Origin: Bradyrhizobium sp. B097
Lineage (GTDB): Bacteria > Pseudomonadota > Alphaproteobacteria > Rhizobiales > Xanthobacteraceae
Direction of reading: 5' to 3'
Assembly (NCBI RefSeq): GCF_038957035.1
Contig: NZ_CP152412.1
Span: 372,001-436,000, forward strand
Length of the DNA: 64,000 nucleotides
Shown here: positions 1 to 64,000 of the stretch, piece by piece
How the letters are laid out: each line of letters begins with the position of its first letter
Numbering within the stretch: the first letter of the stretch is position 1
Translations under genes and position numbers: made by a program
The notes under the pieces: model-generated
Seen by the model: the letters and a program-made list of their open reading frames with translations, nothing else
What the model was told of the DNA's origin: nothing
Databases searched by the model: none

Positions 1-175
1 ATTTGACCGCCCGTCCGTCGACATGGACGACGCAGGCGCCGCACTGGCTGGTATCGCAGCCGACATGGGTGCCGGTGAGGTTGAGGTTTTCGCGCAAGAG
101 ATGCACGAGGAGGGTCCGGTCCTCGACGTCGACCGAAACCGCCCTGCCGTTTACCGTCAGTTTGACTGTAGACAC
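1..175 (-). CDS. [2Fe-2S] subunit of a CoxS/xanthine-dehydrogenase-type enzyme (5' part)
   Basis: The first 58 codons are visible; the gene runs off the left edge. Translation from the GTG at 175 gives a plant-type ferredoxin fold beginning [10 protein letters not shown] and carrying the cluster motif [16 protein letters not shown], whose cysteine spacing (C-x4-C-G-x-C) is that of the small iron-sulfur subunit of molybdenum hydroxylases (CO dehydrogenase CoxS, isoquinoline oxidoreductase, xanthine dehydrogenase families). In those enzymes this subunit passes electrons from the molybdopterin subunit. Which hydroxylase it belongs to cannot be told, since the large and medium subunits lie outside. 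It is transcribed away from the PQQ dehydrogenase gene. Family assignment is firm; the GTG start is a best guess. Confidence 0.85.
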
Positions 176-579
176 GCGTTTCTCCCAATAGCTTCGTTAT
201 GGGCCCAGTAGACCACGCTTCATATGGGACGTAACCGCGATCAAAGTCGTAGGTGCGGCCCTGTCATGAAGGCGCCGGGCAGTGCCTGCGATCCTAGCAG
301 GCAGCCGTTCAATGGGCAATTTGCAAGCTGCCAGGAGCATGCTCCGGCGCGGTGAAATCACCCCGCAGTGCAAGCGGTTTTCGGCAGGCGGATGGTGCTA
401 CGGCGCGCCGAAAATCGCCGCCGCGGTCGCTACTACCTTCCGCCTATAACGACGCAAAAGCGTTGCTGTCATTTTCATCGCCGACGCAGCGACACAAGAT
501 CGCTGGTTCATGAAATTGGGTATCGATCCGCGCGCGCGATGCATCCATCGCGGCAACGAAACCATATTGGAGGAAGCCA
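176..579. other. Divergent intergenic region
   Basis: This 404-bp stretch separates the CoxS-type gene from the PQQ dehydrogenase gene and should hold both promoters. I see a good ribosome-binding site (TTGGAGGA, about 8 nt before the ATG at 580). I see no -24/-12 sigma-54 element, repeat or convincing small gene. Confidence 0.5.
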
Positions 580-2295
580 ATGAAGCTGAGGAGCGGGATT
601 TTCTTTGCCGGTGTGTCGCTGGTCGCCATGGTGATGGCAAGCATTGGCGCGTCGGAAGCCAATGATTCAGTGGTGAAGGCGGCGTCCGATCCGAACGGAT
701 GGGCGATCGCCGGCCACGACTACGGGAATACGCGCTTCAGCCCTCTGAAGCAGATCAATTCCGAGAATGCCGGCAAGCTGCAGCTGGTTTACTCGCTGTC
801 GCTGGCCTCGCTGCGCTCCAACGAGTCGTCGCCGCTGGTGATCGGCAAGACGCTGTACGTGTCGACGTCGTGGGGGCCGAAATACGTCTACGCGGTCGAT
901 GCCGCGACCGGCGCGCGCAAATGGACCTGGCAGCCGGATATTCCGGATGACGTGCTGCAATACGCCTGCTGCGACGTGAATAATCGCGGCGTGTCCTATG
1001 CCGACGGCAAGATCTTCGTCGGCCGCCTCGACGGCAAGCTGACCGCGCTCGATGCCGAGACCGGCAAGGAGCTCTGGACCTCGACCGTGGTCGACTACAA
1101 GCAGGGCTCGGTGATCACCTCGCCGCCGCTGATCGTCCGCGACAAGGTGATCACCGGCTTCGGCGGCGGCGAATATGGCGTCCGCGGCTCGTTGCAGGCC
1201 TTCAATCTCAAGGACGGCAAGCTGCTCTGGCAGACCTTCACGGTGCCGGCGCCGGGCGAGCCCGGCAGCGACACCTGGAAGGGCGACACCGGGCTGCACG
1301 GCGGCGGCGCCGCCTGGCTGGTCGGCTCCTACGACGCCAAGTCCGACACCGTCTACTGGGGTACCAGCAATCCGGGACCGTGGAATACCGGCGTGCGCTC
1401 CACCGGCGACGGCAATTTCGGCAAGCTGACCAACCTCTACACGGCCTCGACGCTGGCGATCGATCCCAACACCGGCAAGATCAAGTGGCACATCCAGGGC
1501 ACGCCGGCCGACGCCTGGGATTATGACGGCGTCAACGAGCTGCTGCTCGCCGACCTCAAGATCAAGGGCAGCGAGACGCCGGTTCTGATGAAGGCGGACC
1601 GCAACGGCTTCTTCTTCGTGGCCAACCGCGAGACCGGCAAGATGATCTCGGCCGAGAAGTACGTCTTCGCCAACTGGGCCAAGAAGTGGGACATCAATAC
1701 GATGCGGGCGGAAGAGGATCCGGACAAGCGTCCGGGCCCCGGCCATCCCGCCAAGGACATCTGCCCGAACCTGATCGGCGGCAAGAACTGGCAGCCGATG
1801 TCGTTCAACCCGCAGACCGGCCTGGTCTATATCCCGACCAACAATGTCTGCATGGATTGGTCGGTCTCTGATGTGAACTACAAGCGCGGCGTGTTCTATC
1901 TCGGCGCCGAATTCCCGACCAAGGAAGGCCCCGGCGGCTTCCTCGGCGAGCTGGTGGCCTGGGATCCGGTCGCCAACAAGAAGGTGTGGAGCATCAAGGA
2001 AGATCTGCCCTTCAACGGCGGCACCCTGACGACGGGCGGCAATTTGGTGTTCTCCGGCAATCTGCACGGCGACTTCCGCGCCATCGATGCCAAGAACGGC
2101 AAAGTGCTGTGGAGCAAGAACCTCGGCAGCGGCATCGGCGCGGGTCCAGTGACCTATTCGGTCGACGGCAAGCAGTATGTCGCGATCGTGGTCGGCCGCA
2201 CCGCGGCGCTGCCGGCCTTCCTCGGTGACATCGGCAAGAAGATGGTCGCCGCGGCGCCTGAAGGCGGCTCGCTGTTCGTGTTCGCCCTGCAATAA
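580..2295 (+). CDS. Lanthanide-type PQQ-dependent alcohol dehydrogenase
   Basis: A 571-residue periplasmic quinoprotein of the methanol/ethanol dehydrogenase family, which oxidises alcohols to aldehydes and passes electrons to a cytochrome c. A Sec signal peptide covers about residues 1-27. Family marks are the adjacent cysteines C130-C131 (the vicinal disulfide under PQQ), repeated W-motif blades, and WDYDGVNE with catalytic Asp314. Asp316, two residues on, is the extra carboxylate that marks lanthanide-binding XoxF, ExaF and PedH types; calcium MxaF has Ala there. The stretch around GEPGSDTWKGD resembles ethanol-type (ExaF/PedH) enzymes more than XoxF proper, so no symbol is given. The next gene, 20 bp on, encodes a matching binding protein/cytochrome fusion. 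Substrate is unknown; metal type is inferred from the D-Y-D motif. Confidence 0.9.
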   Translation: MKLRSGIFFAGVSLVAMVMASIGASEANDSVVKAASDPNGWAIAGHDYGNTRFSPLKQINSENAGKLQLVYSLSLASLRSNESSPLVIGKTLYVSTSWGPKYVYAVDAATGARKWTWQPDIPDDVLQYACCDVNNRGVSYADGKIFVGRLDGKLTALDAETGKELWTSTVVDYKQGSVITSPPLIVRDKVITGFGGGEYGVRGSLQAFNLKDGKLLWQTFTVPAPGEPGSDTWKGDTGLHGGGAAWLVGSYDAKSDTVYWGTSNPGPWNTGVRSTGDGNFGKLTNLYTASTLAIDPNTGKIKWHIQGTPADAWDYDGVNELLLADLKIKGSETPVLMKADRNGFFFVANRETGKMISAEKYVFANWAKKWDINTMRAEEDPDKRPGPGHPAKDICPNLIGGKNWQPMSFNPQTGLVYIPTNNVCMDWSVSDVNYKRGVFYLGAEFPTKEGPGGFLGELVAWDPVANKKVWSIKEDLPFNGGTLTTGGNLVFSGNLHGDFRAIDAKNGKVLWSKNLGSGIGAGPVTYSVDGKQYVAIVVGRTAALPAFLGDIGKKMVAAAPEGGSLFVFALQ

Positions 2296-2315
2296 CGATC
2301 GTCAAGGAGGCAGCA

Positions 2316-3536
2316 TTGTCCGTGTCCTGCATCGCCCGAAACGAACTGCGCACCCCCTCGCGCAACACGCGGTTGGAACATGCAATCCGGACCGTGCTGC
2401 TCTCCGCCCTGCTTATGGTGCCGGCCCTGGCGGCCGGCGCCGACGAGACAAAACCGCCGCTGCGGCTTTGCGCCGACCCGACCAACCTGCCGTTCTCGAG
2501 CGACCAACCGGGCAAGCCCGGCCTCTATCTCGAGATCGGCCAGGCGGTGGCGCAAAAGCTCGGCCGCACGGTGAGCACCAACTGGTACAAGTCGTATTTC
2601 GGCAAGCGCACCGTGCGGGAAACGCTGCTCAGCAAGCAGTGCGACGCCATGGTCGGCCTGCCGCTGGTCGACGATTTCATGGGCCCGGCGGTGATCTTCT
2701 CGAAGCCGATCGCCCATGAAGGCTATGCGCTGGTCGGCAGCAAGGATCGCAAGCTCGCCGGCATCGACAACCTCAGGGGATTGCGGGTTGCGGTGCAATA
2801 TCAATCGACGCCGCAGAACCTGCTGGCGCTGCGTGACGATATCCAGAAAGTCACCGTGCTGAGCCCGGAGGAGGGCATGGCGGCCCTCGAACAGGGCAAG
2901 GTCGACATCGCCTTCATCTGGGCGCCTGTGGCGGGGTGGCTCAACAAGACCAGCTACGGCGACAAGTACCAGATCGTCTCGACCGAGGGCGACGGCCTGC
3001 TCTGGGCGACCGCGATCGGCTTCGCCAAGGCGTCCGGCGGGCTGCGCGATGAGGTCGACGGCGTGCTGCCGTCGCTGCAGCCGGAGATTTCCGCCCTGTT
3101 TGCCAAATATGGCGTGCCGAACGGCGCTCCGGTGAAGTTCGGCGAGGCAGACCGGGCGACGACGTCGTCCGTCGGAGCCGGCGAACCCGTCACGGTCGGG
3201 CAGGCGGCTTCGGCCGACAAACCGGTCCAGACGGCCGCAACCTCCGGGGATGCCAAAGGCGACGCCAAGGGAGACGCCACCGCGGGGCGGGAGGTCTTCA
3301 ATGGCACCTGCGCCCATTGCCACGGTCCGGACGCGGTGCAGGCCGAGCGAAAGATCGATCTCAGGCTGCTCAGGAAGCGCTATGCTGACGAGATGGAACA
3401 GACATACTGGAAGACGGTCCATGACGGGCGGCCGGCCAAGGGCATGCCGGCCTGGAAGGACGTCTTCAGCGACGACGAGCTCAGAAACGTATATGCCTAT
3501 CTGCAGAGTGTGCAGGATCCCGGCGGGTCGAACTAA
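2316..3536 (+). CDS. XoxJ-like periplasmic binding protein fused to cytochrome c
   Basis: A 406-residue protein whose TTG start is set by AAGGAGG five bases upstream. After a signal sequence (about residues 20-42), residues 50-275 form a solute-binding-protein fold of the type called quinoprotein dehydrogenase-associated substrate-binding protein (XoxJ/MxaJ family; start LRLCADPTNLPFSS). A low-complexity linker (about 280-325, rich in Ala, Gly, Asp, Lys) leads to a C-terminal class I cytochrome c with C332-A-H-C335-H336 and a distal methionine in KGMPAW. XoxJ and the electron-accepting cytochrome XoxG are normally separate genes. The fusion puts both partners of the upstream dehydrogenase in one polypeptide, so I infer that it accepts that enzyme's electrons. 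Confidence 0.88.
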   Translation: MSVSCIARNELRTPSRNTRLEHAIRTVLLSALLMVPALAAGADETKPPLRLCADPTNLPFSSDQPGKPGLYLEIGQAVAQKLGRTVSTNWYKSYFGKRTVRETLLSKQCDAMVGLPLVDDFMGPAVIFSKPIAHEGYALVGSKDRKLAGIDNLRGLRVAVQYQSTPQNLLALRDDIQKVTVLSPEEGMAALEQGKVDIAFIWAPVAGWLNKTSYGDKYQIVSTEGDGLLWATAIGFAKASGGLRDEVDGVLPSLQPEISALFAKYGVPNGAPVKFGEADRATTSSVGAGEPVTVGQAASADKPVQTAATSGDAKGDAKGDATAGREVFNGTCAHCHGPDAVQAERKIDLRLLRKRYADEMEQTYWKTVHDGRPAKGMPAWKDVFSDDELRNVYAYLQSVQDPGGSN

Positions 3537-3556
3537 CTGCTGCGATCTGCAATAGA

Positions 3557-3650
3557 AGCGTTTTCGAGCGAAGTGGATACCGGTTCGCGTGAAGAAAACG
3601 CGTCAGAACATGAATCGAGTGCCCCGTTCCGATTCAATCGGAACGGAAGC
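3557..3650. repeat. Palindromic extragenic repeat, copy 1 (48-bp inverted-repeat arm plus hairpin)
   Basis: Positions 3557-3604 are an exact reverse complement of 5258-5305 (48 of 48 bases by eye). The arm is followed by a hairpin (3624-3646, GTTCCGATT/AATCGGAAC), which also recurs in mirrored order at 5216-5238. The whole unit of about 90 bp is therefore present twice in opposite orientation, bracketing two response-regulator genes. This sequence type is abundant between genes in Bradyrhizobium. Confidence 0.9.
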
Positions 3651-3674
3651 GGCTCGAGCAGTGCGAGGGTCCTC

Positions 3675-4355
3675 ATGATGGGGTTCCTGATCATCGACGA
3701 TCACCCTCTATTTGGGGAGGCGCTTGGCAACGCCATCCGCATCTCGCATCCCGATGCCCGGATCTATGAGGCCACCTCGATCAAGGGGGCCCTTGGCATC
3801 CTCGCCAGCGAGCCGAATATCGACCTCGCGCTGCTCGATCTGTTGCTGCCCGACGTGGTCGGCTTCTCCGGCTTCCAGAAGATCAGGGATCGTTATCCGC
3901 GGCTGCCGATCGCCATCGTCTCGAGCGAGGAGGATAAGCATACGATCCGCGAGGCGCTGGAAATGGGCGCGGTCGGCTATCTGCCGAAATCGACCTCGCT
4001 CGGCGAGCTGTCGCAGGCGATCGCGCGCGTGCTGAGTGGATCGGTCTCGGCGCCGCGGGATTTCGTTGCCGTCGGTGCGCTGGATCAGTCCGAGACGGCG
4101 CGGACGCTGCGCGAGCGGATCCAGAAGCTGACGCCGCAGCAAATTCGCGTGCTGCACTTGATCATCCGAGGTCTGCAGAACCGCGAAATCGCCTCCGAGC
4201 TCAAGCTCGCGGAATCCACCGTGAAGGCGCATGTGACCGAGATCCTGCGCAAGCTGAAGCTGTTCAGCCGCAACAAGGCGATCATCGAGCTCGGCAAGAT
4301 CCCGCTTCCGGTTCCTGACGCCTGCGCGGGAGCGAAGGCAGAGAAGGCACCTTAA
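3675..4355 (+). CDS. NarL/FixJ-type response regulator 1
   Basis: A 226-residue two-component regulator. Residues 3-120 are a receiver domain with the acidic pair D8-D9, phosphoacceptor D55 (in LALLDLLLPD) and the conserved lysine in GYLPKST. Residues about 155-215 are a LuxR-type helix-turn-helix (LTPQQIRVLHLIIRGLQNREIA). I start it at the ATG at 3675 because the receiver begins there; a longer frame back to 3573 would run into the extragenic repeat. It lies beside a second regulator of the same family (4474-5211) and faces a hybrid histidine kinase, a plausible partner. NarL-type regulators commonly control PQQ alcohol dehydrogenase genes in proteobacteria, so regulation of the upstream operon is a reasonable inference. 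Confidence 0.88.
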   Translation: MMGFLIIDDHPLFGEALGNAIRISHPDARIYEATSIKGALGILASEPNIDLALLDLLLPDVVGFSGFQKIRDRYPRLPIAIVSSEEDKHTIREALEMGAVGYLPKSTSLGELSQAIARVLSGSVSAPRDFVAVGALDQSETARTLRERIQKLTPQQIRVLHLIIRGLQNREIASELKLAESTVKAHVTEILRKLKLFSRNKAIIELGKIPLPVPDACAGAKAEKAP

Positions 4356-4473
4356 GCTTGCTGCACTGCGAGGCGGGCGCATTGACTATCCGCCTATAGG
4401 CTGACGATCGGCTTTGAGATAACGTCGTGCGCACAATGGCTGTCATGAGCATCCGAGGGAGGACGGCGCAGCA

Positions 4474-5211
4474 TTGACCACGACCGCACCCCTGGCGGAC
4501 GAGCCGCCGGTCGATAGAGCGGGTGCGCCTCGACTGCTGATCGTCGAGGATCACCCGCTGTTCCGTGCCGCCTTGATCGGTGTGATCGGGGCCGAGTTTC
4601 CCGACGCCGAGGTGCTGCAGGCGACCTCGATCGATGGCGCGCTCGACGTGATCGCCGCGCGCGACGGCCTCGATCTGATCCTGCTCGATCTGTCGATGCC
4701 GGGAACCACGGGCCTGCTCGGCGCCTACCGGGTGCGTGCGGCCGCGCCGCGGAGCGCGCTCGTGATCGTGTCGGCGCATGACGATTCCCGGATCATCGGC
4801 GGCGCCATCTCGCTCGGCATTTCCGGATTCATTCCGAAGTCGACGCCGAAGCTCGAGCTGGCGCGCCTGCTGCGCGGCATTCTCGAAGGCGAGGTGTGCC
4901 TGCCGACCCGTTTTCGGGATTCGGCTGCCGCAAAGAAGGGCCAGGCCGACACCAAGCAACTGGTGCAGCAGCTCGGCCAGTTCACCGCACAGCAGCTTCG
5001 CGTGCTCGACATGATCTGCCGCGGCCTGCAGAACAAGCACATCGCCTATCAGCTCGACATCTCGGTCACCACCGTGAAGGTGCACGTCTCCGAGATCCTG
5101 CGGAAGCTCGGCGTGCGCAGCCGGACCGAGGCCATCATCGCGCTGTCGAAACTGGATTTCGGCAAGCACGACCACGCGCCGGTGACGGCCGCGCCGCCGC
5201 ATAGCGACTAG
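4474..5211 (+). CDS. NarL/FixJ-type response regulator 2
   Basis: A 245-residue paralogue of the preceding regulator, with an N-terminal extension of about 18 residues before the receiver domain (LLIVEDHPLF; phosphoacceptor D72 in LILLDLSMPG; lysine in GFIPKST). The C-terminal LuxR-type DNA-binding domain reads FTAQQLRVLDMICRGLQNKHIA. The start is a TTG at 4474 following a purine-rich stretch (GAGGGAGGA); the next in-frame start would cut into the domain. The 118-bp gap from the first regulator suggests separate or weakly coupled transcription. The similarity of layout points to a local duplication followed by divergence. Confidence 0.86.
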   Translation: MTTTAPLADEPPVDRAGAPRLLIVEDHPLFRAALIGVIGAEFPDAEVLQATSIDGALDVIAARDGLDLILLDLSMPGTTGLLGAYRVRAAAPRSALVIVSAHDDSRIIGGAISLGISGFIPKSTPKLELARLLRGILEGEVCLPTRFRDSAAAKKGQADTKQLVQQLGQFTAQQLRVLDMICRGLQNKHIAYQLDISVTTVKVHVSEILRKLGVRSRTEAIIALSKLDFGKHDHAPVTAAPPHSD

Positions 5212-5215
5212 AGTC

Positions 5216-5305
5216 CCGTTCCGATGGAATCGGAACGGGGCTCTAGGTTCTTATCTTGACGCGTTTTCTTCACGCGAACCGGTATCCACTTCGCTCGAAA
5301 ACGCT
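5216..5305. repeat. Palindromic extragenic repeat, copy 2 (inverted)
   Basis: Hairpin at 5216-5238 (GTTCCGAT-GG-ATCGGAAC) followed by the 48-bp arm 5258-5305, the perfect reverse complement of 3557-3604. It lies between the converging ends of response regulator 2 and the histidine kinase gene, where its hairpins could end transcription from both sides. No T-run is present, so terminator function is unproven. Confidence 0.9.
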
Positions 5306-5309
5306 CTGA

Positions 5310-6683
5310 TCATAACCGCGCGCTCGACTGCTCCGCCGCCAGCAGGAACGACAGCAGCGAGCGCATCTCGGCGGGCTTGATCGGTTTCTTCAGCAATTCG
5401 TGGCCGAAGGCCGACACGTCGGAGGCGGCCTTGGCCGAGTAGTCGGCGGTCACGATGATCGCCGGAACCTTGGCGTTGATTTCGCCGCGGATCACGTCGA
5501 CAGCCTGGATGCCGGTCTCGCCATTGTCGAGGTGCAGGTCGGCGATGATGGCATCGGGGATGCCGTCCAGCGCGTGGATGCGCTCGAGCGCCTCGGTCTT
5601 GGAGATCGTCACGGCGACGTCGCAGCCCCATTTCTCCAGCAGATGGGCGAGGCCCTCGGCGCTCGAAAGGTCGTTCTCGATTAGCAGGATCTTCGCGCCT
5701 TCCATGCCGCCATAGCGATAGTCGACGCTGGCTTGTTCGCGCACGGGGATCGCAACCGGATCGAAGGTGCGGGGCACGGTGACCGAGAACACCGAGCCCT
5801 TGCCGGCGCGCGAACTCAGCCTGATGTTGTGGCCAAGCAAATCGGCAAACCGGCGCACGATCGAAAGGCCAAGCCCGATGCCCGCCTTGTCGCCGGCGCC
5901 GGCGTCGCCGCGCTGAAACTCGACGAAGATGGCTTCGCGCTGGGCTTCCGGGATGCCCGGCCCGGTGTCATGCACCTCGATGCAGATGTCGTCGCCCTTG
6001 AGGCGGCATCCCATCAGCACGGTGCCGCGCTGGGTGTAGCGCAGCGCATTGGCCACAAGGTTTTGCAGGATCCGGCGCAGCATCAGCGGATCGGAGCGAA
6101 CCACCGCCGACGACGGCATGATCTTGAAGCCGAGGTTGCGCTTGGCGGCGGTCGCCACGAATTCCTGCTCGAGCTGCTCGAACAGCGAGGCGATTGCGAC
6201 CGGACCGAATTCGGGCCTGAGCACGCCGGCATCGAGCTTCGAGATGTCGAGCAGCGTCCGCAACATGTCTTCCAGCGTCGCCAGCGAACGGTCGATCTGG
6301 TCGGCCAGCGCGACGCTCTTGGGCTCGTTGGCCATCTCGGCCAGCGCGGATAGTGTCAGCCGCGCCGCATTGAGCGGCTGTAACAGGTCGTGCGTCACCG
6401 AAACCAGCACCGATGATTTCAGCGAGCTTGCCGCCTCGGCCTGCTGTTTGGCCTGCAGCAGGCGTCCGTTGGTTTTCTCCAGCGATTGCAGCGCCTGCTT
6501 GAGCTGCTGGGTGCGGTCGCGCACCTGCTGATCCAGCGCAATCGCGGTCTCGAACAGGGAAAAGGCGTTGAGCTGCTGGTCGGTCGAACGTTCGACCCGC
6601 GACATCAGCGCCGCGTTGATCTTGCGGAGCTTCTCGGCTTCGCGTTCGAGGGCCGCAATGCGCGTGGTCTTGCTGTCGGTCAT
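5310..6683 (-). CDS. Hybrid sensor histidine kinase with C-terminal receiver domain
   Basis: A 457-residue cytosolic kinase without membrane segments. Residues 8-85 are a coiled coil. Residues 86-150 are a dimerisation/phosphoacceptor domain with H98 in SVTHDLLQPL. Residues about 190-300 are the ATP-binding domain (N box NLVANALRYT, G boxes DTGPGIPE and GIGLGLSI). Residues about 325-450 form a receiver domain with phosphoacceptor D382 (IIADLHLDNG). The ATG at 6683 overlaps the stop of the upstream FIST gene by four bases, so the two are translationally coupled. Being soluble, it probably takes its signal from that FIST protein. The receiver suggests phosphorelay or self-damping; the neighbouring NarL-type regulators are candidate outputs. 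Confidence 0.9.
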   Translation of the reverse strand: MTDSKTTRIAALEREAEKLRKINAALMSRVERSTDQQLNAFSLFETAIALDQQVRDRTQQLKQALQSLEKTNGRLLQAKQQAEAASSLKSSVLVSVTHDLLQPLNAARLTLSALAEMANEPKSVALADQIDRSLATLEDMLRTLLDISKLDAGVLRPEFGPVAIASLFEQLEQEFVATAAKRNLGFKIMPSSAVVRSDPLMLRRILQNLVANALRYTQRGTVLMGCRLKGDDICIEVHDTGPGIPEAQREAIFVEFQRGDAGAGDKAGIGLGLSIVRRFADLLGHNIRLSSRAGKGSVFSVTVPRTFDPVAIPVREQASVDYRYGGMEGAKILLIENDLSSAEGLAHLLEKWGCDVAVTISKTEALERIHALDGIPDAIIADLHLDNGETGIQAVDVIRGEINAKVPAIIVTADYSAKAASDVSAFGHELLKKPIKPAEMRSLLSFLLAAEQSSARL

Positions 6684-7852
6684 TGCGGCGCGACAGCCCG
6701 CTTGCCGATGGCGATGCCGGTCAGCGTCTGGTTGACATGCATGGAGCGATACTGCTCGCCATAGGTCTGAAAGCCAATCACTTTGTTGCGGCGGTAGAGC
6801 TCCGACATCTCCCGCGACAGCTGGCGTTGCTCGACATCGAGCCGGCGCAGCACGCATTCGAAACCGATGAACATCGAGACCTCGCCGAGCTCCTCGGTCA
6901 ACTCCTGGAGCAGGCGGCTTGTCACGTCGATCGGGTCGCGCTCGCGCGCCACCGTCAGTACCATGCCCTCGTCGATGGCGCAGAAGAACTGCAGCGACCC
7001 GTCGGGATTGGTCCGCTGGATCGACCGCGCGTAATAGGCACCGCCGACGCGGACCAGGACCGGATGCGCGGCGAACGAGAACAGCTCGAGCTTGCTGTCG
7101 CTGAGGCCGACGGCGCGCGAATATTCCAGCGCGGCGGGCTCGGCATTCAATTCCTTGACGATGCGGTGCTCGATGTCGGCCTCGGTCACCACCATCTTGG
7201 TCGAGGTCGGCTCGAAATGGTCGCACTTGAAGGTGCGGAACGGCAGCCGGGTCCGGATCAGGATCAGGACGGCCGCGTCGGTATGGGCCTCGCCGCCGTG
7301 GAAGACCCACGACTTCTCGAAGCGCAGGCCGTCGCCGGCGGAGCCGCCGACCACCGGGATGTCGCCGAGCGATGCGTAGATCGCCGACATGATGGTTTCC
7401 TCACGCTGGCACATGCCATCGATGAAGAGCAGCCCGAAGGAATCCTCAGTGTGATCGCAATGCTCGGTGCGTTGCGCGAATTCGTTCTGCAACTCCGTGC
7501 ACATCGAGCGGCCGTGATCGACCCGGAACGTCGCTAGATCGAACAGCGGCCGGGCCGCGATGACGAAATCAGCGGCGTTGAAGCCCATCGCGACGACGCT
7601 GTCCTCGTCCCAGCCGCCGGGCGAGAGTTCGCCGGCCGTGGTGCAGCCGAAGATCGGAATGTCGGGCATCTGCCGCGACAGCTCGGCAATGAATTCCTTC
7701 GGGTCATAGAACGGCGACACGAACACCACGAGCATGGCGAGATCAACCGCCGCCAATTGGCGCGCGATCTCGTCGGCTGCTTGCCGCGGCCCGTCGGTCT
7801 TTGCCTGCACCACGACAATGCTGTCGGCGGTGCTGCCGTTCTGCTTCGCCAA
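6680..7852 (-). CDS. FIST-domain sensory protein
   Basis: A 390-residue soluble protein with an N-terminal FIST domain (about 30-230; PIFGCTTAGELSPGG) and a C-terminal FIST_C domain (about 245-370). FIST proteins are proposed small-ligand sensors for signalling proteins. The start is a TTG at 7852, supported by AGGGAGAA about 6-7 nt upstream; longer readings into the intergenic region lack a ribosome site. The gene overlaps the histidine kinase by four bases (ATGA), a tight two-gene operon. I infer that it supplies the ligand-sensing input for the kinase, which has no sensor domain of its own. The ligand is unknown; proximity to alcohol oxidation genes makes an alcohol, aldehyde or metal-related cue possible. 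Confidence 0.86.
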   Translation of the reverse strand: MAKQNGSTADSIVVVQAKTDGPRQAADEIARQLAAVDLAMLVVFVSPFYDPKEFIAELSRQMPDIPIFGCTTAGELSPGGWDEDSVVAMGFNAADFVIAARPLFDLATFRVDHGRSMCTELQNEFAQRTEHCDHTEDSFGLLFIDGMCQREETIMSAIYASLGDIPVVGGSAGDGLRFEKSWVFHGGEAHTDAAVLILIRTRLPFRTFKCDHFEPTSTKMVVTEADIEHRIVKELNAEPAALEYSRAVGLSDSKLELFSFAAHPVLVRVGGAYYARSIQRTNPDGSLQFFCAIDEGMVLTVARERDPIDVTSRLLQELTEELGEVSMFIGFECVLRRLDVEQRQLSREMSELYRRNKVIGFQTYGEQYRSMHVNQTLTGIAIGKRAVAPQ

Positions 7853-8313
7853 AGGCGTTCTCCCTGACCAGAATTTTTTGCTTTTCTTGGCGCGGCCTAT
7901 CGTGACAGCGCGGGTCGTAAGGGCATACGGGCCATGCCGCGATCTGGTTGCGGTCAGGCCTGCCGGTTCTAGGTCGTGAGGGGAAATGTCATGGGCCGGG
8001 CGACTTTGCCGGCAGCTGCGCTCGCCGCAAGCGCCAATGGCGCCGCTCGACGCGATGACATGGGACACCTCCCGATGTGTTCTCCCGGCCCGGGCAGGGA
8101 CAGGTTTGATCGGTTCTAAACTATCGGGCCGGACCCGCGCGTCAATCACCTTGCCCACCCCCCGAGCCCGACCAAGGTAGTAGCGCGCCGAATTGGCCGA
8201 CCTGTTGCCCATTTACCGGGCCTTATTGATTCTGCCTTAGTTTTGCCCTCCGGGGGCTGGGGCGGGTTGCTGCCGGACCCCGCGTGGTTTTCAGAATGAA
8301 GACGGGGGTTGGA
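7853..8313. other. Divergent intergenic region between FIST operon and chemoreceptor
   Basis: About 460 bp holding the promoters of the FIST/kinase operon and of the chemoreceptor. I see no repeat, RNA gene or convincing small gene. The GTG at 8284 and ATGs at 8296 and 8314 are alternative chemoreceptor starts. Confidence 0.4.
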
Positions 8314-10347
8314 ATGCCGGGACTCAAGCGATCGCTGTCGATCAGGTTCCCAACCCTCAGATTTCAAGCCAAGATCATGCTCGGCTTTGCCGTCACGCTG
8401 GCGCTGTCGGCGGCCACCATGGGCTTTGCCTATATGGGCTTCGAGCGGGTCTCCGCCGGTGTCGGCTCCTACCGCCAGAGCGTCGCGGAAGCCGACCTCG
8501 CGCGCAACATCGATCGCGAATTGATCTCCTACCGTTCGCTGGCGCGCTACTACGTCGCCACCGGCAAGGAGGACGACGCCAAGGCCGCGCTCGCCGCGGA
8601 GGCCAGCCTGAAGGACGCCATCGTGGCGTCGATGAAGGGCACCAGTAATCCGGCCCGACTCGAGCAGGTCACCAAGCTGGAGCGCGAATTCCGCGCCTTC
8701 ACCAAGATCTTTGCCGAGATCGTCCGCATCAAGGACGAGAGCGCCCAGACCGCGCAGAACAGACTGGTCCGCAGTGCGACCTCGATGCGCTACAAGCTCG
8801 ACGATCTGCCGAGCAATGCCGACGATTCCGAGCTGCAGTCGATTCAGTTCGGCGCCAAGAAGGTCGCCGACCAGCTGCAGTCGATCACCGGCGCCGTCAA
8901 CACGTTCGTCGTCAACGGCGACAAGACCGTTGCCACCAGCGCGCTCGCCCGGCTGAAATTCGCCGACAATCTCGTGAAGGGGATCGTCTCGAAGAACGAG
9001 CGGATCGCCCAGGCCGTGAAGGACATCACCGGGTTGCTTGAAGAGTACCGCGAGGCGTTGGCCAAGCTGATCGCGAACGCGAAGTCGATTGACGAATTGA
9101 CCGTCGAGATGACGGAATCCGCGGCCGCCATCAGCCAGGGTGCGGCGGCGATGAAGTCCGACCTGCTCGCCGACCAGAAGCGGCTCGAGAACGAATCGCA
9201 CTCGATGATCGGCGAAACCGAGCAGCTGATCCTGATGCTTGCCGCGGGCAGCTTCGTGCTCGGGTTGGTGTGGGCATTCCTGCTCGGCAAGGGCATTTCG
9301 CGCCCGATCGCGGCGATGTGTGCGGCGATGCGCGAGCTTGCTGCCGGCAATTTCGACGTGGTGCTGCCGGGCCTCGGCCGTCGCGACGAGCTCGGCGAGA
9401 TGGCCGGCGCCGTCGAAGAGTTCAAGGTCCAGGCGGTCGCCAAGGCCGAGCGCGATGCCGCGACCCAGGAAGCCCAGAACAAGGCGAGCGCTGCCGCGCG
9501 GCGCACCGAGCTGATTCGTTTCGCCGATGAATTCGAATCCGCCGTCGGCTCGATCGTCTCCAATGTATCGGCTTCCGCCGTGCAGCTCGAATCCGCAGCC
9601 GGGACGCTGACCCGCACTGCGGAGACCACGCAGAACCTGTCGAGCCAGGTCGCCGGCGCCTCCGAGGAGGCCTCCAGCAACATGCAGTCGGTAGCCTCCG
9701 CGACCGAGGAGCTGTCGGCGTCGGTCGACGAGATCGGCCGGCGCGCCAAGGAATCCAGCCAGATCGCCGATTCCGCCGTGCGTCAGGCCGAGCAGACCGA
9801 CGCGCGGATCGGCAAGCTCTCGCGCGCCGCGCAAGAGATCGGCGACGTGGTCAAGCTGATCACGGCGATCGCCGAGCAGACCAACCTCTTGGCGCTGAAC
9901 GCCACCATCGAGGCTGCGCGCGCCGGCGATGCCGGCCGCGGCTTCGCGGTGGTCGCCGCCGAGGTGAAGTCGCTGGCGAGCCAGACGGCGAGAGCCACCG
10001 ACGAGATTTCGACGCACATCTCGGGCATGCAGGCCGCGACGCAGGAATCGGTCGCCGCGATCAAGGAGATCGGCGGCACGATCGGGCAGATCTCCGGGAT
10101 CGCGACCAACATCGCGAGCTCGGTCGAGCAGCAGAGCGCGGCAACGCAGGAGATCGCACGCAGCGTGCAGAACGTCGCGCAGGGCACCCAGGAAGCCGCT
10201 TCCAGCGTCACCCAGGTCAACCGCGGCGCCACCGAGACCGGAGTCGCCTCTGAAGAAGTGCTGAACTCGGCCCGCTCGCTGTCTGTCGAGAGCTCGCGGC
10301 TGCGCGAGGAGCTCGACCGCTTCATGGCGAACATCCGCGCGGCGTAA
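8314..10347 (+). CDS. Methyl-accepting chemotaxis protein
   Basis: About 677 residues. A first membrane segment (residues about 22-42, [20 protein letters not shown]) is followed by a long all-helical periplasmic domain (about 45-300), probably of the helical-bimodular or four-helix-bundle type. A second membrane segment ([19 protein letters not shown]) is followed by a HAMP domain and a long signalling hairpin with the conserved tip [20 protein letters not shown]. Sensed compound unknown. Upstream in-frame starts exist at 8284 (GTG) and 8296; 8314 is chosen because the basic leader and membrane segment follow at once. No che genes are nearby, so it would feed a chemotaxis system elsewhere. 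Confidence 0.9.
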
Positions 10348-10371
10348 GGGGCGCGCTGGTCTATCCATTAT

Positions 10372-10490
10372 CGTCGTCCCGGCGCAGGCCGGGACCCATA
10401 ACCACCGCCGCTCGTTGGCGTACGGATAACTCGCCGCTTGCCCTTTCCGATGGCCGCGGCGTATGGGTCCCGGCCTGCGCCGGGACGACG
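10372..10490. repeat. BIME-like palindromic repeat with perfect 29-bp inverted arms
   Basis: Arms 10372-10400 and 10462-10490 are exact reverse complements, and each arm is itself a GC-rich hairpin (CCCGGCGCAGGCCGGG core). About 60 bp separate them. This fits the REP/BIME class of extragenic element. It fills the space between the chemoreceptor stop and the MFS gene and may act as an mRNA 3' structure. A diverged copy of the same architecture is split by the insertion sequence at 14.8-16.3 kb. Confidence 0.9.
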
Positions 10491-10671
10491 GGATCAATTG
10501 CTTTCGAACCGTTATCAGCGATACGGCGATTTTCCTCGCTCTCCCGCACTGCGGGAACCGTTGCCCGCCTGCGGCGTTGACATCGCGTGGCGGGCACTCC
10601 GTTTGCCGCAATCCTGGGAAAGCGAGCCTTGGAACACACCGTTCCGGGGCGTTTCTCATTGGTCCATTCTG

Positions 10672-12162
10672 ATGACATTGCAGCGGACACAGTTGAGCTC
10701 TGCGACGACGCACGAGGCGGCGGCGCCAGTCACGCCAAATGACGACCGCATCATCGAGACCTCGATCCCGCTTCGGCTCGACAATCTCAGCTGGAGTGGC
10801 TTCCACACCCGCGTCGTGCTGGCGCTCGGTATCACCTGGATTCTCGACGGGCTCGAAGTGACGCTCGCCGGTGCGCTGTCGGGCGCGCTGAAGGAGAGCC
10901 CGACGATGAGCTTTTCCAACGCCGATGTCGGGCTTGCCAGCAGCGCCTATCTCGCCGGCGCCGTGCTCGGCGCGCTCGGCTTCGGCTGGCTCACCGACCG
11001 GATCGGCCGCAAGAAGCTGTTCTTCATCACCCTTGCGCTCTATCTCTCGGCGACGGCTGCGACCGCGCTGTCGTGGAATGTCGCGAGCTACGCGCTGTTT
11101 CGCTTTCTCACCGGCGCCGGCATCGGCGGCGAATACACCGCGATCAATTCGACCATCCAGGAGCTGGTCCCGGCGCGCTATCGCGGCTGGACCGATCTCG
11201 TCATCAACGGCAGCTTCTGGATCGGCGCCGCGATTGGTGCGGTGAGCGCGATCGTCCTGCTCGATCCCGCGTTGCTTGCGCCGGATCACGGCTGGCGGAT
11301 CGCCTATTTCACCGGCGCGGTGCTCGGTCTCGTCGTGCTGTTGATGCGGATGTGGATTCCGGAAAGCCCGCGCTGGCTGATGATCCATGGACGCCCCGAA
11401 GAGGCCCACAGGATCGTGGCCGAGATTGAAACTTCCGTGCTCGGTCAGGAACAGCCGGGCGAAGGCTTCGCGAAGATCAAGCTCCGGATGCGCGATCACA
11501 CGCCGCTACGCGAGGTCGCGGTGACGTTGTTCTCCACCTACCGGCAGCGTTCGCTGGTCGGGCTCACGCTGATGGCCGCGCAGGCATTCTTTTACAATGC
11601 GATCTTCTTCACCTTCGCGCTGATCCTGACCGATTTCTTCGGCATCGCCGCCAGCAATGTCGGCTGGTACATCCTGCCGTTCGCCGCCGGCAATTTCCTC
11701 GGGCCGCTGCTGCTCGGCCGCCTGTTCGACACGCTTGGCCGCCGCACCATGATCGCGCTGACCTATGGCATCTCGGGCGTGCTGCTGGCGCTGTCCGGCT
11801 ATCTGTTCTCGATCGGCGTGCTCAGCGCGCAGACCCAGACCATCGCCTGGATGGTGATCTTCTTCTTCGCCTCGCCGGCCGCGAGCGCCGCCTATCTCAC
11901 CGTTAGCGAGACGTTTCCGCTCGAGGTCCGCGCGCTCGCGATCGCCGTCTTCTATGCTGTCGGCACCGGCATCGGCGGCGTGATCGGACCGGCGCTGTTC
12001 GGCGTGCTGATCGACACCGGATCGCGCAACAGCGTGTTCGCCGGCTACCTGTTGGGGTCGGCACTCATGATGGTCGCCGCAGCCGTCGCATGGCGCTATG
12101 CCGTCGCGGCCGAGCGAAAACCGCTCGAATCCGTCGCGCGGCCACTGGCATTTGTGGAGTAG
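10672..12162 (+). CDS. MFS metabolite/proton symporter
   Basis: A 496-residue major facilitator of the sugar-porter/metabolite:H+ symporter type with twelve predicted membrane helices. Visible motifs are the loop 2-3 signature GWLTDRIGRKK, ESPRWLMIHGRPEEA after helix 6, and the second-half copy GRLFDTLGRRTM. A soluble N-terminal tail of about 45 residues precedes helix 1. Start at ATG 10672; an open frame extends upstream to 10438 but runs through the BIME repeat. The stop is three bases before the otsB start, so carrier and trehalose genes are probably co-transcribed. Substrate is unknown; an osmolyte or organic acid would fit, but that is only inference from the neighbours. Confidence 0.85.
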   Translation: MTLQRTQLSSATTHEAAAPVTPNDDRIIETSIPLRLDNLSWSGFHTRVVLALGITWILDGLEVTLAGALSGALKESPTMSFSNADVGLASSAYLAGAVLGALGFGWLTDRIGRKKLFFITLALYLSATAATALSWNVASYALFRFLTGAGIGGEYTAINSTIQELVPARYRGWTDLVINGSFWIGAAIGAVSAIVLLDPALLAPDHGWRIAYFTGAVLGLVVLLMRMWIPESPRWLMIHGRPEEAHRIVAEIETSVLGQEQPGEGFAKIKLRMRDHTPLREVAVTLFSTYRQRSLVGLTLMAAQAFFYNAIFFTFALILTDFFGIAASNVGWYILPFAAGNFLGPLLLGRLFDTLGRRTMIALTYGISGVLLALSGYLFSIGVLSAQTQTIAWMVIFFFASPAASAAYLTVSETFPLEVRALAIAVFYAVGTGIGGVIGPALFGVLIDTGSRNSVFAGYLLGSALMMVAAAVAWRYAVAAERKPLESVARPLAFVE

Positions 12163-12165
12163 ACT

Positions 12166-12999
12166 ATGACGAAGCATGAATTGGCCGAAATGCCTCTGGA
12201 TGACGACATCACCCCCAACGCTAGGACCGGCAGCGTGCCGGCGCCGGCATCGCTGATTCCGCCGCTGGATCGCACCGCGGTGCTGCTCGACATCGACGGC
12301 ACCTTGCTCGATTTCGCGCCGACGCCGCGCGAGGTCTGGGTGCCGCCGGAGCTCGCGACCACGCTGAAGCAATTGCATGAGCGCACGGGCGGCGCGCTGG
12401 CGCTGGTCAGCGGCCGTTCGCTCAACGATATCGATCTGATCTTCGCGCCGGAGCAGTTTCCCGCGGTCGGCGGCCATGGCGCCGAGATGCGGCTGCAGCC
12501 GGACAGCGAGGCGGTCGCCGCGCACGCGCCGCCGCTGGACAAGGAATTGAAACGCCGCCTCGCGGCGATCGCCAAGCTGAGCCCTGGCATTCTGCTCGAG
12601 GACAAGGGCTATTCACTGGCGCTGCACTATCGGCTAGCGCCGCAGGCGGAGAGGGCGATCTATGAGGCGGTCTCGCTGATCCGCGCCGAGTTGCCGAATG
12701 CGCCGATCGAGGTGCTGCCGGGCAAGAGCGTCTGCGAGATCAAGCATTCGGGCTTCACCAAGGCGACCGGCGTGCGCGAGCTGATGACGCATGAGCCCTT
12801 CAAGGGACGCCGCCCGTTCTTCATCGGCGACGACGTCACCGACGAGACCGTGTTCGCGATCATGCCTGACTTCAACGGTCTCGCATTCTCCGTCGGACGT
12901 CGTGCGACTGGCGTCGCCGGACATTTCGACGGGCCGAGCGATGTGCGCACATTCCTCGCGCAGCTGCTCGATGACGATAGGGACGTTAACCTGTCCTAA
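12166..12999 (+). CDS. otsB: Trehalose-6-phosphate phosphatase
   Basis: A 277-residue HAD-family phosphatase that removes phosphate from trehalose 6-phosphate, the last step of the OtsA/OtsB route. Motif I is D42-I-D44-G-T at LLDIDGTLLDF, motif II is in LVSGRSLNDID, and motif IV is GDDVTDE (residues about 223-229). The trehalose-phosphatase pattern GGHGAEMRL is also visible. It starts three bases after the MFS stop. The synthase gene otsA follows after 204 bp on the same strand. Trehalose is an osmo- and desiccation protectant in rhizobia; the pair is probably stress-induced, though no specific promoter was recognised. Confidence 0.95.
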   Translation: MTKHELAEMPLDDDITPNARTGSVPAPASLIPPLDRTAVLLDIDGTLLDFAPTPREVWVPPELATTLKQLHERTGGALALVSGRSLNDIDLIFAPEQFPAVGGHGAEMRLQPDSEAVAAHAPPLDKELKRRLAAIAKLSPGILLEDKGYSLALHYRLAPQAERAIYEAVSLIRAELPNAPIEVLPGKSVCEIKHSGFTKATGVRELMTHEPFKGRRPFFIGDDVTDETVFAIMPDFNGLAFSVGRRATGVAGHFDGPSDVRTFLAQLLDDDRDVNLS

Positions 13000-13203
13000 C
13001 CAAATCATCTGCATCGCACGCTTGAATCGAATGCGGTCGTTTTGCGTCGTGGCGCACGTTTGGCGTGAATTTTTCTTTTCGCGAGTTCCCGCGAGTTCCA
13101 TGCGCGTTTGTCAGAATTTGGTTTCAATTGGGAGATTCCTTGATCAGGAACCATCTTGATGAATGGTTGTTAATACGCGAGTTGACCAACAGGAGGGGAC
13201 CGG

Positions 13204-14655
13204 GTGAACCTCGTCGTCGTATCGAACCGCGTCTCGCGCGGAAAACCCAATGAACCCATGACGGGGGGGCTGGCTGCGGCATTGTTGCCGGTGGTGGAAA
13301 AGACAGGGGCAATATGGGTTGGTTCCAGCGGACGTGTTCGCGACGGGAACCACAAGGAACCTTTCGCAGAGGTCGAAGCTCTCGGCGCCGGCGCGCTGGC
13401 GATGCTCGATCTGCCGGCCGCGCACTATGGCGGCTACTACGAAGGCTTTGCCAATTCGGCGCTGTGGCCCGCGATGCATTCGCGCGCGGATCTGATCCGT
13501 GCGTCGCACGAAGACTACAAGAGCTATCGCGAAGTGAACGCGTTCATGGCGCGCGCGTTGTTGCGCTTCCGCAAGCCCGATTCCGTGTTCTGGATCCAGG
13601 ACTATCATTTCCTCGCGCTCGGCGCCGAGCTGCGCGATCTCGGCGTCACGCAGCCGATCGGCTTCTTCCTGCACACGCCGTGGCCGGCGCGGGCCGTGAT
13701 CGCTGGCGTGCCCAATCATCGCGAGCTGATCGAGGCGATGCTGTCCTATGATCTGATCGGCTTCCAGACTGATGAGGATTGCGAGAACTTCCTGAGCTAC
13801 GTGCAGAACGATCTCGATTTCGCGGTGCGCGACGGCGTCATCAATTCGTCGTTCGGCCACACCCGCGCTGCGGTGTTTCCGATCGGGATCGATCCCGGGA
13901 AGTTCGCGCAGCAGGCGACCAAGGCGATGATGCATCCCGACGTGACGCGGCTGCGGCGCAGCCTCAATGGCGAGAAGCTCGCGATCGGCGTCGACCGGCT
14001 CGATTATTCCAAGGGCCTTGTCAACCGCATCAAGGCGTTCGACAAGATGTGGACGCTACACCCGACGCTGAAGCGATCGGTGTCGCTGCTGCAGATCGCA
14101 ACGCCGTCGCGCGGTGCGATCGAGGCCTACGGCAATCTCGCGAGCGAGGTGGCGAAGCTCGTCACCGACGTCAACGGCGTGCATGGCGAGGTCGATTGGA
14201 CGCCGATCCGCTACCTCAACAAGGGTTTTGGCCAGGGCGTGCTCGCAGGGCTCTACCGCACCGCGCAGGTCGGCGTGGTGACGCCGCTGCAGGACGGCAT
14301 GAACCTTGTCGCCAAGGAATATGTCGCGGCCCAGAATCCGGCCGACCCCGGCGTGCTGGTGCTGTCGAAATTCGCCGGTGCCGCGAACGAGCTCGACGCC
14401 GCGTTGCTGGTCAATCCGCATGACATCGACGGCATGGCACGCACCCTGGCGATAGCGCTCGCGATGCCGCTGACCGAGCGGCGGATGCGCTGGGAAGCCA
14501 TGATGGAGAAGCTCAACAGCGGCACCATCCAGCAATGGTTCGCCGATTTCATCGAGGCGCTGCAGGATACGCACAATGCGGGTGCCGCGGCGCTGCCGGA
14601 GCCACCAACCCTGTGGCCGCGCCGCACGGCGGATCTTGCCGCGCGATATCACTAG
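13204..14655 (+). CDS. otsA: Alpha,alpha-trehalose-phosphate synthase (UDP/GDP-glucose)
   Basis: A 483-residue GT20 glycosyltransferase joining nucleotide-activated glucose to glucose 6-phosphate. The start is GTG at 13204, preceded by AGGAGGGG. Recognisable features are VVVSNRVSRG at the N terminus, the glycine-rich GGLAAAL, WIQDYHFLALGAELR (most bacterial relatives have HDYH; Gln replaces the first His here), GVDRLDYSKGL and the nucleotide-binding region with DGMNLVAKEY. Length matches the family. It lies downstream of otsB and is followed by palindromic repeats rather than a further gene. Confidence 0.95.
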   Translation: MNLVVVSNRVSRGKPNEPMTGGLAAALLPVVEKTGAIWVGSSGRVRDGNHKEPFAEVEALGAGALAMLDLPAAHYGGYYEGFANSALWPAMHSRADLIRASHEDYKSYREVNAFMARALLRFRKPDSVFWIQDYHFLALGAELRDLGVTQPIGFFLHTPWPARAVIAGVPNHRELIEAMLSYDLIGFQTDEDCENFLSYVQNDLDFAVRDGVINSSFGHTRAAVFPIGIDPGKFAQQATKAMMHPDVTRLRRSLNGEKLAIGVDRLDYSKGLVNRIKAFDKMWTLHPTLKRSVSLLQIATPSRGAIEAYGNLASEVAKLVTDVNGVHGEVDWTPIRYLNKGFGQGVLAGLYRTAQVGVVTPLQDGMNLVAKEYVAAQNPADPGVLVLSKFAGAANELDAALLVNPHDIDGMARTLAIALAMPLTERRMRWEAMMEKLNSGTIQQWFADFIEALQDTHNAGAAALPEPPTLWPRRTADLAARYH

Positions 14656-14748
14656 TCGCATCGCATAGCAGGATGGGCACGCCAGCGCATGCCCATCGTC
14701 GTGCATCGTTGTCTTCCGATTCAAAACGTCAAACAGTCTCTCGGCGTC

Positions 14749-14770
14749 ATCACCCGCGCATGCGGGTGAT
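14749..14770. repeat. Short hairpin downstream of otsA
   Basis: A perfect 9-bp stem with a 4-base loop (ATCACCCGC/GCGGGTGAT), about 95 bp after the otsA stop. There is no T-run, so a REP-like element or mRNA-stabilising structure is as likely as a terminator. Confidence 0.6.
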
Positions 14771-14824
14771 CCAGTATTCCAGAGGCGGCTGTACTTGAGC
14801 CGAGAGGCCGCGGCTTATTCCGCG

Positions 14825-14926
14825 CGTCGTCCCTGCGTAAGCAGGGACCCATACTCCGCGGCCTGTGTAGTGAACGGGACTCGTCGTTCCACCATCCTTC
14901 AATGAGAACCGTCTGTGGTTGATGGG
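14825..14926. repeat. Left part of a palindromic repeat split by the insertion sequence
   Basis: The arm 14825-14853 is a hairpin (CCCTGCGTAAGCAGGG) whose reverse complement, with two mismatches, occurs at 16283-16310 on the far side of the transposase gene. In the intact element at 10372-10490 the arms are about 60 bp apart; here they are about 1.43 kb apart, with the insertion sequence between them. Confidence 0.75.
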
Positions 14927-14996
14927 GTGGACGGCCCCCTACGGCATCAGTGTGCCAGAATGAGGTTGTTGCAAATCTCAGACAAGGGAGCCGTCC

Positions 14997-16025
14997 GTGA
15001 GAGAGATTATCCGTATAGGCATGGATACGTCGAAGCATATTTTTGTGCTGCATGGAGTTGATGCAGCGGAACAGCCGGTGTTGCGCAAGAAGCTGTCGCG
15101 CAAGCAGGTGCTTGAGTTTCTTGCCAAGCTTCCGCCGACGGTGATCGGGATGGAGGCCTGCGGCGCGGCCCATTACTGGGCGCGCGAGCTTGGCAAGCTT
15201 GGCCATGAGGTGAAGCTGATAGCTCCGCAGTTGGTGAAGCCTTATGTGCTGCGGAACAAGAACGACGGGCGAGATGCGGATGGGGTGTGCGAAGCGATGG
15301 GCCGACCGCGGATGCGGTTTGTGCCGGTGAAGAGCGCCGAACAGCAGGCCGCGCTGATGCTTGCGGGTGTCCGCGACGGGCTGATCGGCCGCCGTACCCA
15401 GCTCAGCAATGCGATCCGCGGCTACGCGGCGGAGTTTGGCCTGATCGCGCCGAAGGGGTTGGACAAGATCGAGCCGCTGTTGGCCCGGATCACGCAGGAC
15501 GAGAGCGTTCCCGCTATGGCGCGCGAGCTGTTCGCCATGCAGGGCCGTGACTATGCGCAGTTGCAGGGTGAGCTGAAGGCGGTCGAGGCCAGGCTGCTGG
15601 CCTGGCACCGGGCCAACGCCACGAGCCGTCGTCTGGCCCAGATCCCCTCGGTCGGTCCGATCATCGCAACCTCGCTTGTGATGAAGACGCCGGACCCGCA
15701 CGCCTTCCGCTCCGGCCGCTTGTTCGCGGCCTGGCTCGGCCTGACGCCCAAGGACCATTCCACCGCCGGCAAAACCAGGCTCGGCAAGATCACCCGCGCC
15801 GGCGACGAGACCCTGCGTCGCCTGCTCGTGGCCGGGGCGACCGCGGTGATCCGGCAGGCAAGGCTCGGGCGCGGCCACCCCTCGCGCTGGCTGGTGGCGT
15901 TGCTCAGGCGCAAGCCGCCGAAGCTTGCGGCCGTAGCGCTCGCCAACAAGGTGGCCCGCATTGCCTGGAAGCTGATGGCGACGGGCGAGAGCTATGATGC
16001 CGCACGCATGAGCGCTGTCACCTAA
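14997..16025 (+). CDS. IS110-family transposase (DEDD type)
   Basis: A 342-residue recombinase. The N-terminal RuvC-like DEDD domain shows the first Asp in IGMDTSKH, Glu in VIGMEACGAAHYWA and the paired Asps in KNDGRDADGV. The C-terminal Tnp_20 domain has the helix-hairpin IPSVGPIIATSL and the catalytic-serine region HSTAGKTRLGKI. The GTG start at 14997 directly follows AAGGGAGCC. Length and both domains are complete, with no frameshift. It belongs to the subfamily annotated as IS1111A/IS1328/IS1533. Confidence 0.93.
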   Translation: MREIIRIGMDTSKHIFVLHGVDAAEQPVLRKKLSRKQVLEFLAKLPPTVIGMEACGAAHYWARELGKLGHEVKLIAPQLVKPYVLRNKNDGRDADGVCEAMGRPRMRFVPVKSAEQQAALMLAGVRDGLIGRRTQLSNAIRGYAAEFGLIAPKGLDKIEPLLARITQDESVPAMARELFAMQGRDYAQLQGELKAVEARLLAWHRANATSRRLAQIPSVGPIIATSLVMKTPDPHAFRSGRLFAAWLGLTPKDHSTAGKTRLGKITRAGDETLRRLLVAGATAVIRQARLGRGHPSRWLVALLRRKPPKLAAVALANKVARIAWKLMATGESYDAARMSAVT

Positions 16026-16268
16026 CAGTTTGGCCGGCCGGACGCAGCGCTCGCCGGACGAACCGGAGCTGCAAGAGCAGATGGAATGATCGATCGATCC
16101 AGAACGCGAGACAAGCCGCGGGACCCATTGGCCTTCACAAGGTCGCCAGGTTGTTTGGCACTCGCGTCGCGGAAACCATCTTGGCCCAGCGATCAACACC
16201 ATCGCATCAAACAGGCCGGACATATGGATGACAGCGATCCGACCAAGTCCAGAACGCTCTTGTGCCAC
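16026..16268 (+). ncRNA. Candidate bridge-RNA region of the IS1111-like element
   Basis: This 243-bp stretch between the transposase stop and the right subterminal repeat has no protein-coding frame I would support. In the IS1111 branch the bridge RNA that pairs with donor and target DNA is encoded in this right-end non-coding segment. The assignment rests only on position and family knowledge; I did not fold it. Confidence 0.35.
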
Positions 16269-16282
16269 GGGGGCCGTCCACA

Positions 16283-16310
16283 TATGGGTCCCTGCTTTCG
16301 CAGGGACGAC
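16283..16310. repeat. Right arm of the split palindromic repeat
   Basis: A hairpin (CCCTGCTTTCGCAGGG) that mirrors 14825-14853 with two mismatches and begins one to two bases after the right inverted repeat of the insertion sequence. Confidence 0.75.
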
Positions 16311-16389
16311 ACCGAAGTTGTGGCACGGTCGGCAGGCCATGCATTCGCGTTCTCGCGACATGATCTGTCCGAGTTTTGCATCTTGCTTC

Positions 16390-16410
16390 GCCCTCTCTTG
16401 AAGAGAGGGC
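16390..16410. repeat. Short perfect hairpin
   Basis: GCCCTCTCTT followed by its reverse complement, close to a perfect palindrome. No T-run follows on either strand. The rest of the 16311-16725 interval shows no supported gene. Confidence 0.45.
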
Positions 16411-16725
16411 ACAGGGAAAGCTGGGCGCGGATCGCACCCATGGGCCCCGGGCAAAGGTAGAAAGCTCGGGGGTAAAGCCGCACGCGTCGGGTATGCAATT
16501 GCGCACCTGGGCGTGAGGAGGATCGGCCGATCGATTGCATGGCCTGATTTGCGCGGGTCTTTGACCGGCCAGCGGCCAAAATCGCGCGCCACGGCACGCG
16601 AGGCCGCCGGGCGCAGCTGATATCGCCGCCAATTTACCTAATATTTTCAATCCATTGGGGAAATTTCACGCTCCAGCCGCGCGCCCCTTGCAAAATCCGC
16701 CTCAGCCCTTCAAGAGAGGCCTCCC

Positions 16726-16815
16726 GGAGAGATGGCCGAGTGGCTTAAGGCGCACGCTTGGAAAGCGTGTGTGCGGGAAACCGTACCGTGGGTTCGAATC
16801 CCACTCTCTCCGCCA
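16726..16815 (+). tRNA. tRNA-Ser(GGA)
   Basis: A 90-nt class II tRNA. The acceptor stem GGAGAGA (16726-16732) pairs with TCTCTCC (16805-16811), the discriminator is G, and CCA is encoded at 16813-16815. The anticodon loop CTTGGAAAG gives anticodon GGA, reading UCC/UCU. The long variable arm and the T loop GGTTCGAATCC are clear. Its last 14 bases plus two more (16802-16817) are repeated at 56451-56466, which makes this gene a candidate integration site. Confidence 0.97.
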
Positions 16816-16817
16816 CC
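16802..16817. repeat. Putative attL: 3' end of tRNA-Ser, direct repeat copy 1
   Basis: CACTCTCTCCGCCACC, identical to 56451-56466 in the same orientation. It includes the 3' acceptor strand and CCA of tRNA-Ser, the usual crossover segment of tRNA-targeting integrases. The flanking bases differ on both sides. The attachment-site role is inference. Confidence 0.5.
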
Positions 16818-16958
16818 GCTCGATTTTGCGCGCCAGATTACGATCTCGCGCGATTTCCTACGACCCGCGAAAATGGCCAGGCGGCGGACCCTGGCATTGT
16901 CGACGAGGTGTCGGGAATCCGGCGGGTGGTCAGCATGGCGTCGAGGGCACGTCGGGCG

Positions 16959-17585
16959 CTAGAGACCCGCCGTATTGTGATCAAGCGCGCGCGAAGTCTC
17001 GATGCCCATGCTGCCGTCAAACCTCGGCTGAGACCTAGCGTCGTGTTGCGGCTTGGCCGATCGGTCGATGCGTCGGGAGCTTGAATGAGACGACTTGATC
17101 TGAACGGGCTGGTTCGAGTCGATCGGAAGCACCGTCTTGTGAGAAATCCGCTTCAATGCCAGATTTGAACGGATGCTGGTAACGCCTTGTATGCGCGAGA
17201 GCTTGTTTACGATGAGGTCTTCGAGAGCCGCGATGTCGGACACCATCACGCGGAGAAGGTAATCACTGTCTCCCGTCATCAGGTAACACTCCATCACCTG
17301 GCTCAGGCGATCGATTGAGCGCGTGAAGTTCTCAAGTGATAGCTGAACCTGCTTCTCAAGCTTAACCTGGATGAAGGCGGTGACGCCGATGCCGAGGACT
17401 GCCGGATCGAGTACGGCGATCCGTCGATCGATCACGCCGAGCTTCTCGAGCGTACGAACTCGGACAAGGCACGGCGACGGCGAAAGGTTGACGCGGGAAG
17501 CAAGCTCGACATTGGTCAGACTGGCGTTCTGCTGGAGCTCATTCAAAATCTTGATGTCGATCCTGTCGAGAGCCGTCGTTGTCAT
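16959..17585 (-). CDS. Lrp/AsnC-family transcriptional regulator
   Basis: A 208-residue regulator. Residues 5-60 are the winged/HTH domain (LDRIDIKILNELQQNASLTN, with the SPSPCLVRVRTLEKLGVI turn). Residues about 70-150 are the RAM ligand-binding domain (FIQVKLEKQ... YLMTGDSDYLL). Start at ATG 17585 with GGGAGAA seven bases upstream. Typical members end near residue 155-165; here about 45 extra residues follow, rich in Ser, Arg and Gln, which look disordered. The gene is divergent from the catabolic cluster that begins at 18003 and is the likely local regulator; such regulators usually respond to amino or other small organic acids. Confidence 0.9.
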   Translation of the reverse strand: MTTTALDRIDIKILNELQQNASLTNVELASRVNLSPSPCLVRVRTLEKLGVIDRRIAVLDPAVLGIGVTAFIQVKLEKQVQLSLENFTRSIDRLSQVMECYLMTGDSDYLLRVMVSDIAALEDLIVNKLSRIQGVTSIRSNLALKRISHKTVLPIDSNQPVQIKSSHSSSRRIDRSAKPQHDARSQPRFDGSMGIETSRALDHNTAGL

Positions 17586-18002
17586 GTCGTTCTCCCATGG
17601 GCGAATGGTCGTTGTATCGAGGCCCGGTGCCGCGCGTTATCTCGCGTGGTGACATCTCGATGACGCGAATGCTAACCGCAGCCGCGGTTGTAGAATTTCG
17701 ACGAAATGACGACTTATATCGAAAAACCGTCAATCCCCTTCGGACTGGCCGCCTATCCGGCGCCGCGGAGTCGGCAGGGACGTCGTGGTCGGCTTCGGGT
17801 ATCCGGAGCACGCGATCGCCGACCCGCGGCCGATGAGGAATGACGTCAAAGGCCGGATGCGGCAGCATAAGATGCCGATTGATCATGCGGGAGGTGAACA
17901 GTTTGAGCATTCATGCCGGGGCCGCCGCGCCACGATCGCAGGACAGCCGAAGTCTGCGGAGAAATCGCAGATCAACGGGGCGCTCGGAATCGGGAGTGAC
18001 AC
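17586..18002. other. Divergent regulatory region of the catabolic cluster
   Basis: 417 bp between the Lrp-type gene and the first catabolic gene. It should contain both promoters and the regulator's operator. Short open frames inside overlap each other and lack ribosome sites, so none is called. I see no -24/-12 promoter here. Confidence 0.4.
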
Positions 18003-18353
18003 ATGAAGCTCAAGCAGGCCTACCTCACCGCCGCGAAGCCCGAAGCGCTGGCCGGGTTTTACGAGGCGCTCGGATTGCCGATCCGCTTCGCTGACGGCGG
18101 AAAGTGGATTCAATTCGCAGGCGAGAAAGCCGCCCTTTGCATCGCAAGCCCAGCCGAATCCGTCTCCGTGCCGTCCCGGAATGCCGTCCTCGTGTTCGAG
18201 GTGGATGATCTGGAAGGGGCTCTGAAGCGCGCGCAGGCGCAGGGCGCGCAGGCGCTTGGCGAGGTCCGTGACATGGGCGCGCACGGCCGGGTCGCTGATT
18301 TCAGGGACCCGGAAAACAATACGATCCAGCTCTTTCAAGCCGCACTCGTATAG
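18003..18353 (+). CDS. VOC-superfamily protein (glyoxalase/bleomycin-resistance fold)
   Basis: A 116-residue protein with two beta-alpha-beta-beta-beta modules (about 1-52 and 60-115) typical of the vicinal oxygen chelate fold. The second module contains ALGEVRDMGAHGRVADFRDPENNTIQLFQ, in part the standard end motif for a metal ligand Glu or its replacement. Such proteins include lyases, extradiol-type dioxygenases, epimerases and binding proteins, so function cannot be fixed. It is first in the catabolic run, 55 bp before the flavin reductase, and may act on an intermediate of the pathway. Confidence 0.8.
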   Translation: MKLKQAYLTAAKPEALAGFYEALGLPIRFADGGKWIQFAGEKAALCIASPAESVSVPSRNAVLVFEVDDLEGALKRAQAQGAQALGEVRDMGAHGRVADFRDPENNTIQLFQAALV

Positions 18354-18408
18354 GCCGGCGAATCAGCTCTCTGGAGAGCTTGGTCTCTATGTATCGGAGC
18401 AATCCATC

Positions 18409-18939
18409 ATGATGAACTTCCGAGTGTCGCCCATGCCCAGTCATGAAATCCCGGTGTTCAGCAGCACGGACTTCCGTAGCGCCATGCGCAACGTGCCGGG
18501 TGCCGTGTCTATCGTCACGACAGGCGCGCGGCCGGGCAGGCACGGTTTGACATTGACGGCCGGCTGCTCGGTGTCGACCGAGCCATCGAGCGTGCTCGTC
18601 TGCGTCAACAAGTCGGCCGGCGCCCACGATACGATCAAGCAGAGCGGATCATTCTGCTGGAACATCCTCACGGCGGATCACGCTGCGTTGGCGCAGAAAT
18701 TCGCAGGCCAGGACGGCAGCAAGGGCGACATACGGTTCAGCGAAGGCTTGTGGCGCGAGCTCGCGACGGGAGCGCCGAGTCTCGTCGAGGCGATCTGCAG
18801 CTTTGATTGCCGGGTGTCCGGTTCATACGATGCCGGCAGTCATACGATCTTCGTCGGCGAGGTGGTCGCGCAGGCGACAAACGCCGATCGCGAACCCCTT
18901 GTCTATGTGAAGGGTGAATTCACCGTGCCCAAGCGCTAG
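18409..18939 (+). CDS. Flavin reductase (HpaC/RutF-like)
   Basis: A 176-residue flavin reductase-like FMN-binding split-barrel protein. Marks are the N-terminal DFRSAMRNVPGAVSIVTT, the flavin-contact region GLTLTAGCSVSTEPSSVLVCVNKSA and the C-terminal HTIFVGEV. Such enzymes use NAD(P)H to make free reduced FMN or FAD for a partner monooxygenase. The luciferase-like oxygenase at 24164-25294 is the obvious partner, giving a two-component flavin monooxygenase. Start at ATG 18409 with CGGAGC eight bases upstream; the frame is open further upstream but overlaps the VOC gene. Confidence 0.9.
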   Translation: MMNFRVSPMPSHEIPVFSSTDFRSAMRNVPGAVSIVTTGARPGRHGLTLTAGCSVSTEPSSVLVCVNKSAGAHDTIKQSGSFCWNILTADHAALAQKFAGQDGSKGDIRFSEGLWRELATGAPSLVEAICSFDCRVSGSYDAGSHTIFVGEVVAQATNADREPLVYVKGEFTVPKR

Positions 18940-18948
18940 TGACCACCG

Positions 18949-19818
18949 ATGCTGTCACTCTGGCTCAATGTTCTCGCGAGCGGCATTCTGCTCGGTCTCG
19001 TCTACGGGCTCGTGGCGCTCGGCCTGACGATCATTTTTGGCGTCATGCGCGTCGTCAACTTCGCACACGGTGAGATGGTCGTGTTCGGCGTCTACATCGG
19101 TTATTGGGCCGTCCGCCTTTGGGACGTGCCGATCATCGTCGCGGCAGCGATCGCAGCGGTCGTGATGTTCATCTTTGGATATTTTCTGGAGACAATGATC
19201 GTCAAGCGGTTCGTCGGCCGGCCGCATCACTATCAATTCATCGTCTTCATCGGTCTGTCGCTGCTCTTCAGCGGCACTCTGCTGGTGGCATTCGGGCCGG
19301 ATCCGCGCCCGACCGCATCACAGCTCTCGTTTCACACCGTGTCGCTCGGCTTCGTGACGCTGGATCTGGCGAGACTTCAAGCGGCGGCAACCGCAGGCCT
19401 GCTCATCACGCTGTTAGGCGTGTATCTGAAGTTTTCATCGTTCGGCCGGTCCTTGCGCGCGGCCGCGGACAACCGCTTGGGCGGCCTTGTCGTCGGGCTG
19501 AACATTCCTCGGATCTATGCGGTGACGTTTGGTATCGGAGCGGCCTGCGCGGGCGTTGCCGGCGCATTGATATCTCCCTTGTTCGACGCCCAGCCATATC
19601 TCGCGGTCGACTTTACCCTGCTGGCTTTCGTGACAGTCATCGTCGGTGGTCTCGGTAGTTTCAGTGGAGCGCTGCTGGGTGGCCTGATGATTGGCGTCGC
19701 CGAAGCGATTGCTGCGTTGATGTTCGCTCCGTCGATGAAGACGGCGCTTCCCTATGCGCTCCTGATCCTCGTCCTGATTTTCCGTCCGAGAGGGTTTTTT
19801 GGTGCAAAAGAGACTTGA
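18949..19818 (+). CDS. livH: Branched-chain amino acid-type ABC transporter permease, LivH-like
   Basis: A 289-residue inner-membrane permease with about eight hydrophobic helices and the LivH hallmark near the start, LVYGLVALGLTIIFGVMRVVNFAHGE. Together with the following three genes and the binding protein at 28073-29305 it forms a complete HAAT-family importer. It begins nine bases after the flavin reductase stop. Catabolic rather than amino acid neighbours suggest that the cargo is the pathway substrate (an organic or aromatic acid), as in several HAAT systems of rhizobia and Rhodopseudomonas. Confidence 0.92.
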   Translation: MLSLWLNVLASGILLGLVYGLVALGLTIIFGVMRVVNFAHGEMVVFGVYIGYWAVRLWDVPIIVAAAIAAVVMFIFGYFLETMIVKRFVGRPHHYQFIVFIGLSLLFSGTLLVAFGPDPRPTASQLSFHTVSLGFVTLDLARLQAAATAGLLITLLGVYLKFSSFGRSLRAAADNRLGGLVVGLNIPRIYAVTFGIGAACAGVAGALISPLFDAQPYLAVDFTLLAFVTVIVGGLGSFSGALLGGLMIGVAEAIAALMFAPSMKTALPYALLILVLIFRPRGFFGAKET

Positions 19819-19831
19819 TGGCGGGACCGAA

Positions 19832-20833
19832 ATGAAGCGGTGGCTCGCCGGGGGATCGGTCCTTGTTGTCCTTGCCTTGGTCGGCGCGCTGGCAAGCCCG
19901 TACCTCATCTCGTTGCTGACGATCGTGTTGCTGTTCACGTTCCTTGGGCAATCCTGGAATTTGATGCTGGGGATCGGCGGGCAACTGTCGATCGGTCATG
20001 CCCTCTTTGTCGGTCTGGGCGCCTATTCGGTGGCCGTCCTCGACGTCAAGTACGGCGTCTCTCCGTGGATCGGCCTTTTGCTCGGAATGGTCATTGCCGG
20101 GTCTGCCGGCGCGGTGCTGGCGTGGTTGAGCTTCCGGTTTGAAGTGCGTGGAATCTATTTCGCCCTGCTGACGATTGCCGCGGCCGAATTCGCCCGGATC
20201 ATGTTCGGTGGCTGGGAGTTTGTTGGCGCCATGCAGGGGCTGTTCTTTCCCGCGCCGACGGGTGCAATCGACATCTCGATGCTCCGGGGTGACGCGCGCT
20301 TCTACTACTTCATAGCTCTTGCTCTGGCGGCATTGGGGATCGTTGGAACCGAAATGATCTCGCGATCGTACTTCGGATATGTCTGGCGAGCGATGAGGGA
20401 CGATGAACAGGCCGCGCGCGCGCTCGGTGTCCGCGCATTCCGGCACAAGATCCTCGTGATTGCGATCTCGGCTGCGACTGCGGCCGTGGGTGGTGGAATT
20501 CTGGCGCTGGTGCAGGGATCGATATTCCCGGATTCGATCATGGGCATGGGGCTCTCCGTCGACGTCCTGATCGGGCCCGTGGTCGGCGGGTTGGGCACGA
20601 CGTTTGGTCCGCTGGTCGGCTCGCTCGCAGCTATTCCCCTGAACCATCTGATGAGTGCTCTCGGCGACAATCTTCGGATCCCGGGACTGAACAGTATCGC
20701 GTACGGTTTCGTGCTGGTGCTGGTCGTCTGGTTCCTGCCCGACGGCATCTGGCCGGCGATTGTGCGGCTCTGCAAGGCAATCCAGATGCCGTCCCGGCTG
20801 TGGCTGCCGCAACCGAGAAAGGCCGAGGAATGA
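19832..20833 (+). CDS. livM: Branched-chain amino acid-type ABC transporter permease, LivM-like
   Basis: About 333 residues with eight to ten membrane helices. The LivM signature LGQSWNLMLGIGGQLSIGHALFVGLGAY is visible, and the EAA-like cytoplasmic loop reads RAMRDDEQAARALGVRAFRHK. I start at ATG 19832; in-frame TTG 19799 and GTG 19802 would overlap livH and are possible, since GAGAGGG lies just before them. The end overlaps the start of livG by four bases (ATGA). Confidence 0.92.
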   Translation: MKRWLAGGSVLVVLALVGALASPYLISLLTIVLLFTFLGQSWNLMLGIGGQLSIGHALFVGLGAYSVAVLDVKYGVSPWIGLLLGMVIAGSAGAVLAWLSFRFEVRGIYFALLTIAAAEFARIMFGGWEFVGAMQGLFFPAPTGAIDISMLRGDARFYYFIALALAALGIVGTEMISRSYFGYVWRAMRDDEQAARALGVRAFRHKILVIAISAATAAVGGGILALVQGSIFPDSIMGMGLSVDVLIGPVVGGLGTTFGPLVGSLAAIPLNHLMSALGDNLRIPGLNSIAYGFVLVLVVWFLPDGIWPAIVRLCKAIQMPSRLWLPQPRKAEE

Positions 20834-21555
20834 CTGTCTTGCTCGAGGTGAAGAATCTCTCCAAATCGTTCGGCGGCTTGGTCGCGGTGAACAATGTCAG
20901 CTTCGCGTTGGAAGCCGGACGTATCACCGCACTGATCGGGCCGAACGGGGCAGGAAAGACGACATGCTTCAATCTCGTCGCGGGCGCCATGCGGCCGACC
21001 TGTGGGCAGGTGGTCTTCGAGGGACACCCGATCGAGCATGCACCGCCTGAGCTTGTTTGCAGGATGGGCATCGCGCGGACATTCCAGATCGTGCGGCCGA
21101 TGCGCGACATGTCGGTGCTCGAGAACGCCATGGTCGGAGCCTTCAGCTGGACCAGGAGCGTCGACGAAGCCAGATCGAAGGCGTACGAATCCCTTGAAAG
21201 CGTTGGACTGGCCGGCAAGGCCGATGCGAGGACCGACCAACTGACGCTGCCGGATCGCAAAATGCTGGAAACCGCCAAGGCGCTATCCACGCGACCTAGG
21301 CTACTGCTGCTGGACGAGGTCATGGCGGGCCTCCGCCCCACCGAAGCCGCGGGCGTTGTCCGCGTGCTGCGGAAACTTGCCGAGGGCGGACTGACGATCC
21401 TGCTCGTCGAGCACGTCATGCGGATCGTGATGGAGGTCGCGTCGCGTATCGTCGTCCTTCATCACGGCGCCAAGATCGCCGAAGGACGCCCTGAAGAGGT
21501 GGTCGCAGATCCGATGGTCCTCGAGAGCTATCTGGGAGCGGGCTTCCATGCCTGA
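20830..21555 (+). CDS. livG: ABC transporter ATP-binding protein, LivG-like
   Basis: A 241-residue ATPase. Walker A is GPNGAGKTT and the Walker B region is LLLLDEVMAGL. The usual LSGGQ-type signature is replaced by LTLPDRKMLE, and the DEP after Walker B is DEV. This variant occurs in a subset of LivG-like proteins as I recall, so it need not mean inactivity; LivF carries a normal signature. Start at ATG 20830 overlaps the livM stop; the frame ends eight bases into livF. It would pair with LivF to power the importer. Confidence 0.9.
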   Translation: MTVLLEVKNLSKSFGGLVAVNNVSFALEAGRITALIGPNGAGKTTCFNLVAGAMRPTCGQVVFEGHPIEHAPPELVCRMGIARTFQIVRPMRDMSVLENAMVGAFSWTRSVDEARSKAYESLESVGLAGKADARTDQLTLPDRKMLETAKALSTRPRLLLLDEVMAGLRPTEAAGVVRVLRKLAEGGLTILLVEHVMRIVMEVASRIVVLHHGAKIAEGRPEEVVADPMVLESYLGAGFHA

Positions 21556-22267
21556 CGAGGCGCTCTTATCGATCGACGGCCTTTCCGTCGCCTATGACGG
21601 ATCGAACGCCCTGAACGGTGTTTCCTTGCGGATCCGCAAGGGCGAGCTGATCTGCGTCGTCGGTGCGAACGGTGCGGGAAAGACCTCGCTGATCAGATCG
21701 ATCTCGGGCATCGTGCCATCTTCCGCCGGCGTGGTGAAACTGAATGGCGTCGATATCACCGGGATGCCGCCATGGGAGGTCTGCGAACGCGGCATTGCGC
21801 AGGTCGCCGAAGGCCGGCAGATTTTCGGGAGCCTTTCCGTCGAGGAAAATCTGCTCCTGGGTGGTTCCCTGAAACGTGCGAAAGCAGGCCGACTTGAAGC
21901 GCTTGAATGCGTCTATCAATTGTTTGAGCGGCTTCGAGAGCGCAGGCGGCAATTGGCCGGGACGCTATCCGGTGGCGAGCAGCAGATGCTGGCGATCGGG
22001 CGCGCGATCATGTCGAAGCCTGAAATCGTCATGTTCGACGAGCCGTCCATCGGGCTGTCGCCGGCCTTGACGGACGTGATGTTTGGCGTGGTGAAATCGC
22101 TGCACGAGCAGGGGATCACGGTGTTGCTGGTCGAGCAGAACGTCGCCAAATCCCTTGCGTTGAGCAATCGTGGCTATGTCCTGGAGAACGGCTCGATCGT
22201 GCTGCACGGACCGAGCGACGAACTGCTGAGCAATTCCGAGATGCAGCGCGCTTATCTTGGAACGTAG
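21548..22267 (+). CDS. livF: ABC transporter ATP-binding protein, LivF-like
   Basis: A 239-residue ATPase with Walker A GANGAGKTS, the Q-loop region QVAEGRQIFGSLSVEENLLLG typical of LivF, signature LSGGEQQMLAIGRA, Walker B IVMFDEPSIGLSP and switch His region LLVEQNV. The start overlaps livG by eight bases, showing translational coupling. A 165-bp gap without a recognisable terminator separates it from the next gene. Confidence 0.93.
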   Translation: MPDEALLSIDGLSVAYDGSNALNGVSLRIRKGELICVVGANGAGKTSLIRSISGIVPSSAGVVKLNGVDITGMPPWEVCERGIAQVAEGRQIFGSLSVEENLLLGGSLKRAKAGRLEALECVYQLFERLRERRRQLAGTLSGGEQQMLAIGRAIMSKPEIVMFDEPSIGLSPALTDVMFGVVKSLHEQGITVLLVEQNVAKSLALSNRGYVLENGSIVLHGPSDELLSNSEMQRAYLGT

Positions 22268-22432
22268 TGGCGTTTCGCGGCTGCGGCATTGATCCGACTG
22301 GCGAGGAACACGGAGCGTATGAAGCAGAAAATGCTGCGATCCAGCGCTGCGGTGGCGATTTGTGTCGACGCTCGCCGATGCGGATGCGTTGTATGGCAAC
22401 CGATTCGGGGGTGCGTCGCATAGGTTGACCCT

Positions 22433-23200
22433 ATGCAGAACGACGACACCCTTCGCGTCGAGCGCGACCTCGACATGGTTACGATGACCATGAACCGGCC
22501 GCCGGCGAATGCCTTGAACAACGGACTGGTCAAGCGCTTGTTGGACACGATTCGTGCGCTGTCCGCTGAAGTGTCACCGCCAGGTATCGTCTTGACCGGC
22601 GGAGGCGATCGCTTCTTCAGTGCGGGTGGCGATATCAAGGAAGTCGCCGGCCTCGAGATATCCAGACCTCGCATGCGGGACTTCCACGCGCTGTTGTGCG
22701 AGATGGAGAGCTATCCGGGCCCGCTCGTTTGTGCCGTCCGTGGCTATGCGGTCGGAGGCGCCCTGGAATTCCTGCTTCACGCCGATTACGTCGTCGCAGA
22801 TCACGCCTGCATGATCGGGTTTCCCGAGATCAACCACGGTCTCCTGCCGGCGGCCAAGGGAATGCGGCAAGCCGTGCGGAAACTGGGGCTTCGGGAAGCA
22901 CAGGCATTGCTTTACTGGGGCGACTTGGTCGACGCCCGGAAGGCGCTCGAAATCGGAGCGATCAGCGAGGTCACAACCACCGCTGATGTGATGGACCGTG
23001 CCGTGGAGGTATGCAGGCATCTTCGCGGGAAGGAACCGAAACTATTCGCCGCGATCAAGCGCTCGTTGAACTTGACGGGACAAATGGATGACGCTTCGCT
23101 TGAGGCGATGACGATCGAGGATCTCGGCGCCTATTTGACCGGGGATAGCTCGGCAGACGCGCGCGCCCGTTTCCTGTCGAAGAATTCAAAGAAGGCTTGA
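22433..23200 (+). CDS. Enoyl-CoA hydratase/isomerase 1
   Basis: A 255-residue crotonase-fold protein. The oxyanion-hole segments are DRFFSAGGDIKEV and VRGYAVGGALEFLLHADYV. The first catalytic glutamate of hydratases is kept in FPEINHGLLPAAKG, and a second acidic position lies in LGLREAQALLYWG, so hydratase activity is plausible. It acts on an acyl-CoA thioester, probably one produced by the acyl-CoA synthetase at 26105. Its TGA stop abuts the ATG of the creatininase-family gene, so the two are coupled. Confidence 0.88.
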   Translation: MQNDDTLRVERDLDMVTMTMNRPPANALNNGLVKRLLDTIRALSAEVSPPGIVLTGGGDRFFSAGGDIKEVAGLEISRPRMRDFHALLCEMESYPGPLVCAVRGYAVGGALEFLLHADYVVADHACMIGFPEINHGLLPAAKGMRQAVRKLGLREAQALLYWGDLVDARKALEIGAISEVTTTADVMDRAVEVCRHLRGKEPKLFAAIKRSLNLTGQMDDASLEAMTIEDLGAYLTGDSSADARARFLSKNSKKA

Positions 23201-23968
23201 ATGGCCGTACTGCCACCCCTTGAAGAAATCCGCTTGGAGCTGATGAGCTTCGAGGACGTATCGGCTGCTCTGGCGCAGGGACGTTCGACCGTCATGATAC
23301 CGTGCGGCGCTGTCGAGCAGCATGGGCCGCATCTTCCGCTTTGCATGGATGCCGACCATGCTGACGCCCTCGCGGCCAAAGTGGCACGGCATCTCGGCGA
23401 TGCCCTGATCGCCCCGACGATCAAGGTCGGCTGTTCGGCCCACCATCTTGTCTTCCCCGGTACGATCTCGCTTCGACCGGAAACCTTCGAATCGATCTGC
23501 CTCGATTACTGCACAAGTCTTGCCCAGCACGGCTTCAAGCGGATCCTGCTGTTCTCCGGGCACATCGGAAACTTTCCCGTCCTGCGCGACATGCTTCCTC
23601 GATTGAGGCGTGCGGTTGCGCCCGACGTTGAGATCGATGCGTTCTGCGACGCAATTGCCTGGGTCGACAGGTGGCGAAGCGCCGTCAGCGATGCCGGGGG
23701 TGATCCCAACGCAGTTGGCGGGCACGCCGATATCGCGGAGACGTCGCTCATGATGTGGCTCCGCCCCGATAGCGTGCGGCTGGACCGATTCGAAGTGGGG
23801 TACCTAGGCGCGCTGTCTGAACAGCAGCTTCAGTCCATGTGGAAGAATGGGATCAAGTCGATCACGCACAACGGGATCATTGGCGATCCTCATGGATCGA
23901 CCGTCGAGATCGGTGCTCAATGCCTCGAGGCGATCGCGGATCTTCTGGCGACCTCGTTTGCCAGATGA
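23201..23968 (+). CDS. Creatininase-family amidohydrolase
   Basis: A 255-residue protein of the creatininase/MftE fold, metal-dependent hydrolases acting on cyclic amides, formamides or peptides. The metal-ligand motifs are present: PCGAVEQHGPHLPLCMDAD (Glu, His, Asp), LFSGHIGNFPVL in place of the usual GHGGN, and GHADIAETSLMMWL. It begins directly after the hydratase stop with no spacer. Its presence among CoA-pathway genes suggests that the substrate or an intermediate contains a C-N bond, such as a lactam; this is inference. Confidence 0.85.
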   Translation: MAVLPPLEEIRLELMSFEDVSAALAQGRSTVMIPCGAVEQHGPHLPLCMDADHADALAAKVARHLGDALIAPTIKVGCSAHHLVFPGTISLRPETFESICLDYCTSLAQHGFKRILLFSGHIGNFPVLRDMLPRLRRAVAPDVEIDAFCDAIAWVDRWRSAVSDAGGDPNAVGGHADIAETSLMMWLRPDSVRLDRFEVGYLGALSEQQLQSMWKNGIKSITHNGIIGDPHGSTVEIGAQCLEAIADLLATSFAR

Positions 23969-24163
23969 GGCGACGCCGGCCTCTTACGCGGCGCCTGGCG
24001 CGGGAAACTGCCAGCGGTGGTGTTGATTGCAGACAGGATGTGATCCGCCTGCCTGCAGCACAAAATTTGGAAGGATGCGCGGCCGCCACCAGCATTCGGA
24101 CGAAAATGTCGCCGTGCCTATGAAATCCTCTGCCATCTCGAATTTCCCTGAGGACTTTAGAAG

Positions 24164-25294
24164 ATGGCACTTTCGTTCGGGTTCTGGTCGGAGCAGGAAA
24201 CCCAGGTCGGGCAGAGCTATGCGCGGCGACTGCACGAACTGGTTGACGAGGTGCGCCTCGCGGAAAAGATGGGGTTCGACTGCGTCGCGCTGTCCGAGCA
24301 GCACGTCGCGCTCGGCGGCATCTCGAGCTCCGCTCCGGAAGTGGTCTACGGCTATCTCGCCGCGGTAACCTCGCGCGTGAAGCTGCGGTCTGCGGTGACC
24401 CTGATGCCGCAGAAGATCAATCACGCCTTGCGCTCGGCGGAGCGGCTGGCCGTTACCGATATTCTGTCGCATGGCCGCATGGAGTTCTACGCCGGCCGCG
24501 CCAACACGACCATCGCAATGCGTGCCTTCAACGTCGATCCCAGCGAAACGCTTGCCCAGATGGAAGAGGGGATCGCGCTTCTGAAGAAATCGATGCGCGA
24601 GGATATCTTCACCTTCGAGGGGAAGTACTACCAGATTCCGCCGCGGATGCTCGTGCCAAAGCCCCTGCAGAAGCCGCATCCGGTCATCGGCATCGCCGCG
24701 ACGAGCGAGCGCAGTCACGCCTGGGCGGGATCCGAGGGCCTCGCCCTGATGAGCGCCTCGATCTACCAGGGGTGGGACGTTCAGCAAGGGCTTCTCGATA
24801 CCTATCGACGCGCCTGGAAGCGCGACGAGCAGGGTCCGCTCGAGCGTCCGCGCGTCGGCCTTCCGCTGTTCTTCGGCATTGGTCCGACGGACCAGAAGGC
24901 GAAGGACGACTACGCCGAGCCGCTGATGCACTACGCGAGGATCTCCACCGACGCGTATCCCCGCCTGGCGAAGCTCGCGGATGACTATGCGTACATGAGC
25001 GAGAGCGTTCCGGCCATGGAGCGCGCCGGAAGAGACTGGGACTATCTACTCAACCATTCAGCGACAACGGTTTGCGGGAGTCCCGACACCGTTATTCGCC
25101 AGATTGAGAAGTTCCAGGAGCTGGGCATCGACGAAGTGCTGCTGCATCTCGACTCGGTCAGCCACGAGAAGATCATGGAAGCGATCGAAATGTGCGGCCG
25201 TTACATCATTCCGCACTTCAACGACAAGAACAACGTCGTGCGGCCCACGGAAGACATTCTCGCGCAAATCCGGGCCATGCGGCCTCAAAGGTGA
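24164..25294 (+). CDS. Luciferase-like (LLM) flavin-dependent monooxygenase
   Basis: A 376-residue TIM-barrel flavin monooxygenase of the bacterial luciferase superfamily. Typical elements are FGFWSEQ at the start, EKMGFDCVALSEQHV, RVKLRSAVTLMPQ, and HGRMEFYAGRANT in the flavin site. Such enzymes take reduced FMN from a separate reductase, which this cluster supplies at 18409-18939. A 195-bp spacer with no called gene precedes it. Possible reactions include ring or C-N oxidation and Baeyer-Villiger-like steps; the substrate is unknown. Confidence 0.9.
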   Translation: MALSFGFWSEQETQVGQSYARRLHELVDEVRLAEKMGFDCVALSEQHVALGGISSSAPEVVYGYLAAVTSRVKLRSAVTLMPQKINHALRSAERLAVTDILSHGRMEFYAGRANTTIAMRAFNVDPSETLAQMEEGIALLKKSMREDIFTFEGKYYQIPPRMLVPKPLQKPHPVIGIAATSERSHAWAGSEGLALMSASIYQGWDVQQGLLDTYRRAWKRDEQGPLERPRVGLPLFFGIGPTDQKAKDDYAEPLMHYARISTDAYPRLAKLADDYAYMSESVPAMERAGRDWDYLLNHSATTVCGSPDTVIRQIEKFQELGIDEVLLHLDSVSHEKIMEAIEMCGRYIIPHFNDKNNVVRPTEDILAQIRAMRPQR

Positions 25295-25323
25295 ATTCAC
25301 AGAGAAACGGAACGGAACCAGCA

Positions 25324-26103
25324 ATGTCACAGCATAGCTACAAGTATCTGATCGTCGAGAAGCGCTCCAGCGGCGTTGCCGTAGTCACGATGAACCGGCC
25401 GGAGAGCCTGAACGCCATCAATTGGGACATGCACGAGGAGCTGGAGCGGCTCTTCGTCGACCTGGATCACGACAACGACGTTCGCGCAATCGTCTTGACC
25501 GGCGCAGGGCGTGGCTTCTGCTCGGGCGGCGACCAGAAGTCGCTCGACAAAGGCCCGCTGCCGTCGCCGACCAGGAGCGGACGCCATCTGGTCCGCAATA
25601 TGCTCGAGGTCGAGGTGCCGATCGTGGCGGCGGTCAACGGTGTTGCCGTCGGGCTCGGGGCGACGCTTGCCCTGTTCTGCGATGTCATCTTCGCGAGTCC
25701 GACCGCGCGATTTGCCGATACGCATGTGACGGCGGGCGTGGTTGCGGGTGATGGCGGTGCGGTGATCTGGCCGCTGCTGATGGGGCCGGTACGCGCCAAG
25801 CACTACCTGATGACGGGAGAGTTCATCTCCGCCGAGAAGGCCGCCGCCATGGGCATGATCAACGAGGTCATTTCGGGCAGGGACGTCAAGGACGCGGCGA
25901 TCGAATACGCGGAGATGCTTGCAAGCGGCCCTCGGGAGTCGATCATCTGGACGAAGTACAGCGTCAACAAGATCATCAAGCAGTATGCGCATCTGGTGCT
26001 CGACACCTCGGCCGCGCTGGAGATGCTGACCTTCGCGCTACCCGAGCGCCGCGAGGCCGTCGCCGCATTCGCTGAGAAGCGAAAGCGCTTCGCGGAGCGC
26101 TGA
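25324..26103 (+). CDS. Enoyl-CoA hydratase/isomerase-family protein 2
   Basis: A 259-residue crotonase-fold protein with oxyanion-hole segments GRGFCSGGDQKSL and VNGVAVGLGATLALFCDVIFA. Where hydratases have Pro-Glu, this one has Thr-His (FADTHVTAGVVAGDGGAV), so the first catalytic Glu is missing; it may be an isomerase, hydrolase, lyase or ring-cleaving homologue rather than a hydratase. Start at ATG 25324; an in-frame reading begins at 25192 but lies within the preceding gene. It ends one base before the acyl-CoA synthetase start. Confidence 0.88.
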   Translation: MSQHSYKYLIVEKRSSGVAVVTMNRPESLNAINWDMHEELERLFVDLDHDNDVRAIVLTGAGRGFCSGGDQKSLDKGPLPSPTRSGRHLVRNMLEVEVPIVAAVNGVAVGLGATLALFCDVIFASPTARFADTHVTAGVVAGDGGAVIWPLLMGPVRAKHYLMTGEFISAEKAAAMGMINEVISGRDVKDAAIEYAEMLASGPRESIIWTKYSVNKIIKQYAHLVLDTSAALEMLTFALPERREAVAAFAEKRKRFAER

Positions 26104-26104
26104 G

Positions 26105-27976
26105 ATGGACGTCGAATCCATCACCTCAGGCGCTCAACTCGTCGACGTGACCATTCCGCAGCTTCTGAACGCGCGACGGGCGGAGCGGCCCGAGACGGTC
26201 GCCTACAAGCAAAAGCGTCGCGGCGCATGGATCGCCGCGACCTGGCGGCAGTATTCGGGTCATGTGGCGAATCTGGCGGCCGCCCTGCAGCAGGCCGGGC
26301 TCGCGCGCGGTGACCGTGCGGCCATCATGGGCGATGTGTCCCAGGAATGGCTGCTGGCCGACATGGCGACGATCTGCGCCGGCGGCGTCATGGTCGGCGT
26401 GTATTTTACCTCGTCGCCGGAGGAAGTCGGTTACTACCTGAATGATTCCGGCGCCTCGTTCGTCTTTGTCGGCAGTGAGTTGCAGCTTGGCATCGTCCTG
26501 GCGTCCGGCCAGGCCGAAAGGTTGCGGAAGATCATTGTGCTCGATCCGGAATGGAACGGGATCGATGCGGCGGCGAACGTCATCTCGCTCAGCGCCTTTT
26601 GCGAAGGGATCTCGATCGACGCCGATGGATTTCTTCGCAAGCAGGTCGAGAAAGCGAGGGCCAGCGACCTGGTCAGCATCGGATACACATCCGGCACCAC
26701 CGGCTTTCCGAAGGGCGCGATGCTGACCCATTTGTCGCTGCTCGCCGGTGCGCACAGCGTGACGACGTTCAGCCCGAGGATGCGTTCCGACACGCACCGC
26801 GTCGTCGTGCATCTGCCGATGTCGCACACCGTCGCGCGCGCGCAAGCGACGACGTTGCCTTTGCTGGCCCGGATGGTGCCGCATTTCGGCGAGACCAGCA
26901 TGGAGTTCGCCCAGACCATCAAGGATGTGAAGCCGACGTATTTCACGGCGCCGCCCCGCTTCTATCAGCGGTTTGCCACCCAGATCCTCAGCATTGTCCA
27001 TTCCGGATCGGCGAAGCAGAAGCAGGACTATCAGTTTGCCATGACGATCGCCCGCAAGGCGCTCGACGACCGCCAGGCTGGCGGCACGCCGGATCCCCTG
27101 ATATCGGCGCTGTTCGCCGTGTGCCAGGACCAGATCTTTCGACCGCTGCTTGCTGAAGTCGGGTTCGAGGAGCTCGCGATCACCTACACATCTTCGGCTG
27201 CGATGCCGTCCGAACTCATGTCCCTTTGGCAGCTTTGGGGACTGCAGCTGAAGGAATGCTACGGCCAGACAGAACTGGTCGGCGCCAATCTGGTCCAGAT
27301 GGCGGAATGGCCGGAAGCCGGCACCGTTGGCGTGCCCGTGCATGATGCGGCCTGGGAGACGGCGGTTCTCGAGGACGGGGAGATGATTGTCCGGGGTCCG
27401 GGGCTCTTCGTCGGGTACTGGAACAAGCCGGAGGAAACCAAGGCAGCGCTGCGCGATGGGTGGCTCTACACCGGAGACATCGTGGATATCGGCCCGACAG
27501 GCCTGTTCAAGCTGGTCGATCGGAAGAAAGAGATCATCAACACGTCCAACGGAAAGTCCATCAGCCCGACGCAGATCGAGAATGAAATCCGGCACAGCCC
27601 GTTCATTTCCGAAGCCGCGGTGATCGGAGAGGGAAAGAAGTATCTCACCGCGTTGATTGAAGTCGACGCTGTTGCGACGATGGAGTGGGCGAGATCGCGC
27701 GACCTTCAGATCGTGCAGTACGCGGATCTGGCGGATTCCGAGATCGTCGTCCGGATGATCGAAGCCGAGATCGGCAAGGCCAACAGCAGGCTGGCCAGGG
27801 CGGAGCAGATCAAGGCCTTCCGGATCTTGCCGGAAGAGCTGTCCCCCGAGAATGGCGTGATGACGCCGACCAGGAAGAAGCGCCGGAGGCAGATCATCGA
27901 GAGATATCGCTCGTTGATCGATACGCTTTACGACGAGAGTGAAGACGATCTGGTCAAGGCCGAGATGAGAAGGTGA
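26105..27976 (+). CDS. Long-chain-type acyl-CoA synthetase (AMP-forming)
   Basis: A 623-residue ANL-superfamily ligase that activates a carboxylic acid through an acyl-AMP to its CoA thioester. The P-loop-like motif is IGYTSGTTGFPKGAM, the A5 motif ECYGQTELVG and the A7/A8 motifs LYTGDIVDIG and KLVDRKKEIINTSNGKSISP. The architecture matches the FAA1/FadD15 branch, which often handles long or branched acids. It starts one base after the upstream stop. It is the probable entry step by which imported acid is CoA-activated. Confidence 0.92.
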   Translation: MDVESITSGAQLVDVTIPQLLNARRAERPETVAYKQKRRGAWIAATWRQYSGHVANLAAALQQAGLARGDRAAIMGDVSQEWLLADMATICAGGVMVGVYFTSSPEEVGYYLNDSGASFVFVGSELQLGIVLASGQAERLRKIIVLDPEWNGIDAAANVISLSAFCEGISIDADGFLRKQVEKARASDLVSIGYTSGTTGFPKGAMLTHLSLLAGAHSVTTFSPRMRSDTHRVVVHLPMSHTVARAQATTLPLLARMVPHFGETSMEFAQTIKDVKPTYFTAPPRFYQRFATQILSIVHSGSAKQKQDYQFAMTIARKALDDRQAGGTPDPLISALFAVCQDQIFRPLLAEVGFEELAITYTSSAAMPSELMSLWQLWGLQLKECYGQTELVGANLVQMAEWPEAGTVGVPVHDAAWETAVLEDGEMIVRGPGLFVGYWNKPEETKAALRDGWLYTGDIVDIGPTGLFKLVDRKKEIINTSNGKSISPTQIENEIRHSPFISEAAVIGEGKKYLTALIEVDAVATMEWARSRDLQIVQYADLADSEIVVRMIEAEIGKANSRLARAEQIKAFRILPEELSPENGVMTPTRKKRRRQIIERYRSLIDTLYDESEDDLVKAEMRR

Positions 27977-28072
27977 TCTGAGCGGACGCATCTGCCGCGT
28001 GCGTCGCCAGTCATCGAGCTTTTCGATTGGATCGCCTCAATATTCATGCAGCCGACTGAGGGGAAACGTCAC

Positions 28073-29305
28073 ATGATGAATCGCAACGAAAGTGGTCTGA
28101 CGCGCCGTGCGCTGCTCGGCAGCAGCGTTGGCGCCGCCGCCGGGCTGGTATCGTGGCCGGCGAAGGCAACCGCTCCCGGCAAGGTGCGGGTCGGCGCGAT
28201 CAATCCGAGCAGCGGCGTTTTGGCGTTTCCCGGCCAGGCCTGTGTGCGCGGGATCGACGCCGGTGCGAAGTTCGCCAAGGAGAAGTTCGGAATAGACATG
28301 GAAATCAACCATGCCGATACGCAGAGCAGGCCGGAGAACGGGCGAATTGCCGCCGAGAACCTGATCCGGCAGGGCTGCACGGTGCTCATCGGGGCCTGGG
28401 ACTCCGGCGCAACCATATCCGCGCTGCAGGCCGCGGAAGCGGCAAAGGTCCCGATGGTGGTGCATATCGCGAGTGCGACCCAGGTGACTTCGCAGGGTTT
28501 CACCCAGGTCTTTCGTTACTATCCGACGTCGCTGACGGTCGTCAGGAAGTCGCTGATCGAACTGAAGTCGCTCTTGTCGTCGCTCAAGGATGTGCCGACG
28601 AGTGCGGCCATCATGCATCTCAACAACACGATGGGGCAATCGACCGCGGCCAGCATCGATCAGGCCTGGACGGAGCTCGATGTCCCTCTGAAGATTGCCC
28701 AGTACATCCCATACGACGAGAAGGCCAGGGATCTCTCGGTCGAGGTGGCAAAGGCGAAAGCCTCGGGCGCCGACGCGCTGGTATCGGTGACGCGCGTCAA
28801 CGATGCCATCATGATCATCCGGGAATGCGTCAAGCAGGGATGGAATCCCAAATTGATCTTCTCGCCGAACTCGAATGGCGTGCAGGACAAGGCATACTAC
28901 GACGCATTGGGTAAATACGGCGACGGCGCGATCCTGTCGACGCTGTGGCACAACCCGAAGGCTCCCGACGCCGCAGCGATCCTCAAGCAGTTTGCGTCCG
29001 ACTATCCAAACGACTGGCTTGACGCCAATTCGGGATGCGCGTTCGAAGCCGTGCAGATCGTTGCGGATGCCGTGAGCCGCGCCGGTTCTTCTGAATCGGC
29101 GGCCATCCATGCCGCGCTCAAGACGACCGATATGACGCCGATCCTGATGTCCAGCGGCAGGATCAAGTTCGATGCCAGCGGTCAAAACATGGGAGGCGAC
29201 GTGACTCTGCTGCAGGGGCAGAACGGCAGGCCGCGCGTGGTAGCGCCGCAAGCCGTGGCCGAGGCAACCCTCCAGTACCCGCTGGTGCCGTTCAATTCGA
29301 GATAG
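28073..29305 (+). CDS. HAAT-type ABC transporter substrate-binding protein (Tat signal)
   Basis: A 410-residue periplasmic binding protein of the branched-chain amino acid type (Peripla_BP_6). The N terminus carries a twin-arginine-like signal, LTRRALLGSSVGAAAGLVS, with predicted cleavage near ATA. The mature start VRVGAINPSSGVLAFPGQ and the domain with LIGAWDSGATISALQAAE are typical. ATG 28073 is chosen because GAGGGGAAA stands seven bases before it. It completes the importer formed by livHMGF, lying nine kilobases downstream but on the same strand. Cargo unknown. Confidence 0.9.
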   Translation: MMNRNESGLTRRALLGSSVGAAAGLVSWPAKATAPGKVRVGAINPSSGVLAFPGQACVRGIDAGAKFAKEKFGIDMEINHADTQSRPENGRIAAENLIRQGCTVLIGAWDSGATISALQAAEAAKVPMVVHIASATQVTSQGFTQVFRYYPTSLTVVRKSLIELKSLLSSLKDVPTSAAIMHLNNTMGQSTAASIDQAWTELDVPLKIAQYIPYDEKARDLSVEVAKAKASGADALVSVTRVNDAIMIIRECVKQGWNPKLIFSPNSNGVQDKAYYDALGKYGDGAILSTLWHNPKAPDAAAILKQFASDYPNDWLDANSGCAFEAVQIVADAVSRAGSSESAAIHAALKTTDMTPILMSSGRIKFDASGQNMGGDVTLLQGQNGRPRVVAPQAVAEATLQYPLVPFNSR

Positions 29306-29347
29306 AGCATCGCCGGCCGCGGCTCAGGATACGAAGTCGCAAGCTGC

Positions 29348-30211
29348 TTATTCGACCGGCTCGCGGCTGACGAAGCTGGACCGCTCGGCGAGGAAGCGAC
29401 GAGGGCTCTTGCCCATCGCCTTCTTGAACATGGTGATGAAAGCGCTGGGCGTCTCGTAGCCCAGATCGAGTGATACGGCTTGTACGGAAGATCCGTCCGA
29501 TAGTCGCTGCAACGCGACCAGGATGTGAAGCCGCTGTCGCCAGCGCCCGAACGTCATCCCGGTTTCCTTGAATACCAGACGGGCGAATGTGCGCTCGCTC
29601 ATCGCGTATCGAGCAGCCAACTCGTCGACCGTACTCCGATCGGCCGGATCATTGAGCAGAGATGCGGCCAGATGCTGCAATCGGCTATCCGCGGAGATCG
29701 GCAGGTACATCTGTTCGGTCGACATCTGCACCAGTTCGTCGAGCAGGACGCGACCCAGTCGGCTTGTCGGCCCGTCGATCGGATACAGGGGCGGGAAGAG
29801 CGACAATCGATGGATCAACTCGCGCACCAGCGACGATATCGTGAACGTGCAGCAGGTGGTCGGAAGCGTGCTGGCCTGCGGATCGATGAAGACGACGTAG
29901 ACCTTTTTCGCGCCTGACATGCAGTTGCTGTGCAGGACTCCGGCGGGTATCCACACCGCACCCTGCGGCGGAACGATCCACAGTCCTCCCGGTGCGCGGC
30001 ACATGACCGATCCATGAGAGGCCACCACCAACTGGCCCTTCTTGTGCGAATGGAGCGGCAGCTCATCGTTGCCCTGACCTGTCTCGATGGACATGGAGAC
30101 AATCGGCCGGTCGAACTGGTCCGGATCGATCGGATCGTAATTGATCCGAACGTCGGGCACGTTCATTCGGGCAAAGCCCGGATCTGTTTCAAAGGCGGGC
30201 GACGTGCGCAT
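29348..30211 (-). CDS. AraC-family transcriptional regulator with cupin sensor domain
   Basis: About 287 residues. The N-terminal cupin-like half (residues 25-130; HSHKKGQLVVASHGSVMC, VWIPAGVLHSN) is followed by a C-terminal double helix-turn-helix (about 180-280; ERTFARLVFKETGMTFGRWRQ and LGYETPSAFITMFKKAMG). An in-frame TTG at 30241 would add ten residues. It lies tail-to-tail with the binding-protein gene (43 bp apart) and is the second candidate regulator of the catabolic cluster, along with the Lrp-type protein. The effector is unknown. Confidence 0.88.
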   Translation of the reverse strand: MRTSPAFETDPGFARMNVPDVRINYDPIDPDQFDRPIVSMSIETGQGNDELPLHSHKKGQLVVASHGSVMCRAPGGLWIVPPQGAVWIPAGVLHSNCMSGAKKVYVVFIDPQASTLPTTCCTFTISSLVRELIHRLSLFPPLYPIDGPTSRLGRVLLDELVQMSTEQMYLPISADSRLQHLAASLLNDPADRSTVDELAARYAMSERTFARLVFKETGMTFGRWRQRLHILVALQRLSDGSSVQAVSLDLGYETPSAFITMFKKAMGKSPRRFLAERSSFVSREPVE

Positions 30212-30803
<592 letters not shown>

Positions 30804-30946
30804 CCGTTGAGACGTCTTCCGCGGTAGAGGACCTCGCTACGGCCTGGCCAGGTGCCGGGATGGCGGCACATGCCTTTTGGCGGTTGATGACCAGCCACCG
30901 CAGTTTCCTCGTCACAAGGATGCTTCCCCAACGGCGGCCTGCCTTC

Positions 30947-30981
30947 GACATTCTGTCCCGTGGCGCGCGGACAAATTGTCC
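30947..30981 (+). promoter_or_regulatory. Activator site pair A (GACA-N3-TGTC twice)
   Basis: Two palindromes, GACATTCTGTC (30947-30957) and GACAAATTGTC (30970-30980), centres 23 bp apart. The downstream centre lies 60 bp before the GG of the -24 element at 31035. The same arrangement recurs at five other places in the cluster. I infer binding sites for the local NtrC-type activator. Confidence 0.82.
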
Positions 30982-31032
30982 TTCGTGAATGCGGTCGAAT
31001 CACCAAGCGTCTGATGTGACGTGGTTTCCTGA

Positions 31033-31049
31033 TTGGCATGTCTGTTGCT
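31033..31049 (+). promoter_or_regulatory. Sigma-54 promoter A (hdeD-grpE)
   Basis: TTGGCATG-TCTG-TTGCT matches the sigma-54 consensus (TTGGCACG-N4-TTGCW) with the required GG/GC spacing. Expected transcript start is about 31060, giving a leader of about 90 nt to hdeD. Confidence 0.85.
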
Positions 31050-31152
31050 CCGGTGTGCCGTGGCGAGTGTGCTGTGGCGGGAGGCCTTCACGCCTGAGTG
31101 CCGGTTGCACATGGCTGAAGCGGGCTCGCCGGTTCGACTCTCGGAGGGTCCT

Positions 31153-31716
31153 ATGACAACCACAAATCATGCGTCCATGCTGTCCCGCGCGTTTGCGGAC
31201 GTGCACGCCAAGTGGGGCTGGTTCGTCGGCCTCGGGCTCGTCTTCATTGTCCTGGGTGCCGTCGCAGCCGGCAACCTGCTGCTGGCGACAATCGTGACGG
31301 TCTACTACGTGAGCGCGGGAATGATCGTCGCCGGGGTCATGCAGATCGTGCAGTCGCTCCGCGTGAAGACCTGGGGCGGCTTCCTGTGGTGGATGCTCAG
31401 CGGCGTCCTTTACACGGCCGCCGGCGTCGTGACATCGATGAATCCGCTGCTTGCCTCGGTCTTTCTGACATTGATGCTGGCTCTGCTCACGGTTGCTTCG
31501 GGCGCTGCCCGTCTCTGGCTCGGATTCCAGGCGCGAACGGACCACGGCTGGGGCTGGATCGTTGCCTCGGGTGTCGTCACCGCGATCGCAGGGCTCGTTT
31601 TCTTGCTTGGCTGGCCGGTCAACAGTCTGTGGTTGCTTGGCCTTGTTCTGGCGCTCGATCTCGTTTTCCAGGGGTGCGCGCTTGTCGGCCTCGGCCTGCG
31701 GTTCCGCGCAGCCTAG
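31153..31716 (+). CDS. hdeD: HdeD-family membrane protein (DUF308)
   Basis: A 187-residue inner-membrane protein with about six helices arranged as repeated DUF308 pairs (WFVGLGLVFIVLGAVAAG; GGFLWWMLSGVLYTAAGVV; WIVASGVVTAIAGLVFLLGWP). The family is named for E. coli HdeD, linked to acid resistance; hdeD is also a regular member of heat-resistance islands in enterobacteria. ATG 31153 follows GGAGGG at 31143-31148. It is the first gene after sigma-54 promoter A and is followed 52 bp later by grpE, so they form one operon. Molecular activity is not established for the family. Confidence 0.88.
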   Translation: MTTTNHASMLSRAFADVHAKWGWFVGLGLVFIVLGAVAAGNLLLATIVTVYYVSAGMIVAGVMQIVQSLRVKTWGGFLWWMLSGVLYTAAGVVTSMNPLLASVFLTLMLALLTVASGAARLWLGFQARTDHGWGWIVASGVVTAIAGLVFLLGWPVNSLWLLGLVLALDLVFQGCALVGLGLRFRAA

Positions 31717-31768
31717 CGCATACGCCGGTGGAACAGGAAAGCGCTGTCCGCTTGCAAGGGAGGACTAG

Positions 31769-32386
31769 ATGACGGAGCGAAAATGGCCACCCGACGACGA
31801 TCCGCGCGGACACCGCCCGGGAGGTTCGGCTCACACGTTGCCGACCGCGAGCGATGCCCTGCCTGACCCCGGAGGCGCGGCGGATTCCGGGAGAGCCGTA
31901 GCAAGCGATCGTTCGTCGGAGGATCGCACCCAACTCCTCGCTGAGAATGCCGAGCTCAAGGACCGCTTGCTGCGTGCATTGGCCGAGGTGGAGAACACAC
32001 GCCGTCGCGCCGAGCGCGATCTCGACAACATGCGCCAATACGCGATCACGAAATTTGCCGGCGATATGCTCATCGTGGCCGATAACCTGGAGCGAGCCAT
32101 TGCCAGCATCCCCGCCGGTGTCCGGGAACCGGAGGCGGCGCTGAGGGCTCTGGTTGAAGGTGTCGGCCTCACCGAGAAGGAGTTGCTGCGCGCGTTGGAA
32201 GAGCACGGCATCAGGAAGCTCGATCCCGTCGGCGAACGGTTCGATCCCAATTTCCACGAGGCATTGTTCGAGGTACCGGATCCGTCCGTACCGCGCGGCA
32301 CCGTGATGAAGGTTCTGCAGCCGGGCTACGCGATCGGCTCCCGCGCATTGCGTCCCGCGAAGGTCGGCATCGCGAGTGGGGCATGA
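31769..32386 (+). CDS. grpE: GrpE nucleotide exchange factor
   Basis: A 205-residue co-chaperone that releases ADP from DnaK. A disordered N-terminal part (about 1-50) leads to a long coiled coil (LLAENAELKDRLLRALAEVENTRRRAERD) and the C-terminal beta-wing region with the family end motif GTVMKVLQPGYAIGSRALRPAKVGIA. The ribosome site is AGGGAGGA five bases before ATG. It is transcribed with hdeD and lies one promoter upstream of the hsp20-dnaK group. This is probably an accessory copy, since a housekeeping grpE is expected elsewhere. Confidence 0.93.
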   Translation: MTERKWPPDDDPRGHRPGGSAHTLPTASDALPDPGGAADSGRAVASDRSSEDRTQLLAENAELKDRLLRALAEVENTRRRAERDLDNMRQYAITKFAGDMLIVADNLERAIASIPAGVREPEAALRALVEGVGLTEKELLRALEEHGIRKLDPVGERFDPNFHEALFEVPDPSVPRGTVMKVLQPGYAIGSRALRPAKVGIASGA

Positions 32387-32405
32387 AAACCCATCCCGCT
32401 CCACC

Positions 32406-32439
32406 GACAACTTGTCCTGCACGGCAGAGACAAAATGTC
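32406..32439 (+). promoter_or_regulatory. Activator site pair B
   Basis: GACAACTTGTC (32406-32416) and GACAAAATGTC (32429-32439), centres 23 bp apart. The downstream centre is 60 bp before the GG of promoter B at 32494, identical to the spacing at pair A. Confidence 0.83.
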
Positions 32440-32491
32440 CGCCGTCGCGATCGATGGGCCTCTAAGTCGTTGTTACCGTTGGCGGCAGGGG

Positions 32492-32508
32492 ATGGCATGC
32501 CCGTTGCA
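32492..32508 (+). promoter_or_regulatory. Sigma-54 promoter B (hsp20-dnaK group)
   Basis: ATGGCATG-CCCG-TTGCA, correct -24/-12 spacing. Expected transcript start is near 32519, giving a short leader of about 34 nt. The likely operon could reach through dnaK and the cbpA/cbpM genes to the two-component genes, which would make the system self-regulating; the operon's end is not seen. Confidence 0.85.
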
Positions 32509-32552
32509 AAGAAGAGCCCGGATTAAAGAGTCCGTCGTCTTACAGGGAGAGA

Positions 32553-33149
32553 ATGATGGCGCCGAATTCCACCGCACCTGTTCGATCAGGCGTTCCGATT
32601 CAGCGTGATATCGAAGCTCCCTTCCATTCGCTCCATCACGAGATCAATCGGCTGTTCGGCGAGGTCTTCCTGCATGGCCGTCTTCATCATCAGTCGCGTC
32701 CCAACGTCGATCAGCAGGGCCCCTTCATGCCCAGCATCAATGTGAGTGAGACCGATGGCGAGATGCGGATCAGCGCCGACCTCCCCGGTGTGAGGGCGGA
32801 GGATATCGACGTTACGCTCGTCGATGACATCCTCACCATCCGCGCGGAGAAGACGCTGGATCGGACGGACGACAAGGAGAACTTCCACGTCCTCGAGCGC
32901 TCCTACGGCACATTGCTCCGCACGTTGCGCCTGCCTTATTCGGTCGACGCCGACAAGATGAAGGCCGACTTCGACAATGGCGTTCTGACGGTGACGTTGC
33001 CGATCAACAGGGAGAAGGAACACGTCCGCAGAATACCCGTTCATGCTGCCGCGCAGAGTAGCGAAGCGCCGGCGCCGGACCGGAACAAAGCCGGCGCGGC
33101 CGCACCGGAAGTGGCGTACAATGCCGATCCGAAGCCGAAGGCGTCATGA
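32553..33149 (+). CDS. Hsp20-family small heat-shock protein 1
   Basis: A 198-residue ATP-independent holdase. The alpha-crystallin domain (about 60-150) has the typical MPSINVSETDGEMRISADLPGV start, IDVTLVDDILTIRAEK and the A-x-x-x-n-G-v-L-t motif as DNGVLTVTLP. An N-terminal arm of about 55 residues (His-rich around HGRLHHQSR) and a C-terminal tail with the IPV anchor (VRRIPVHA) are present, so it can form large oligomers. It would hand clients to the DnaK and ClpB encoded nearby. First gene behind sigma-54 promoter B. Confidence 0.93.
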   Translation: MMAPNSTAPVRSGVPIQRDIEAPFHSLHHEINRLFGEVFLHGRLHHQSRPNVDQQGPFMPSINVSETDGEMRISADLPGVRAEDIDVTLVDDILTIRAEKTLDRTDDKENFHVLERSYGTLLRTLRLPYSVDADKMKADFDNGVLTVTLPINREKEHVRRIPVHAAAQSSEAPAPDRNKAGAAAPEVAYNADPKPKAS

Positions 33150-33340
33150 GACGTGCATCGTGCTGGAGATCGAGCGGGTCTGCGCCAGGCCTTGCTGGCC
33201 ATTGCGCCACCCATATCGACGAACGACACGCACACGCATTGGACGCCGATAGCTTCGCCGCGCCGGAATGGTGGTCAGGCGAGCAACCTGCACCAGTTCG
33301 GTGAAGAACAGCGAAACAGGAAAAACAGGAGGGTGCGACA

Positions 33341-35239
33341 GTGGGAAAAGTAATCGGTATTGATCTCGGAACGACGAACTCCTGCGTTGCCGTCATGGAC
33401 GGCAAGAACCCGCGCATCATTGAGAATGCGGAAGGAATGCGCACAACACCGTCGGTCGTGGCGTTCACGAGCGACGGCGAGCGCCTCGTGGGTCAGCCCG
33501 CACGCCGCCAGGCGGTGACAAATCCCACCAACACCATCTTCGCGGTGAAGCGCCTGATCGGCCGTCGCTATGACGATCCGATGGTCGAGAAGGACAAAAA
33601 GCTCGTCCCCTACACGATCATCAAGGCCTCGAACGGCGATGCCTGGGTCGAGGCCGGCGGGAAGTCCTATTCGCCGTCGCAGATATCGGCGTTCATCCTG
33701 CAGAAGATGAAGGAGACCGCCGAGGCCAACCTTGGCGAGAAGATCACGCAGGCGGTCATCACCGTCCCCGCCTATTTCAACGACGCGCAACGGCAGGCGA
33801 CCAAGGATGCCGGCAAGATCGCAGGCCTGGAGGTGCTGCGCATCATCAACGAGCCGACGGCCGCAGCGCTCGCCTATGGTCTGGAGAAGAAGAAGCAAAG
33901 CAAGATCGCGGTTTACGATCTCGGCGGCGGTACGTTCGACATCTCCATTCTCGACATCGGCGACGGCGTGTTCGAGGTCAAGGCCACCAACGGGGACACC
34001 TTCCTCGGCGGTGAAGATTTCGACATGCGGCTGGTGAATTACCTGGCCGACGAGTTCCAGAAGGAGCAGGGCATCGATCTGCGCAAGGACAACCTCGCCC
34101 TGCAGCGGCTCAAGGAAGCCGCAGAGAAGGCCAAGATCGAGCTCTCGACCACGACGCAGACCGAGATCAACCTTCCGTTCATCACGGCCGACGCATCAGG
34201 TCCCAAGCATCTCCAGGTCAAGCTGACCCGCGCAAAGTTCGAATCCCTGGTCGACGACCTCGTGCAACGGACCATCGAGCCCTGCCTCAATGCCCTCAAG
34301 GACGCGGGCCTCAAGGCCCAGGATATCAACGAGGTCGTTCTGGTCGGCGGAATGACCCGCATGCCGAAGATCCAGGAGATCGTGCAGAAGATCTTCGGGA
34401 AGGAGCCGCACAAGGGTGTCAACCCCGACGAGGTTGTAGCGATCGGCGCGGCGATCCAGGCCGGCGTGCTGCAGGGTGACGTCAAGGACGTTCTGCTGCT
34501 GGACGTCACGCCCCTGTCGCTTGGTCTCGAGACGCTGGGTGGTGTGTTTACGCGCCTGATCGAGCGAAACACCACCGTTCCGGCGAAGAAGAGCCAGGTG
34601 TTCTCGACAGCCGAAGACAATCAGAATGCGGTGACCATTCGCGTCTTCCAGGGCGAGCGCGAAATGGCCGCCGACAACAAACTGCTCGGGCAGTTCGACC
34701 TGATGGGTATTGCCCCGGCGCCGCGCGGTGTGCCGCAGATCGAAGTCACGTTCGATATCGACGCCAACGGCATCGTCAACGTTTCGGCGAAGGACAAGGC
34801 GACTGGCAAGGAGCAGCGCATCCAAATCCAGGCGTCCGGCGGCCTCTCCGAAGCCGACATCGAGCGCATGATCAGGGAGGCCGAGGCGCACGCGGTCGAG
34901 GACAAGAAGCGCAAGGAAGCGGTCGAGGCGAAGAACACCGCAGAGGCGCTGCTGCATTCCGCGGAAAAGACGGTCGCTGAGCATGGCTCCAAGCTTTCCG
35001 ACACGGACCGTCGCGGCATCGAGAACGCCATGTCGGATCTGCGCGAGGCGCTGAAAGGCGACGATGCGGCTGCGATCACCACCAAGGCGAGTGTGCTCCA
35101 GCAGAGCGTGATGAAGCTGGGTGAGGCGATCCACACCGCGTCGCAAGGGACATCCGGCGCCAGCCCGGGTCACGATGACAGCAACGTCGTCGATGCCGAG
35201 TTTACGGAGATCGGCGACGACGAGAAGAAGTCGATGTAG
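33341..35239 (+). CDS. dnaK: Hsp70 chaperone DnaK (cluster copy)
   Basis: A 632-residue Hsp70 starting at GTG 33341 with CAGGAGGG upstream. The ATPase domain (1-380) shows [17 protein letters not shown], the connect motifs and [19 protein letters not shown]; the substrate domain follows (about 390-600) and the tail ends in [12 protein letters not shown], the usual acidic DnaK terminus. Complete in length. With GrpE, a CbpA-type J-protein, Hsp20 and ClpB it gives a full disaggregation set in one cluster. A housekeeping dnaK-dnaJ pair would be expected elsewhere; this copy's promoter context points to sigma-54 rather than heat-shock sigma control. Confidence 0.95.
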
Positions 35240-35388
35240 CGAGGCTGCGGCCGGGGTCTCCCGCGCATACACAAATGTCGGCTGGTCCGGGCGACGCGAA
35301 TTGCCCGGGCCGCCTCGATCGGATCACTCAGGCTCTATCCTTGATGCCCAGTAGGCATCGTCTTCCAACTCACAAAAGGGGGTTTCTC

Positions 35389-35886
35389 ATGCGACGTCAT
35401 CGGGGTCTTTCCATCGTTATTGCCGCCACCATGCTGAGCGCGCTGGTGTCGTCCGGCCTTGCGCAGCAACCGGCGCAACCGGCACAGAAGGTGCAAGTCG
35501 GCGTGCTCGAGTGCCTTGGCGGCGCGACCGTCGGATTCCTCGTGGGGGCTGTTGTCAATCTTCGATGTGTCTTGCGGATCAACGGAATGCCGGAAGACTA
35601 CTACGTAGCGACAATGCAGAAGCTCGGTCTCGATATCGGCTTCACGGAGACCACGGCGCTTGCCTGGAATGTATTTGCACCCGTAGTGCAGCCCGGTCGC
35701 GGCGACCTTGCCGGTACCTATGTCGGGGTCGATGCCATGGCGGCGGCCGTGGTGGGTGTGGGCGGAAACGTGCTGCTCGGCGGCTCGAACAACAGCATCG
35801 CGCTGCAACCGCTCAGCGTTCAGGCGTCGACCGGCGTGATCATTGCCGCCGGCGTCGAGAGCCTCACCCTGCAACCGGGGCGATGA
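35389..35886 (+). CDS. DUF992-family exported protein
   Basis: A 165-residue protein with a signal peptide (about residues 1-27, cleavage after GLAQ) and a DUF992-like domain (VGVLECLGGATVGFLVGAV, a Cys pair, then GVDAMAAAVVGVGGNVLLGG and the end SVQASTGVIIAAGVESLTLQ). The family is common in rhizobiales and has no known activity. Ribosome site AAAAGGGGG; 149 bp after dnaK with no promoter recognised between. Confidence 0.82.
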   Translation: MRRHRGLSIVIAATMLSALVSSGLAQQPAQPAQKVQVGVLECLGGATVGFLVGAVVNLRCVLRINGMPEDYYVATMQKLGLDIGFTETTALAWNVFAPVVQPGRGDLAGTYVGVDAMAAAVVGVGGNVLLGGSNNSIALQPLSVQASTGVIIAAGVESLTLQPGR

Positions 35887-35969
35887 CGCGGAGCGTTGCG
35901 TTCAAGAGCCGTTCGGTCTTCTGAATCGAATGCCAGCCACAAGGCTCCTCGCAGGATCAGGGAGAAACC

Positions 35970-36152
35970 ATGGCGATAGATCACGGAGGCAATGGACAGC
36001 TAGACGACGGCAAGCCGCGTTTGACGGAGGATGACATCGCGCGGGCCAAGCTCGGCCCGCGGGGTGTGCCGGAGGCGCCGGATCAGGCGCGGATGACGCC
36101 GCAGCAGGCCAAGAACTATCCAAGATACGTGGACCCGGGACATGTTGCGTAA
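35970..36152 (+). CDS. Small hydrophilic protein (60 aa)
   Basis: A 60-residue charged protein with AGGGAGAAACC before ATG 35970. Sequence runs [22 protein letters not shown] and ends [10 protein letters not shown]. No membrane segment or known domain. It lies between the DUF992 gene and the J-protein gene on the same strand. The frame is supported by its ribosome site and position; function unknown. Confidence 0.6.
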
Positions 36153-36241
36153 CATCAGCCTGCCATCGAATAGCACCGCGGCTCGCGAACTCCTCCGTCG
36201 CGCGATCCAGACATGCCGATGGCGATGCCGGGAGAGCTGAG

Positions 36242-37150
36242 GTGGCGACCAATCCATACGATGTGCTCGGCGTCTCATCGTCGGCTTCCGCCGCCGACAT
36301 TCAGAAGGCTTATCGCAAGCTGGCGAAGAAGCTTCATCCGGATCTCAACCCCGGTGACAAGAAGGCCGAAGAGAAGTTCAAGGAAGTTGCAGGCGCCTAC
36401 GATCTGCTCGGCGATGCCGAGAAGCGGAAGCGGTTCGACGATGGAGAGATCGACGCGTCAGGTGCGGAGCAGCCGCAACATCATTTCTACCGGGATTTCG
36501 CCGGCGCGGACGACGGTCATCCCTACACCAGCGGTGCCGGCTTCGCCGATTTCATAGACGGCGAGGACCCGTTCGCCGAGCTTCTCAAGCGCAGTCAACG
36601 GGCGCGCGCGAATCGTCGCGGCGCAGATCTGCACTACCGGCTCGCGATCGATTTCGTGGATTCGATCACGGGTGGGAACAAGCGCATCACGTTGCCGGAC
36701 GGCGGCGCATTGGATGTGAAGATCCCACCCGGGCTGGTCGACGGTCAGATCCTGCGCCTCAAAGGCAAAGGTGCGCCCGGCACCGGCAAGGGCGGGCCTG
36801 GCGATGCGCTGATCGATGTGGAAGTCCTGCCCGACCGACGCTTCACGCGCGACGGTGACAACATTTCGCTGGAATTGCCGATCTCGCTGCCCGAGGCCGT
36901 TCTGGGTGGGCGGGTGCGCGTCCCGACGCCAACCGGCGAAGTGACCATGTCAGTCCCGAAGGGATCGAACACCGGGACAATGCTTCGACTGCGCGGAAAG
37001 GGCGCGCCGCGCCATGGCGGCGGAAGCGGCGACGAACTCGTGAAGTTGAAGATCGTCCTGCCGAACTCGCCGGACCCGGAGCTTGAGGCGTTCGTGTCGG
37101 GATGGGGCAAGGGCAAGGAATTCAACCCGCGCGAAGGCGGTGCATCATGA
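36242..37150 (+). CDS. cbpA: CbpA-type DnaJ co-chaperone
   Basis: A 302-residue class B J-protein. The J domain (residues 4-68) contains the HPD motif in [11 protein letters not shown] linker of about 45 residues leads to two C-terminal substrate domains (about 125-290; [27 protein letters not shown] and [14 protein letters not shown]). There is no zinc-finger domain, which separates it from DnaJ. Its GTG start at 36242 is preceded by GGGAGAGC. The stop overlaps the next gene by four bases (ATGA), the usual cbpA-cbpM arrangement. It would deliver clients to the cluster's DnaK. Confidence 0.93.
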
Positions 37151-37428
37151 TCATGAGCAGGCAGGAGTTTCTGATCGCTTCCGGTGTGCAGGGGCAGACC
37201 CTGGAATTCTGGCTCGAGCAGGAGTGGCTGATCCCCGAGCGGACCATCACCGGGATGACATTCACCGAGGGCGACGTTGCCCGTGCGCGCTTCATTCAGG
37301 ATCTTGCGGCCGGAATGGGCGTCAACGACGAAGGCATCGATGTGGTGCTTCATCTCGTGGACCAGCTTCATGGCATGCGGCGGGTGCTTGCGCGGCTGCA
37401 TGACGAGGTCAGCGGCGAGGCGACCTAG
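37147..37428 (+). CDS. cbpM: CbpM-like chaperone modulator
   Basis: A 93-residue MerR-like small protein. CbpM binds the J domain of CbpA and blocks its activity. The family pattern is seen in [27 protein letters not shown] and the helix [39 protein letters not shown] 37147 overlaps the cbpA stop. A second ATG at 37153 is equally possible. Confidence 0.88.
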
Positions 37429-37568
37429 TCGTCGCCGTGGCCGGCAGCCGGAATTCCGGTCGGCGCCGGCGTGAGACCGCGTTGAAACGGGCTTTTGCAC
37501 GGATGTGATGCTGTGGTTCTTGGGCCTGTCCCCTGTTAGGGTACAGGCGGCGTCAGGAGAAGGGCCGA

Positions 37569-38957
37569 ATGTCGGAGGATTCAACCCAGGAAGTTGTCGA
37601 ACCCGTCGGCGGCCCGGAGTTCGGCCCCTGGCTCTCGCAGGCGTCGATATTGGTCATCGATGATGAGCCCGGTATCCGCAACTTTCTCGTCAAGATTCTG
37701 CGGCCGCGTTGCAAGCTGATCGAGGAGGCGGCAGATGCCAAGGAGGCGTCGCGCAAGCTCGACAGCCGGCATTTCGACGTGGTCATTCTTGACAACGTCA
37801 TGCCCGGGAAAGCGGGTCTTGACTGGCTTGCCGAACAACGAGCGATCGGCTTCTTCGCCGATGTGATCCTGATGACGGCTTACGCCGACCTCGATACAGC
37901 TATCGTGGCTTTGCGGGCCGGTGTCGTCGATTTCGTTATCAAGCCGTTCCGTTCCAATCAGTTGCTCAACGCTGTCGCCCGATGCCTAGACCGAACGCGG
38001 CTGCAGCGAGAGAACTACGTGCTGCGTCATGAATTGACATCCGCTTCATACGAAACGTTCCTGCGTAACAAGCTACTGGGTCAGTCGGGCGCAATACAAC
38101 AAGTGCGCGATATCATCGCGCGAGTTGCTCCGTTGCCTACGCCAGTCTTGTTTACCGGCGAATCAGGAACCGGCAAGGAGGTTGCCGCCCGCTCGCTTCA
38201 TTCCCTCTCCAATCGCGCGGACAAGCTCTTCGTGCCGATCAATTGCGGCGCGATTCCAGCCGATATGATCGAGAGCGAGCTGTTCGGCCATCTCAAGGGA
38301 GCGTTCACGGGTGCAGGACGGGCTCGCGAGGGTCTGTTCATGCACGCACAGGGCGGGACCGTATTTCTCGATGAGATCGGCGAATTGCCTTACACGCTTC
38401 AAAGCAAGCTGCTGCGGGTTCTCGAGGATCGCCGCGTGCGTCCCGTTGGGGCGGAACGAGAGGTCCCGTTCGACGCCCGCTTCGTCTTCGCCACCAATGC
38501 CGATCTGCCAAGCCGGGTCGAGGCCGGCAGTTTCCGCGCTGATCTCTACTTCCGAATGAACATCATGCAAATCGGCATGCCGCCGCTTCGTAACCGCGGC
38601 GAGGACGTCCTCGAGCTCGCCGCAATATTCATGCGCGATATTTCCCAGCAGCTCGGCATGCCCGCCGTGCCCATGGGCGAGCGCGTGCGCGCGGCCCTGA
38701 CGCACTACGAGTGGCCCGGGAACATCCGGGAGCTGCGCAATCTGATCGAGCGGACCATCATTCTCGGAACTTTCCCGGAGGATTTCGAGAGAGCCCTTGA
38801 TCATGGCGAGAGCGGAGGGGAGAGTCTTGCTCAAGTGGAGCGACGCCATATCCTGGCTATCCTTCGCGAGACAGGCGGAGATCGCGACGAAACTGCGCGG
38901 CGGCTTGGCATCTCGCGCAAGACGGTCGACCGCAAATGCGCAAGCTGGAAAGTATAG
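37569..38957 (+). CDS. NtrC-family sigma-54 activator (response regulator)
   Basis: A 462-residue two-component activator. The receiver domain (25-140) has DD at 31-32, phosphoacceptor D75 ([10 protein letters not shown]) and Lys in FVIKPF. The AAA+ domain (about 165-400) has Walker A GESGTGKE (197-204), the sigma-54 contact loop GAFTGA (244-249) and Walker B GGTVFLDE (262-269). The C-terminal Fis-like helix-turn-helix ends the protein ([21 protein letters not shown]). It is encoded 140 bp after cbpM, with its kinase overlapping downstream. Six matching sigma-54 promoters with paired palindromes lie within 25 kb; I infer that this is their activator. Confidence 0.93.
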
Positions 38958-40972
38958 CTGTTCGCTCGATGAGCAATCGACGCTCGGTTCGCTATCGATT
39001 GCTGGCGATCGCTCTCGTGCCGATGCTCGTGATTCTCCCGCTACTGCTGGGGATCAGCATCTATCGTTGGAACACCAAATTCGACGAGGCGCTGCTCTCC
39101 AAAGTCCACGACGATCTGACCATCGCGCACCAATATCTCGCTCGTATCATGGAGAATACGGAAGACCAGTTGGCTTTCGTCACCGGCTCCGCGCGGTTTC
39201 AGACGACGTTGCAAAAGCAAGGTGGTTCTGACGGCGATCTTGCGGCGCTTCTCAGGGAAACTGCGCAGGCCCGCGGGTTTGATTTTCTCTATATCGTGGT
39301 CGACGGCGGACATATCGTGGCAAGCGAATATCCGCTTGCGTCGGCCTCCGTCCGCTGGAACTGGCCGGTCATCAGCACCGCGCTTGAAGGGCACGCAAGG
39401 ACGGCGATCGACGTTTTCGAGGCGACCGAGCTTTCGGCGGTATCGCCTGATCTCGCGCAACGGGCACGGATCGATCTCGTTCCGACCGTCGGAAGCGCTC
39501 CGAGCACAAAGGCGGAGGAAACGCGCGGCCTGATCCTTCAGTCGGCCAACCCCCTGATGCTGCCCGACGGTCGGCGTGCTGCGCTGGTGGGCGGCATCCT
39601 CTTGAATCAGAATCTCGCCTTCGTCGATACGATCAACGATCTGATCTATCATGGCCTGGGCCTGCCTCAGGAGAGCCGTGGCACCGTCACCCTGTTTCTC
39701 GATGACGTGCGCATCAGCACCAATGTGGAGTTGTTCGAGACGCAGCGTGCGATTGGCACCCGTGTGTCTGCGGCGGTCCGCAAGGCCGTCCTCGACGACG
39801 GCGGCAGCTGGTTCGACAGCGCATTCGTCGTCAACGACTGGTATGTCTCGGGTTATGAGCCGCTGCTCGATAGCTACAATCATCGCGTGGGCATGCTCTA
39901 TGCCGGCTTTCTTCAAAAGCCCTTTACCGAAGCGAAGCGCCGGACGCTGATCGAGATCGCGGTTGCTTTCCTGGTTGCCGTTGCCGCCACTGTTCCATTG
40001 TTTCTGAGGTGGGCCGCGGCGATCTTCCGTCCTCTCGAGAGCATGACGGGTACAATTACCCGGGTCGAACGGGGTGAGCTCGACGCCCGAACCGGGCATG
40101 CTGGCGATCAGGACGAAATCGGCCGGGTTGCGCTCCACCTCGATCGGCTCCTGGACCAGCTTCACGAGCGCGATACCCAGCTGCGGCAATGGAATGAGGA
40201 GCTCAATCAGCGCGTCGAGGAGCGCACCAGCAAGCTGCAACTCGCCAATCAGCAACTGGAGGCGACCACGAAGCAGCTCATCATGTCGGAGAAGCTCGCC
40301 GCGATCGGCGAAATCACCGCCGGCATCGCGCATGAGATCAACAATCCGATCGCCGTCGTGCAGGGCAATCTCGAAGTCATCCGCGACCTGATGGGGAGCA
40401 AGGTCGATGATGCGAAGACCGAGTTCCGGCTCATCGACGAGCAGTTGCGACGGATCAGCGAGATCGTCACCAGACTGCTTCAGTTCGCCAAGCCGCAGGA
40501 ATACGCAGGCTTCGTGGAGCAGTATCAGCCAGACGAGATCGTGAACGATACGCTGCCACTGGTCCAGCACCTGCTGAACAAGACGACGATCACCGTCGAC
40601 AAGGAGTATCGCGCATCGCGTCCGATTTCGATGAACAGGACCGAGCTTCAGCAGGTGCTGGTGAATCTGATCGTCAATGCGATTCACGCAATGCCCGACG
40701 GCGGACGGCTGACACTGCGGACGTTCGATCGCCAGGAAGGTCTCCGTCGCGGTGTCGTGATCGAGGTCGGCGACACCGGCGCCGGCATGACGCCCGATAT
40801 CATGCAGCGGATCTTCGATCCCTTCTTCACGACCAAGAGACGGGAAGGCACCGGCCTCGGGCTGTCAATTAGCCAGATGCTCGTGACCCGACAAGGTGGT
40901 AGGATCTCGGTCGAAAGCGAATTGGGAAAGGGCACGACCTTTTCCGTCTGGCTGCGGGAAGCTCCCGGCTGA
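38936..40972 (+). CDS. Membrane sensor histidine kinase, partner of the NtrC-type activator
   Basis: Up to 678 residues. A first membrane helix (about 22-42, LLAIALVPMLVILPLLLGI), a periplasmic sensing region of about 290 residues that looks like a double-Cache fold, a second helix (IEIAVAFLVAVAATVPLFL), a HAMP domain and a coiled coil lead to the phosphoacceptor H466 (GEITAGIAHEINNPIAVV) and the ATPase domain (NLIVNAIHAMPDGG, DTGAGMTPDI, GTGLGLSIS). The kinase core is of the NtrB/DctB type that pairs with sigma-54 activators. The ATG at 38936 overlaps the activator gene by 22 bp; ATG 38969 (MSNRRSVRYR) is an alternative. The signal sensed is unknown. Confidence 0.92.
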   Translation: MRKLESIAVRSMSNRRSVRYRLLAIALVPMLVILPLLLGISIYRWNTKFDEALLSKVHDDLTIAHQYLARIMENTEDQLAFVTGSARFQTTLQKQGGSDGDLAALLRETAQARGFDFLYIVVDGGHIVASEYPLASASVRWNWPVISTALEGHARTAIDVFEATELSAVSPDLAQRARIDLVPTVGSAPSTKAEETRGLILQSANPLMLPDGRRAALVGGILLNQNLAFVDTINDLIYHGLGLPQESRGTVTLFLDDVRISTNVELFETQRAIGTRVSAAVRKAVLDDGGSWFDSAFVVNDWYVSGYEPLLDSYNHRVGMLYAGFLQKPFTEAKRRTLIEIAVAFLVAVAATVPLFLRWAAAIFRPLESMTGTITRVERGELDARTGHAGDQDEIGRVALHLDRLLDQLHERDTQLRQWNEELNQRVEERTSKLQLANQQLEATTKQLIMSEKLAAIGEITAGIAHEINNPIAVVQGNLEVIRDLMGSKVDDAKTEFRLIDEQLRRISEIVTRLLQFAKPQEYAGFVEQYQPDEIVNDTLPLVQHLLNKTTITVDKEYRASRPISMNRTELQQVLVNLIVNAIHAMPDGGRLTLRTFDRQEGLRRGVVIEVGDTGAGMTPDIMQRIFDPFFTTKRREGTGLGLSISQMLVTRQGGRISVESELGKGTTFSVWLREAPG

Positions 40973-41128
40973 CCGCGAGAGATGGCCTGCTCGACGTTCT
41001 GAAGTCGAGGCTATCGCGGTGCAACGATTTGCTGTGGCGCAGCGTTGGACATGTGAAAGCGGGCGTGGCGTGAATTGCGTCGCGCGATGGTTCAGTCCAA
41101 GGGAGGATTTCGAGGAGTAGGTTCGCCG

Positions 41129-41162
41129 GACAGTTTGTCTGACCTGACATCGACAAATTGTC
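41129..41162 (+). promoter_or_regulatory. Activator site pair C
   Basis: GACAGTTTGTC (41129-41139) and GACAAATTGTC (41152-41162), centres 23 bp apart; the second centre is 62 bp before the GG of promoter C. Confidence 0.83.
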
Positions 41163-41216
41163 TTCGTCCGGGTGAGAACTGTCACGCTATGAGGCTGATT
41201 TCGTTGCTGGTTCGAT

Positions 41217-41233
41217 TTGGCACGTCAGTTGCT
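41217..41233 (+). promoter_or_regulatory. Sigma-54 promoter C
   Basis: TTGGCACG-TCAG-TTGCT, a full match to the sigma-54 consensus. Expected start near 41244, about 49 nt before the small gene at 41293. Confidence 0.9.
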
Positions 41234-41292
41234 CGATCTCCCACGATATCGGCGCGAGTCTCGATCCGTTTTCTTCAAAGGGAGTTGCCGCC

Positions 41293-41487
41293 ATGTCACG
41301 TCACAACAAGATGCCGCCTGTCCCGCCCGCGAACCGGAGTCCAAAGGGGACGGGATCGGAACCCGACCGCAATGCCGGGCCGCAGCCGAAGGGAAAGGCA
41401 AAGAACACGGCGGAGCAAGGCGAAACGGCCAATATTCGTGAGAGCACCACGAATGCCGGGTTCTTCCATGGCCGCAGGGTCAAGTAG
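41293..41487 (+). CDS. Small disordered protein (64 aa)
   Basis: A 64-residue, proline-, lysine- and glycine-rich hydrophilic protein (MPPVPPANRSPKGTGSEPDR... NAGFFHGRRVK) with GGGAGTTGCCGCC before the ATG. No domain recognised; it is predicted to be largely unstructured. It is the first gene behind a full-consensus sigma-54 promoter, which is the best evidence that it is real. Function unknown; disordered small proteins in stress regulons may act as protectants. Confidence 0.72.
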   Translation: MSRHNKMPPVPPANRSPKGTGSEPDRNAGPQPKGKAKNTAEQGETANIRESTTNAGFFHGRRVK

Positions 41488-41586
41488 AGACCTGCGCGCG
41501 TCGTTATCCGATCAGGCGGCCAGAGCCAGGGACCAATCAAACCTGGGCCGGTCGAGGATCCGCTTTCACGGGTGAGGAGATCCGCA

Positions 41587-41979
41587 ATGCCTGTCGTATC
41601 GCTGAGCCAACTCACGACCGATCTTCAATCATGCGCCAAGCAGCTCATCGAGCGGGTCGGCCTCGTGCCCCAGGCGATGGATCGCCCCGTGGAGGCGGGC
41701 GACCTGCTGTTCTACCTCAGCGAAACGTCGATGCCGATGGCCGCGTTCCTGCGCAAACACGGTCTGTTTTCGGATGCCGACGGCCTGCACTACGACCTTG
41801 CGCAGTTCGGCGTCGTTAGTGACGTGGCCACCAAGGTCATCAACGAAAGAAGGGCCGGTAATCTTGACGGTGTCTGGAGGGAATTTGATCTCTCCACAGA
41901 TGACGACATGGACAGTGATGGCGGGTACATCCTGACTGCCCTTGCAGCACTCGAGTTGATGTACGGACCGAAGACGTAG
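41587..41979 (+). CDS. Hypothetical acidic protein (130 aa)
   Basis: A 130-residue protein, ATG 41587 with GAGGAG at 41574-41579. No signal peptide or membrane segment. Predicted mostly helical, with an acidic C-terminal part (FDLSTDDDMDSDGGYILTALAALELMYG). I recognise no family. It lies 100 bp after the small disordered protein and before the next sigma-54 promoter, so it probably belongs to the promoter C unit. Confidence 0.72.
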   Translation: MPVVSLSQLTTDLQSCAKQLIERVGLVPQAMDRPVEAGDLLFYLSETSMPMAAFLRKHGLFSDADGLHYDLAQFGVVSDVATKVINERRAGNLDGVWREFDLSTDDDMDSDGGYILTALAALELMYGPKT

Positions 41980-42100
41980 GACGGCGGGCGGGTCGCGCAT
42001 CAAGGCTTGTGCGCAGCATCCGATGCGTGGAGTGAACCGCGCGCGTCGCGTGCCGTCGCAAGAACGTCCGTTCAAGCCTCGGCTGGCTTCTGCCGTCTCG

Positions 42101-42134
42101 GACAGTTTGTCCCGCGCTGTTTCGACAACTTGTC
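42101..42134 (+). promoter_or_regulatory. Activator site pair D
   Basis: GACAGTTTGTC (42101-42111) and GACAACTTGTC (42124-42134), centres 23 bp apart; the second centre is 61 bp before the GG of promoter D. Confidence 0.83.
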
Positions 42135-42187
42135 CAATGGCGCCTGCTTGTCGCTCTGTAACGTATTGATATTTCGCGCCGTTTGAG

Positions 42188-42204
42188 TTGGCACGTCGGT
42201 TGCT
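42188..42204 (+). promoter_or_regulatory. Sigma-54 promoter D (sodB group)
   Basis: TTGGCACG-TCGG-TTGCT, full consensus. Expected start near 42215, about 120 nt before the sodB ATG. Thioesterase and clpB follow sodB closely on the same strand and may be read from it. Confidence 0.9.
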
Positions 42205-42337
42205 CAGGAACTATCCGTCGGATCGGCGCGATTGCGACTTGGCGGATCGCGATACGCACTATCGGCATGAGCGATCGAGCCCACGTCGCAAACCCGGATG
42301 TTCGCTCACACAGCAGATCATGAGCCGGAGAAGTCCC

Positions 42338-42934
42338 ATGTCGTTTTCCCTCCCCGATCTACCCTATCCCCATGATGCGCTCGTTCCCTATATGTCGAAG
42401 GAAACGCTCGAGTATCATCACGACAAGCATCATGCAGCCTACGTCAACGCCCTCAATACGCTGATCAAGGGCACGCAATGGGAAGGTAAGAGCCTCGAGG
42501 AGGTCGTCGTCGGCTCCTTTGGAAGGAGCACGCCGCTCTTCAACAATGCGAGCCAGGATCTCAATCACACGTACTTCTGGAAGTGGATGAAGCCAGCGGG
42601 CGGCGGCGCGATCCCTGGCAGCCTCGAGAAGCGGATCAACGCGGATATCGGCTCTGTCGAGAAGATGAGGGATGACTTCGTGGCAGCCGGTGTTGGCCAG
42701 TTCGGCTCGGGATGGTGCTGGCTGGCAGTGAAGGATGGAAAGATCGTCGTGATGAAGACCGCAAACGGCGAAAGTCTGCTTGTGCACGGCGCCAAACCCA
42801 TTCTCGGCTGCGATGTCTGGGAGCACTCGTACTACATCGACTATCGCAATCGCCGGCCCGATTACATCAAGGCGTTTCTCGATCACCTCGTGAACTGGGA
42901 CTATGTCGAGGAACTGTTCCAGAGGGCGGTGTGA
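42338..42934 (+). CDS. sodB: Superoxide dismutase, Fe/Mn family
   Basis: A 198-residue enzyme converting superoxide to hydrogen peroxide and oxygen. Metal ligands are recognisable: His in YHHDKHHAAYV, His in LNHTYFWKWM, and Asp/His in GCDVWEHSYYIDY. The segment LFNNASQDLNHTYFW resembles iron-type enzymes, but the metal cannot be fixed by eye. No signal peptide, so cytosolic. ATG 42338 follows CCGGAGAAG; upstream in-frame codons are part of the leader of promoter D. Confidence 0.94.
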   Translation: MSFSLPDLPYPHDALVPYMSKETLEYHHDKHHAAYVNALNTLIKGTQWEGKSLEEVVVGSFGRSTPLFNNASQDLNHTYFWKWMKPAGGGAIPGSLEKRINADIGSVEKMRDDFVAAGVGQFGSGWCWLAVKDGKIVVMKTANGESLLVHGAKPILGCDVWEHSYYIDYRNRRPDYIKAFLDHLVNWDYVEELFQRAV

Positions 42935-42937
42935 AAC

Positions 42938-43351
42938 ATGAAGCCGGTGCCTCTTGGCGCAAAGGGCCGCTTCACGCTCGACGTGAAGCCGCAACATCTG
43001 GCCAGCCAGTTCAAGGACCCGACGCTGCCGCCGGTTCTCGCGACGCCGGTGATGATCCTTGCGATGGAAAACGCGGCGCTCAACGCCATCCGGAGCTGTC
43101 TCGAACCCGGTGAGGCGGCGGTCGGGACGGCGGTCGACGTCCGACACATCGCCGCGACGCCGGCGGGACAGCGGGTGACCGCAGAGGCCGAAGTCACCAG
43201 CGTCGATGGACGGCGCCTGGTCTTCGCGGTGACCGCGCATGACGAAACTGAAGAGATCGGCGGCGGCACCCATCAGCGCATGGTGATCGATCTCGGTCGA
43301 TTGGAACAGCACCTCGAGGCGAAAAGGGCGCGTTCGCCGACAGGTCGATGA
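42938..43351 (+). CDS. FlK-like hot-dog thioesterase
   Basis: A 137-residue hot-dog-fold protein of the fluoroacetyl-CoA thioesterase-like group: VLATPVMILAMENAALNAI carries the Thr and Glu found in the FlK active site, and VGTAVDVRHIAATPAGQ the His-containing strand. It likely hydrolyses a small acyl-CoA, but the fluoroacetyl specificity of FlK should not be assumed. It starts three bases after the sodB stop, so it belongs to the same operon. Its role in a stress cluster is unclear; removal of damaged or toxic CoA esters is one possibility. Confidence 0.82.
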   Translation: MKPVPLGAKGRFTLDVKPQHLASQFKDPTLPPVLATPVMILAMENAALNAIRSCLEPGEAAVGTAVDVRHIAATPAGQRVTAEAEVTSVDGRRLVFAVTAHDETEEIGGGTHQRMVIDLGRLEQHLEAKRARSPTGR

Positions 43352-43401
43352 AATCGGAATGAGGACGACATGCGCCGGTGTTGCTGGTGTGAGGTGATTC
43401 C

Positions 43402-46014
<2,613 letters not shown>

Positions 46015-46063
46015 GGCCGCGCTACGGCGGCACGCGGGCCAGGATCCAGTCGACGAGGAAAAG

Positions 46064-46291
46064 ATGGCGATGCACGAAATCAGGGAGAACATGGAGGTCG
46101 TCGGCTTCGATGGCGATCATCTGGGCACGGTGGACTGCATCGAGGGTGATCGTATCAAGCTCAAGAAGCGCGACGGCGGTCCGCACAAAAAGCATCATCA
46201 CTATATCGGCCTCGATCTCGTGAACAATGTCGAGGGCCAGAAGGTTCGGCTTTGCTGCGACGCCGACATCGCCAGGCTTTTCGAGGACTGA
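46064..46291 (+). CDS. DUF2171 protein 1, histidine-rich
   Basis: A 75-residue PRC-barrel-like DUF2171 protein (IRENMEVVGFDGDHLGTVDCIEGDRIKLKK) with a histidine cluster, HKKHHHYIGLDL, that could bind metal. ATG 46064 follows GACGAGGAAAAG. A paralogue lies 58 bp downstream. DUF2171 proteins are recurrent small proteins of unknown activity in stress or cell-surface loci of alphaproteobacteria. Confidence 0.85.
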   Translation: MAMHEIRENMEVVGFDGDHLGTVDCIEGDRIKLKKRDGGPHKKHHHYIGLDLVNNVEGQKVRLCCDADIARLFED

Positions 46292-46349
46292 CGGCGCAGC
46301 GGCGGGCGGAGTGTCGATGGATTCTGAAATTGGACAGGAGAACCAACTC

Positions 46350-46604
46350 ATGGCGAACGCGATCAGAGAGAACATGGAAGTGATCGGCGCGGACGGCGTT
46401 CACGTCGGTACAGTCGATCGCGTCGAGGGTGATCGCATCAAGCTCAAGAAGTCCGACAGCTTTGGCCACCACGAAGGCCATCATCACTACATTGAAATGG
46501 GCTTCGTGGCGGGTGTCGAGGGCGACAAGGTTCGCCTCTCCGCCAATGCCGATATTGCCGTCACGCTGGAGGAGGAGAAGTCGGGGCGGCCGGTCAAGCT
46601 GTGA
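46350..46604 (+). CDS. DUF2171 protein 2, histidine-rich
   Basis: An 84-residue paralogue of the preceding protein (IRENMEVIGADGVHVGTVDRVEGDRIKLKK, then HHEGHHHYIEMGF). ATG 46350 with CAGGAG nine bases upstream; ATG 46317 is a possible earlier start. The tandem pair probably arose by duplication; the His positions are conserved in both copies, so they are likely functional. Confidence 0.85.
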   Translation: MANAIRENMEVIGADGVHVGTVDRVEGDRIKLKKSDSFGHHEGHHHYIEMGFVAGVEGDKVRLSANADIAVTLEEEKSGRPVKL

Positions 46605-46636
46605 CCGGCAATCATATTGCTCGCGCCGGTTCAAGA

Positions 46637-46647
46637 GACAGTTTGTC
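46637..46647 (+). promoter_or_regulatory. Single activator palindrome (site G), apparently degenerate promoter
   Basis: GACAGTTTGTC, the same palindrome as in the six paired sites, but alone. A TTGGCAC follows only 12 bp later without a matching -12 element (GAGCG in place of TTGCW). It looks like a deletion-collapsed copy of the promoter arrangement. Confidence 0.55.
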
Positions 46648-46708
46648 CGATTTGGCACTCCCGGAGCGGCGGACGATGGATTCCCTGTGTCAGGAAGGTT
46701 GGTAAAAA

Positions 46709-46903
46709 ATGGAAGAGTACGATCTCTACATCAATGTGAAGAAGCCGGCGATCGGACTGTATGTGCGCAAGGGCGCAAATCTCCCTGACCTCGCGGACAA
46801 GGGCGATTGGGTGTTCGACGGCACCTGTGCCCAGGACCTGGTGCCCTCGAGCGTCATCTTGGGCGTGAGAGCTGACGGGCACGCTTTTCGAGACATGGAT
46901 TAG
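46709..46903 (+). CDS. Small protein (64 aa) of unknown function
   Basis: A 64-residue protein, EEYDLYINVKKPAIGLYVRKGANLPDLADKGDWVF, ending in HAFRDMD. Predicted mainly beta; no cysteine cluster or membrane helix. Ribosome site AGGAAGG about 10-11 nt before the ATG. The codon use matches its neighbours. I do not recognise a named family. It is followed at once by a 6-bp stem hairpin (46905-46919) and the DyP gene. Confidence 0.72.
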   Translation: MEEYDLYINVKKPAIGLYVRKGANLPDLADKGDWVFDGTCAQDLVPSSVILGVRADGHAFRDMD

Positions 46904-46904
46904 A

Positions 46905-46919
46905 GACCTCTCAGAGGTC
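46905..46919. repeat. Short hairpin before the DyP gene
   Basis: GACCTC-TCA-GAGGTC, directly after the stop codon at 46901-46903 and just before the ribosome site of the peroxidase gene. No T-run, so not a clear terminator; it could affect translation or mRNA decay. Confidence 0.45.
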
Positions 46920-46934
46920 ACAAAGGAGCAAGTT

Positions 46935-47900
46935 GTGCCGTCTGCTGTTCCGCAACCGGTCGTCGCGCGTCTCACGCGGGCAGCCATCTTCCTTGTCGTG
47001 ACGGTCAATTCGGGACCGGAAAGCGACGTCGCCGTGCGTGGTCTCTGCGCCGACCTGTCCTCGCTGTTACGGGCCGTCGGCTTCCGTGACCTCAAGGGGC
47101 GGTTGTCGTGTGTCATGGGTATAGGCTCCAGCGTCTGGGACCGGCTGTTTGGCGCGCCGCGACCGAAGGATCTGCATCCGTTTCAGGAAATTCGTGGCGT
47201 GCATCATGCGGTTTCGACGCCGGGCGATCTTCTCTTCCATATCCGGTCCGCTCGTATAGATATGTGTTTCGAGCTCGCAGCGCAGATCATGTCACGGCTC
47301 GGGAACGTCGTGACCGTTGTCGACGAGGTGCACGGCTTCAAATACTTCGACGACCGCGATCTGATGGGCTTTGTCGATGGCACCGAAAACCCCGTCGGCG
47401 AAGGCGCCGAACGCGCAACCGTTGTCGGCGAGGAGGATGCGCCCTTTGCCGGTGGCAGTTACGTCATCGTGCAGAAGTATCTGCATGATTTGGCGCGCTG
47501 GAATGCAGTGCCGGTCGAGCAGCAGGAAAACATCATCGGTCGGCACAAGCTCTCCGATATCGAGCAATTGGAGGCGGCGAAGGCGCCTTATGCGCACAAC
47601 GTCCTGACGACCATTGTCGAGGATGGAGAGCAGCTGGAAATCGTTCGCGACAACATGCCGTTCGGCGAGTTCGGCAAGGGCGAGTTCGGCACCTACTTCA
47701 TAGGATACGCGCGATCGCCGCATCGTATCGAGCAGATGCTCGAAAACATGTTCGTCGGCCGGCCGCCCGGAAACTACGACAGGCTGCTGGACTTCAGCCG
47801 CGCCGTGACCGGCGCATTGTTCTTCGTGCCATCGGCAAGCTTCCTCGACGACGTCGAGCCGGAACTTGCGTCGAAGGTGCCGGCTGCCAAATCCAAATGA
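46935..47900 (+). CDS. DyP-type heme peroxidase
   Basis: A 321-residue dye-decolorising-type peroxidase using hydrogen peroxide. The GxxDG motif is present as GFVDGTENP with the catalytic Asp, and the proximal heme His region lies near the C-terminal part (QENIIGRHKLSDIEQ). No Tat signal, so cytosolic, as in the YfeX/EfeB-related group without export. GTG start at 46935 with AAAGGAG six bases upstream. Functionally it complements the superoxide dismutase of the cluster, which makes peroxide. Confidence 0.9.
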   Translation: MPSAVPQPVVARLTRAAIFLVVTVNSGPESDVAVRGLCADLSSLLRAVGFRDLKGRLSCVMGIGSSVWDRLFGAPRPKDLHPFQEIRGVHHAVSTPGDLLFHIRSARIDMCFELAAQIMSRLGNVVTVVDEVHGFKYFDDRDLMGFVDGTENPVGEGAERATVVGEEDAPFAGGSYVIVQKYLHDLARWNAVPVEQQENIIGRHKLSDIEQLEAAKAPYAHNVLTTIVEDGEQLEIVRDNMPFGEFGKGEFGTYFIGYARSPHRIEQMLENMFVGRPPGNYDRLLDFSRAVTGALFFVPSASFLDDVEPELASKVPAAKSK

Positions 47901-47969
47901 TGGAAATCCGTGCAATTTCGACATGGCGACGGGGTAATCGAGGCAGTCTCGTAACCGCACAGTCCCCGC

Positions 47970-48266
47970 ATGCTTGACCTTGACGTGTACGAAGACGAAC
48001 GCGATGTGGTGGTCCTTGCGGAGCTGCCTGGCCTGAGCGAAGACGAGATCGAGGTCATGGTGGACGATGACGTGCTCACCATTCTCGCCGAACCGAGCCT
48101 CGGGCGGCACAAGCCGGAAGGCCATTGCCGCGTGGGACGCTCGTTCAGATTTCTGGGCGTGATGCGATTGCCGTGTCCGATCGACCCCGATCGAATGCGA
48201 GTTGACTTCGACCATAGCGTGCTGATGGTGCGGCTGCCGAAGCGGAGAGGCCGCGAGCAGAGCTGA
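47970..48266 (+). CDS. Minimal Hsp20-like protein 2
   Basis: A 98-residue protein consisting almost only of an alpha-crystallin domain (LDLDVYEDERDVVVLAELPGLSEDEIEVMVDDDVLTILAE... DHSVLMVRLPKR). It lacks the N-terminal arm and a clear C-terminal I-x-I anchor, so it may be dimeric or co-assemble with Hsp20 protein 1 rather than form large oligomers. It lies 69 bp after the DyP gene. The ribosome site is weak. Confidence 0.82.
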   Translation: MLDLDVYEDERDVVVLAELPGLSEDEIEVMVDDDVLTILAEPSLGRHKPEGHCRVGRSFRFLGVMRLPCPIDPDRMRVDFDHSVLMVRLPKRRGREQS

Positions 48267-48348
48267 GCGCGCTGCGATCCGGCCGACGGATCGCCGACCG
48301 GTTCGTCTTCACGCACGCTGACCGATTCATCTTTCCGCGGCGGTGACG

Positions 48349-48465
48349 TCAGCCTGTCAGGACGAGGCGGATCAGGCCGGCGACCAACCCGAGCGAGATG
48401 ACGCTCGCTCCCCAGATCGCGGCCATCCAGGCGAGCCGTTTCCAGAGCGGGAGCCGGCTCTCCAT
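48349..48465 (-). CDS. DUF2474 small membrane subunit of bd-type oxidase (CydX-like)
   Basis: A 38-residue single-span membrane peptide (LPLWKRLAWMAAIWGASVISLGLVAGLIRLVLTG). DUF2474 peptides commonly follow cydB/cioB and resemble the CydX/CydY small subunit. Its ATG (48465) overlaps the cydB-like stop by one base within ATGA. It is too short for routine gene calling but is well supported by position and composition. Confidence 0.85.
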   Translation of the reverse strand: MESRLPLWKRLAWMAAIWGASVISLGLVAGLIRLVLTG

Positions 48466-49469
48466 CAATGGTATCCGTGAACGCCGGCCTTGCCGCGGAA
48501 CACCCAATAGGCCCAACCGGTATAAGCGAGGATCACAGGCACGATGACCAGCGCGCCGACCAGCATGAAAGACTGGCTCGAGGGCGGTGCGGCGGCGTCC
48601 CAAATCGTCACCGCGCGGGGCACAATATAAGGATAGATGCTGATGCCAAGCCCGAGGAACCCGAGCAGGAACAGCGCGAGCGCCATCGCGAAGGGCAGCC
48701 GTTCGAAGTTGCGTTTGAGGCTCCAGAACAATGTCGCCGCGCAGATCGCGACGAGCAGCGGCACCTGTGCCGTCAGCAGCACGCCGGGCAAGGCGAACCA
48801 GCGCCGCCAGTAGTCGTAGTGCAGGAAGGGCGTCGCGGCACTCACCGCCGCAAGCGCGGCGAGGGTGCCGACGCCGAGCCAAAAGGCGAGGCGGCGCGCG
48901 TGACGCTGGCTGGTTCCTTCGGTCTTCCAGATCAGCCAGGTTGCGCCCAACAGGGCATAGCCGATGACGACGGCAATCCCGGTGAGCAGGCTGAACGGGC
49001 TCAGCCAGTCGAGCCAGCCGCCGGCATAGGCATCATTCTCCACCCGGACGCCCTGCAGGATCGCGCCGAGCGTGATACCCTGTGCCAGCGCCGCGACCAC
49101 CGAGCCCAGCGAAAACGCCATGTCCCACAGCGCGCGGTGGCCTGCATCGCGCCAGCGGAATTCGAACGCGACGCCGCGGAAGACGAGGCCGAGCAGCATC
49201 GCGATGATCAGCGGATAGGTCGCCGGAAGCAGGATGGCATAGGCCAGCGGGAAAGCTGCGAGCAGCCCGCCGCCGCCCATCACCAGCCAGGTCTCGTTGC
49301 CGTCCCACACCGGCGCGATCGAGTTCATCGCCTGATCGCGCTCGTCGCCGACCGCGAAACTCGGGAACAGGATGCCGATGCCGAGGTCGAAGCCGTCCAT
49401 CACGACATAGGCCATCACGGCGAAGCCGATGACCGCCGCCCAGAAGATGGTGAGGTCGATGCTGATCAT
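48465..49469 (-). CDS. cioB: Cytochrome bd-type quinol oxidase subunit II (CioB/CydB)
   Basis: A 334-residue membrane protein with eight to nine helices and the family start ISIDLTIFWAAVIGFAVMAYVVMDGFDLGIGILF, followed by WDGNETWLVMGGGGLLAAFPLAYA. It partners subunit I encoded immediately upstream (stop at 49475, five bases before this start). The short CioA and the DUF2474 peptide place the oxidase in the cyanide-insensitive branch. It reduces oxygen to water with quinol and could keep respiration going when heme-copper oxidases are inhibited. Confidence 0.93.
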   Translation of the reverse strand: MISIDLTIFWAAVIGFAVMAYVVMDGFDLGIGILFPSFAVGDERDQAMNSIAPVWDGNETWLVMGGGGLLAAFPLAYAILLPATYPLIIAMLLGLVFRGVAFEFRWRDAGHRALWDMAFSLGSVVAALAQGITLGAILQGVRVENDAYAGGWLDWLSPFSLLTGIAVVIGYALLGATWLIWKTEGTSQRHARRLAFWLGVGTLAALAAVSAATPFLHYDYWRRWFALPGVLLTAQVPLLVAICAATLFWSLKRNFERLPFAMALALFLLGFLGLGISIYPYIVPRAVTIWDAAAPPSSQSFMLVGALVIVPVILAYTGWAYWVFRGKAGVHGYH

Positions 49470-49474
49470 GGCGT

Positions 49475-50887
49475 TTACTCCCCGGCCGTCAGCGGCGCCC
49501 CGACACCCGCCGCCGGCGTGATGCCAGCCGCGCGCTGCGGCAGGTTCGGCAACTCCGGCTCCTTCCGCTCCGGCGGCTTGGCCATCAGCCGCAGCAGATA
49601 ATAGGTGCCGGCCCCGAAGGCGCTGAAATAGACCAGCACGAAGGCGACGAGCGAGGCGGCAACCGCGGGTGCCGCGAGCGGCGAATGCGATTCCGCGGTG
49701 CGCAGCAGGCCGTACACTGTGAAGGGCTGACGGCCGACTTCGGTCGTGACCCATCCGGCGATCACGGCGATGAAGCCGGCCGGTCCCATCGCAACCGCGA
49801 CGCGATGCAGCCAGCGCCAGTCGTAGAGCTTGCCGCGCACCCGGGCGAAGAGGCTCCAGAGGCCAACGCCGAGCATCGCAAATCCCAGCGCCACCATGAT
49901 CCGGAACGACCAGAACACGACATGCGCAGGCGGCCAGTCCTCGCGCGGGAAGTCGGTGAGGCCCTGAAGCGGCGCATATGGATCATGCTTCAGGATCAGC
50001 GATCCGATGTGCGGTATCGAGACCGCGTAACGGACGCGCGCCTCCTCATTGCTCGGGAAGCCGAACAGGATCAGCGGGGCACCATTGGGGCTCGGCTGGT
50101 AGTCGCCCTCCATCGCCAGCACCTTGGCCGGCTGGTGCTCCAGCGTGTTGAGCCCATGGGCGTCACCGGCCAGGATCTGGATCGGCGCGACGATCGCGGC
50201 CATCCACATCGCCATCGAGAACATCTTGCGCGCGCCCGGATTGCCGTGGTCCCTGAGCAGATGCCAGGCGCCGACGGCGCCGACGACGAAGGCGGTGGTG
50301 AGATAGGCCGCGATCACGGTATGGACGAGGCGAAACGGAAAGCTCGCGGTAAAGATGATCGGCAGCCAGGAGTCGGCGGGCACGAACTGCCCCTTGGCGT
50401 TGATCGCAAAGCCCGCGGGCGTCTGCATCCAGCTGTTCACCGCGATGATCCAGGTCGCCGAGATCAGCGTGCCGAGCGCCACCATGCAGGTCGCGAAGAA
50501 ATGCAGGCCCTTGCCGACCTTGCTGATGCCGAAGAGCATGACGCCGAGGAAGCCGGCTTCGAGGAAGAACGCCGTCAGCACCTCATAGGCCATGAGAGGA
50601 CCGATGATCGGTCCTGCCTTGGTGGAGAACACCGACCAGTTGGTGCCGAACTGGTAGGACATGACGACGCCCGACACCACGCCCATGCCGAATGTGACCG
50701 CGAAGATCTTGAGCCAGTAGCGGTAGAGATTGGCGTAGACGCCTTCCCCCGTCTTCAGCCAGAGCGCCTCCAGCACCATCAGGTAGCTTGCGAGCCCGAT
50801 CGAGAAGGCCGGGAAGATGAAATGGAAGGAGACGGTGAACGCGAACTGCGCACGCGCCAGGATTACCGGGTCGAGCTGCCCAAGCAA
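49475..50887 (-). CDS. cioA: Cytochrome bd-type quinol oxidase subunit I (CioA/CydA)
   Basis: A 470-residue heme-bearing subunit with about nine helices. Conserved heme-ligand and quinol regions are visible: FAFTVSFHFIFPAFSIGLA near the start, GVVMSYQFGTNWSVFS, and GWVTTEVGRQPFTVYGLLRT. The quinol loop is short, as in cyanide-insensitive oxidases. The start is TTG 50887, supported by AGGGAGG upstream. A molybdoenzyme gene lies 53 bp further upstream on the same strand, so one transcript may serve all four genes. Confidence 0.93.
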   Translation of the reverse strand: MLGQLDPVILARAQFAFTVSFHFIFPAFSIGLASYLMVLEALWLKTGEGVYANLYRYWLKIFAVTFGMGVVSGVVMSYQFGTNWSVFSTKAGPIIGPLMAYEVLTAFFLEAGFLGVMLFGISKVGKGLHFFATCMVALGTLISATWIIAVNSWMQTPAGFAINAKGQFVPADSWLPIIFTASFPFRLVHTVIAAYLTTAFVVGAVGAWHLLRDHGNPGARKMFSMAMWMAAIVAPIQILAGDAHGLNTLEHQPAKVLAMEGDYQPSPNGAPLILFGFPSNEEARVRYAVSIPHIGSLILKHDPYAPLQGLTDFPREDWPPAHVVFWSFRIMVALGFAMLGVGLWSLFARVRGKLYDWRWLHRVAVAMGPAGFIAVIAGWVTTEVGRQPFTVYGLLRTAESHSPLAAPAVAASLVAFVLVYFSAFGAGTYYLLRLMAKPPERKEPELPNLPQRAAGITPAAGVGAPLTAGE

Positions 50888-50940
50888 TGTTGCCTCCCTA
50901 TGAAACCGAAGTTCTCCGCAATCCGTGGAGTCGCCGCCCG

Positions 50941-53205
50941 CTAGGCGACGACACGAACTGGAATGGACTTGGCGGCCGGCGTGCCGCTGATCTTGTCGTA
51001 ATATTCGAGCGGCAGCAGCGGGTTCAGCTCGGGATAGTATCCCGCGACCGCGCCGCGCGGCATCGGATAGTCCAGCACGGTGAGACCATCGACACGGCGC
51101 CGCACGCCGTCATCGCTGATCGTCTCGAGCGCGATGCGCGCGCCCGAAGCGAGCCCTCTCGCGGCCCGGTCATCGGCGTTCATGAACAGCACCATGCGGT
51201 CGTTGTAGACGCCGCGATAGCGGTCGTTATAGCTGTAGATCGTGGTGTTGAACTGGTCGTGCGATCGGACTGTCGCCAATCGCAACATCGCCGGATCGGA
51301 AACCGGAGCGTTGACCTCAAGGCCGGGCATCAGCAGGAAATTGGCCTTGCCGTTGGGGGTCGGCCAGACCAGCCGGCGCGGCGGCACGTCGAGATGGAAG
51401 CCCTGCGGGCGCTTGATTCTCTCCGAAAAGTCGCTGTAGATCTCGGGATAGACCTCCGCGATCTTGTCGCGGATCAGACTGTAGTCCTCGATATAGCTCT
51501 CCCACGGAATCTCGCTGTCGGGAAGCGTGGCGCGTGCCATCCGGCAGACGATCTCGACCTCGGGGAGCAGATCGGAGCTTGCCGGCGCCAGCACCCCGCG
51601 CGATGCGGTGACCGTGGACATCGAGTCCTCGATCGTCACGAACTGCTCGCCGGCCAAGGTGTAGATGGCCTCGGACCGCGCAACCACCGGCAGGATCAGC
51701 GCATCACGCCCGTGGACGAGATGTCCGCGATTGAGCTTGGTGTTGATGCCAACCGTCAGGGCAAGCTTTCTCATCGCCGCGTACGATCTCTCGGTGTCGG
51801 GGACCGCACGGACGAAATTGCCGCCCATGCCGATGAAGACCTTGGCTGTGCCGTTCTGCATCGCCTCGACGGTCTCGACGGTGTGATGGCCGTGTCCGCG
51901 CGGCGGTTCGAAGCCAAAGACGTCGCGCACGCGGTCGAGATAGTCGTCGGCCGGCTTCTCGTCGATGCCGACGGTGCGGTCGCCCTGGACGTTCGAATGG
52001 CCGCGGATCGGCGCGATGCCGGCGCCGGGCTTGCCGAAATTGCCCTTGATCAGCAGCAGATTCACGACTTGCTGAAGCAGCCGCGATCCTTCCTGGTGCT
52101 GGGTCAGTCCCATCCCGTAGCAGATCATTGTCGCCCGGGAGCGCATGTAGATCTCGGCGCAACGGCGGATCTGTGCCTCCTCGATGCCAGAAATCTCGAC
52201 AATGTCGCGCCACGACTGGGCCAGAACATCCCCCCGGATCAGATCGAATCCGACAGTGTGCTCGCGGATGAAATCGTGATCGAGGACCGTCTCGCCCTGC
52301 GCTTCGCGCTCGAACATCACCTTCATCATGCCCTTGAAAAGGGCAAGATCGCCGCCGATCCTGATGTGAACGAACTCGCTGGCGATCGGGGTCGATCCGA
52401 AGGTCGCCATCTGAACGACATCCTGCGGCTCGGTGAAGCGGATCAGTGCGCGCTCCGGCATCGGATTGACAGCCACGATCGGCACGCCGCGCTTTCGCGC
52501 CTCGACCAGATTGGTCATCATGCGCGGCGAGTTGGTGCCGGTGTTCTGCCCGATCACGAAGATGGCTTCGGCGTGCTCGAAGTCCTCCATCACCACGGTG
52601 CCCTTGCCGACGCCGATCGCGGGAGGCAAACCGCGGCTGGTCGGCTCGTGGCACATGTTCGAGCAGTCGGGAAAATTGTTGGTGCCGAATGCGCGGACGA
52701 AGATCGAGTAGAGGAACGCCGCCTCGTTGGGCGTGCGTCCCGAGGTGTAGAATTCCGCGTGGTGCGGGCTCTCCAGCGCACGCAAATGATTTCCGATCAT
52801 CGTGAAGGCCTCGTCCCACGCGCATGGCACATAGCGATCGGAAGCCGCGTCGTAGCGCATCGGCTCGGTCAGGCGGCCTTGCATCTCAAGCCAGTAGTCC
52901 GACTTCTCCATCAGTTCGGACACCGCGTGGCTTGCAAAGAACTCCCGCGTGACCCTGCGTTTGGTTGCTTCGAACGCCAGCGCCTTGGCGCCGTTCTCGC
53001 AGAACTCCAGCGTCTTCTTGCAGTCAGGGTCGGGGAAAGCGCAACTCGGACATTTGAAGCCGCCGGGCTGGTTCATCGCCAGCAATGCGCGCGATCCTTT
53101 GGTGACGACGCTCTGCTCGAGCAGCACCTTGGCGGTTGCGCCGGCTGCGCCCCAGCCGCCCGCAGGATGATGATAGGCCTTGTAACGAGGCTTGTGGTCG
53201 GTCAT
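50941..53205 (-). CDS. YdeP/FdhF-family molybdopterin oxidoreductase
   Basis: A 754-residue bis-MGD enzyme related to formate dehydrogenase H but of the YdeP branch. The N-terminal region has cysteines in GGFKCPSCAFPDPDCKK and FCENGAKA for an iron-sulfur cluster; NVQGDRTVGI and GMGLTQHQEG are cofactor contacts. No selenocysteine or catalytic Cys as in true FdhF is obvious. YdeP is linked to acid resistance in E. coli, but its reaction is not settled. No signal peptide. Start at ATG 53205 (GGGGAG eight bases upstream) rather than GTG 53214. It is divergent from the bestrophin gene across site pair E. Confidence 0.88.
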   Translation of the reverse strand: MTDHKPRYKAYHHPAGGWGAAGATAKVLLEQSVVTKGSRALLAMNQPGGFKCPSCAFPDPDCKKTLEFCENGAKALAFEATKRRVTREFFASHAVSELMEKSDYWLEMQGRLTEPMRYDAASDRYVPCAWDEAFTMIGNHLRALESPHHAEFYTSGRTPNEAAFLYSIFVRAFGTNNFPDCSNMCHEPTSRGLPPAIGVGKGTVVMEDFEHAEAIFVIGQNTGTNSPRMMTNLVEARKRGVPIVAVNPMPERALIRFTEPQDVVQMATFGSTPIASEFVHIRIGGDLALFKGMMKVMFEREAQGETVLDHDFIREHTVGFDLIRGDVLAQSWRDIVEISGIEEAQIRRCAEIYMRSRATMICYGMGLTQHQEGSRLLQQVVNLLLIKGNFGKPGAGIAPIRGHSNVQGDRTVGIDEKPADDYLDRVRDVFGFEPPRGHGHHTVETVEAMQNGTAKVFIGMGGNFVRAVPDTERSYAAMRKLALTVGINTKLNRGHLVHGRDALILPVVARSEAIYTLAGEQFVTIEDSMSTVTASRGVLAPASSDLLPEVEIVCRMARATLPDSEIPWESYIEDYSLIRDKIAEVYPEIYSDFSERIKRPQGFHLDVPPRRLVWPTPNGKANFLLMPGLEVNAPVSDPAMLRLATVRSHDQFNTTIYSYNDRYRGVYNDRMVLFMNADDRAARGLASGARIALETISDDGVRRRVDGLTVLDYPMPRGAVAGYYPELNPLLPLEYYDKISGTPAAKSIPVRVVA

Positions 53206-53269
53206 TGCAAGCACTCCCCAGTCATCCGCGATGCCGGAAGTAGATCATGCTATCATATTGATTTCTATG

Positions 53270-53301
53270 GACAATTTGTCCTTTTGCGCGGACAAAATGT
53301 C
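53270..53301 (+). promoter_or_regulatory. Activator site pair E
   Basis: GACAATTTGTC (53270-53280) and GACAAAATGTC (53291-53301), centres 21 bp apart (others are 23). The second centre is 61 bp before the GG of promoter E. The pair lies between divergent genes and could also affect the molybdoenzyme/cio operon, though no clear -24/-12 is seen on that side. Confidence 0.82.
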
Positions 53302-53354
53302 CGGCATCGAAAGCCTATCGCGTGCTAAGTGACTGACCAGACTTCATTCCGGAA

Positions 53355-53371
53355 TTGGCGCGGAGGTTGCT
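53355..53371 (+). promoter_or_regulatory. Sigma-54 promoter E (bestrophin)
   Basis: TTGGCGCG-GAGG-TTGCT, consensus except G for A in the -24 block. Expected start near 53382, leaving a leader of about 180 nt. Confidence 0.82.
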
Positions 53372-53560
53372 TCAGTACGCCCCGTTGAATCGGGGAGACT
53401 GCGTGAACCACCAATCGTCCATGTCGGAAGGTCGCTTCCGACGATGTCCAAACTTGATCGTGGCGACCGATGTGCTCGGCATCGCCGGTGACGATGCGCG
53501 CGCGGCGTCGGGCTCGAGCTGCAATCTCGAGGAGGGCTCCTGCGTGCCGCGGAGGTCGAC

Positions 53561-54457
53561 ATGATTGTGCGCTCCAAGCCCGGCTTCAGGGACATCGTGT
53601 TTGCGGTCAACGGTTCGATCCTGCCGCGGATCGCGCCGCATCTGGTCGCGATTGCCTTGATCAGCGTTCTGGCAGTGCTCGCCGCAATGGAGCATCCGGG
53701 CATCTTTGCGCGGATCAGCGCCGTTCCCTTTACGCTGATCGGCATCGCGCTATCGGTCTTCATGAGCTTCCGGAACAGCGCCTGTTATGAACGCTGGTGG
53801 GAAGGCCGGGAGCTTTGGGGCAAGCTGATCATCGCCTGTCGCTCGTTCGCGCGTCAGACCTCCACCCTCGATGATGACGAGCGGCGCGTGCTGCTTCGCG
53901 GCCTGTGCGGCTTCTGCGCCGGACTGGCAGCCCGCTTGCGCGGTGAGGACGAACTGGCGGCGATCAGGCACTGGCGCGATATCGATGCCGCGTCAGGCGG
54001 GCCCAACCCGACCAATACCGTGCTCAACCAGATCGGAACACAGTGCCTGACATTGATGAAGCGAGACCGGATTGAGCCGATCCACTATTCCGTTCTCGAG
54101 GGGCAGCTGAGCGCGCTCTCCGACGTGCAAGGCGGATGCGAACGCATCGCGTCCACGCCCGTGCCGTTCGCCTATTCCCTGCTGCTGCACCGAACCGCTC
54201 TGATCTTCTGCGTGACGCTGCCGTTCGCGCTTGCCGGATCGCTGGACTGGTGGACGCTGCTGCCGGTCTTGCTGGTCGCTTACACCTTCTTCGGCCTCGA
54301 CGCGCTCGGCCATCAACTCGAGGATCCGTTTGGGCTGGAGCCTAATGCTCTCCCGCTGGATGCAATGCGGCGCATGATCGAGCGCGAGATGCTGTTCCTG
54401 CTCGGAGAGCGGGATCTTCCCGCACCGATCGAGGCGCGTGACAATGTGCTCAAGTAG
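53561..54457 (+). CDS. Bestrophin-family channel protein
   Basis: A 298-residue membrane protein of the bestrophin/UPF0187 family, which form pentameric anion or cation channels. Typical parts are the N-terminal FRDIVFAVNGSILPRIAPHL, the conserved RNSACYERWWEGRELWGKLI, and FGLDALGHQLEDPFGLEPNALPLD near the end. The ATG at 53561 follows CGGAGGTCGAC. It is expressed from sigma-54 promoter E after a leader of about 180 nt in which I see no convincing gene. Ion specificity cannot be told. Confidence 0.9.
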   Translation: MIVRSKPGFRDIVFAVNGSILPRIAPHLVAIALISVLAVLAAMEHPGIFARISAVPFTLIGIALSVFMSFRNSACYERWWEGRELWGKLIIACRSFARQTSTLDDDERRVLLRGLCGFCAGLAARLRGEDELAAIRHWRDIDAASGGPNPTNTVLNQIGTQCLTLMKRDRIEPIHYSVLEGQLSALSDVQGGCERIASTPVPFAYSLLLHRTALIFCVTLPFALAGSLDWWTLLPVLLVAYTFFGLDALGHQLEDPFGLEPNALPLDAMRRMIEREMLFLLGERDLPAPIEARDNVLK

Positions 54458-54592
54458 GCGGAACGTCTGATCCAAGCAAGTTGGCGCGAGATTCCCTTCG
54501 ATCGTGCAACGCCTCGACCTTCATATGAAGGTTGCCATCAGCATATACTGAATAAGCGTATCCGAGTGGGATCGAGGTCCAGGAGGTGCCAT

Positions 54593-54784
54593 ATGACGAT
54601 GAATGAACTCGCTGACGCGCTCGAAAAGATCGACGAGGATGCGTTTGCCTCGTTCCTTCTGGAGTATGAGATCACACACGATGACGGACTAGAGGCAATG
54701 AAGACGATGATCGTCGAGGCGCTTCGGTTCGCGGACGCGCACGGCTTTCATGCGAGCCGACCGCCGCTCGACGAGGCCGACTAG
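54593..54784 (+). CDS. Small acidic protein (63 aa)
   Basis: A 63-residue protein (ELADALEKIDEDAFASFLLEYEITHDDGLEAMKTM) with a strong ribosome site AGGAGG six bases before ATG 54593. Predicted helical and acidic; no known domain recognised. It lies 135 bp after the bestrophin gene with no sigma-54 element found between, so it may share that transcript. Confidence 0.72.
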   Translation: MTMNELADALEKIDEDAFASFLLEYEITHDDGLEAMKTMIVEALRFADAHGFHASRPPLDEAD

Positions 54785-54879
54785 GCTCGAGGAAAAGTCT
54801 ATCCGCCACGAAGATGCCGAACGCGTGCATGCCTCCGCCTCACAAAAGCGTGCGCAGGGCAGGTGAGGCATCGCCGATG

Positions 54880-54913
54880 GACAGCCTGTCCTCGACGGGA
54901 CGGACAAAATGTC
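54880..54913 (+). promoter_or_regulatory. Activator site pair F
   Basis: GACAGCCTGTC (54880-54890) and GACAAAATGTC (54903-54913), centres 23 bp apart; the second centre is 62 bp before the GG of promoter F. Confidence 0.82.
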
Positions 54914-54967
54914 CGTCGTCGCCAGGCGTCTCGCTTCCAAGCCATTGACATTGTTTCTGTGCCCAAG

Positions 54968-54984
54968 TTGGCGCATTCTTTGCC
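54968..54984 (+). promoter_or_regulatory. Sigma-54 promoter F
   Basis: TTGGCGCA-TTCT-TTGCC. GG and GC are correctly spaced; it is the weakest match of the six. Expected start near 54995, about 93 nt before the small gene at 55088. Confidence 0.72.
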
Positions 54985-55087
54985 ATCAGGACTTTCGATG
55001 CTCCGGCGGATCGGAATTCCTGTTGGTTCGAGCAATCCGGTTGAGCGCAACGTTGATCGTCATTGATAGCGACAAGGAGGAACCTCA

Positions 55088-55297
55088 ATGTCCAAGGATC
55101 ATGACAAGGCCTCCCACGGATCACAGGACGCACGGCGGCACAAGATAGACCATCAAACCCGAAACGAATGGCTTCACAGGGACGCTGGCCTACAAGCCTT
55201 GTGGCAGGCCTCCGGGATGTCGCGAGACGAGTTCATCCAGCATAATGAGGGTGTCATCGACAAGGTCATTGCCGATAACCTTGACGCGAACCGCTAA
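55088..55297 (+). CDS. Small charged protein (69 aa)
   Basis: A 69-residue basic and His-rich protein (KDHDKASHGSQDARRHKIDHQTRNEWLHRDAGLQALW) with helical C-terminal half (SGMSRDEFIQHNEGVIDKVIADNL). AAGGAGGAA precedes the ATG. It is the first gene behind sigma-54 promoter F. No family recognised; the promoter context supports it as a real regulon member. Confidence 0.75.
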   Translation: MSKDHDKASHGSQDARRHKIDHQTRNEWLHRDAGLQALWQASGMSRDEFIQHNEGVIDKVIADNLDANR

Positions 55298-55394
55298 CCG
55301 GAAGCGGCACGTTGGAAGAGGCTACATGTCGACGAATGTTCGCTGAATCGATCCTGCCGCCAGGCCGTCCAAGTGCCTTGTGTGAGGACACGCC

Positions 55395-56309
55395 ATGACT
55401 GCTGACGAGAGCACTTCCGATTTCTGGCCGGCCCTTTCCTGCTCAGCCTTCGAGCCGACGCGAAATCTTCTGCACATGGCGTTGCAGGCCGTCGGCAAGC
55501 TCAAGCTGGCCGAACCGTTTCAAGCGCAGTGGGCCGAGGTGCCGTTGTGGCTCAGCGCGAGAGGGCTGACCACTGGCCCGATCCGTTATGCCGGTGGCGC
55601 TTACGAGGTCCGCGCGGACTTCATCTCGCACGAGCTGCAGTGGCTCACGAGTTCGGGCGCATCGGGACAATTGCCGCTGCGGCCAACGTCCATTGCCGCG
55701 CTCGTCGAGGCTCTGCTCGGTCAGCTTCGTGGCGGCGGCATTGACGCTTCAATCACCCTCCTGCCGCAGGAGCTACCCCGTCCGATCCCCTTCAATGAGG
55801 ACAAGGAACCGCGCCCGTACGATCGCGACCTGGTCAACGCGTGGTGGCGTATCCTCCTCAGCACGCAACGCGTTCTCCAGATCTTTCAGGGCCGGTTCAC
55901 GGGCAAGACGCAACCCATCGGCCTGATGTGGGGGACGCTGGACATTCGCGTGGTGTTCTACAACGGCAAGCCCGTCAGACCCGCGCAAGATATCGGCTTC
56001 ATCAGGCGCAATGCGATGAATGCGGAGTTGATCGAGATGGGGTGGTGGTCGGGCGATGCCTCCTATCCAAGGCCCGCGTTCTACTCGTTCACGTACCCGC
56101 AGCCGAAAAGCATCGAGAACGCCAAGGTCGCTCCGGCCGCCGCCCGCTGGGACGCCGGCATGGGCGAGTTCCTTCTCGACTACGATGACCTTCGCCAGTC
56201 CGGTGATCCGGAACGAGACCTGCTGAACTTCCTCGAATCCACCTATCACGCTGGCGCAACCGCTGCAGAGTGGGATTCCGGGCTGTTGGGTGGCGGCCGG
56301 CCGGAGTGA
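55395..56309 (+). CDS. DUF5996-family protein
   Basis: A 304-residue cytosolic protein with the DUF5996 pattern: an N-terminal FWPALSC segment, LHMALQAVGKLKLAE, DFISHELQWLTSSG, LGLMWG-like GLMWGTLDIRVVFYNGK, and ASYPRPAFYSFTYPQP. The family has no known activity. It is the last gene before the repeated tRNA end at 56451 and lies 97 bp after the small charged protein on the same strand. Confidence 0.85.
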   Translation: MTADESTSDFWPALSCSAFEPTRNLLHMALQAVGKLKLAEPFQAQWAEVPLWLSARGLTTGPIRYAGGAYEVRADFISHELQWLTSSGASGQLPLRPTSIAALVEALLGQLRGGGIDASITLLPQELPRPIPFNEDKEPRPYDRDLVNAWWRILLSTQRVLQIFQGRFTGKTQPIGLMWGTLDIRVVFYNGKPVRPAQDIGFIRRNAMNAELIEMGWWSGDASYPRPAFYSFTYPQPKSIENAKVAPAAARWDAGMGEFLLDYDDLRQSGDPERDLLNFLESTYHAGATAAEWDSGLLGGGRPE

Positions 56310-56931
56310 CACGCGACCTTGCACCCACAACCGCTTGTGTATCACTACGGCGTGCTGGAGGCGAAACGCCAGACTTCGGTAGTAGCTCAATTGGTAGGTT
56401 TTGGCCCAGGACGCTCGAATATGCCCTATCTTTCAACGGGGATTGACTGACACTCTCTCCGCCACCCCACGCCAGAGCTTGGTCTGAGTGTCGGTTTGTT
56501 GGCGGCCAGCTAGTTCATTCGCGAACGAAGGTCTTGATTCTGCTCAGATGGCCACATCAGTCTGCGACCTTATCGAAGTCGCACGCCATGAGTGCGGTTT
56601 CGGCCAGGCTGACGATGTCCACCCGCAGATCCGTGGTGGTCCCCTGACCGATAATGCCTTGTAGCGTCAGTTCTCCTGTGAGCGCTTCGATCATCCGCTT
56701 CATGCGTCGCTGGTACTTGATGCTCGAGCATTCGTTGTCGTGACTGAACATGTCGCAGGCTGCAATTTGCTCTTGATCGATGAATCGCCGGGGATCCAAA
56801 AATTGACATGTCCAATGAACATCGATTCCCGAAAAGGTGCTGTCAGACCAAATTGGGAGTGATTTTGGGACATGGCCGATCGGGATTTCCGGCTGGCGCC
56901 GTCGGTCGGTCGGGGCAAGTTCGCTGCAGCG
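56310..56931. other. Gene-poor junction at the right end of the stress cluster
   Basis: About 620 bp without a confident gene. It contains a tRNA-like fragment (TAGCTCAATTGGTAG near 56385, resembling a D-arm) and the repeated tRNA-Ser end at 56451-56466. A minus-strand frame at 56557-56799 (80 codons) has no recognised domain or ribosome site. The composition fits an old integration or deletion scar. Confidence 0.5.
56451..56466. repeat. Putative attR: direct repeat of the tRNA-Ser 3' end, copy 2
   Basis: CACTCTCTCCGCCACC, identical to 16802-16817. No intact tRNA surrounds it. Its position just outside the stress cluster suggests the distal boundary of an island integrated at tRNA-Ser. Confidence 0.5.
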
Positions 56932-58545
56932 TCAGTCCTTGAGCAACCGCCGCAACAGCTTGCCGGCCGGTGAGCGCGGCAACTCGGTAACGAAGCTGAC
57001 ATCGCGCGGTACCTTGTAGGGCGCCATGTTCTGGCGCGCCCATGCCACGAGCTGAGCGGTGTCCAGTTCGGCACGCGGGACCAGGACGATGAAGGCCTTG
57101 ACCACCTCGCCCTTGGTTGCGTCGGGCGCGCCGATCACGGCTGACGCCGCCACGTCGGGGTGCTTGTTCAGAATCGATTCGACCTCTTCCGGGAAGACGC
57201 TGTAGCCGGAGACCTTGATCATCTCCTTGAAGCGCCCCATGAAGGTCAGATAGCCCTCGGCATCGAGGCGGCCCATGTCGCCGGTGTGCAGCCAGCCATT
57301 GCGCAGCGCCTCCGCGGTCGCATCGGGACGATTGCGGTAGCCCTTGAATACGCCCGGGCCGCGGATCACGATTTCGCCCGGGACGCCGGCTGGCTGGTCT
57401 GCGCCGGAGTCGGGATCGACGATCCGGATCTCGTTGCCGGGGACCGGCCTGCCATGGGTACCCCAGCGTATTGCGTTGCGCGGCATGAAGGTGTCGACCG
57501 TGTGGGTCTCGGTCAGCCCGTACGCCGCCTCGAAGCTCTCGCAGTTCGGCGCGACGGCCTGCCATTGCCTGGCAAGCGCTTCGGTCCAGTCGATACCGAA
57601 ACTGGTCACGGGATTGACGCGGAGGCTCCTCAGAGCGAAGTCGGAAATGTTCGGGAGCTGCGTGATCGCGACGTTCATCGGCGCCACGCTGTACCACCAG
57701 CTCACCTGATAGCGGTCGATCGCCTGTGCCGTCACGCGCGGATCGAACCGGTACAGCAGCACGGACGTCGCGCCGGCATAGACCGGTGCATTCACGCCCA
57801 TCACCATGCCGGCGATGTGATACAGCGGCGCGATCGAGAGCAGGACGTCATCGGTGCCGATCCCGTTGCAGTTCACGGTCGCGGCCGTCTTGAAGATGAC
57901 GTTGCGATAGGACAGCATCGCGCCCTTGGGCCGGCCCGTGCTGCCCGACGTGTAGATCATCAGCGCTGTATCGTTCATGTCGATGGCGACATCGCGGGGC
58001 GACGCGCCGCTTGCAGCGACGGAGAGGAAGTCCTCAGTTTCGCCGGCCGTACCGGCCGGCTCGGAGCCTGATGCGAGCAGCTCATCCGGAACGCCGATCG
58101 GTGGCCGCTCGGGCAGCAGGTCCGGGTAGCGGACCACGAAGACATGCTCGAGCTTCGTCTTGTCGCGGACCTGAGCTACGATCGGCAAGAGTGGTTCGGC
58201 CGCGACGATCACGCGCGCGCCGAGATCGTCGAGCTGGTAGGCGAGCTCGTGCTCCTTGTTCAGCGCCCCGCAGGGCGAGGCAATGGCGCCGATCTTCTGG
58301 ATGCCATATTGCGCCATCAGATATTGCGGGCAGTTGTTCATGAACAACGCGACCGGCTCGCCCTTGGCGACACCGAGCTGTTGCAGGCGCGCCGCGAATG
58401 CATCACTCGCGCGGTCGAGCTCGAGAAACGTGATGGCGCGGCCATACCAGATGCAGGCCGGTTTCTCCGGCCGCTCACGGGCATGCCTTCGCAGTATTTC
58501 GTGCAGCGGTCGTTCGAGGTTGTCGTTGGAAGCGCTCATGGTCAT
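56932..58545 (-). CDS. Class I acyl-CoA synthetase (AMP-forming ligase)
   Basis: A 537-residue ANL-superfamily ligase: core motif MIYTSGSTGRPKGAM, A5 AAYGLTETHTVDTF, A8 WLHTGDMGRLDAEGYLTFMGR and the C-terminal lysine region LPRSPAGKLLRRLL. Similarity of layout is to medium-chain or aromatic acid ligases (crotonobetaine/carnitine or 4-coumarate type); the substrate is not evident. ATG 58545; ATG 58539 is an alternative. It is divergent from the GNAT gene and outside the putative island. Confidence 0.9.
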   Translation of the reverse strand: MTMSASNDNLERPLHEILRRHARERPEKPACIWYGRAITFLELDRASDAFAARLQQLGVAKGEPVALFMNNCPQYLMAQYGIQKIGAIASPCGALNKEHELAYQLDDLGARVIVAAEPLLPIVAQVRDKTKLEHVFVVRYPDLLPERPPIGVPDELLASGSEPAGTAGETEDFLSVAASGASPRDVAIDMNDTALMIYTSGSTGRPKGAMLSYRNVIFKTAATVNCNGIGTDDVLLSIAPLYHIAGMVMGVNAPVYAGATSVLLYRFDPRVTAQAIDRYQVSWWYSVAPMNVAITQLPNISDFALRSLRVNPVTSFGIDWTEALARQWQAVAPNCESFEAAYGLTETHTVDTFMPRNAIRWGTHGRPVPGNEIRIVDPDSGADQPAGVPGEIVIRGPGVFKGYRNRPDATAEALRNGWLHTGDMGRLDAEGYLTFMGRFKEMIKVSGYSVFPEEVESILNKHPDVAASAVIGAPDATKGEVVKAFIVLVPRAELDTAQLVAWARQNMAPYKVPRDVSFVTELPRSPAGKLLRRLLKD

Positions 58546-58736
58546 TGTCGCCAGGCTTATGTGCTCATATCGGGACGGAAGGGTGCAAACGGGCCGTTTC
58601 AGGAGTTATATTAGGACATTGGTACACCCGGCTTGCCTGATCTGGCGCCTGCGTGCAGGACAGGCGGGAAACGCGCTGCGATCCCCGCAAGGTGGTTGTG
58701 GCGAAGTCTGGATTTCGGATTGAGTGAACGATCTGC

Positions 58737-59330
58737 ATGAGGAACACCAAGATGCGATCCTATCCGCGTCGCGTCAACTTCGAGAGCGGGGACGTCGAGT
58801 TTCGGTTGATGGGGCCTGCCGACGAGGCCGCCGTCCTGAAATTTGCCAACGCGCTTGCCGTGCACGACATGCTGTTCCTGCCGCGGAATATCCGCGAGCC
58901 GAAAGTGCTCTCGGCATGGATCAAGGAGATCGAGCGCGGTTCGATCGTCAGCCTGCTGGTGGTCAAGGACGACATCGTGGTGGGGTGCGGCACGATCGTA
59001 CGGGACCCCATGTCGTGGTCGGCCCATGTCGGTGAGATCAGGACCGTGATCGCCTCGGATGTGCGCGGCACCGGCATCGGACGGGCACTTTCCAATGAGG
59101 CGTTCGACCTCGCGCTGTCGATGGGTCTGGAACGCCTGACCGTGCAGATGACGTCCGACCAGACCCGCGCGATCGCGATTTTCGAAGCACTCGGCTTCCG
59201 CGCCGAAGCTCTGTTGCGCGACCAGGTGAAAGACCTTCAGGGCAAGACGCACGACATCGTCGTGCTTGGCGTCAACGTGGCGGATGTGCAGAAGCTCGAA
59301 CCGGGCGGCTCGTCCGGAGCGATCGACTAG
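58737..59330 (+). CDS. GNAT-family N-acetyltransferase
   Basis: A 197-residue acetyltransferase with the acetyl-CoA loop DVRGTGIGRALSNEAFDLA and the following strand-helix RLTVQMTSDQTRAIAIFEALGFRAEALL. The N-terminal part resembles the ribosomal-protein or small-molecule acetylating branch, but the substrate cannot be inferred. ATG 58737 or 58752 may be the start. It stands alone between a divergent synthetase and the DUF3100 operon. Confidence 0.85.
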   Translation: MRNTKMRSYPRRVNFESGDVEFRLMGPADEAAVLKFANALAVHDMLFLPRNIREPKVLSAWIKEIERGSIVSLLVVKDDIVVGCGTIVRDPMSWSAHVGEIRTVIASDVRGTGIGRALSNEAFDLALSMGLERLTVQMTSDQTRAIAIFEALGFRAEALLRDQVKDLQGKTHDIVVLGVNVADVQKLEPGGSSGAID

Positions 59331-59574
59331 CACGGGGACTAGCCGAGGAACGGCTTCGCCGTCCTCGCACCGTTCGTATCCATGACGGCAACGGTCGCGG
59401 TCATGCTGGCTTTCGCGGGCTGGATCTTGGTCCCGCCAGTGTTGCAAAAAATGCAACAAAGACGGGACGGTACGATCATTGATGCAAGATGCTTTCTCCC
59501 CGATGCTGCGCGGGCAAGTTGGTTCACCGTTCACCGCATTGCCTCGCAATCATTTTCTGGAGGTGTCCAGCATC

Positions 59575-60924
59575 ATGACGTCGACCTCTTCGCCTTCCGC
59601 AGACCTGGCCGCCCCGGCGGTCAATCCCGCAAGCAGCGGCAAGCTCACGCTGTTCGTTGCCGTTCTGATCATCGTCGCCGTCGCCGAGACGATCGGGATC
59701 GTCCAGTTCCAGATCGGACCGGGCAAGGTGCTGCTTCAACCGATGGTGTGGGCGCTGCTGATCGCGGCCGCATGGGGCCTCTCAGCGCGTTATCTGCCTG
59801 CCGCCGCGCGGATCGGGCCCGGCCTGCAGACCTATGCAGGACAACTGCTCAACGCAGGCCTGCTGCTCTTCGTGATCAAGATGGCTTTCACGGTCGGCGG
59901 CGCGCTGCCGGAGGTGCAGAAGGCCGGCTGGGCGTTGATCTTCCAGGAGCTCGGGCACACCTTCGGCACGCTCGTCCTCGGCCTGCCGATTGCGCTCCTG
60001 CTCGGGGTCAAGCGCGAAGCGGTCGGCGCGACCTTCTCGATCGGCCGTGAAGGCAACATGGTGATCATCGGCGAGAAATACGGCATGAACTCCGCCGAAG
60101 GGCGCGGCGTGCTGGCCGAGTACATCACCGGCACCGTGCTCGGCGCGCTGTTCATCGCGTTATTGGCCGGCTTTGTCGCCAGCCTGCACATCTTCGATCC
60201 GCGGTCGCTCGCGATGGGCGCCGGCGTCGGCTCGGGCAGCATGATGGCGGCCGCGATCGGCACCATCAACGGCCACAATCCGCCCGAGATGGCGAAGGAG
60301 CTGATTGCGATCGCCTCGGCGGCGAACCTGATGACCGCCGTACTCGGCTTCTATTTCGCCTTGTTCTTCTCGCTGCCGGTGTGCTCCTGGCTGTATGACA
60401 GGCTGGAGCCCGTGCTCGGCCGGTTCTCGAACTTCTCGTCGGGAAACCTCGGGCCCTCGATCGCCAGCGCCGGCGAGACAAAGCACGGCACATTCGGCTT
60501 CTCCGACTCGCTGCTCGCCTGGATCACCGTCGCGGGCGGCGTCCTGATCGGCAATTCGCTCACCTACAAGGTTCCGCTGCTGGAATCGGGCGCAGGTCTG
60601 CTGGTCGTGCTCGCGGTCGTGCTGCTGGTCGACGTCCTTGCCCGTCTGCTGTCGAAAGTGCCGCACATCCTCATCCTGGTCGTGGTCACCACCGTGCTCG
60701 GTATTCCCGGCCTGCTGCCGTTCTCTAACGCGATGATCGGCTCGGTCGACAAGCTGAACTTCCTGGCTTTCACGACCCCCGTGCTGACGCTCGCCGGCTT
60801 CTCGGTCGCCAAGGATCTTCCGATCTTCAGGAAGCTGAGCTGGCGTATCGTGGTGGTCTCGCTGACGGCCGCTTCGGGCACGTTCCTTGGTGCGACATTG
60901 ATCGCCGAATTCTTCCATCGCTAA
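59575..60924 (+). CDS. DUF3100-family membrane protein (probable transporter)
   Basis: A 449-residue protein with about twelve hydrophobic helices of the DUF3100 family. Recognisable parts are GREGNMVIIGEKYGMNSAEGRGVLAEYI, GVGSGSMMAAAIGTINGHNP and the C-terminal FSNAMIGSVDKLNFLAFTTPVLTLAGFSVAKDLP. ATG 59575 follows GGAGG at 59559-59563; an upstream frame to 59479 is open but less likely. It heads an apparent operon with an M20 amidohydrolase and serine dehydratase (10-30 bp gaps), so it may import an acylated or peptide-linked amino acid. This is inference; DUF3100 has no settled function. Confidence 0.85.
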   Translation: MTSTSSPSADLAAPAVNPASSGKLTLFVAVLIIVAVAETIGIVQFQIGPGKVLLQPMVWALLIAAAWGLSARYLPAAARIGPGLQTYAGQLLNAGLLLFVIKMAFTVGGALPEVQKAGWALIFQELGHTFGTLVLGLPIALLLGVKREAVGATFSIGREGNMVIIGEKYGMNSAEGRGVLAEYITGTVLGALFIALLAGFVASLHIFDPRSLAMGAGVGSGSMMAAAIGTINGHNPPEMAKELIAIASAANLMTAVLGFYFALFFSLPVCSWLYDRLEPVLGRFSNFSSGNLGPSIASAGETKHGTFGFSDSLLAWITVAGGVLIGNSLTYKVPLLESGAGLLVVLAVVLLVDVLARLLSKVPHILILVVVTTVLGIPGLLPFSNAMIGSVDKLNFLAFTTPVLTLAGFSVAKDLPIFRKLSWRIVVVSLTAASGTFLGATLIAEFFHR

Positions 60925-60946
60925 CCAACGACAGGTGGACCAACGC

Positions 60947-62116
60947 ATGCCAAAGAAGTTTGGAATCGCCGACGATATCTGTGCCCGGATGCTGGATTGG
61001 CGTCATGATATCCATGCCAACCCGGAAACCGCGTTCCAGGAGCACCGCACCGCCCAGCTCGTGGCCGATGCGCTGATGGAGATGCAGATCCCGGTCCATC
61101 GCGGCCTCGGCGGAACCGGCGTGGTCGGAACGCTGAAGAACGGCGAAGGCCCGACGATCGCGCTGCGCGCGGACATGGACGCGCTTGATCTCCAGGAACT
61201 CGGGGACCGCGTCCACAAGTCAACACGCGCCGGCAAGATGCACGGCTGTGGCCATGATGGCCACACCACAATGCTGCTCGGAGCTGCCGTGCAGCTCGCC
61301 CGTCACCGGCCGTTCCGCGGCACCGTCCATTTCGTTTTCCAGCCCGCCGAGGAGAATGAAGGCGGCGGCAAGAAGATGGTCGAGGAGGGGTTGTTCAAGA
61401 TGTTTCCGGCCGACGCGGTCTACGGGATGCACAACATCCCGAATATCCCGCGCGGAAAATTCGCGATCCGGACCGGCATTGCGACGGCCTTCCTCGATAC
61501 CTTCGAGATCGTGGTGACCGGGAGCGGTTGTCATGCCGCGACGCCGGAGAAGGGCATCGACCCGATCCTGGTATCGGCCGATCTCGTCTCCGCTCTACAA
61601 GGCATCGTGAGCCGCCGCATCGGCGCAATGGACGCCGCCGTCGTGAGCGTCACCCAGATCCATGGCGGCGACACCTGGAACGTGGTGCCCGAAACCGTTA
61701 CACTACGTGGCACCGTGAGAACGCTGGACGCCGAGATACAGGATCAGGTCGAGGCCGCCATGAAGCAGGTCTGTACCGGCGTAGCGCAAACCCATGGCGC
61801 AAAGATCGATCTGAGCTACATGCGGGGATACCCCGGGGTGATCAACACGCCCGCGGAAACCGATGCCGCCGCGTCGGCAGCCGCAAACCTCGTCGGCGTC
61901 GAACAGGTGCAAACCGACATCAAGCCGGCGATGGGATCGGAGGATTTCGCTTTCATGCTGCAAGAGCGCCCGGGCGCGTACATCTGCATCGGTGCGGGCG
62001 AGACCGCCAATGATCCGCCGTTGCACAATCCATACTACGATTTCAATGACGCCATCCTGCCGCTCGGCGCCGCCTATTGGGTCGAGCTGGTGAAGCAACA
62101 ACTGCCTGCTGCCTGA
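60947..62116 (+). CDS. M20-family amidohydrolase
   Basis: A 389-residue metal-dependent hydrolase of the M20D group (N-acyl-amino acid, hippurate or indole-acetyl-amino acid hydrolases). Metal ligands appear in MHGCGHDGHTTMLLGAA and QPAEENEGGGKKMVEEG, and the C-terminal His region in MGSEDFAFMLQERPG. ATG 60947 has AGGTGG upstream; an in-frame GTG lies at 60935. The stop overlaps the serine dehydratase start (TGATG). With that enzyme downstream, an N-acyl-serine or related conjugate is a possible substrate. Confidence 0.9.
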   Translation: MPKKFGIADDICARMLDWRHDIHANPETAFQEHRTAQLVADALMEMQIPVHRGLGGTGVVGTLKNGEGPTIALRADMDALDLQELGDRVHKSTRAGKMHGCGHDGHTTMLLGAAVQLARHRPFRGTVHFVFQPAEENEGGGKKMVEEGLFKMFPADAVYGMHNIPNIPRGKFAIRTGIATAFLDTFEIVVTGSGCHAATPEKGIDPILVSADLVSALQGIVSRRIGAMDAAVVSVTQIHGGDTWNVVPETVTLRGTVRTLDAEIQDQVEAAMKQVCTGVAQTHGAKIDLSYMRGYPGVINTPAETDAAASAAANLVGVEQVQTDIKPAMGSEDFAFMLQERPGAYICIGAGETANDPPLHNPYYDFNDAILPLGAAYWVELVKQQLPAA

Positions 62117-63513
62117 TGCTTTCGGTCTTCGACATATTCAAGATCGGTATCGGCCCCTCGAGTTCGCATACGGTGGGGCCGATGCGCGCGGCCGGGCAAT
62201 TCGTCCGTGCGCTCGAGCGCGATGGCCTGCTTTCGAGCACGGCGCAGGTCCGCGCCGACCTCTATGGCTCGCTGGGCGCGACCGGGCGCGGGCATGCGAC
62301 CGATCTCGGCGTGATCCTCGGCCTGCTCGGCGAAAAGCCCGATACGGTCGATCCGGCCCAGGTGGCGCCGCAGCTTGCGGATATCCGGCGCTCCGGCGAG
62401 TTGCGGCTGCTCAATGTTCACCCGGTCCCGTTCCGGCGCGGGCGCGATATTATCTTTCTGCCCGACAGCGCGCTGCCGGAACACCCCAACGGGATTCATC
62501 TTGTGGCGTTCGCGGCCGACGGCAGTCTGCTGGCGGAGCGCTATTACTTCTCGATCGGCGGCGGGTTCGTGATCGAACGTGGCTTGGGCGACGTGGCTGG
62601 CGGCGCAGGCGGCGAGCTTCCGGTTTGGCCGTATCCGTTCGGCACCGGCGCCGAGCTGGTCGCACGCGCGCAGTCGAGCGGGCGCTCGATCGCCGACATG
62701 GTGCTGGCCAATGAGTGCGTGCATCGCACCGACGCTGACGTCCGTGCCGGCCTCCTGAAGATCTGGGAGACGATGAAGCAATGCGTCGACCGCGGCTTCG
62801 GGATCGACAATGCGGGCGCGGCTGAACCGCTGCCTGGGCCGCTGAACATTCGCCGTCGCGCGCCGGCTCTCTATCGCGAACTGTCGGCCCGCAACAGCGA
62901 CACCGAGAGCGTCGATCCGCTGGCGGCGATGGATTGGGTCAACGCCTTCGCGATGGCGGTGAACGAGGAGAATGCAGCGCGCGGACGGATCGTGACCGCG
63001 CCGACCAACGGCGCCGCCGGCGTGATCCCGGCGGTGCTGCATTACTACGTCAAGTTCTGTCCGGGCGCGACCGACGACGGCGTCGTTACCTTCCTGCTCA
63101 CCGCGGCTGCGATCGGCATGCTCTACAAGGCGAATGCCTCGATCTCCGGCGCGGAAGTCGGCTGTCAGGGCGAGGTCGGCGTCGCCTGCTCGATGGCCGC
63201 AGGCGGCCTGACGGCCGTGCTCGGCGGTGCGCCGGCCCAGGTCGAGAACGCCGCCGAGATCGGGATGGAGCACAATCTCGGTCTCACCTGCGATCCGGTT
63301 GGGGGCCTCGTGCAAATCCCTTGCATCGAGCGCAATGCGATGGGAGCCGTCAAGGCCATCAACGCCGCCCGAATGGCGCTGCGTGGCGACGGCAAGCATT
63401 ATGTCTCGCTTGATGCCGTCATCAAGACGATGCTGCAGACCGGCGAGGACATGAAGTCCAAATACAAGGAGACGTCGCTGGGCGGGCTCGCGGTGAATGT
63501 TGTGGAGTGCTGA
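62116..63513 (+). CDS. sdaA: L-serine ammonia-lyase, one-chain iron-sulfur type
   Basis: A 465-residue L-serine dehydratase converting serine to pyruvate and ammonia. The N-terminal domain begins [25 protein letters not shown]. The catalytic domain holds the 4Fe-4S cysteines in [19 protein letters not shown] and [19 protein letters not shown], and the substrate segment [17 protein letters not shown]. Length is normal for the single-chain form. It is translationally coupled to the M20 amidohydrolase. An AraC-type regulator follows after 171 bp. Confidence 0.95.
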
Positions 63514-63684
63514 CCAGAACACGGCGGCGCCGACGAAATACCTCGCGACCGAATTCGGCGTCGCCGGATGCGGTCCGCGTGCGCGCTGCCCGTTGCTGGG
63601 GATAGGGGTAGCCGGCCAGCTGCCGCCAGCATTGCGAATGATTTCGATTTAAGCAAGACTCCAAGCCTAGGGAGGAATACGACC

Positions 63685-64000
63685 ATGAGCGCTGGAAGGC
63701 GTCTGCGAGACGCCGTGCCGGAATGTCAATTGCCGCCGGATTTCGACCAGCATGTGTATTCGGCGCAGCTGATTGCTGCCATCATCGCCGAGCTCGGCAG
63801 GCAACAGGTTCGATCGTCCGTGGCGCTGGCGGGCACCGGCTTGACCGAGGATCAGCTCGAAGCTCACACGACGCGTATCTCGTACCGGCAGATCGACATC
63901 GTGGTTCGCAACGCATTGCGGCTGTCGAACGAACCGACCGTTGCACTCCATGCCGGACAGCGCATGCGGGTGACGGCGCACGGAATGTACGGATATGCAT
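63685..64000 (+). CDS. AraC-family regulator, N-terminal part
   Basis: The first 105 codons of a gene that runs off the right edge. ATG 63685 is preceded by GGGAGGAA. The visible part matches the arabinose-binding-like N-terminal domain of the OruR/ArgR type AraC regulators (IIAELGRQQVRSSVALAGTGLTEDQL, then ISYRQIDIVVRNALRLS). The DNA-binding half is outside the window. Position and strand suggest that it regulates the DUF3100-M20-sdaA operon. Confidence 0.82.
   Translation, partial: MSAGRRLRDAVPECQLPPDFDQHVYSAQLIAAIIAELGRQQVRSSVALAGTGLTEDQLEAHTTRISYRQIDIVVRNALRLSNEPTVALHAGQRMRVTAHGMYGYA

Follow-up and report, generated by a model that had tools for sequence, protein, structure and literature searches.

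Introduction

DctB-DctD, ZraS-ZraR and other two-component systems of the NtrC type act on sigma-54 promoters, and ZraSR controls one periplasmic chaperone. Chaperone genes are normally under sigma-32, HrcA or ROSE control. Hsp20, HdeD-like and disaggregase genes also travel together in a mobile cluster known as the transmissible locus of stress tolerance or locus of heat resistance, and a disaggregase of the ClpK/ClpG type defines the transmissible locus of stress tolerance.

Here we analysed 64,000 nt of Bradyrhizobium sp. B097 (GCF_038957035.1, contig NZ_CP152412.1, positions 372,001-436,000 of the forward strand), referred to as the window. It holds an island of chaperone genes that we regard, with a probability of about 0.85, as one regulon, in which a sigma-54 two-component system that probably senses a carboxylate, perhaps formate, was recruited to a second chaperone set. 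An earlier note on this DNA considered sigma-54 control of heat-shock genes to be undescribed. This was too strong, since citing articles report a sigma-54 promoter for ibpB of E. coli (Kuczynska-Wisnik 2001, as cited in PMC4370416; also in the references of PMC8155344), and genome-scale prediction in other phyla lists chaperone genes among the sigma-54 targets (PMC12316311).

Results

Six exact palindrome pairs precede sigma-54 promoters

The window contains 13 copies of the palindrome GACA-N3-TGTC, at the places given by the earlier note, which had expected about one copy by chance; in 100 dinucleotide shuffles the mean was 0.79 and the highest count 3. With one mismatch permitted, the window showed no excess (30 palindromes versus 22 expected), so that the signal resides in the exact sites. 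Lone copies are not rare genome-wide (169, versus 73 for the reversed pattern). The genome scan that the earlier note had proposed found six paired palindromes (at most 30 bp apart) in the whole 9,252,481-base genome, every one of them in this island, and the reversed pattern gave no pair in the whole genome under the same rule.

In all six pairs (A-F) the 16 fixed bases are exact. The architecture described earlier for these places was recovered: the centres lie 23 bp apart in A, B, C, D and F and 21 bp apart in E, and the GG of a -24/-12 element follows the second centre by 60, 60, 62, 61, 61 and 62 bp (A-F in order). These elements are of the TGGCAC-N5-TTGC type, all near consensus and with exact GG-N10-GC spacing (6/6), and one rpoN gene was found in the genome. 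The combination of a palindrome with TGGY-N7-YTGC 51-80 bp further on marks the six promoters of the window and occurs in six more places, each with a single palindrome; the reversed pattern gave none.

All promoter elements lie on the plus strand. The putative activator sites of promoter A are at 30947-30957 and 30970-30980 and its -24/-12 element, TGGCATGTCTGTTGCT, at 31034..31049. The corresponding positions are 32406..32439 and 32493..32508 (TGGCATGCCCGTTGCA) for B, 41129..41162 and 41218..41233 (TGGCACGTCAGTTGCT) for C, 42101..42134 and 42189..42204 (TGGCACGTCGGTTGCT) for D, 53270..53301 and 53356..53371 (TGGCGCGGAGGTTGCT) for E, and 54880..54913 and 54969..54984 (TGGCGCATTCTTTGCC) for F. 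An IHF-like AA-N4-TTG lies between them in B (32464..32472), D (42160..42168) and F (54939..54947), and A has AA-N4-CTG, one base off AA-N4-TTR, at 31005..31013. AA-N4-TTR was present 29-32 bp past the second site in 70 of 103 distinct promoters (base-shuffle mean 0.94, maximum 5), the offset range having been picked after inspection and base shuffles ignoring kinship among the promoters; in the window just three of the six promoters have it exactly.

The thirteenth palindrome (X, 46637..46647, plus strand) has no partner. Three related loci (L153, L154 and L157) carry a full pair and a -24/-12 element at the same place, and in the alignment most of this promoter is missing around X. The lone palindrome is probably what is left of a seventh promoter.

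A second chaperone set with redox and membrane proteins

The genes that the earlier note had named behind A-F keep their assignments by Pfam and NCBIfam, and the small proteins have no Pfam match. Unless stated otherwise, genes lie on the plus strand. Promoter A is followed by an HdeD-like DUF308 membrane protein (31111..31716, start codon uncertain; PF03729, E 2.3e-19) and GrpE (31769..32386; PF01025, E 1.7e-47), and promoter B by an Hsp20 small heat-shock protein (32553..33149; PF00011, E 4.5e-21) and a second copy of DnaK (33341..35239; NCBIfam DnaK equivalog, above cut-off), 82% identical to that of the genome's other dnaK. Further downstream are a DUF992 protein (35275..35886; PF06186), a CbpA-like DnaJ protein (36242..37150; Pfam DnaJ and DnaJ_C) and a CbpM-like MerR_2 protein (37102..37428; PF13591), a 35% identical relative of which is annotated as chaperone modulator CbpM.

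Promoter C precedes a low-complexity protein of 64 aa (smC, 41293..41487), and a conserved 135-aa protein follows (41572..41979; no Pfam match). smC is the first gene past a pair in 4 of the 86 promoters listed, as are relatives of the 135-aa protein (4/86). Behind promoter D lie Fe/Mn superoxide dismutase (42320..42934; Pfam), an FlK-type thioesterase (42938..43351; PF22636) and the disaggregase ClpB (43402..46014; NCBIfam ClpB 1408 bits, cut-off 1232), and then two DUF2171-like genes (46064-46291, assigned by its similar sequence, and 46317-46604, start uncertain, PF09939). A conserved 64-aa protein without Pfam match (46709..46903), relatives of which come first past a pair in 6 of the 86 promoters listed, is followed by a DyP-type peroxidase (46935..47900; Pfam, and NCBIfam superfamily above cut-off) and a second Hsp20-like protein (47970..48266; PF00011, E 9.6e-10).

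On the minus strand lie the genes for subunits II (48465-49754) and I (49475-50887) of cytochrome bd oxidase (Pfam), which adjoin the island in several relatives, and for a molybdopterin oxidoreductase of the FdhF/YdeP family (50941..53214; TIGR01701, 925 bits, cut-off 582), whose relative in one locus (L029) lies directly past a pair. Promoter E precedes a bestrophin-family channel (53561..54457; PF25539, E 2.5e-100) and promoter F a 69-aa protein (55088..55297).

Regulator and sensor kinase

The presumed activator, encoded at 37569..38957 on the plus strand (Pfam Response_reg, Sigma54_activat and HTH_8), has a receiver with D75, an AAA+ domain with Walker motifs and GAFTGA at 244, and a Fis-type HTH, the domain features of the NtrC-type class. 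Its reading frame is intact and its sequence identical to the B. altum regulator; with the NCBIfam models ZraR, NtrC and AtoC it scores far under the cut-off. The kinase gene (38936..40972, plus strand) overlaps it by 22 bp, as the earlier note had described for an NtrC-type activator and its sensor. By Pfam and an AlphaFold model of its sensor part, the membrane-bound kinase has a double-Cache periplasmic sensor, HAMP, HisKA (with H466, by motif position) and HATPase_c.

Pairs and regulator occur together across genomes

The standard architecture is present in 36 of 45 loci whose regulator is at least 59% identical, and seven of the remaining nine have a variant. Three loci beyond the 36 combine an exact pair at a different spacing with a sigma-54 site. 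No pair appeared when the sequences were reversed. In 36 of the 45, from many genera, the sites lie within 10 kb of the regulator gene, and in most loci of the transporter type (see below) they lie directly 3' of the kinase gene. Exceptions are L062, with a regulator relative and no site, and L058, L046, L025 and L026, which deviate; the sequence of L064 stops too early to judge the presence of a site. Between neighbouring exact palindromes the distance is 21-24 bp (82 cases), 33 bp (1), 42-45 bp (5) or another value (3), mostly whole helical turns.

The earlier note had proposed to check whether related genomes keep sites and activator together, and this also came out in favour among 397 genomes of the order. 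Where the regulator is at least 70% identical, 10 of 14 genomes have a pair, versus 4 of 383 others (Fisher p 4e-14, the 70% cut having been chosen after viewing the data). The refuting case named in the note, palindromes that are common where the activator is lacking, was thus not seen for pairs. With all 44 regulator genomes the values are 10/44 versus 4/353 (p 7e-8). Four of the 14 are without a pair at 21-23 bp; in one of these, G194, a pair is spaced 24 bp. Within the genus the island-type regulator is patchy (9 of 265 genomes); pairs with sigma-54 sites were found in all nine of these genomes and in 6/6 transporter-type genomes sampled from 66. A chaperone island of Methylorubrum, with a DnaK 85% identical and no such regulator, has no palindrome and no -24/-12 site matching at 9 or 10 of 10. 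At the level of comparative genomics, the pairs are tied to the local NtrC-type regulator.

Origin of the regulator family and candidate signal

Two additions to the earlier note are the IHF-like promoter element and a regulator family that extends beyond the chaperone island and in other loci precedes a monocarboxylate-type transporter gene. In a midpoint-rooted tree, a single clade (100/98) unites the island regulators with two entries on short contigs, and the nearest outsiders are of the transporter type. Island regulators appear to descend from transporter-type regulators, a direction that depends on the midpoint root, and this descent would mean that a switch for small carboxylates was recruited to stress genes.

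Scored with NCBIfam models, three transporters came closest to the lactate transporter SfMCT (304-316 bits, cut-off 320), far ahead of the oxalate/formate antiporter model TIGR04259 (119-132, cut-off 335); TIGR00890 gave 143-147 (cut-off 375). By these cut-offs they fall outside the oxalate/formate antiporter (OFA) family, and the label OFA stems from the NCBI annotation of one relative. Formate dehydrogenase genes are present in 14 of 37 transporter-type loci; two transporter loci viewed separately, L137 and L116, have no such neighbour, and FdhD occurs in just 2 of 20 island loci.

The sensor part of the kinase matches Pfam sCache_3_3 (PF17202, E 4.5e-27), and its AlphaFold model has a mean pLDDT of 85.7. 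With the sensor profile, PDB gave two sequence matches at E<=1 in all, each a formate-bound domain (8py0 and 8py1), and these superpose on the model with an rmsd of 2.1-2.2 Å over 134-151 residues at 18-22% identity. In the structure comparison the formate sensors are level with LuxQ, DctB and numerous further Cache sensors, and KinD with pyruvate ranks lower. Conservation of R259, Y303 and Y307 is 90% or higher in each of the two kinase groups, and similar residues stand opposite them in the alignment with 8py0/8py1. The signal is probably some small carboxylate, and for formate itself we see about an even chance.

Discussion

Proposed mechanism and alternatives

According to our model, the double-Cache kinase would phosphorylate the regulator encoded by the adjacent gene, which would then bind the two palindromes; as these lie two helical turns apart, two dimers would sit on the same side of the helix. 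DNA bending may be aided by the IHF-like site, about 30 bp beyond the palindromes, and the AAA+ domain would drive sigma-54 polymerase at the strong -24/-12 promoter. The six promoters would control GrpE, Hsp20, DnaK, CbpA and ClpB as well as superoxide dismutase, the HdeD-like and bestrophin membrane proteins and the small proteins. The dnaK operon probably takes in the regulator and kinase genes, which would create positive feedback. A small-carboxylate switch may have been recruited to stress genes and then spread horizontally.

Other readings of the promoters appear very improbable. The usual heat-shock regulators could run the chaperone genes, the palindromes serving another regulator. 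Such control is the rule for these genes, a comparable plasmid island of Phenylobacterium has its own sigma-32 gene, and a marginal RpoH-like element, equalled by 4.5% of shuffles, precedes dnaK, so that additional heat-shock control may exist. However, Rfam, ROSE included, gave no match in 28000-58000 up to E 0.5, no CIRCE with up to three mismatches was found in the window, and the six promoter regions scored no better than shuffles for RpoH-like elements, whereas all six have a strong -24/-12 element at fixed distance, and the sites accompany the regulator gene across genomes. That an activator encoded elsewhere binds the sites, the local system being unrelated, is equally hard to credit: the genome likely encodes more NtrC-type proteins (98 candidates at first look, four of them scored), but the closeness of sites and regulator gene in 36/45 loci of many genera, their position 3' of the kinase gene in most transporter-type loci and the joint absence of both in Methylorubrum argue against it. 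We give as little weight to the island being an acquired relic with dead promoters in this host. Palindrome X resembles a decayed promoter and few genomes of the genus have the island-type regulator, yet the six pairs are exact, the promoters are near consensus, and the intact regulator is identical to that of B. altum.

The signal is the part on which the alternatives deserve most weight. It is quite conceivable that promoters and sites are read correctly and that the kinase responds to another monocarboxylate (lactate, pyruvate) or to acid or envelope stress. The similarity of the family transporter to SfMCT and of the sensor fold to LuxQ, DctB and, lower, pyruvate-bound KinD points this way, and the HdeD-like, YdeP-family, cytochrome bd and SOD genes suggest acid or redox stress; the formate-bound domains as sole PDB sequence matches and the formate dehydrogenase genes of transporter-type loci speak against it. 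The most specific form of our model we hold tentatively, at slightly under even odds: formate from outside the cell, or a similar small acid, would be sensed in the periplasm, and a sigma-54 activator taken from a formate/monocarboxylate uptake module would switch on a full second DnaK-GrpE-CbpA-ClpB-Hsp20 system that is auto-amplified and mobile between classes, perhaps phyla. If true, a metabolite would trigger a heat-shock-like protein-repair response.

Comparison with known systems

The island shares Hsp20, HdeD-like and disaggregase genes with the transmissible locus of stress tolerance, and differs by adding dnaK, grpE and cbpA along with a sigma-54 system of its own. It was rejected as a member of this group, as its disaggregase is a true ClpB (ClpK 818 and ClpG 812 bits, cut-off 1900). 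The plasmid-borne islands of Methylorubrum extorquens AM1 and Phenylobacterium zucineum HLK1 both have grpE, dnaK, cbpA, cbpM and clpB; a DyP gene is also present in the former, and a DUF308/HdeD-like gene as well as the sigma-32 gene in the latter. Both are without palindromes and without a close relative of the regulator (40% match in Methylorubrum).

The formate-sensing Cache chemoreceptors 8py0 and 8py1 resemble the sensor in structural alignment and by the sCache_3_3 module; they are single-module proteins, while the island sensor is a double-Cache kinase with a putative ligand. With E. coli ibpB, as the citing articles describe it, the island has in common that heat-shock genes would be read by sigma-54, but ibpB is a single gene also under sigma-32 control, and the island has six promoters and a two-component system of its own. 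In design the island resembles DctB-DctD, ZraS-ZraR and other systems of the NtrC type, with a membrane kinase with periplasmic sensor (Cache-type as in DctB), an NtrC-type GAFTGA regulator, upstream sites, a -24/-12 promoter and an IHF-like bend site. Unlike these systems, the island has a full cytoplasmic chaperone set and redox proteins as predicted targets, and GACA-N3-TGTC as its site.

Paired sites in the window and in the genome

An earlier note on this DNA had described six places (promoters A–F, within 30947..54984) in which two GACA-N3-TGTC palindromes, 23 bp apart (21 bp in E), are followed 60–62 bp further on by a −24/−12 promoter of the sigma-54 type. All six are present as written, and the distance from the second palindrome centre to the GG is 60, 60, 62, 61, 61 and 62 bp for A to F. 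The window contains 13 copies of the palindrome versus 0.79 expected from shuffles; when one mismatch was allowed, 30 palindromes versus 22 expected were found, which is no excess. The genome consists of one contig of 9,252,481 bases, and single palindromes are not rare in it (169 versus 73 for the reversed pattern, which served as control). The genome-wide scan proposed in the note found exactly six pairs not more than 30 bp apart, every one of them in the window, and none for the reversed pattern. A chance origin of the palindromes was considered and rejected, based on the 13 copies versus 0.79 expected and on the confinement of the pairs to the window. A palindrome followed by TGGY-N7-YTGC at 51–80 bp occurs in the genome at the six window promoters and at six places elsewhere. 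Since these other places have a single palindrome only, and all six pairs of the genome are located in the window, the predicted regulon is likely local to the window.

Anatomy of the composite promoter

The consensus over 80 exact pairs with promoters was approximately GGACA-WWT-TGTCC for the site and TGGCACG-N3-GTTGCT for the promoter. In 70 sequences (short, duplicate and distantly related loci omitted) the spacing of neighbouring exact palindromes was 21–24 bp in 82 cases, 33 bp in one, 42–45 bp in five, and 13, 19 and 50 bp in one case each, while the reversed pattern gave two cases, both 36 bp. Most of these spacings correspond to whole helical turns, in agreement with dimers that must share one face of the DNA.

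The palindromes and the −24/−12 promoter were correctly read in the note, but a third element was missed. Of 103 distinct promoters (identical stretches removed), 70 carry the motif AA-N4-TTR, derived from column frequencies, 29–32 bp downstream of the second centre, versus a mean of 0.94 and a maximum of 5 in 500 base shuffles; the offset range was picked after inspection of the columns, and base shuffles ignore the relatedness of the promoters. Of the window promoters, B, D and F carry the exact element, A and E differ from it by one base, and C has a poor match. We take it to match the right part of the IHF consensus; matches to the complete IHF consensus were only weakly above shuffles.

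Palindrome 13 (46637–46647) is unpaired. In three other islands of the genus (L153, L154, L157) a full pair with promoter is found at the same place, preceding small-protein and DyP genes, and in the alignment most of this promoter stretch is missing around 46637 in the window. The intact promoter of the relatives and the missing stretch suggest that the palindrome is probably the remnant of a decayed seventh promoter; a lone operator was also considered, a reading that does not agree with the full promoter in the relatives.

In the first helix of the regulator HTH (GD/GN-R-x-E-A-ARRLG), position x is acidic together with 21–24 bp pairs in 43 cases and non-acidic together with other spacing or no pair in 19, with three exceptions to either. 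Residue x was considered as cause of the altered spacing, but no inference is drawn because supported tree branches provide a single independent pair.

Genes of the island and alternative control

According to Pfam and NCBIfam, promoter A is followed by genes for an HdeD-like DUF308 protein and GrpE, and promoter B by genes for Hsp20, DnaK, DUF992, CbpA and CbpM, and then by those for the NtrC-type regulator (37569..38957), the presumed activator, and its overlapping sensor kinase (38936..40972). Gene calls place a 64-aa small protein (smC, 41293..41487) and a 135-aa protein after promoter C and a 69-aa small protein after promoter F. Promoter D precedes genes for SOD, a thioesterase, ClpB, two DUF2171-like proteins, a small protein, a DyP peroxidase and a second Hsp20, and promoter E a bestrophin gene (Pfam/NCBIfam). 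Cytochrome bd oxidase and an FdhF/YdeP-family oxidoreductase are encoded on the opposite strand (Pfam/NCBIfam). The YdeP-family gene might also be influenced by the promoter E sites (53270–53301), which begin at a distance of 56 bp upstream of it.

The genome encodes another DnaK besides that of the island, the two being 82% identical, and one rpoN gene was found. The 140 bp preceding the regulator gene contain no −24/−12 site scoring at least 8; transcription of regulator and kinase therefore probably starts at promoter B, and the two would then act back on their own expression. Scans for CIRCE (window), Rfam families (28000–58000) and RpoH-like promoters gave nothing firm. Based on the NCBIfam disaggregase models, we rejected the possibility that the island belongs to the transmissible locus of stress tolerance.

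Co-occurrence of regulator and sites

A scan of one genome per species (84,980 species) for the regulator resulted in 51 loci, and in 45 of them the encoded regulator is 59% identical or more over the best segment. An exact pair 21–24 bp apart with a sigma-54 site at 57–64 bp was found in 36 of these 45, and no pair in their reversed sequences. Three loci (L059–L061) combine an exact pair at other spacing with a sigma-54 site that was detected when the limits were relaxed. In L046 the palindromes of the exact pair are 33 bp apart and the −12 element of the promoter is poor, L058 has one exact and one imperfect palindrome, and L026 is one base off. In L025, a Nitrospira MAG, each of the four palindromes has GTCA instead of GACA as its left half, forming GTCA-N3-TGTC pairs 22 bp apart (13427, 19805) with the promoter at 59–60 bp. 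L062 has no recognisable site, and the sequence of L064 breaks off early in the kinase gene. When all 51 loci were scanned for the composite site in relaxed form, 101 sites were obtained, versus 2 in reversed sequences.

Among 397 genomes of the order, pairs 21–23 bp apart occur in 14 and the regulator (E ≤ 1e-120) in 44. The note had asked whether relatives keep site and activator together: of the 14 genomes whose regulator is 70% identical or more, 10 have the pair, by coordinates not more than about 16 kb from the regulator gene, versus only 4 of the 383 other genomes, so pairs are not common where this activator is lacking. Three of the four genomes without a pair at 21–23 bp (G107 being the fourth) were examined at the locus: in G194 the pair is spaced by 24 bp, and behind the kinase gene of G138 and G028 at most one exact palindrome is found at standard spacing. 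Within the genus (265 genomes, one match per genome), an island-type regulator (77–100% identical), encoded beside chaperone genes, was found in 9 genomes and a transporter-type regulator (70–72% identical), encoded beside a transporter gene, in 66; all 9 island-type loci and all 6 sampled transporter-type loci have pairs with promoters.

The sites could instead be tied to chaperone genes as such. Two chaperone islands without a close relative of the regulator provide a natural control. In Methylorubrum extorquens AM1, the megaplasmid (L135, 8183–17600) carries grpE-dnaK-cbpA-cbpM-clpB-DUF2171-DyP with a DnaK 85% identical; by their first residues, neighbouring frames may encode transposases and the gene after DyP an encapsulin. 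The megaplasmid has no close relative of the regulator (one match at 40%), and the 25.6 kb covered contain no palindrome and no −24/−12 site scoring 9 or 10 of 10. A comparable island with a sigma-32 gene on a conjugative plasmid of Phenylobacterium zucineum also has no palindrome. Because both islands lack the sites, this explanation was rejected.

Predicted targets across islands

Across 24 sequences, several of them near relatives (20 island loci, the window, L026, L030 and L112), first genes were called for 86 composite promoters. They encode DnaK (13), HdeD-like proteins (10), ClpB (6, that of L068 being a 60-aa frame only), the 64-aa small protein of 46709 (6), Hsp20 (5), the DUF1269 family (5), smC (4), a MoeA-like family (4), the 135-aa protein (4), bestrophin (4), SOD (3), GrpE (3) and 12 single others, including a YdeP-family enzyme (L029) and GroES; no gene was called in 7 cases, and as the calls are mechanical the nearest gene can be missed, e.g., at L023_2532, where HdeD precedes GrpE. 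The GroES (Cpn10) gene follows the pair behind the kinase gene in Mesorhizobium atlanticum (L031, 13432), so chaperonins can join the predicted regulon. The MoeA-like gene follows a pair divergent from dnaK (L023 6125, L024 6118, L027 6101, L037 6676; Pfam tested for L023), and this molybdenum cofactor gene may link the regulon to a molybdoenzyme.

Origin of the switch

Most other loci have the order regulator, kinase, pair with promoter, and then a major-facilitator transporter, of the OFA family by NCBI's name in one relative. In a tree of 68 regulators, all 21 island rows together with L026 and L064 (short contigs) form one clade with support 100/98, whose nearest outsiders, L095 and L046, are both transporter-type. 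The label changes once on the tree if L026 and L064 are counted as island, and three times if not. The tree, from which L030 was removed by the extraction filter, is rooted at its midpoint, so the direction of descent is putative. The clade comprises Rhizobiales, a Frateuria isolate and MAGs labelled Nitrospira and Gammaproteobacteria, labels that may be wrong, and both regulator types occur in the window's genus, in different genomes. This mixture of taxa and the two types within one genus suggest a single recruitment followed by horizontal spread of the island switch. The Frateuria locus (L035) is a form between both types: one of its pairs precedes the transporter gene, the other the small-protein and DyP genes.

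The genome's own OFA-type transporter gene (G000:C1:2587208) was considered as a surviving target; the 14 kb around it contain no exact palindrome and no −24/−12 site scoring at least 8. In several families, formate dehydrogenase genes are found near the regulator-kinase-transporter module, for example in L052, L054–L061, L098–L100, L103 and L108. The module is likely a formate uptake and use system, and no description of it was found among the best-matching open-access papers. Two sister forms that share their DNA sites, one for transporter and one for chaperone control, would clearly exemplify how a regulator is recruited to a new function, and laboratory strains of Bradyrhizobium, Rhizobium or Mesorhizobium would permit a test.

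Comparison with known systems

Chaperone genes normally respond to unfolded protein or heat, and NtrC-type two-component systems that control a sigma-54 regulon are an established kind. Among the best-matching open-access papers, none described a sigma-54 two-component regulon dedicated to a whole chaperone set; the six chaperone terms checked are absent from the text of an RpoN study of Bradyrhizobium sp. DOA9 (PMC13207237), and a literature search for the PDB codes 8PY0/8PY1 found no relevant paper. The E. coli heat-shock gene ibpB has a reported sigma-54 promoter (cited in PMC4370416), and computed sigma-54 regulons include DnaK, GrpE and IbpA, with enrichment in Planctomycetota and Bacteroidota (PMC12316311). 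As the composite site of two palindromes, IHF-like element and promoter is strict, the predicted regulon can be recognised by sequence in further genomes. Sigma-54/NtrC-type regulons in general are known; what would be new is such a regulon for the full chaperone set, placed by prediction under a strictly signal-dependent switch with its own sensor, so that the question becomes which chemical, not which temperature, calls protein repair.
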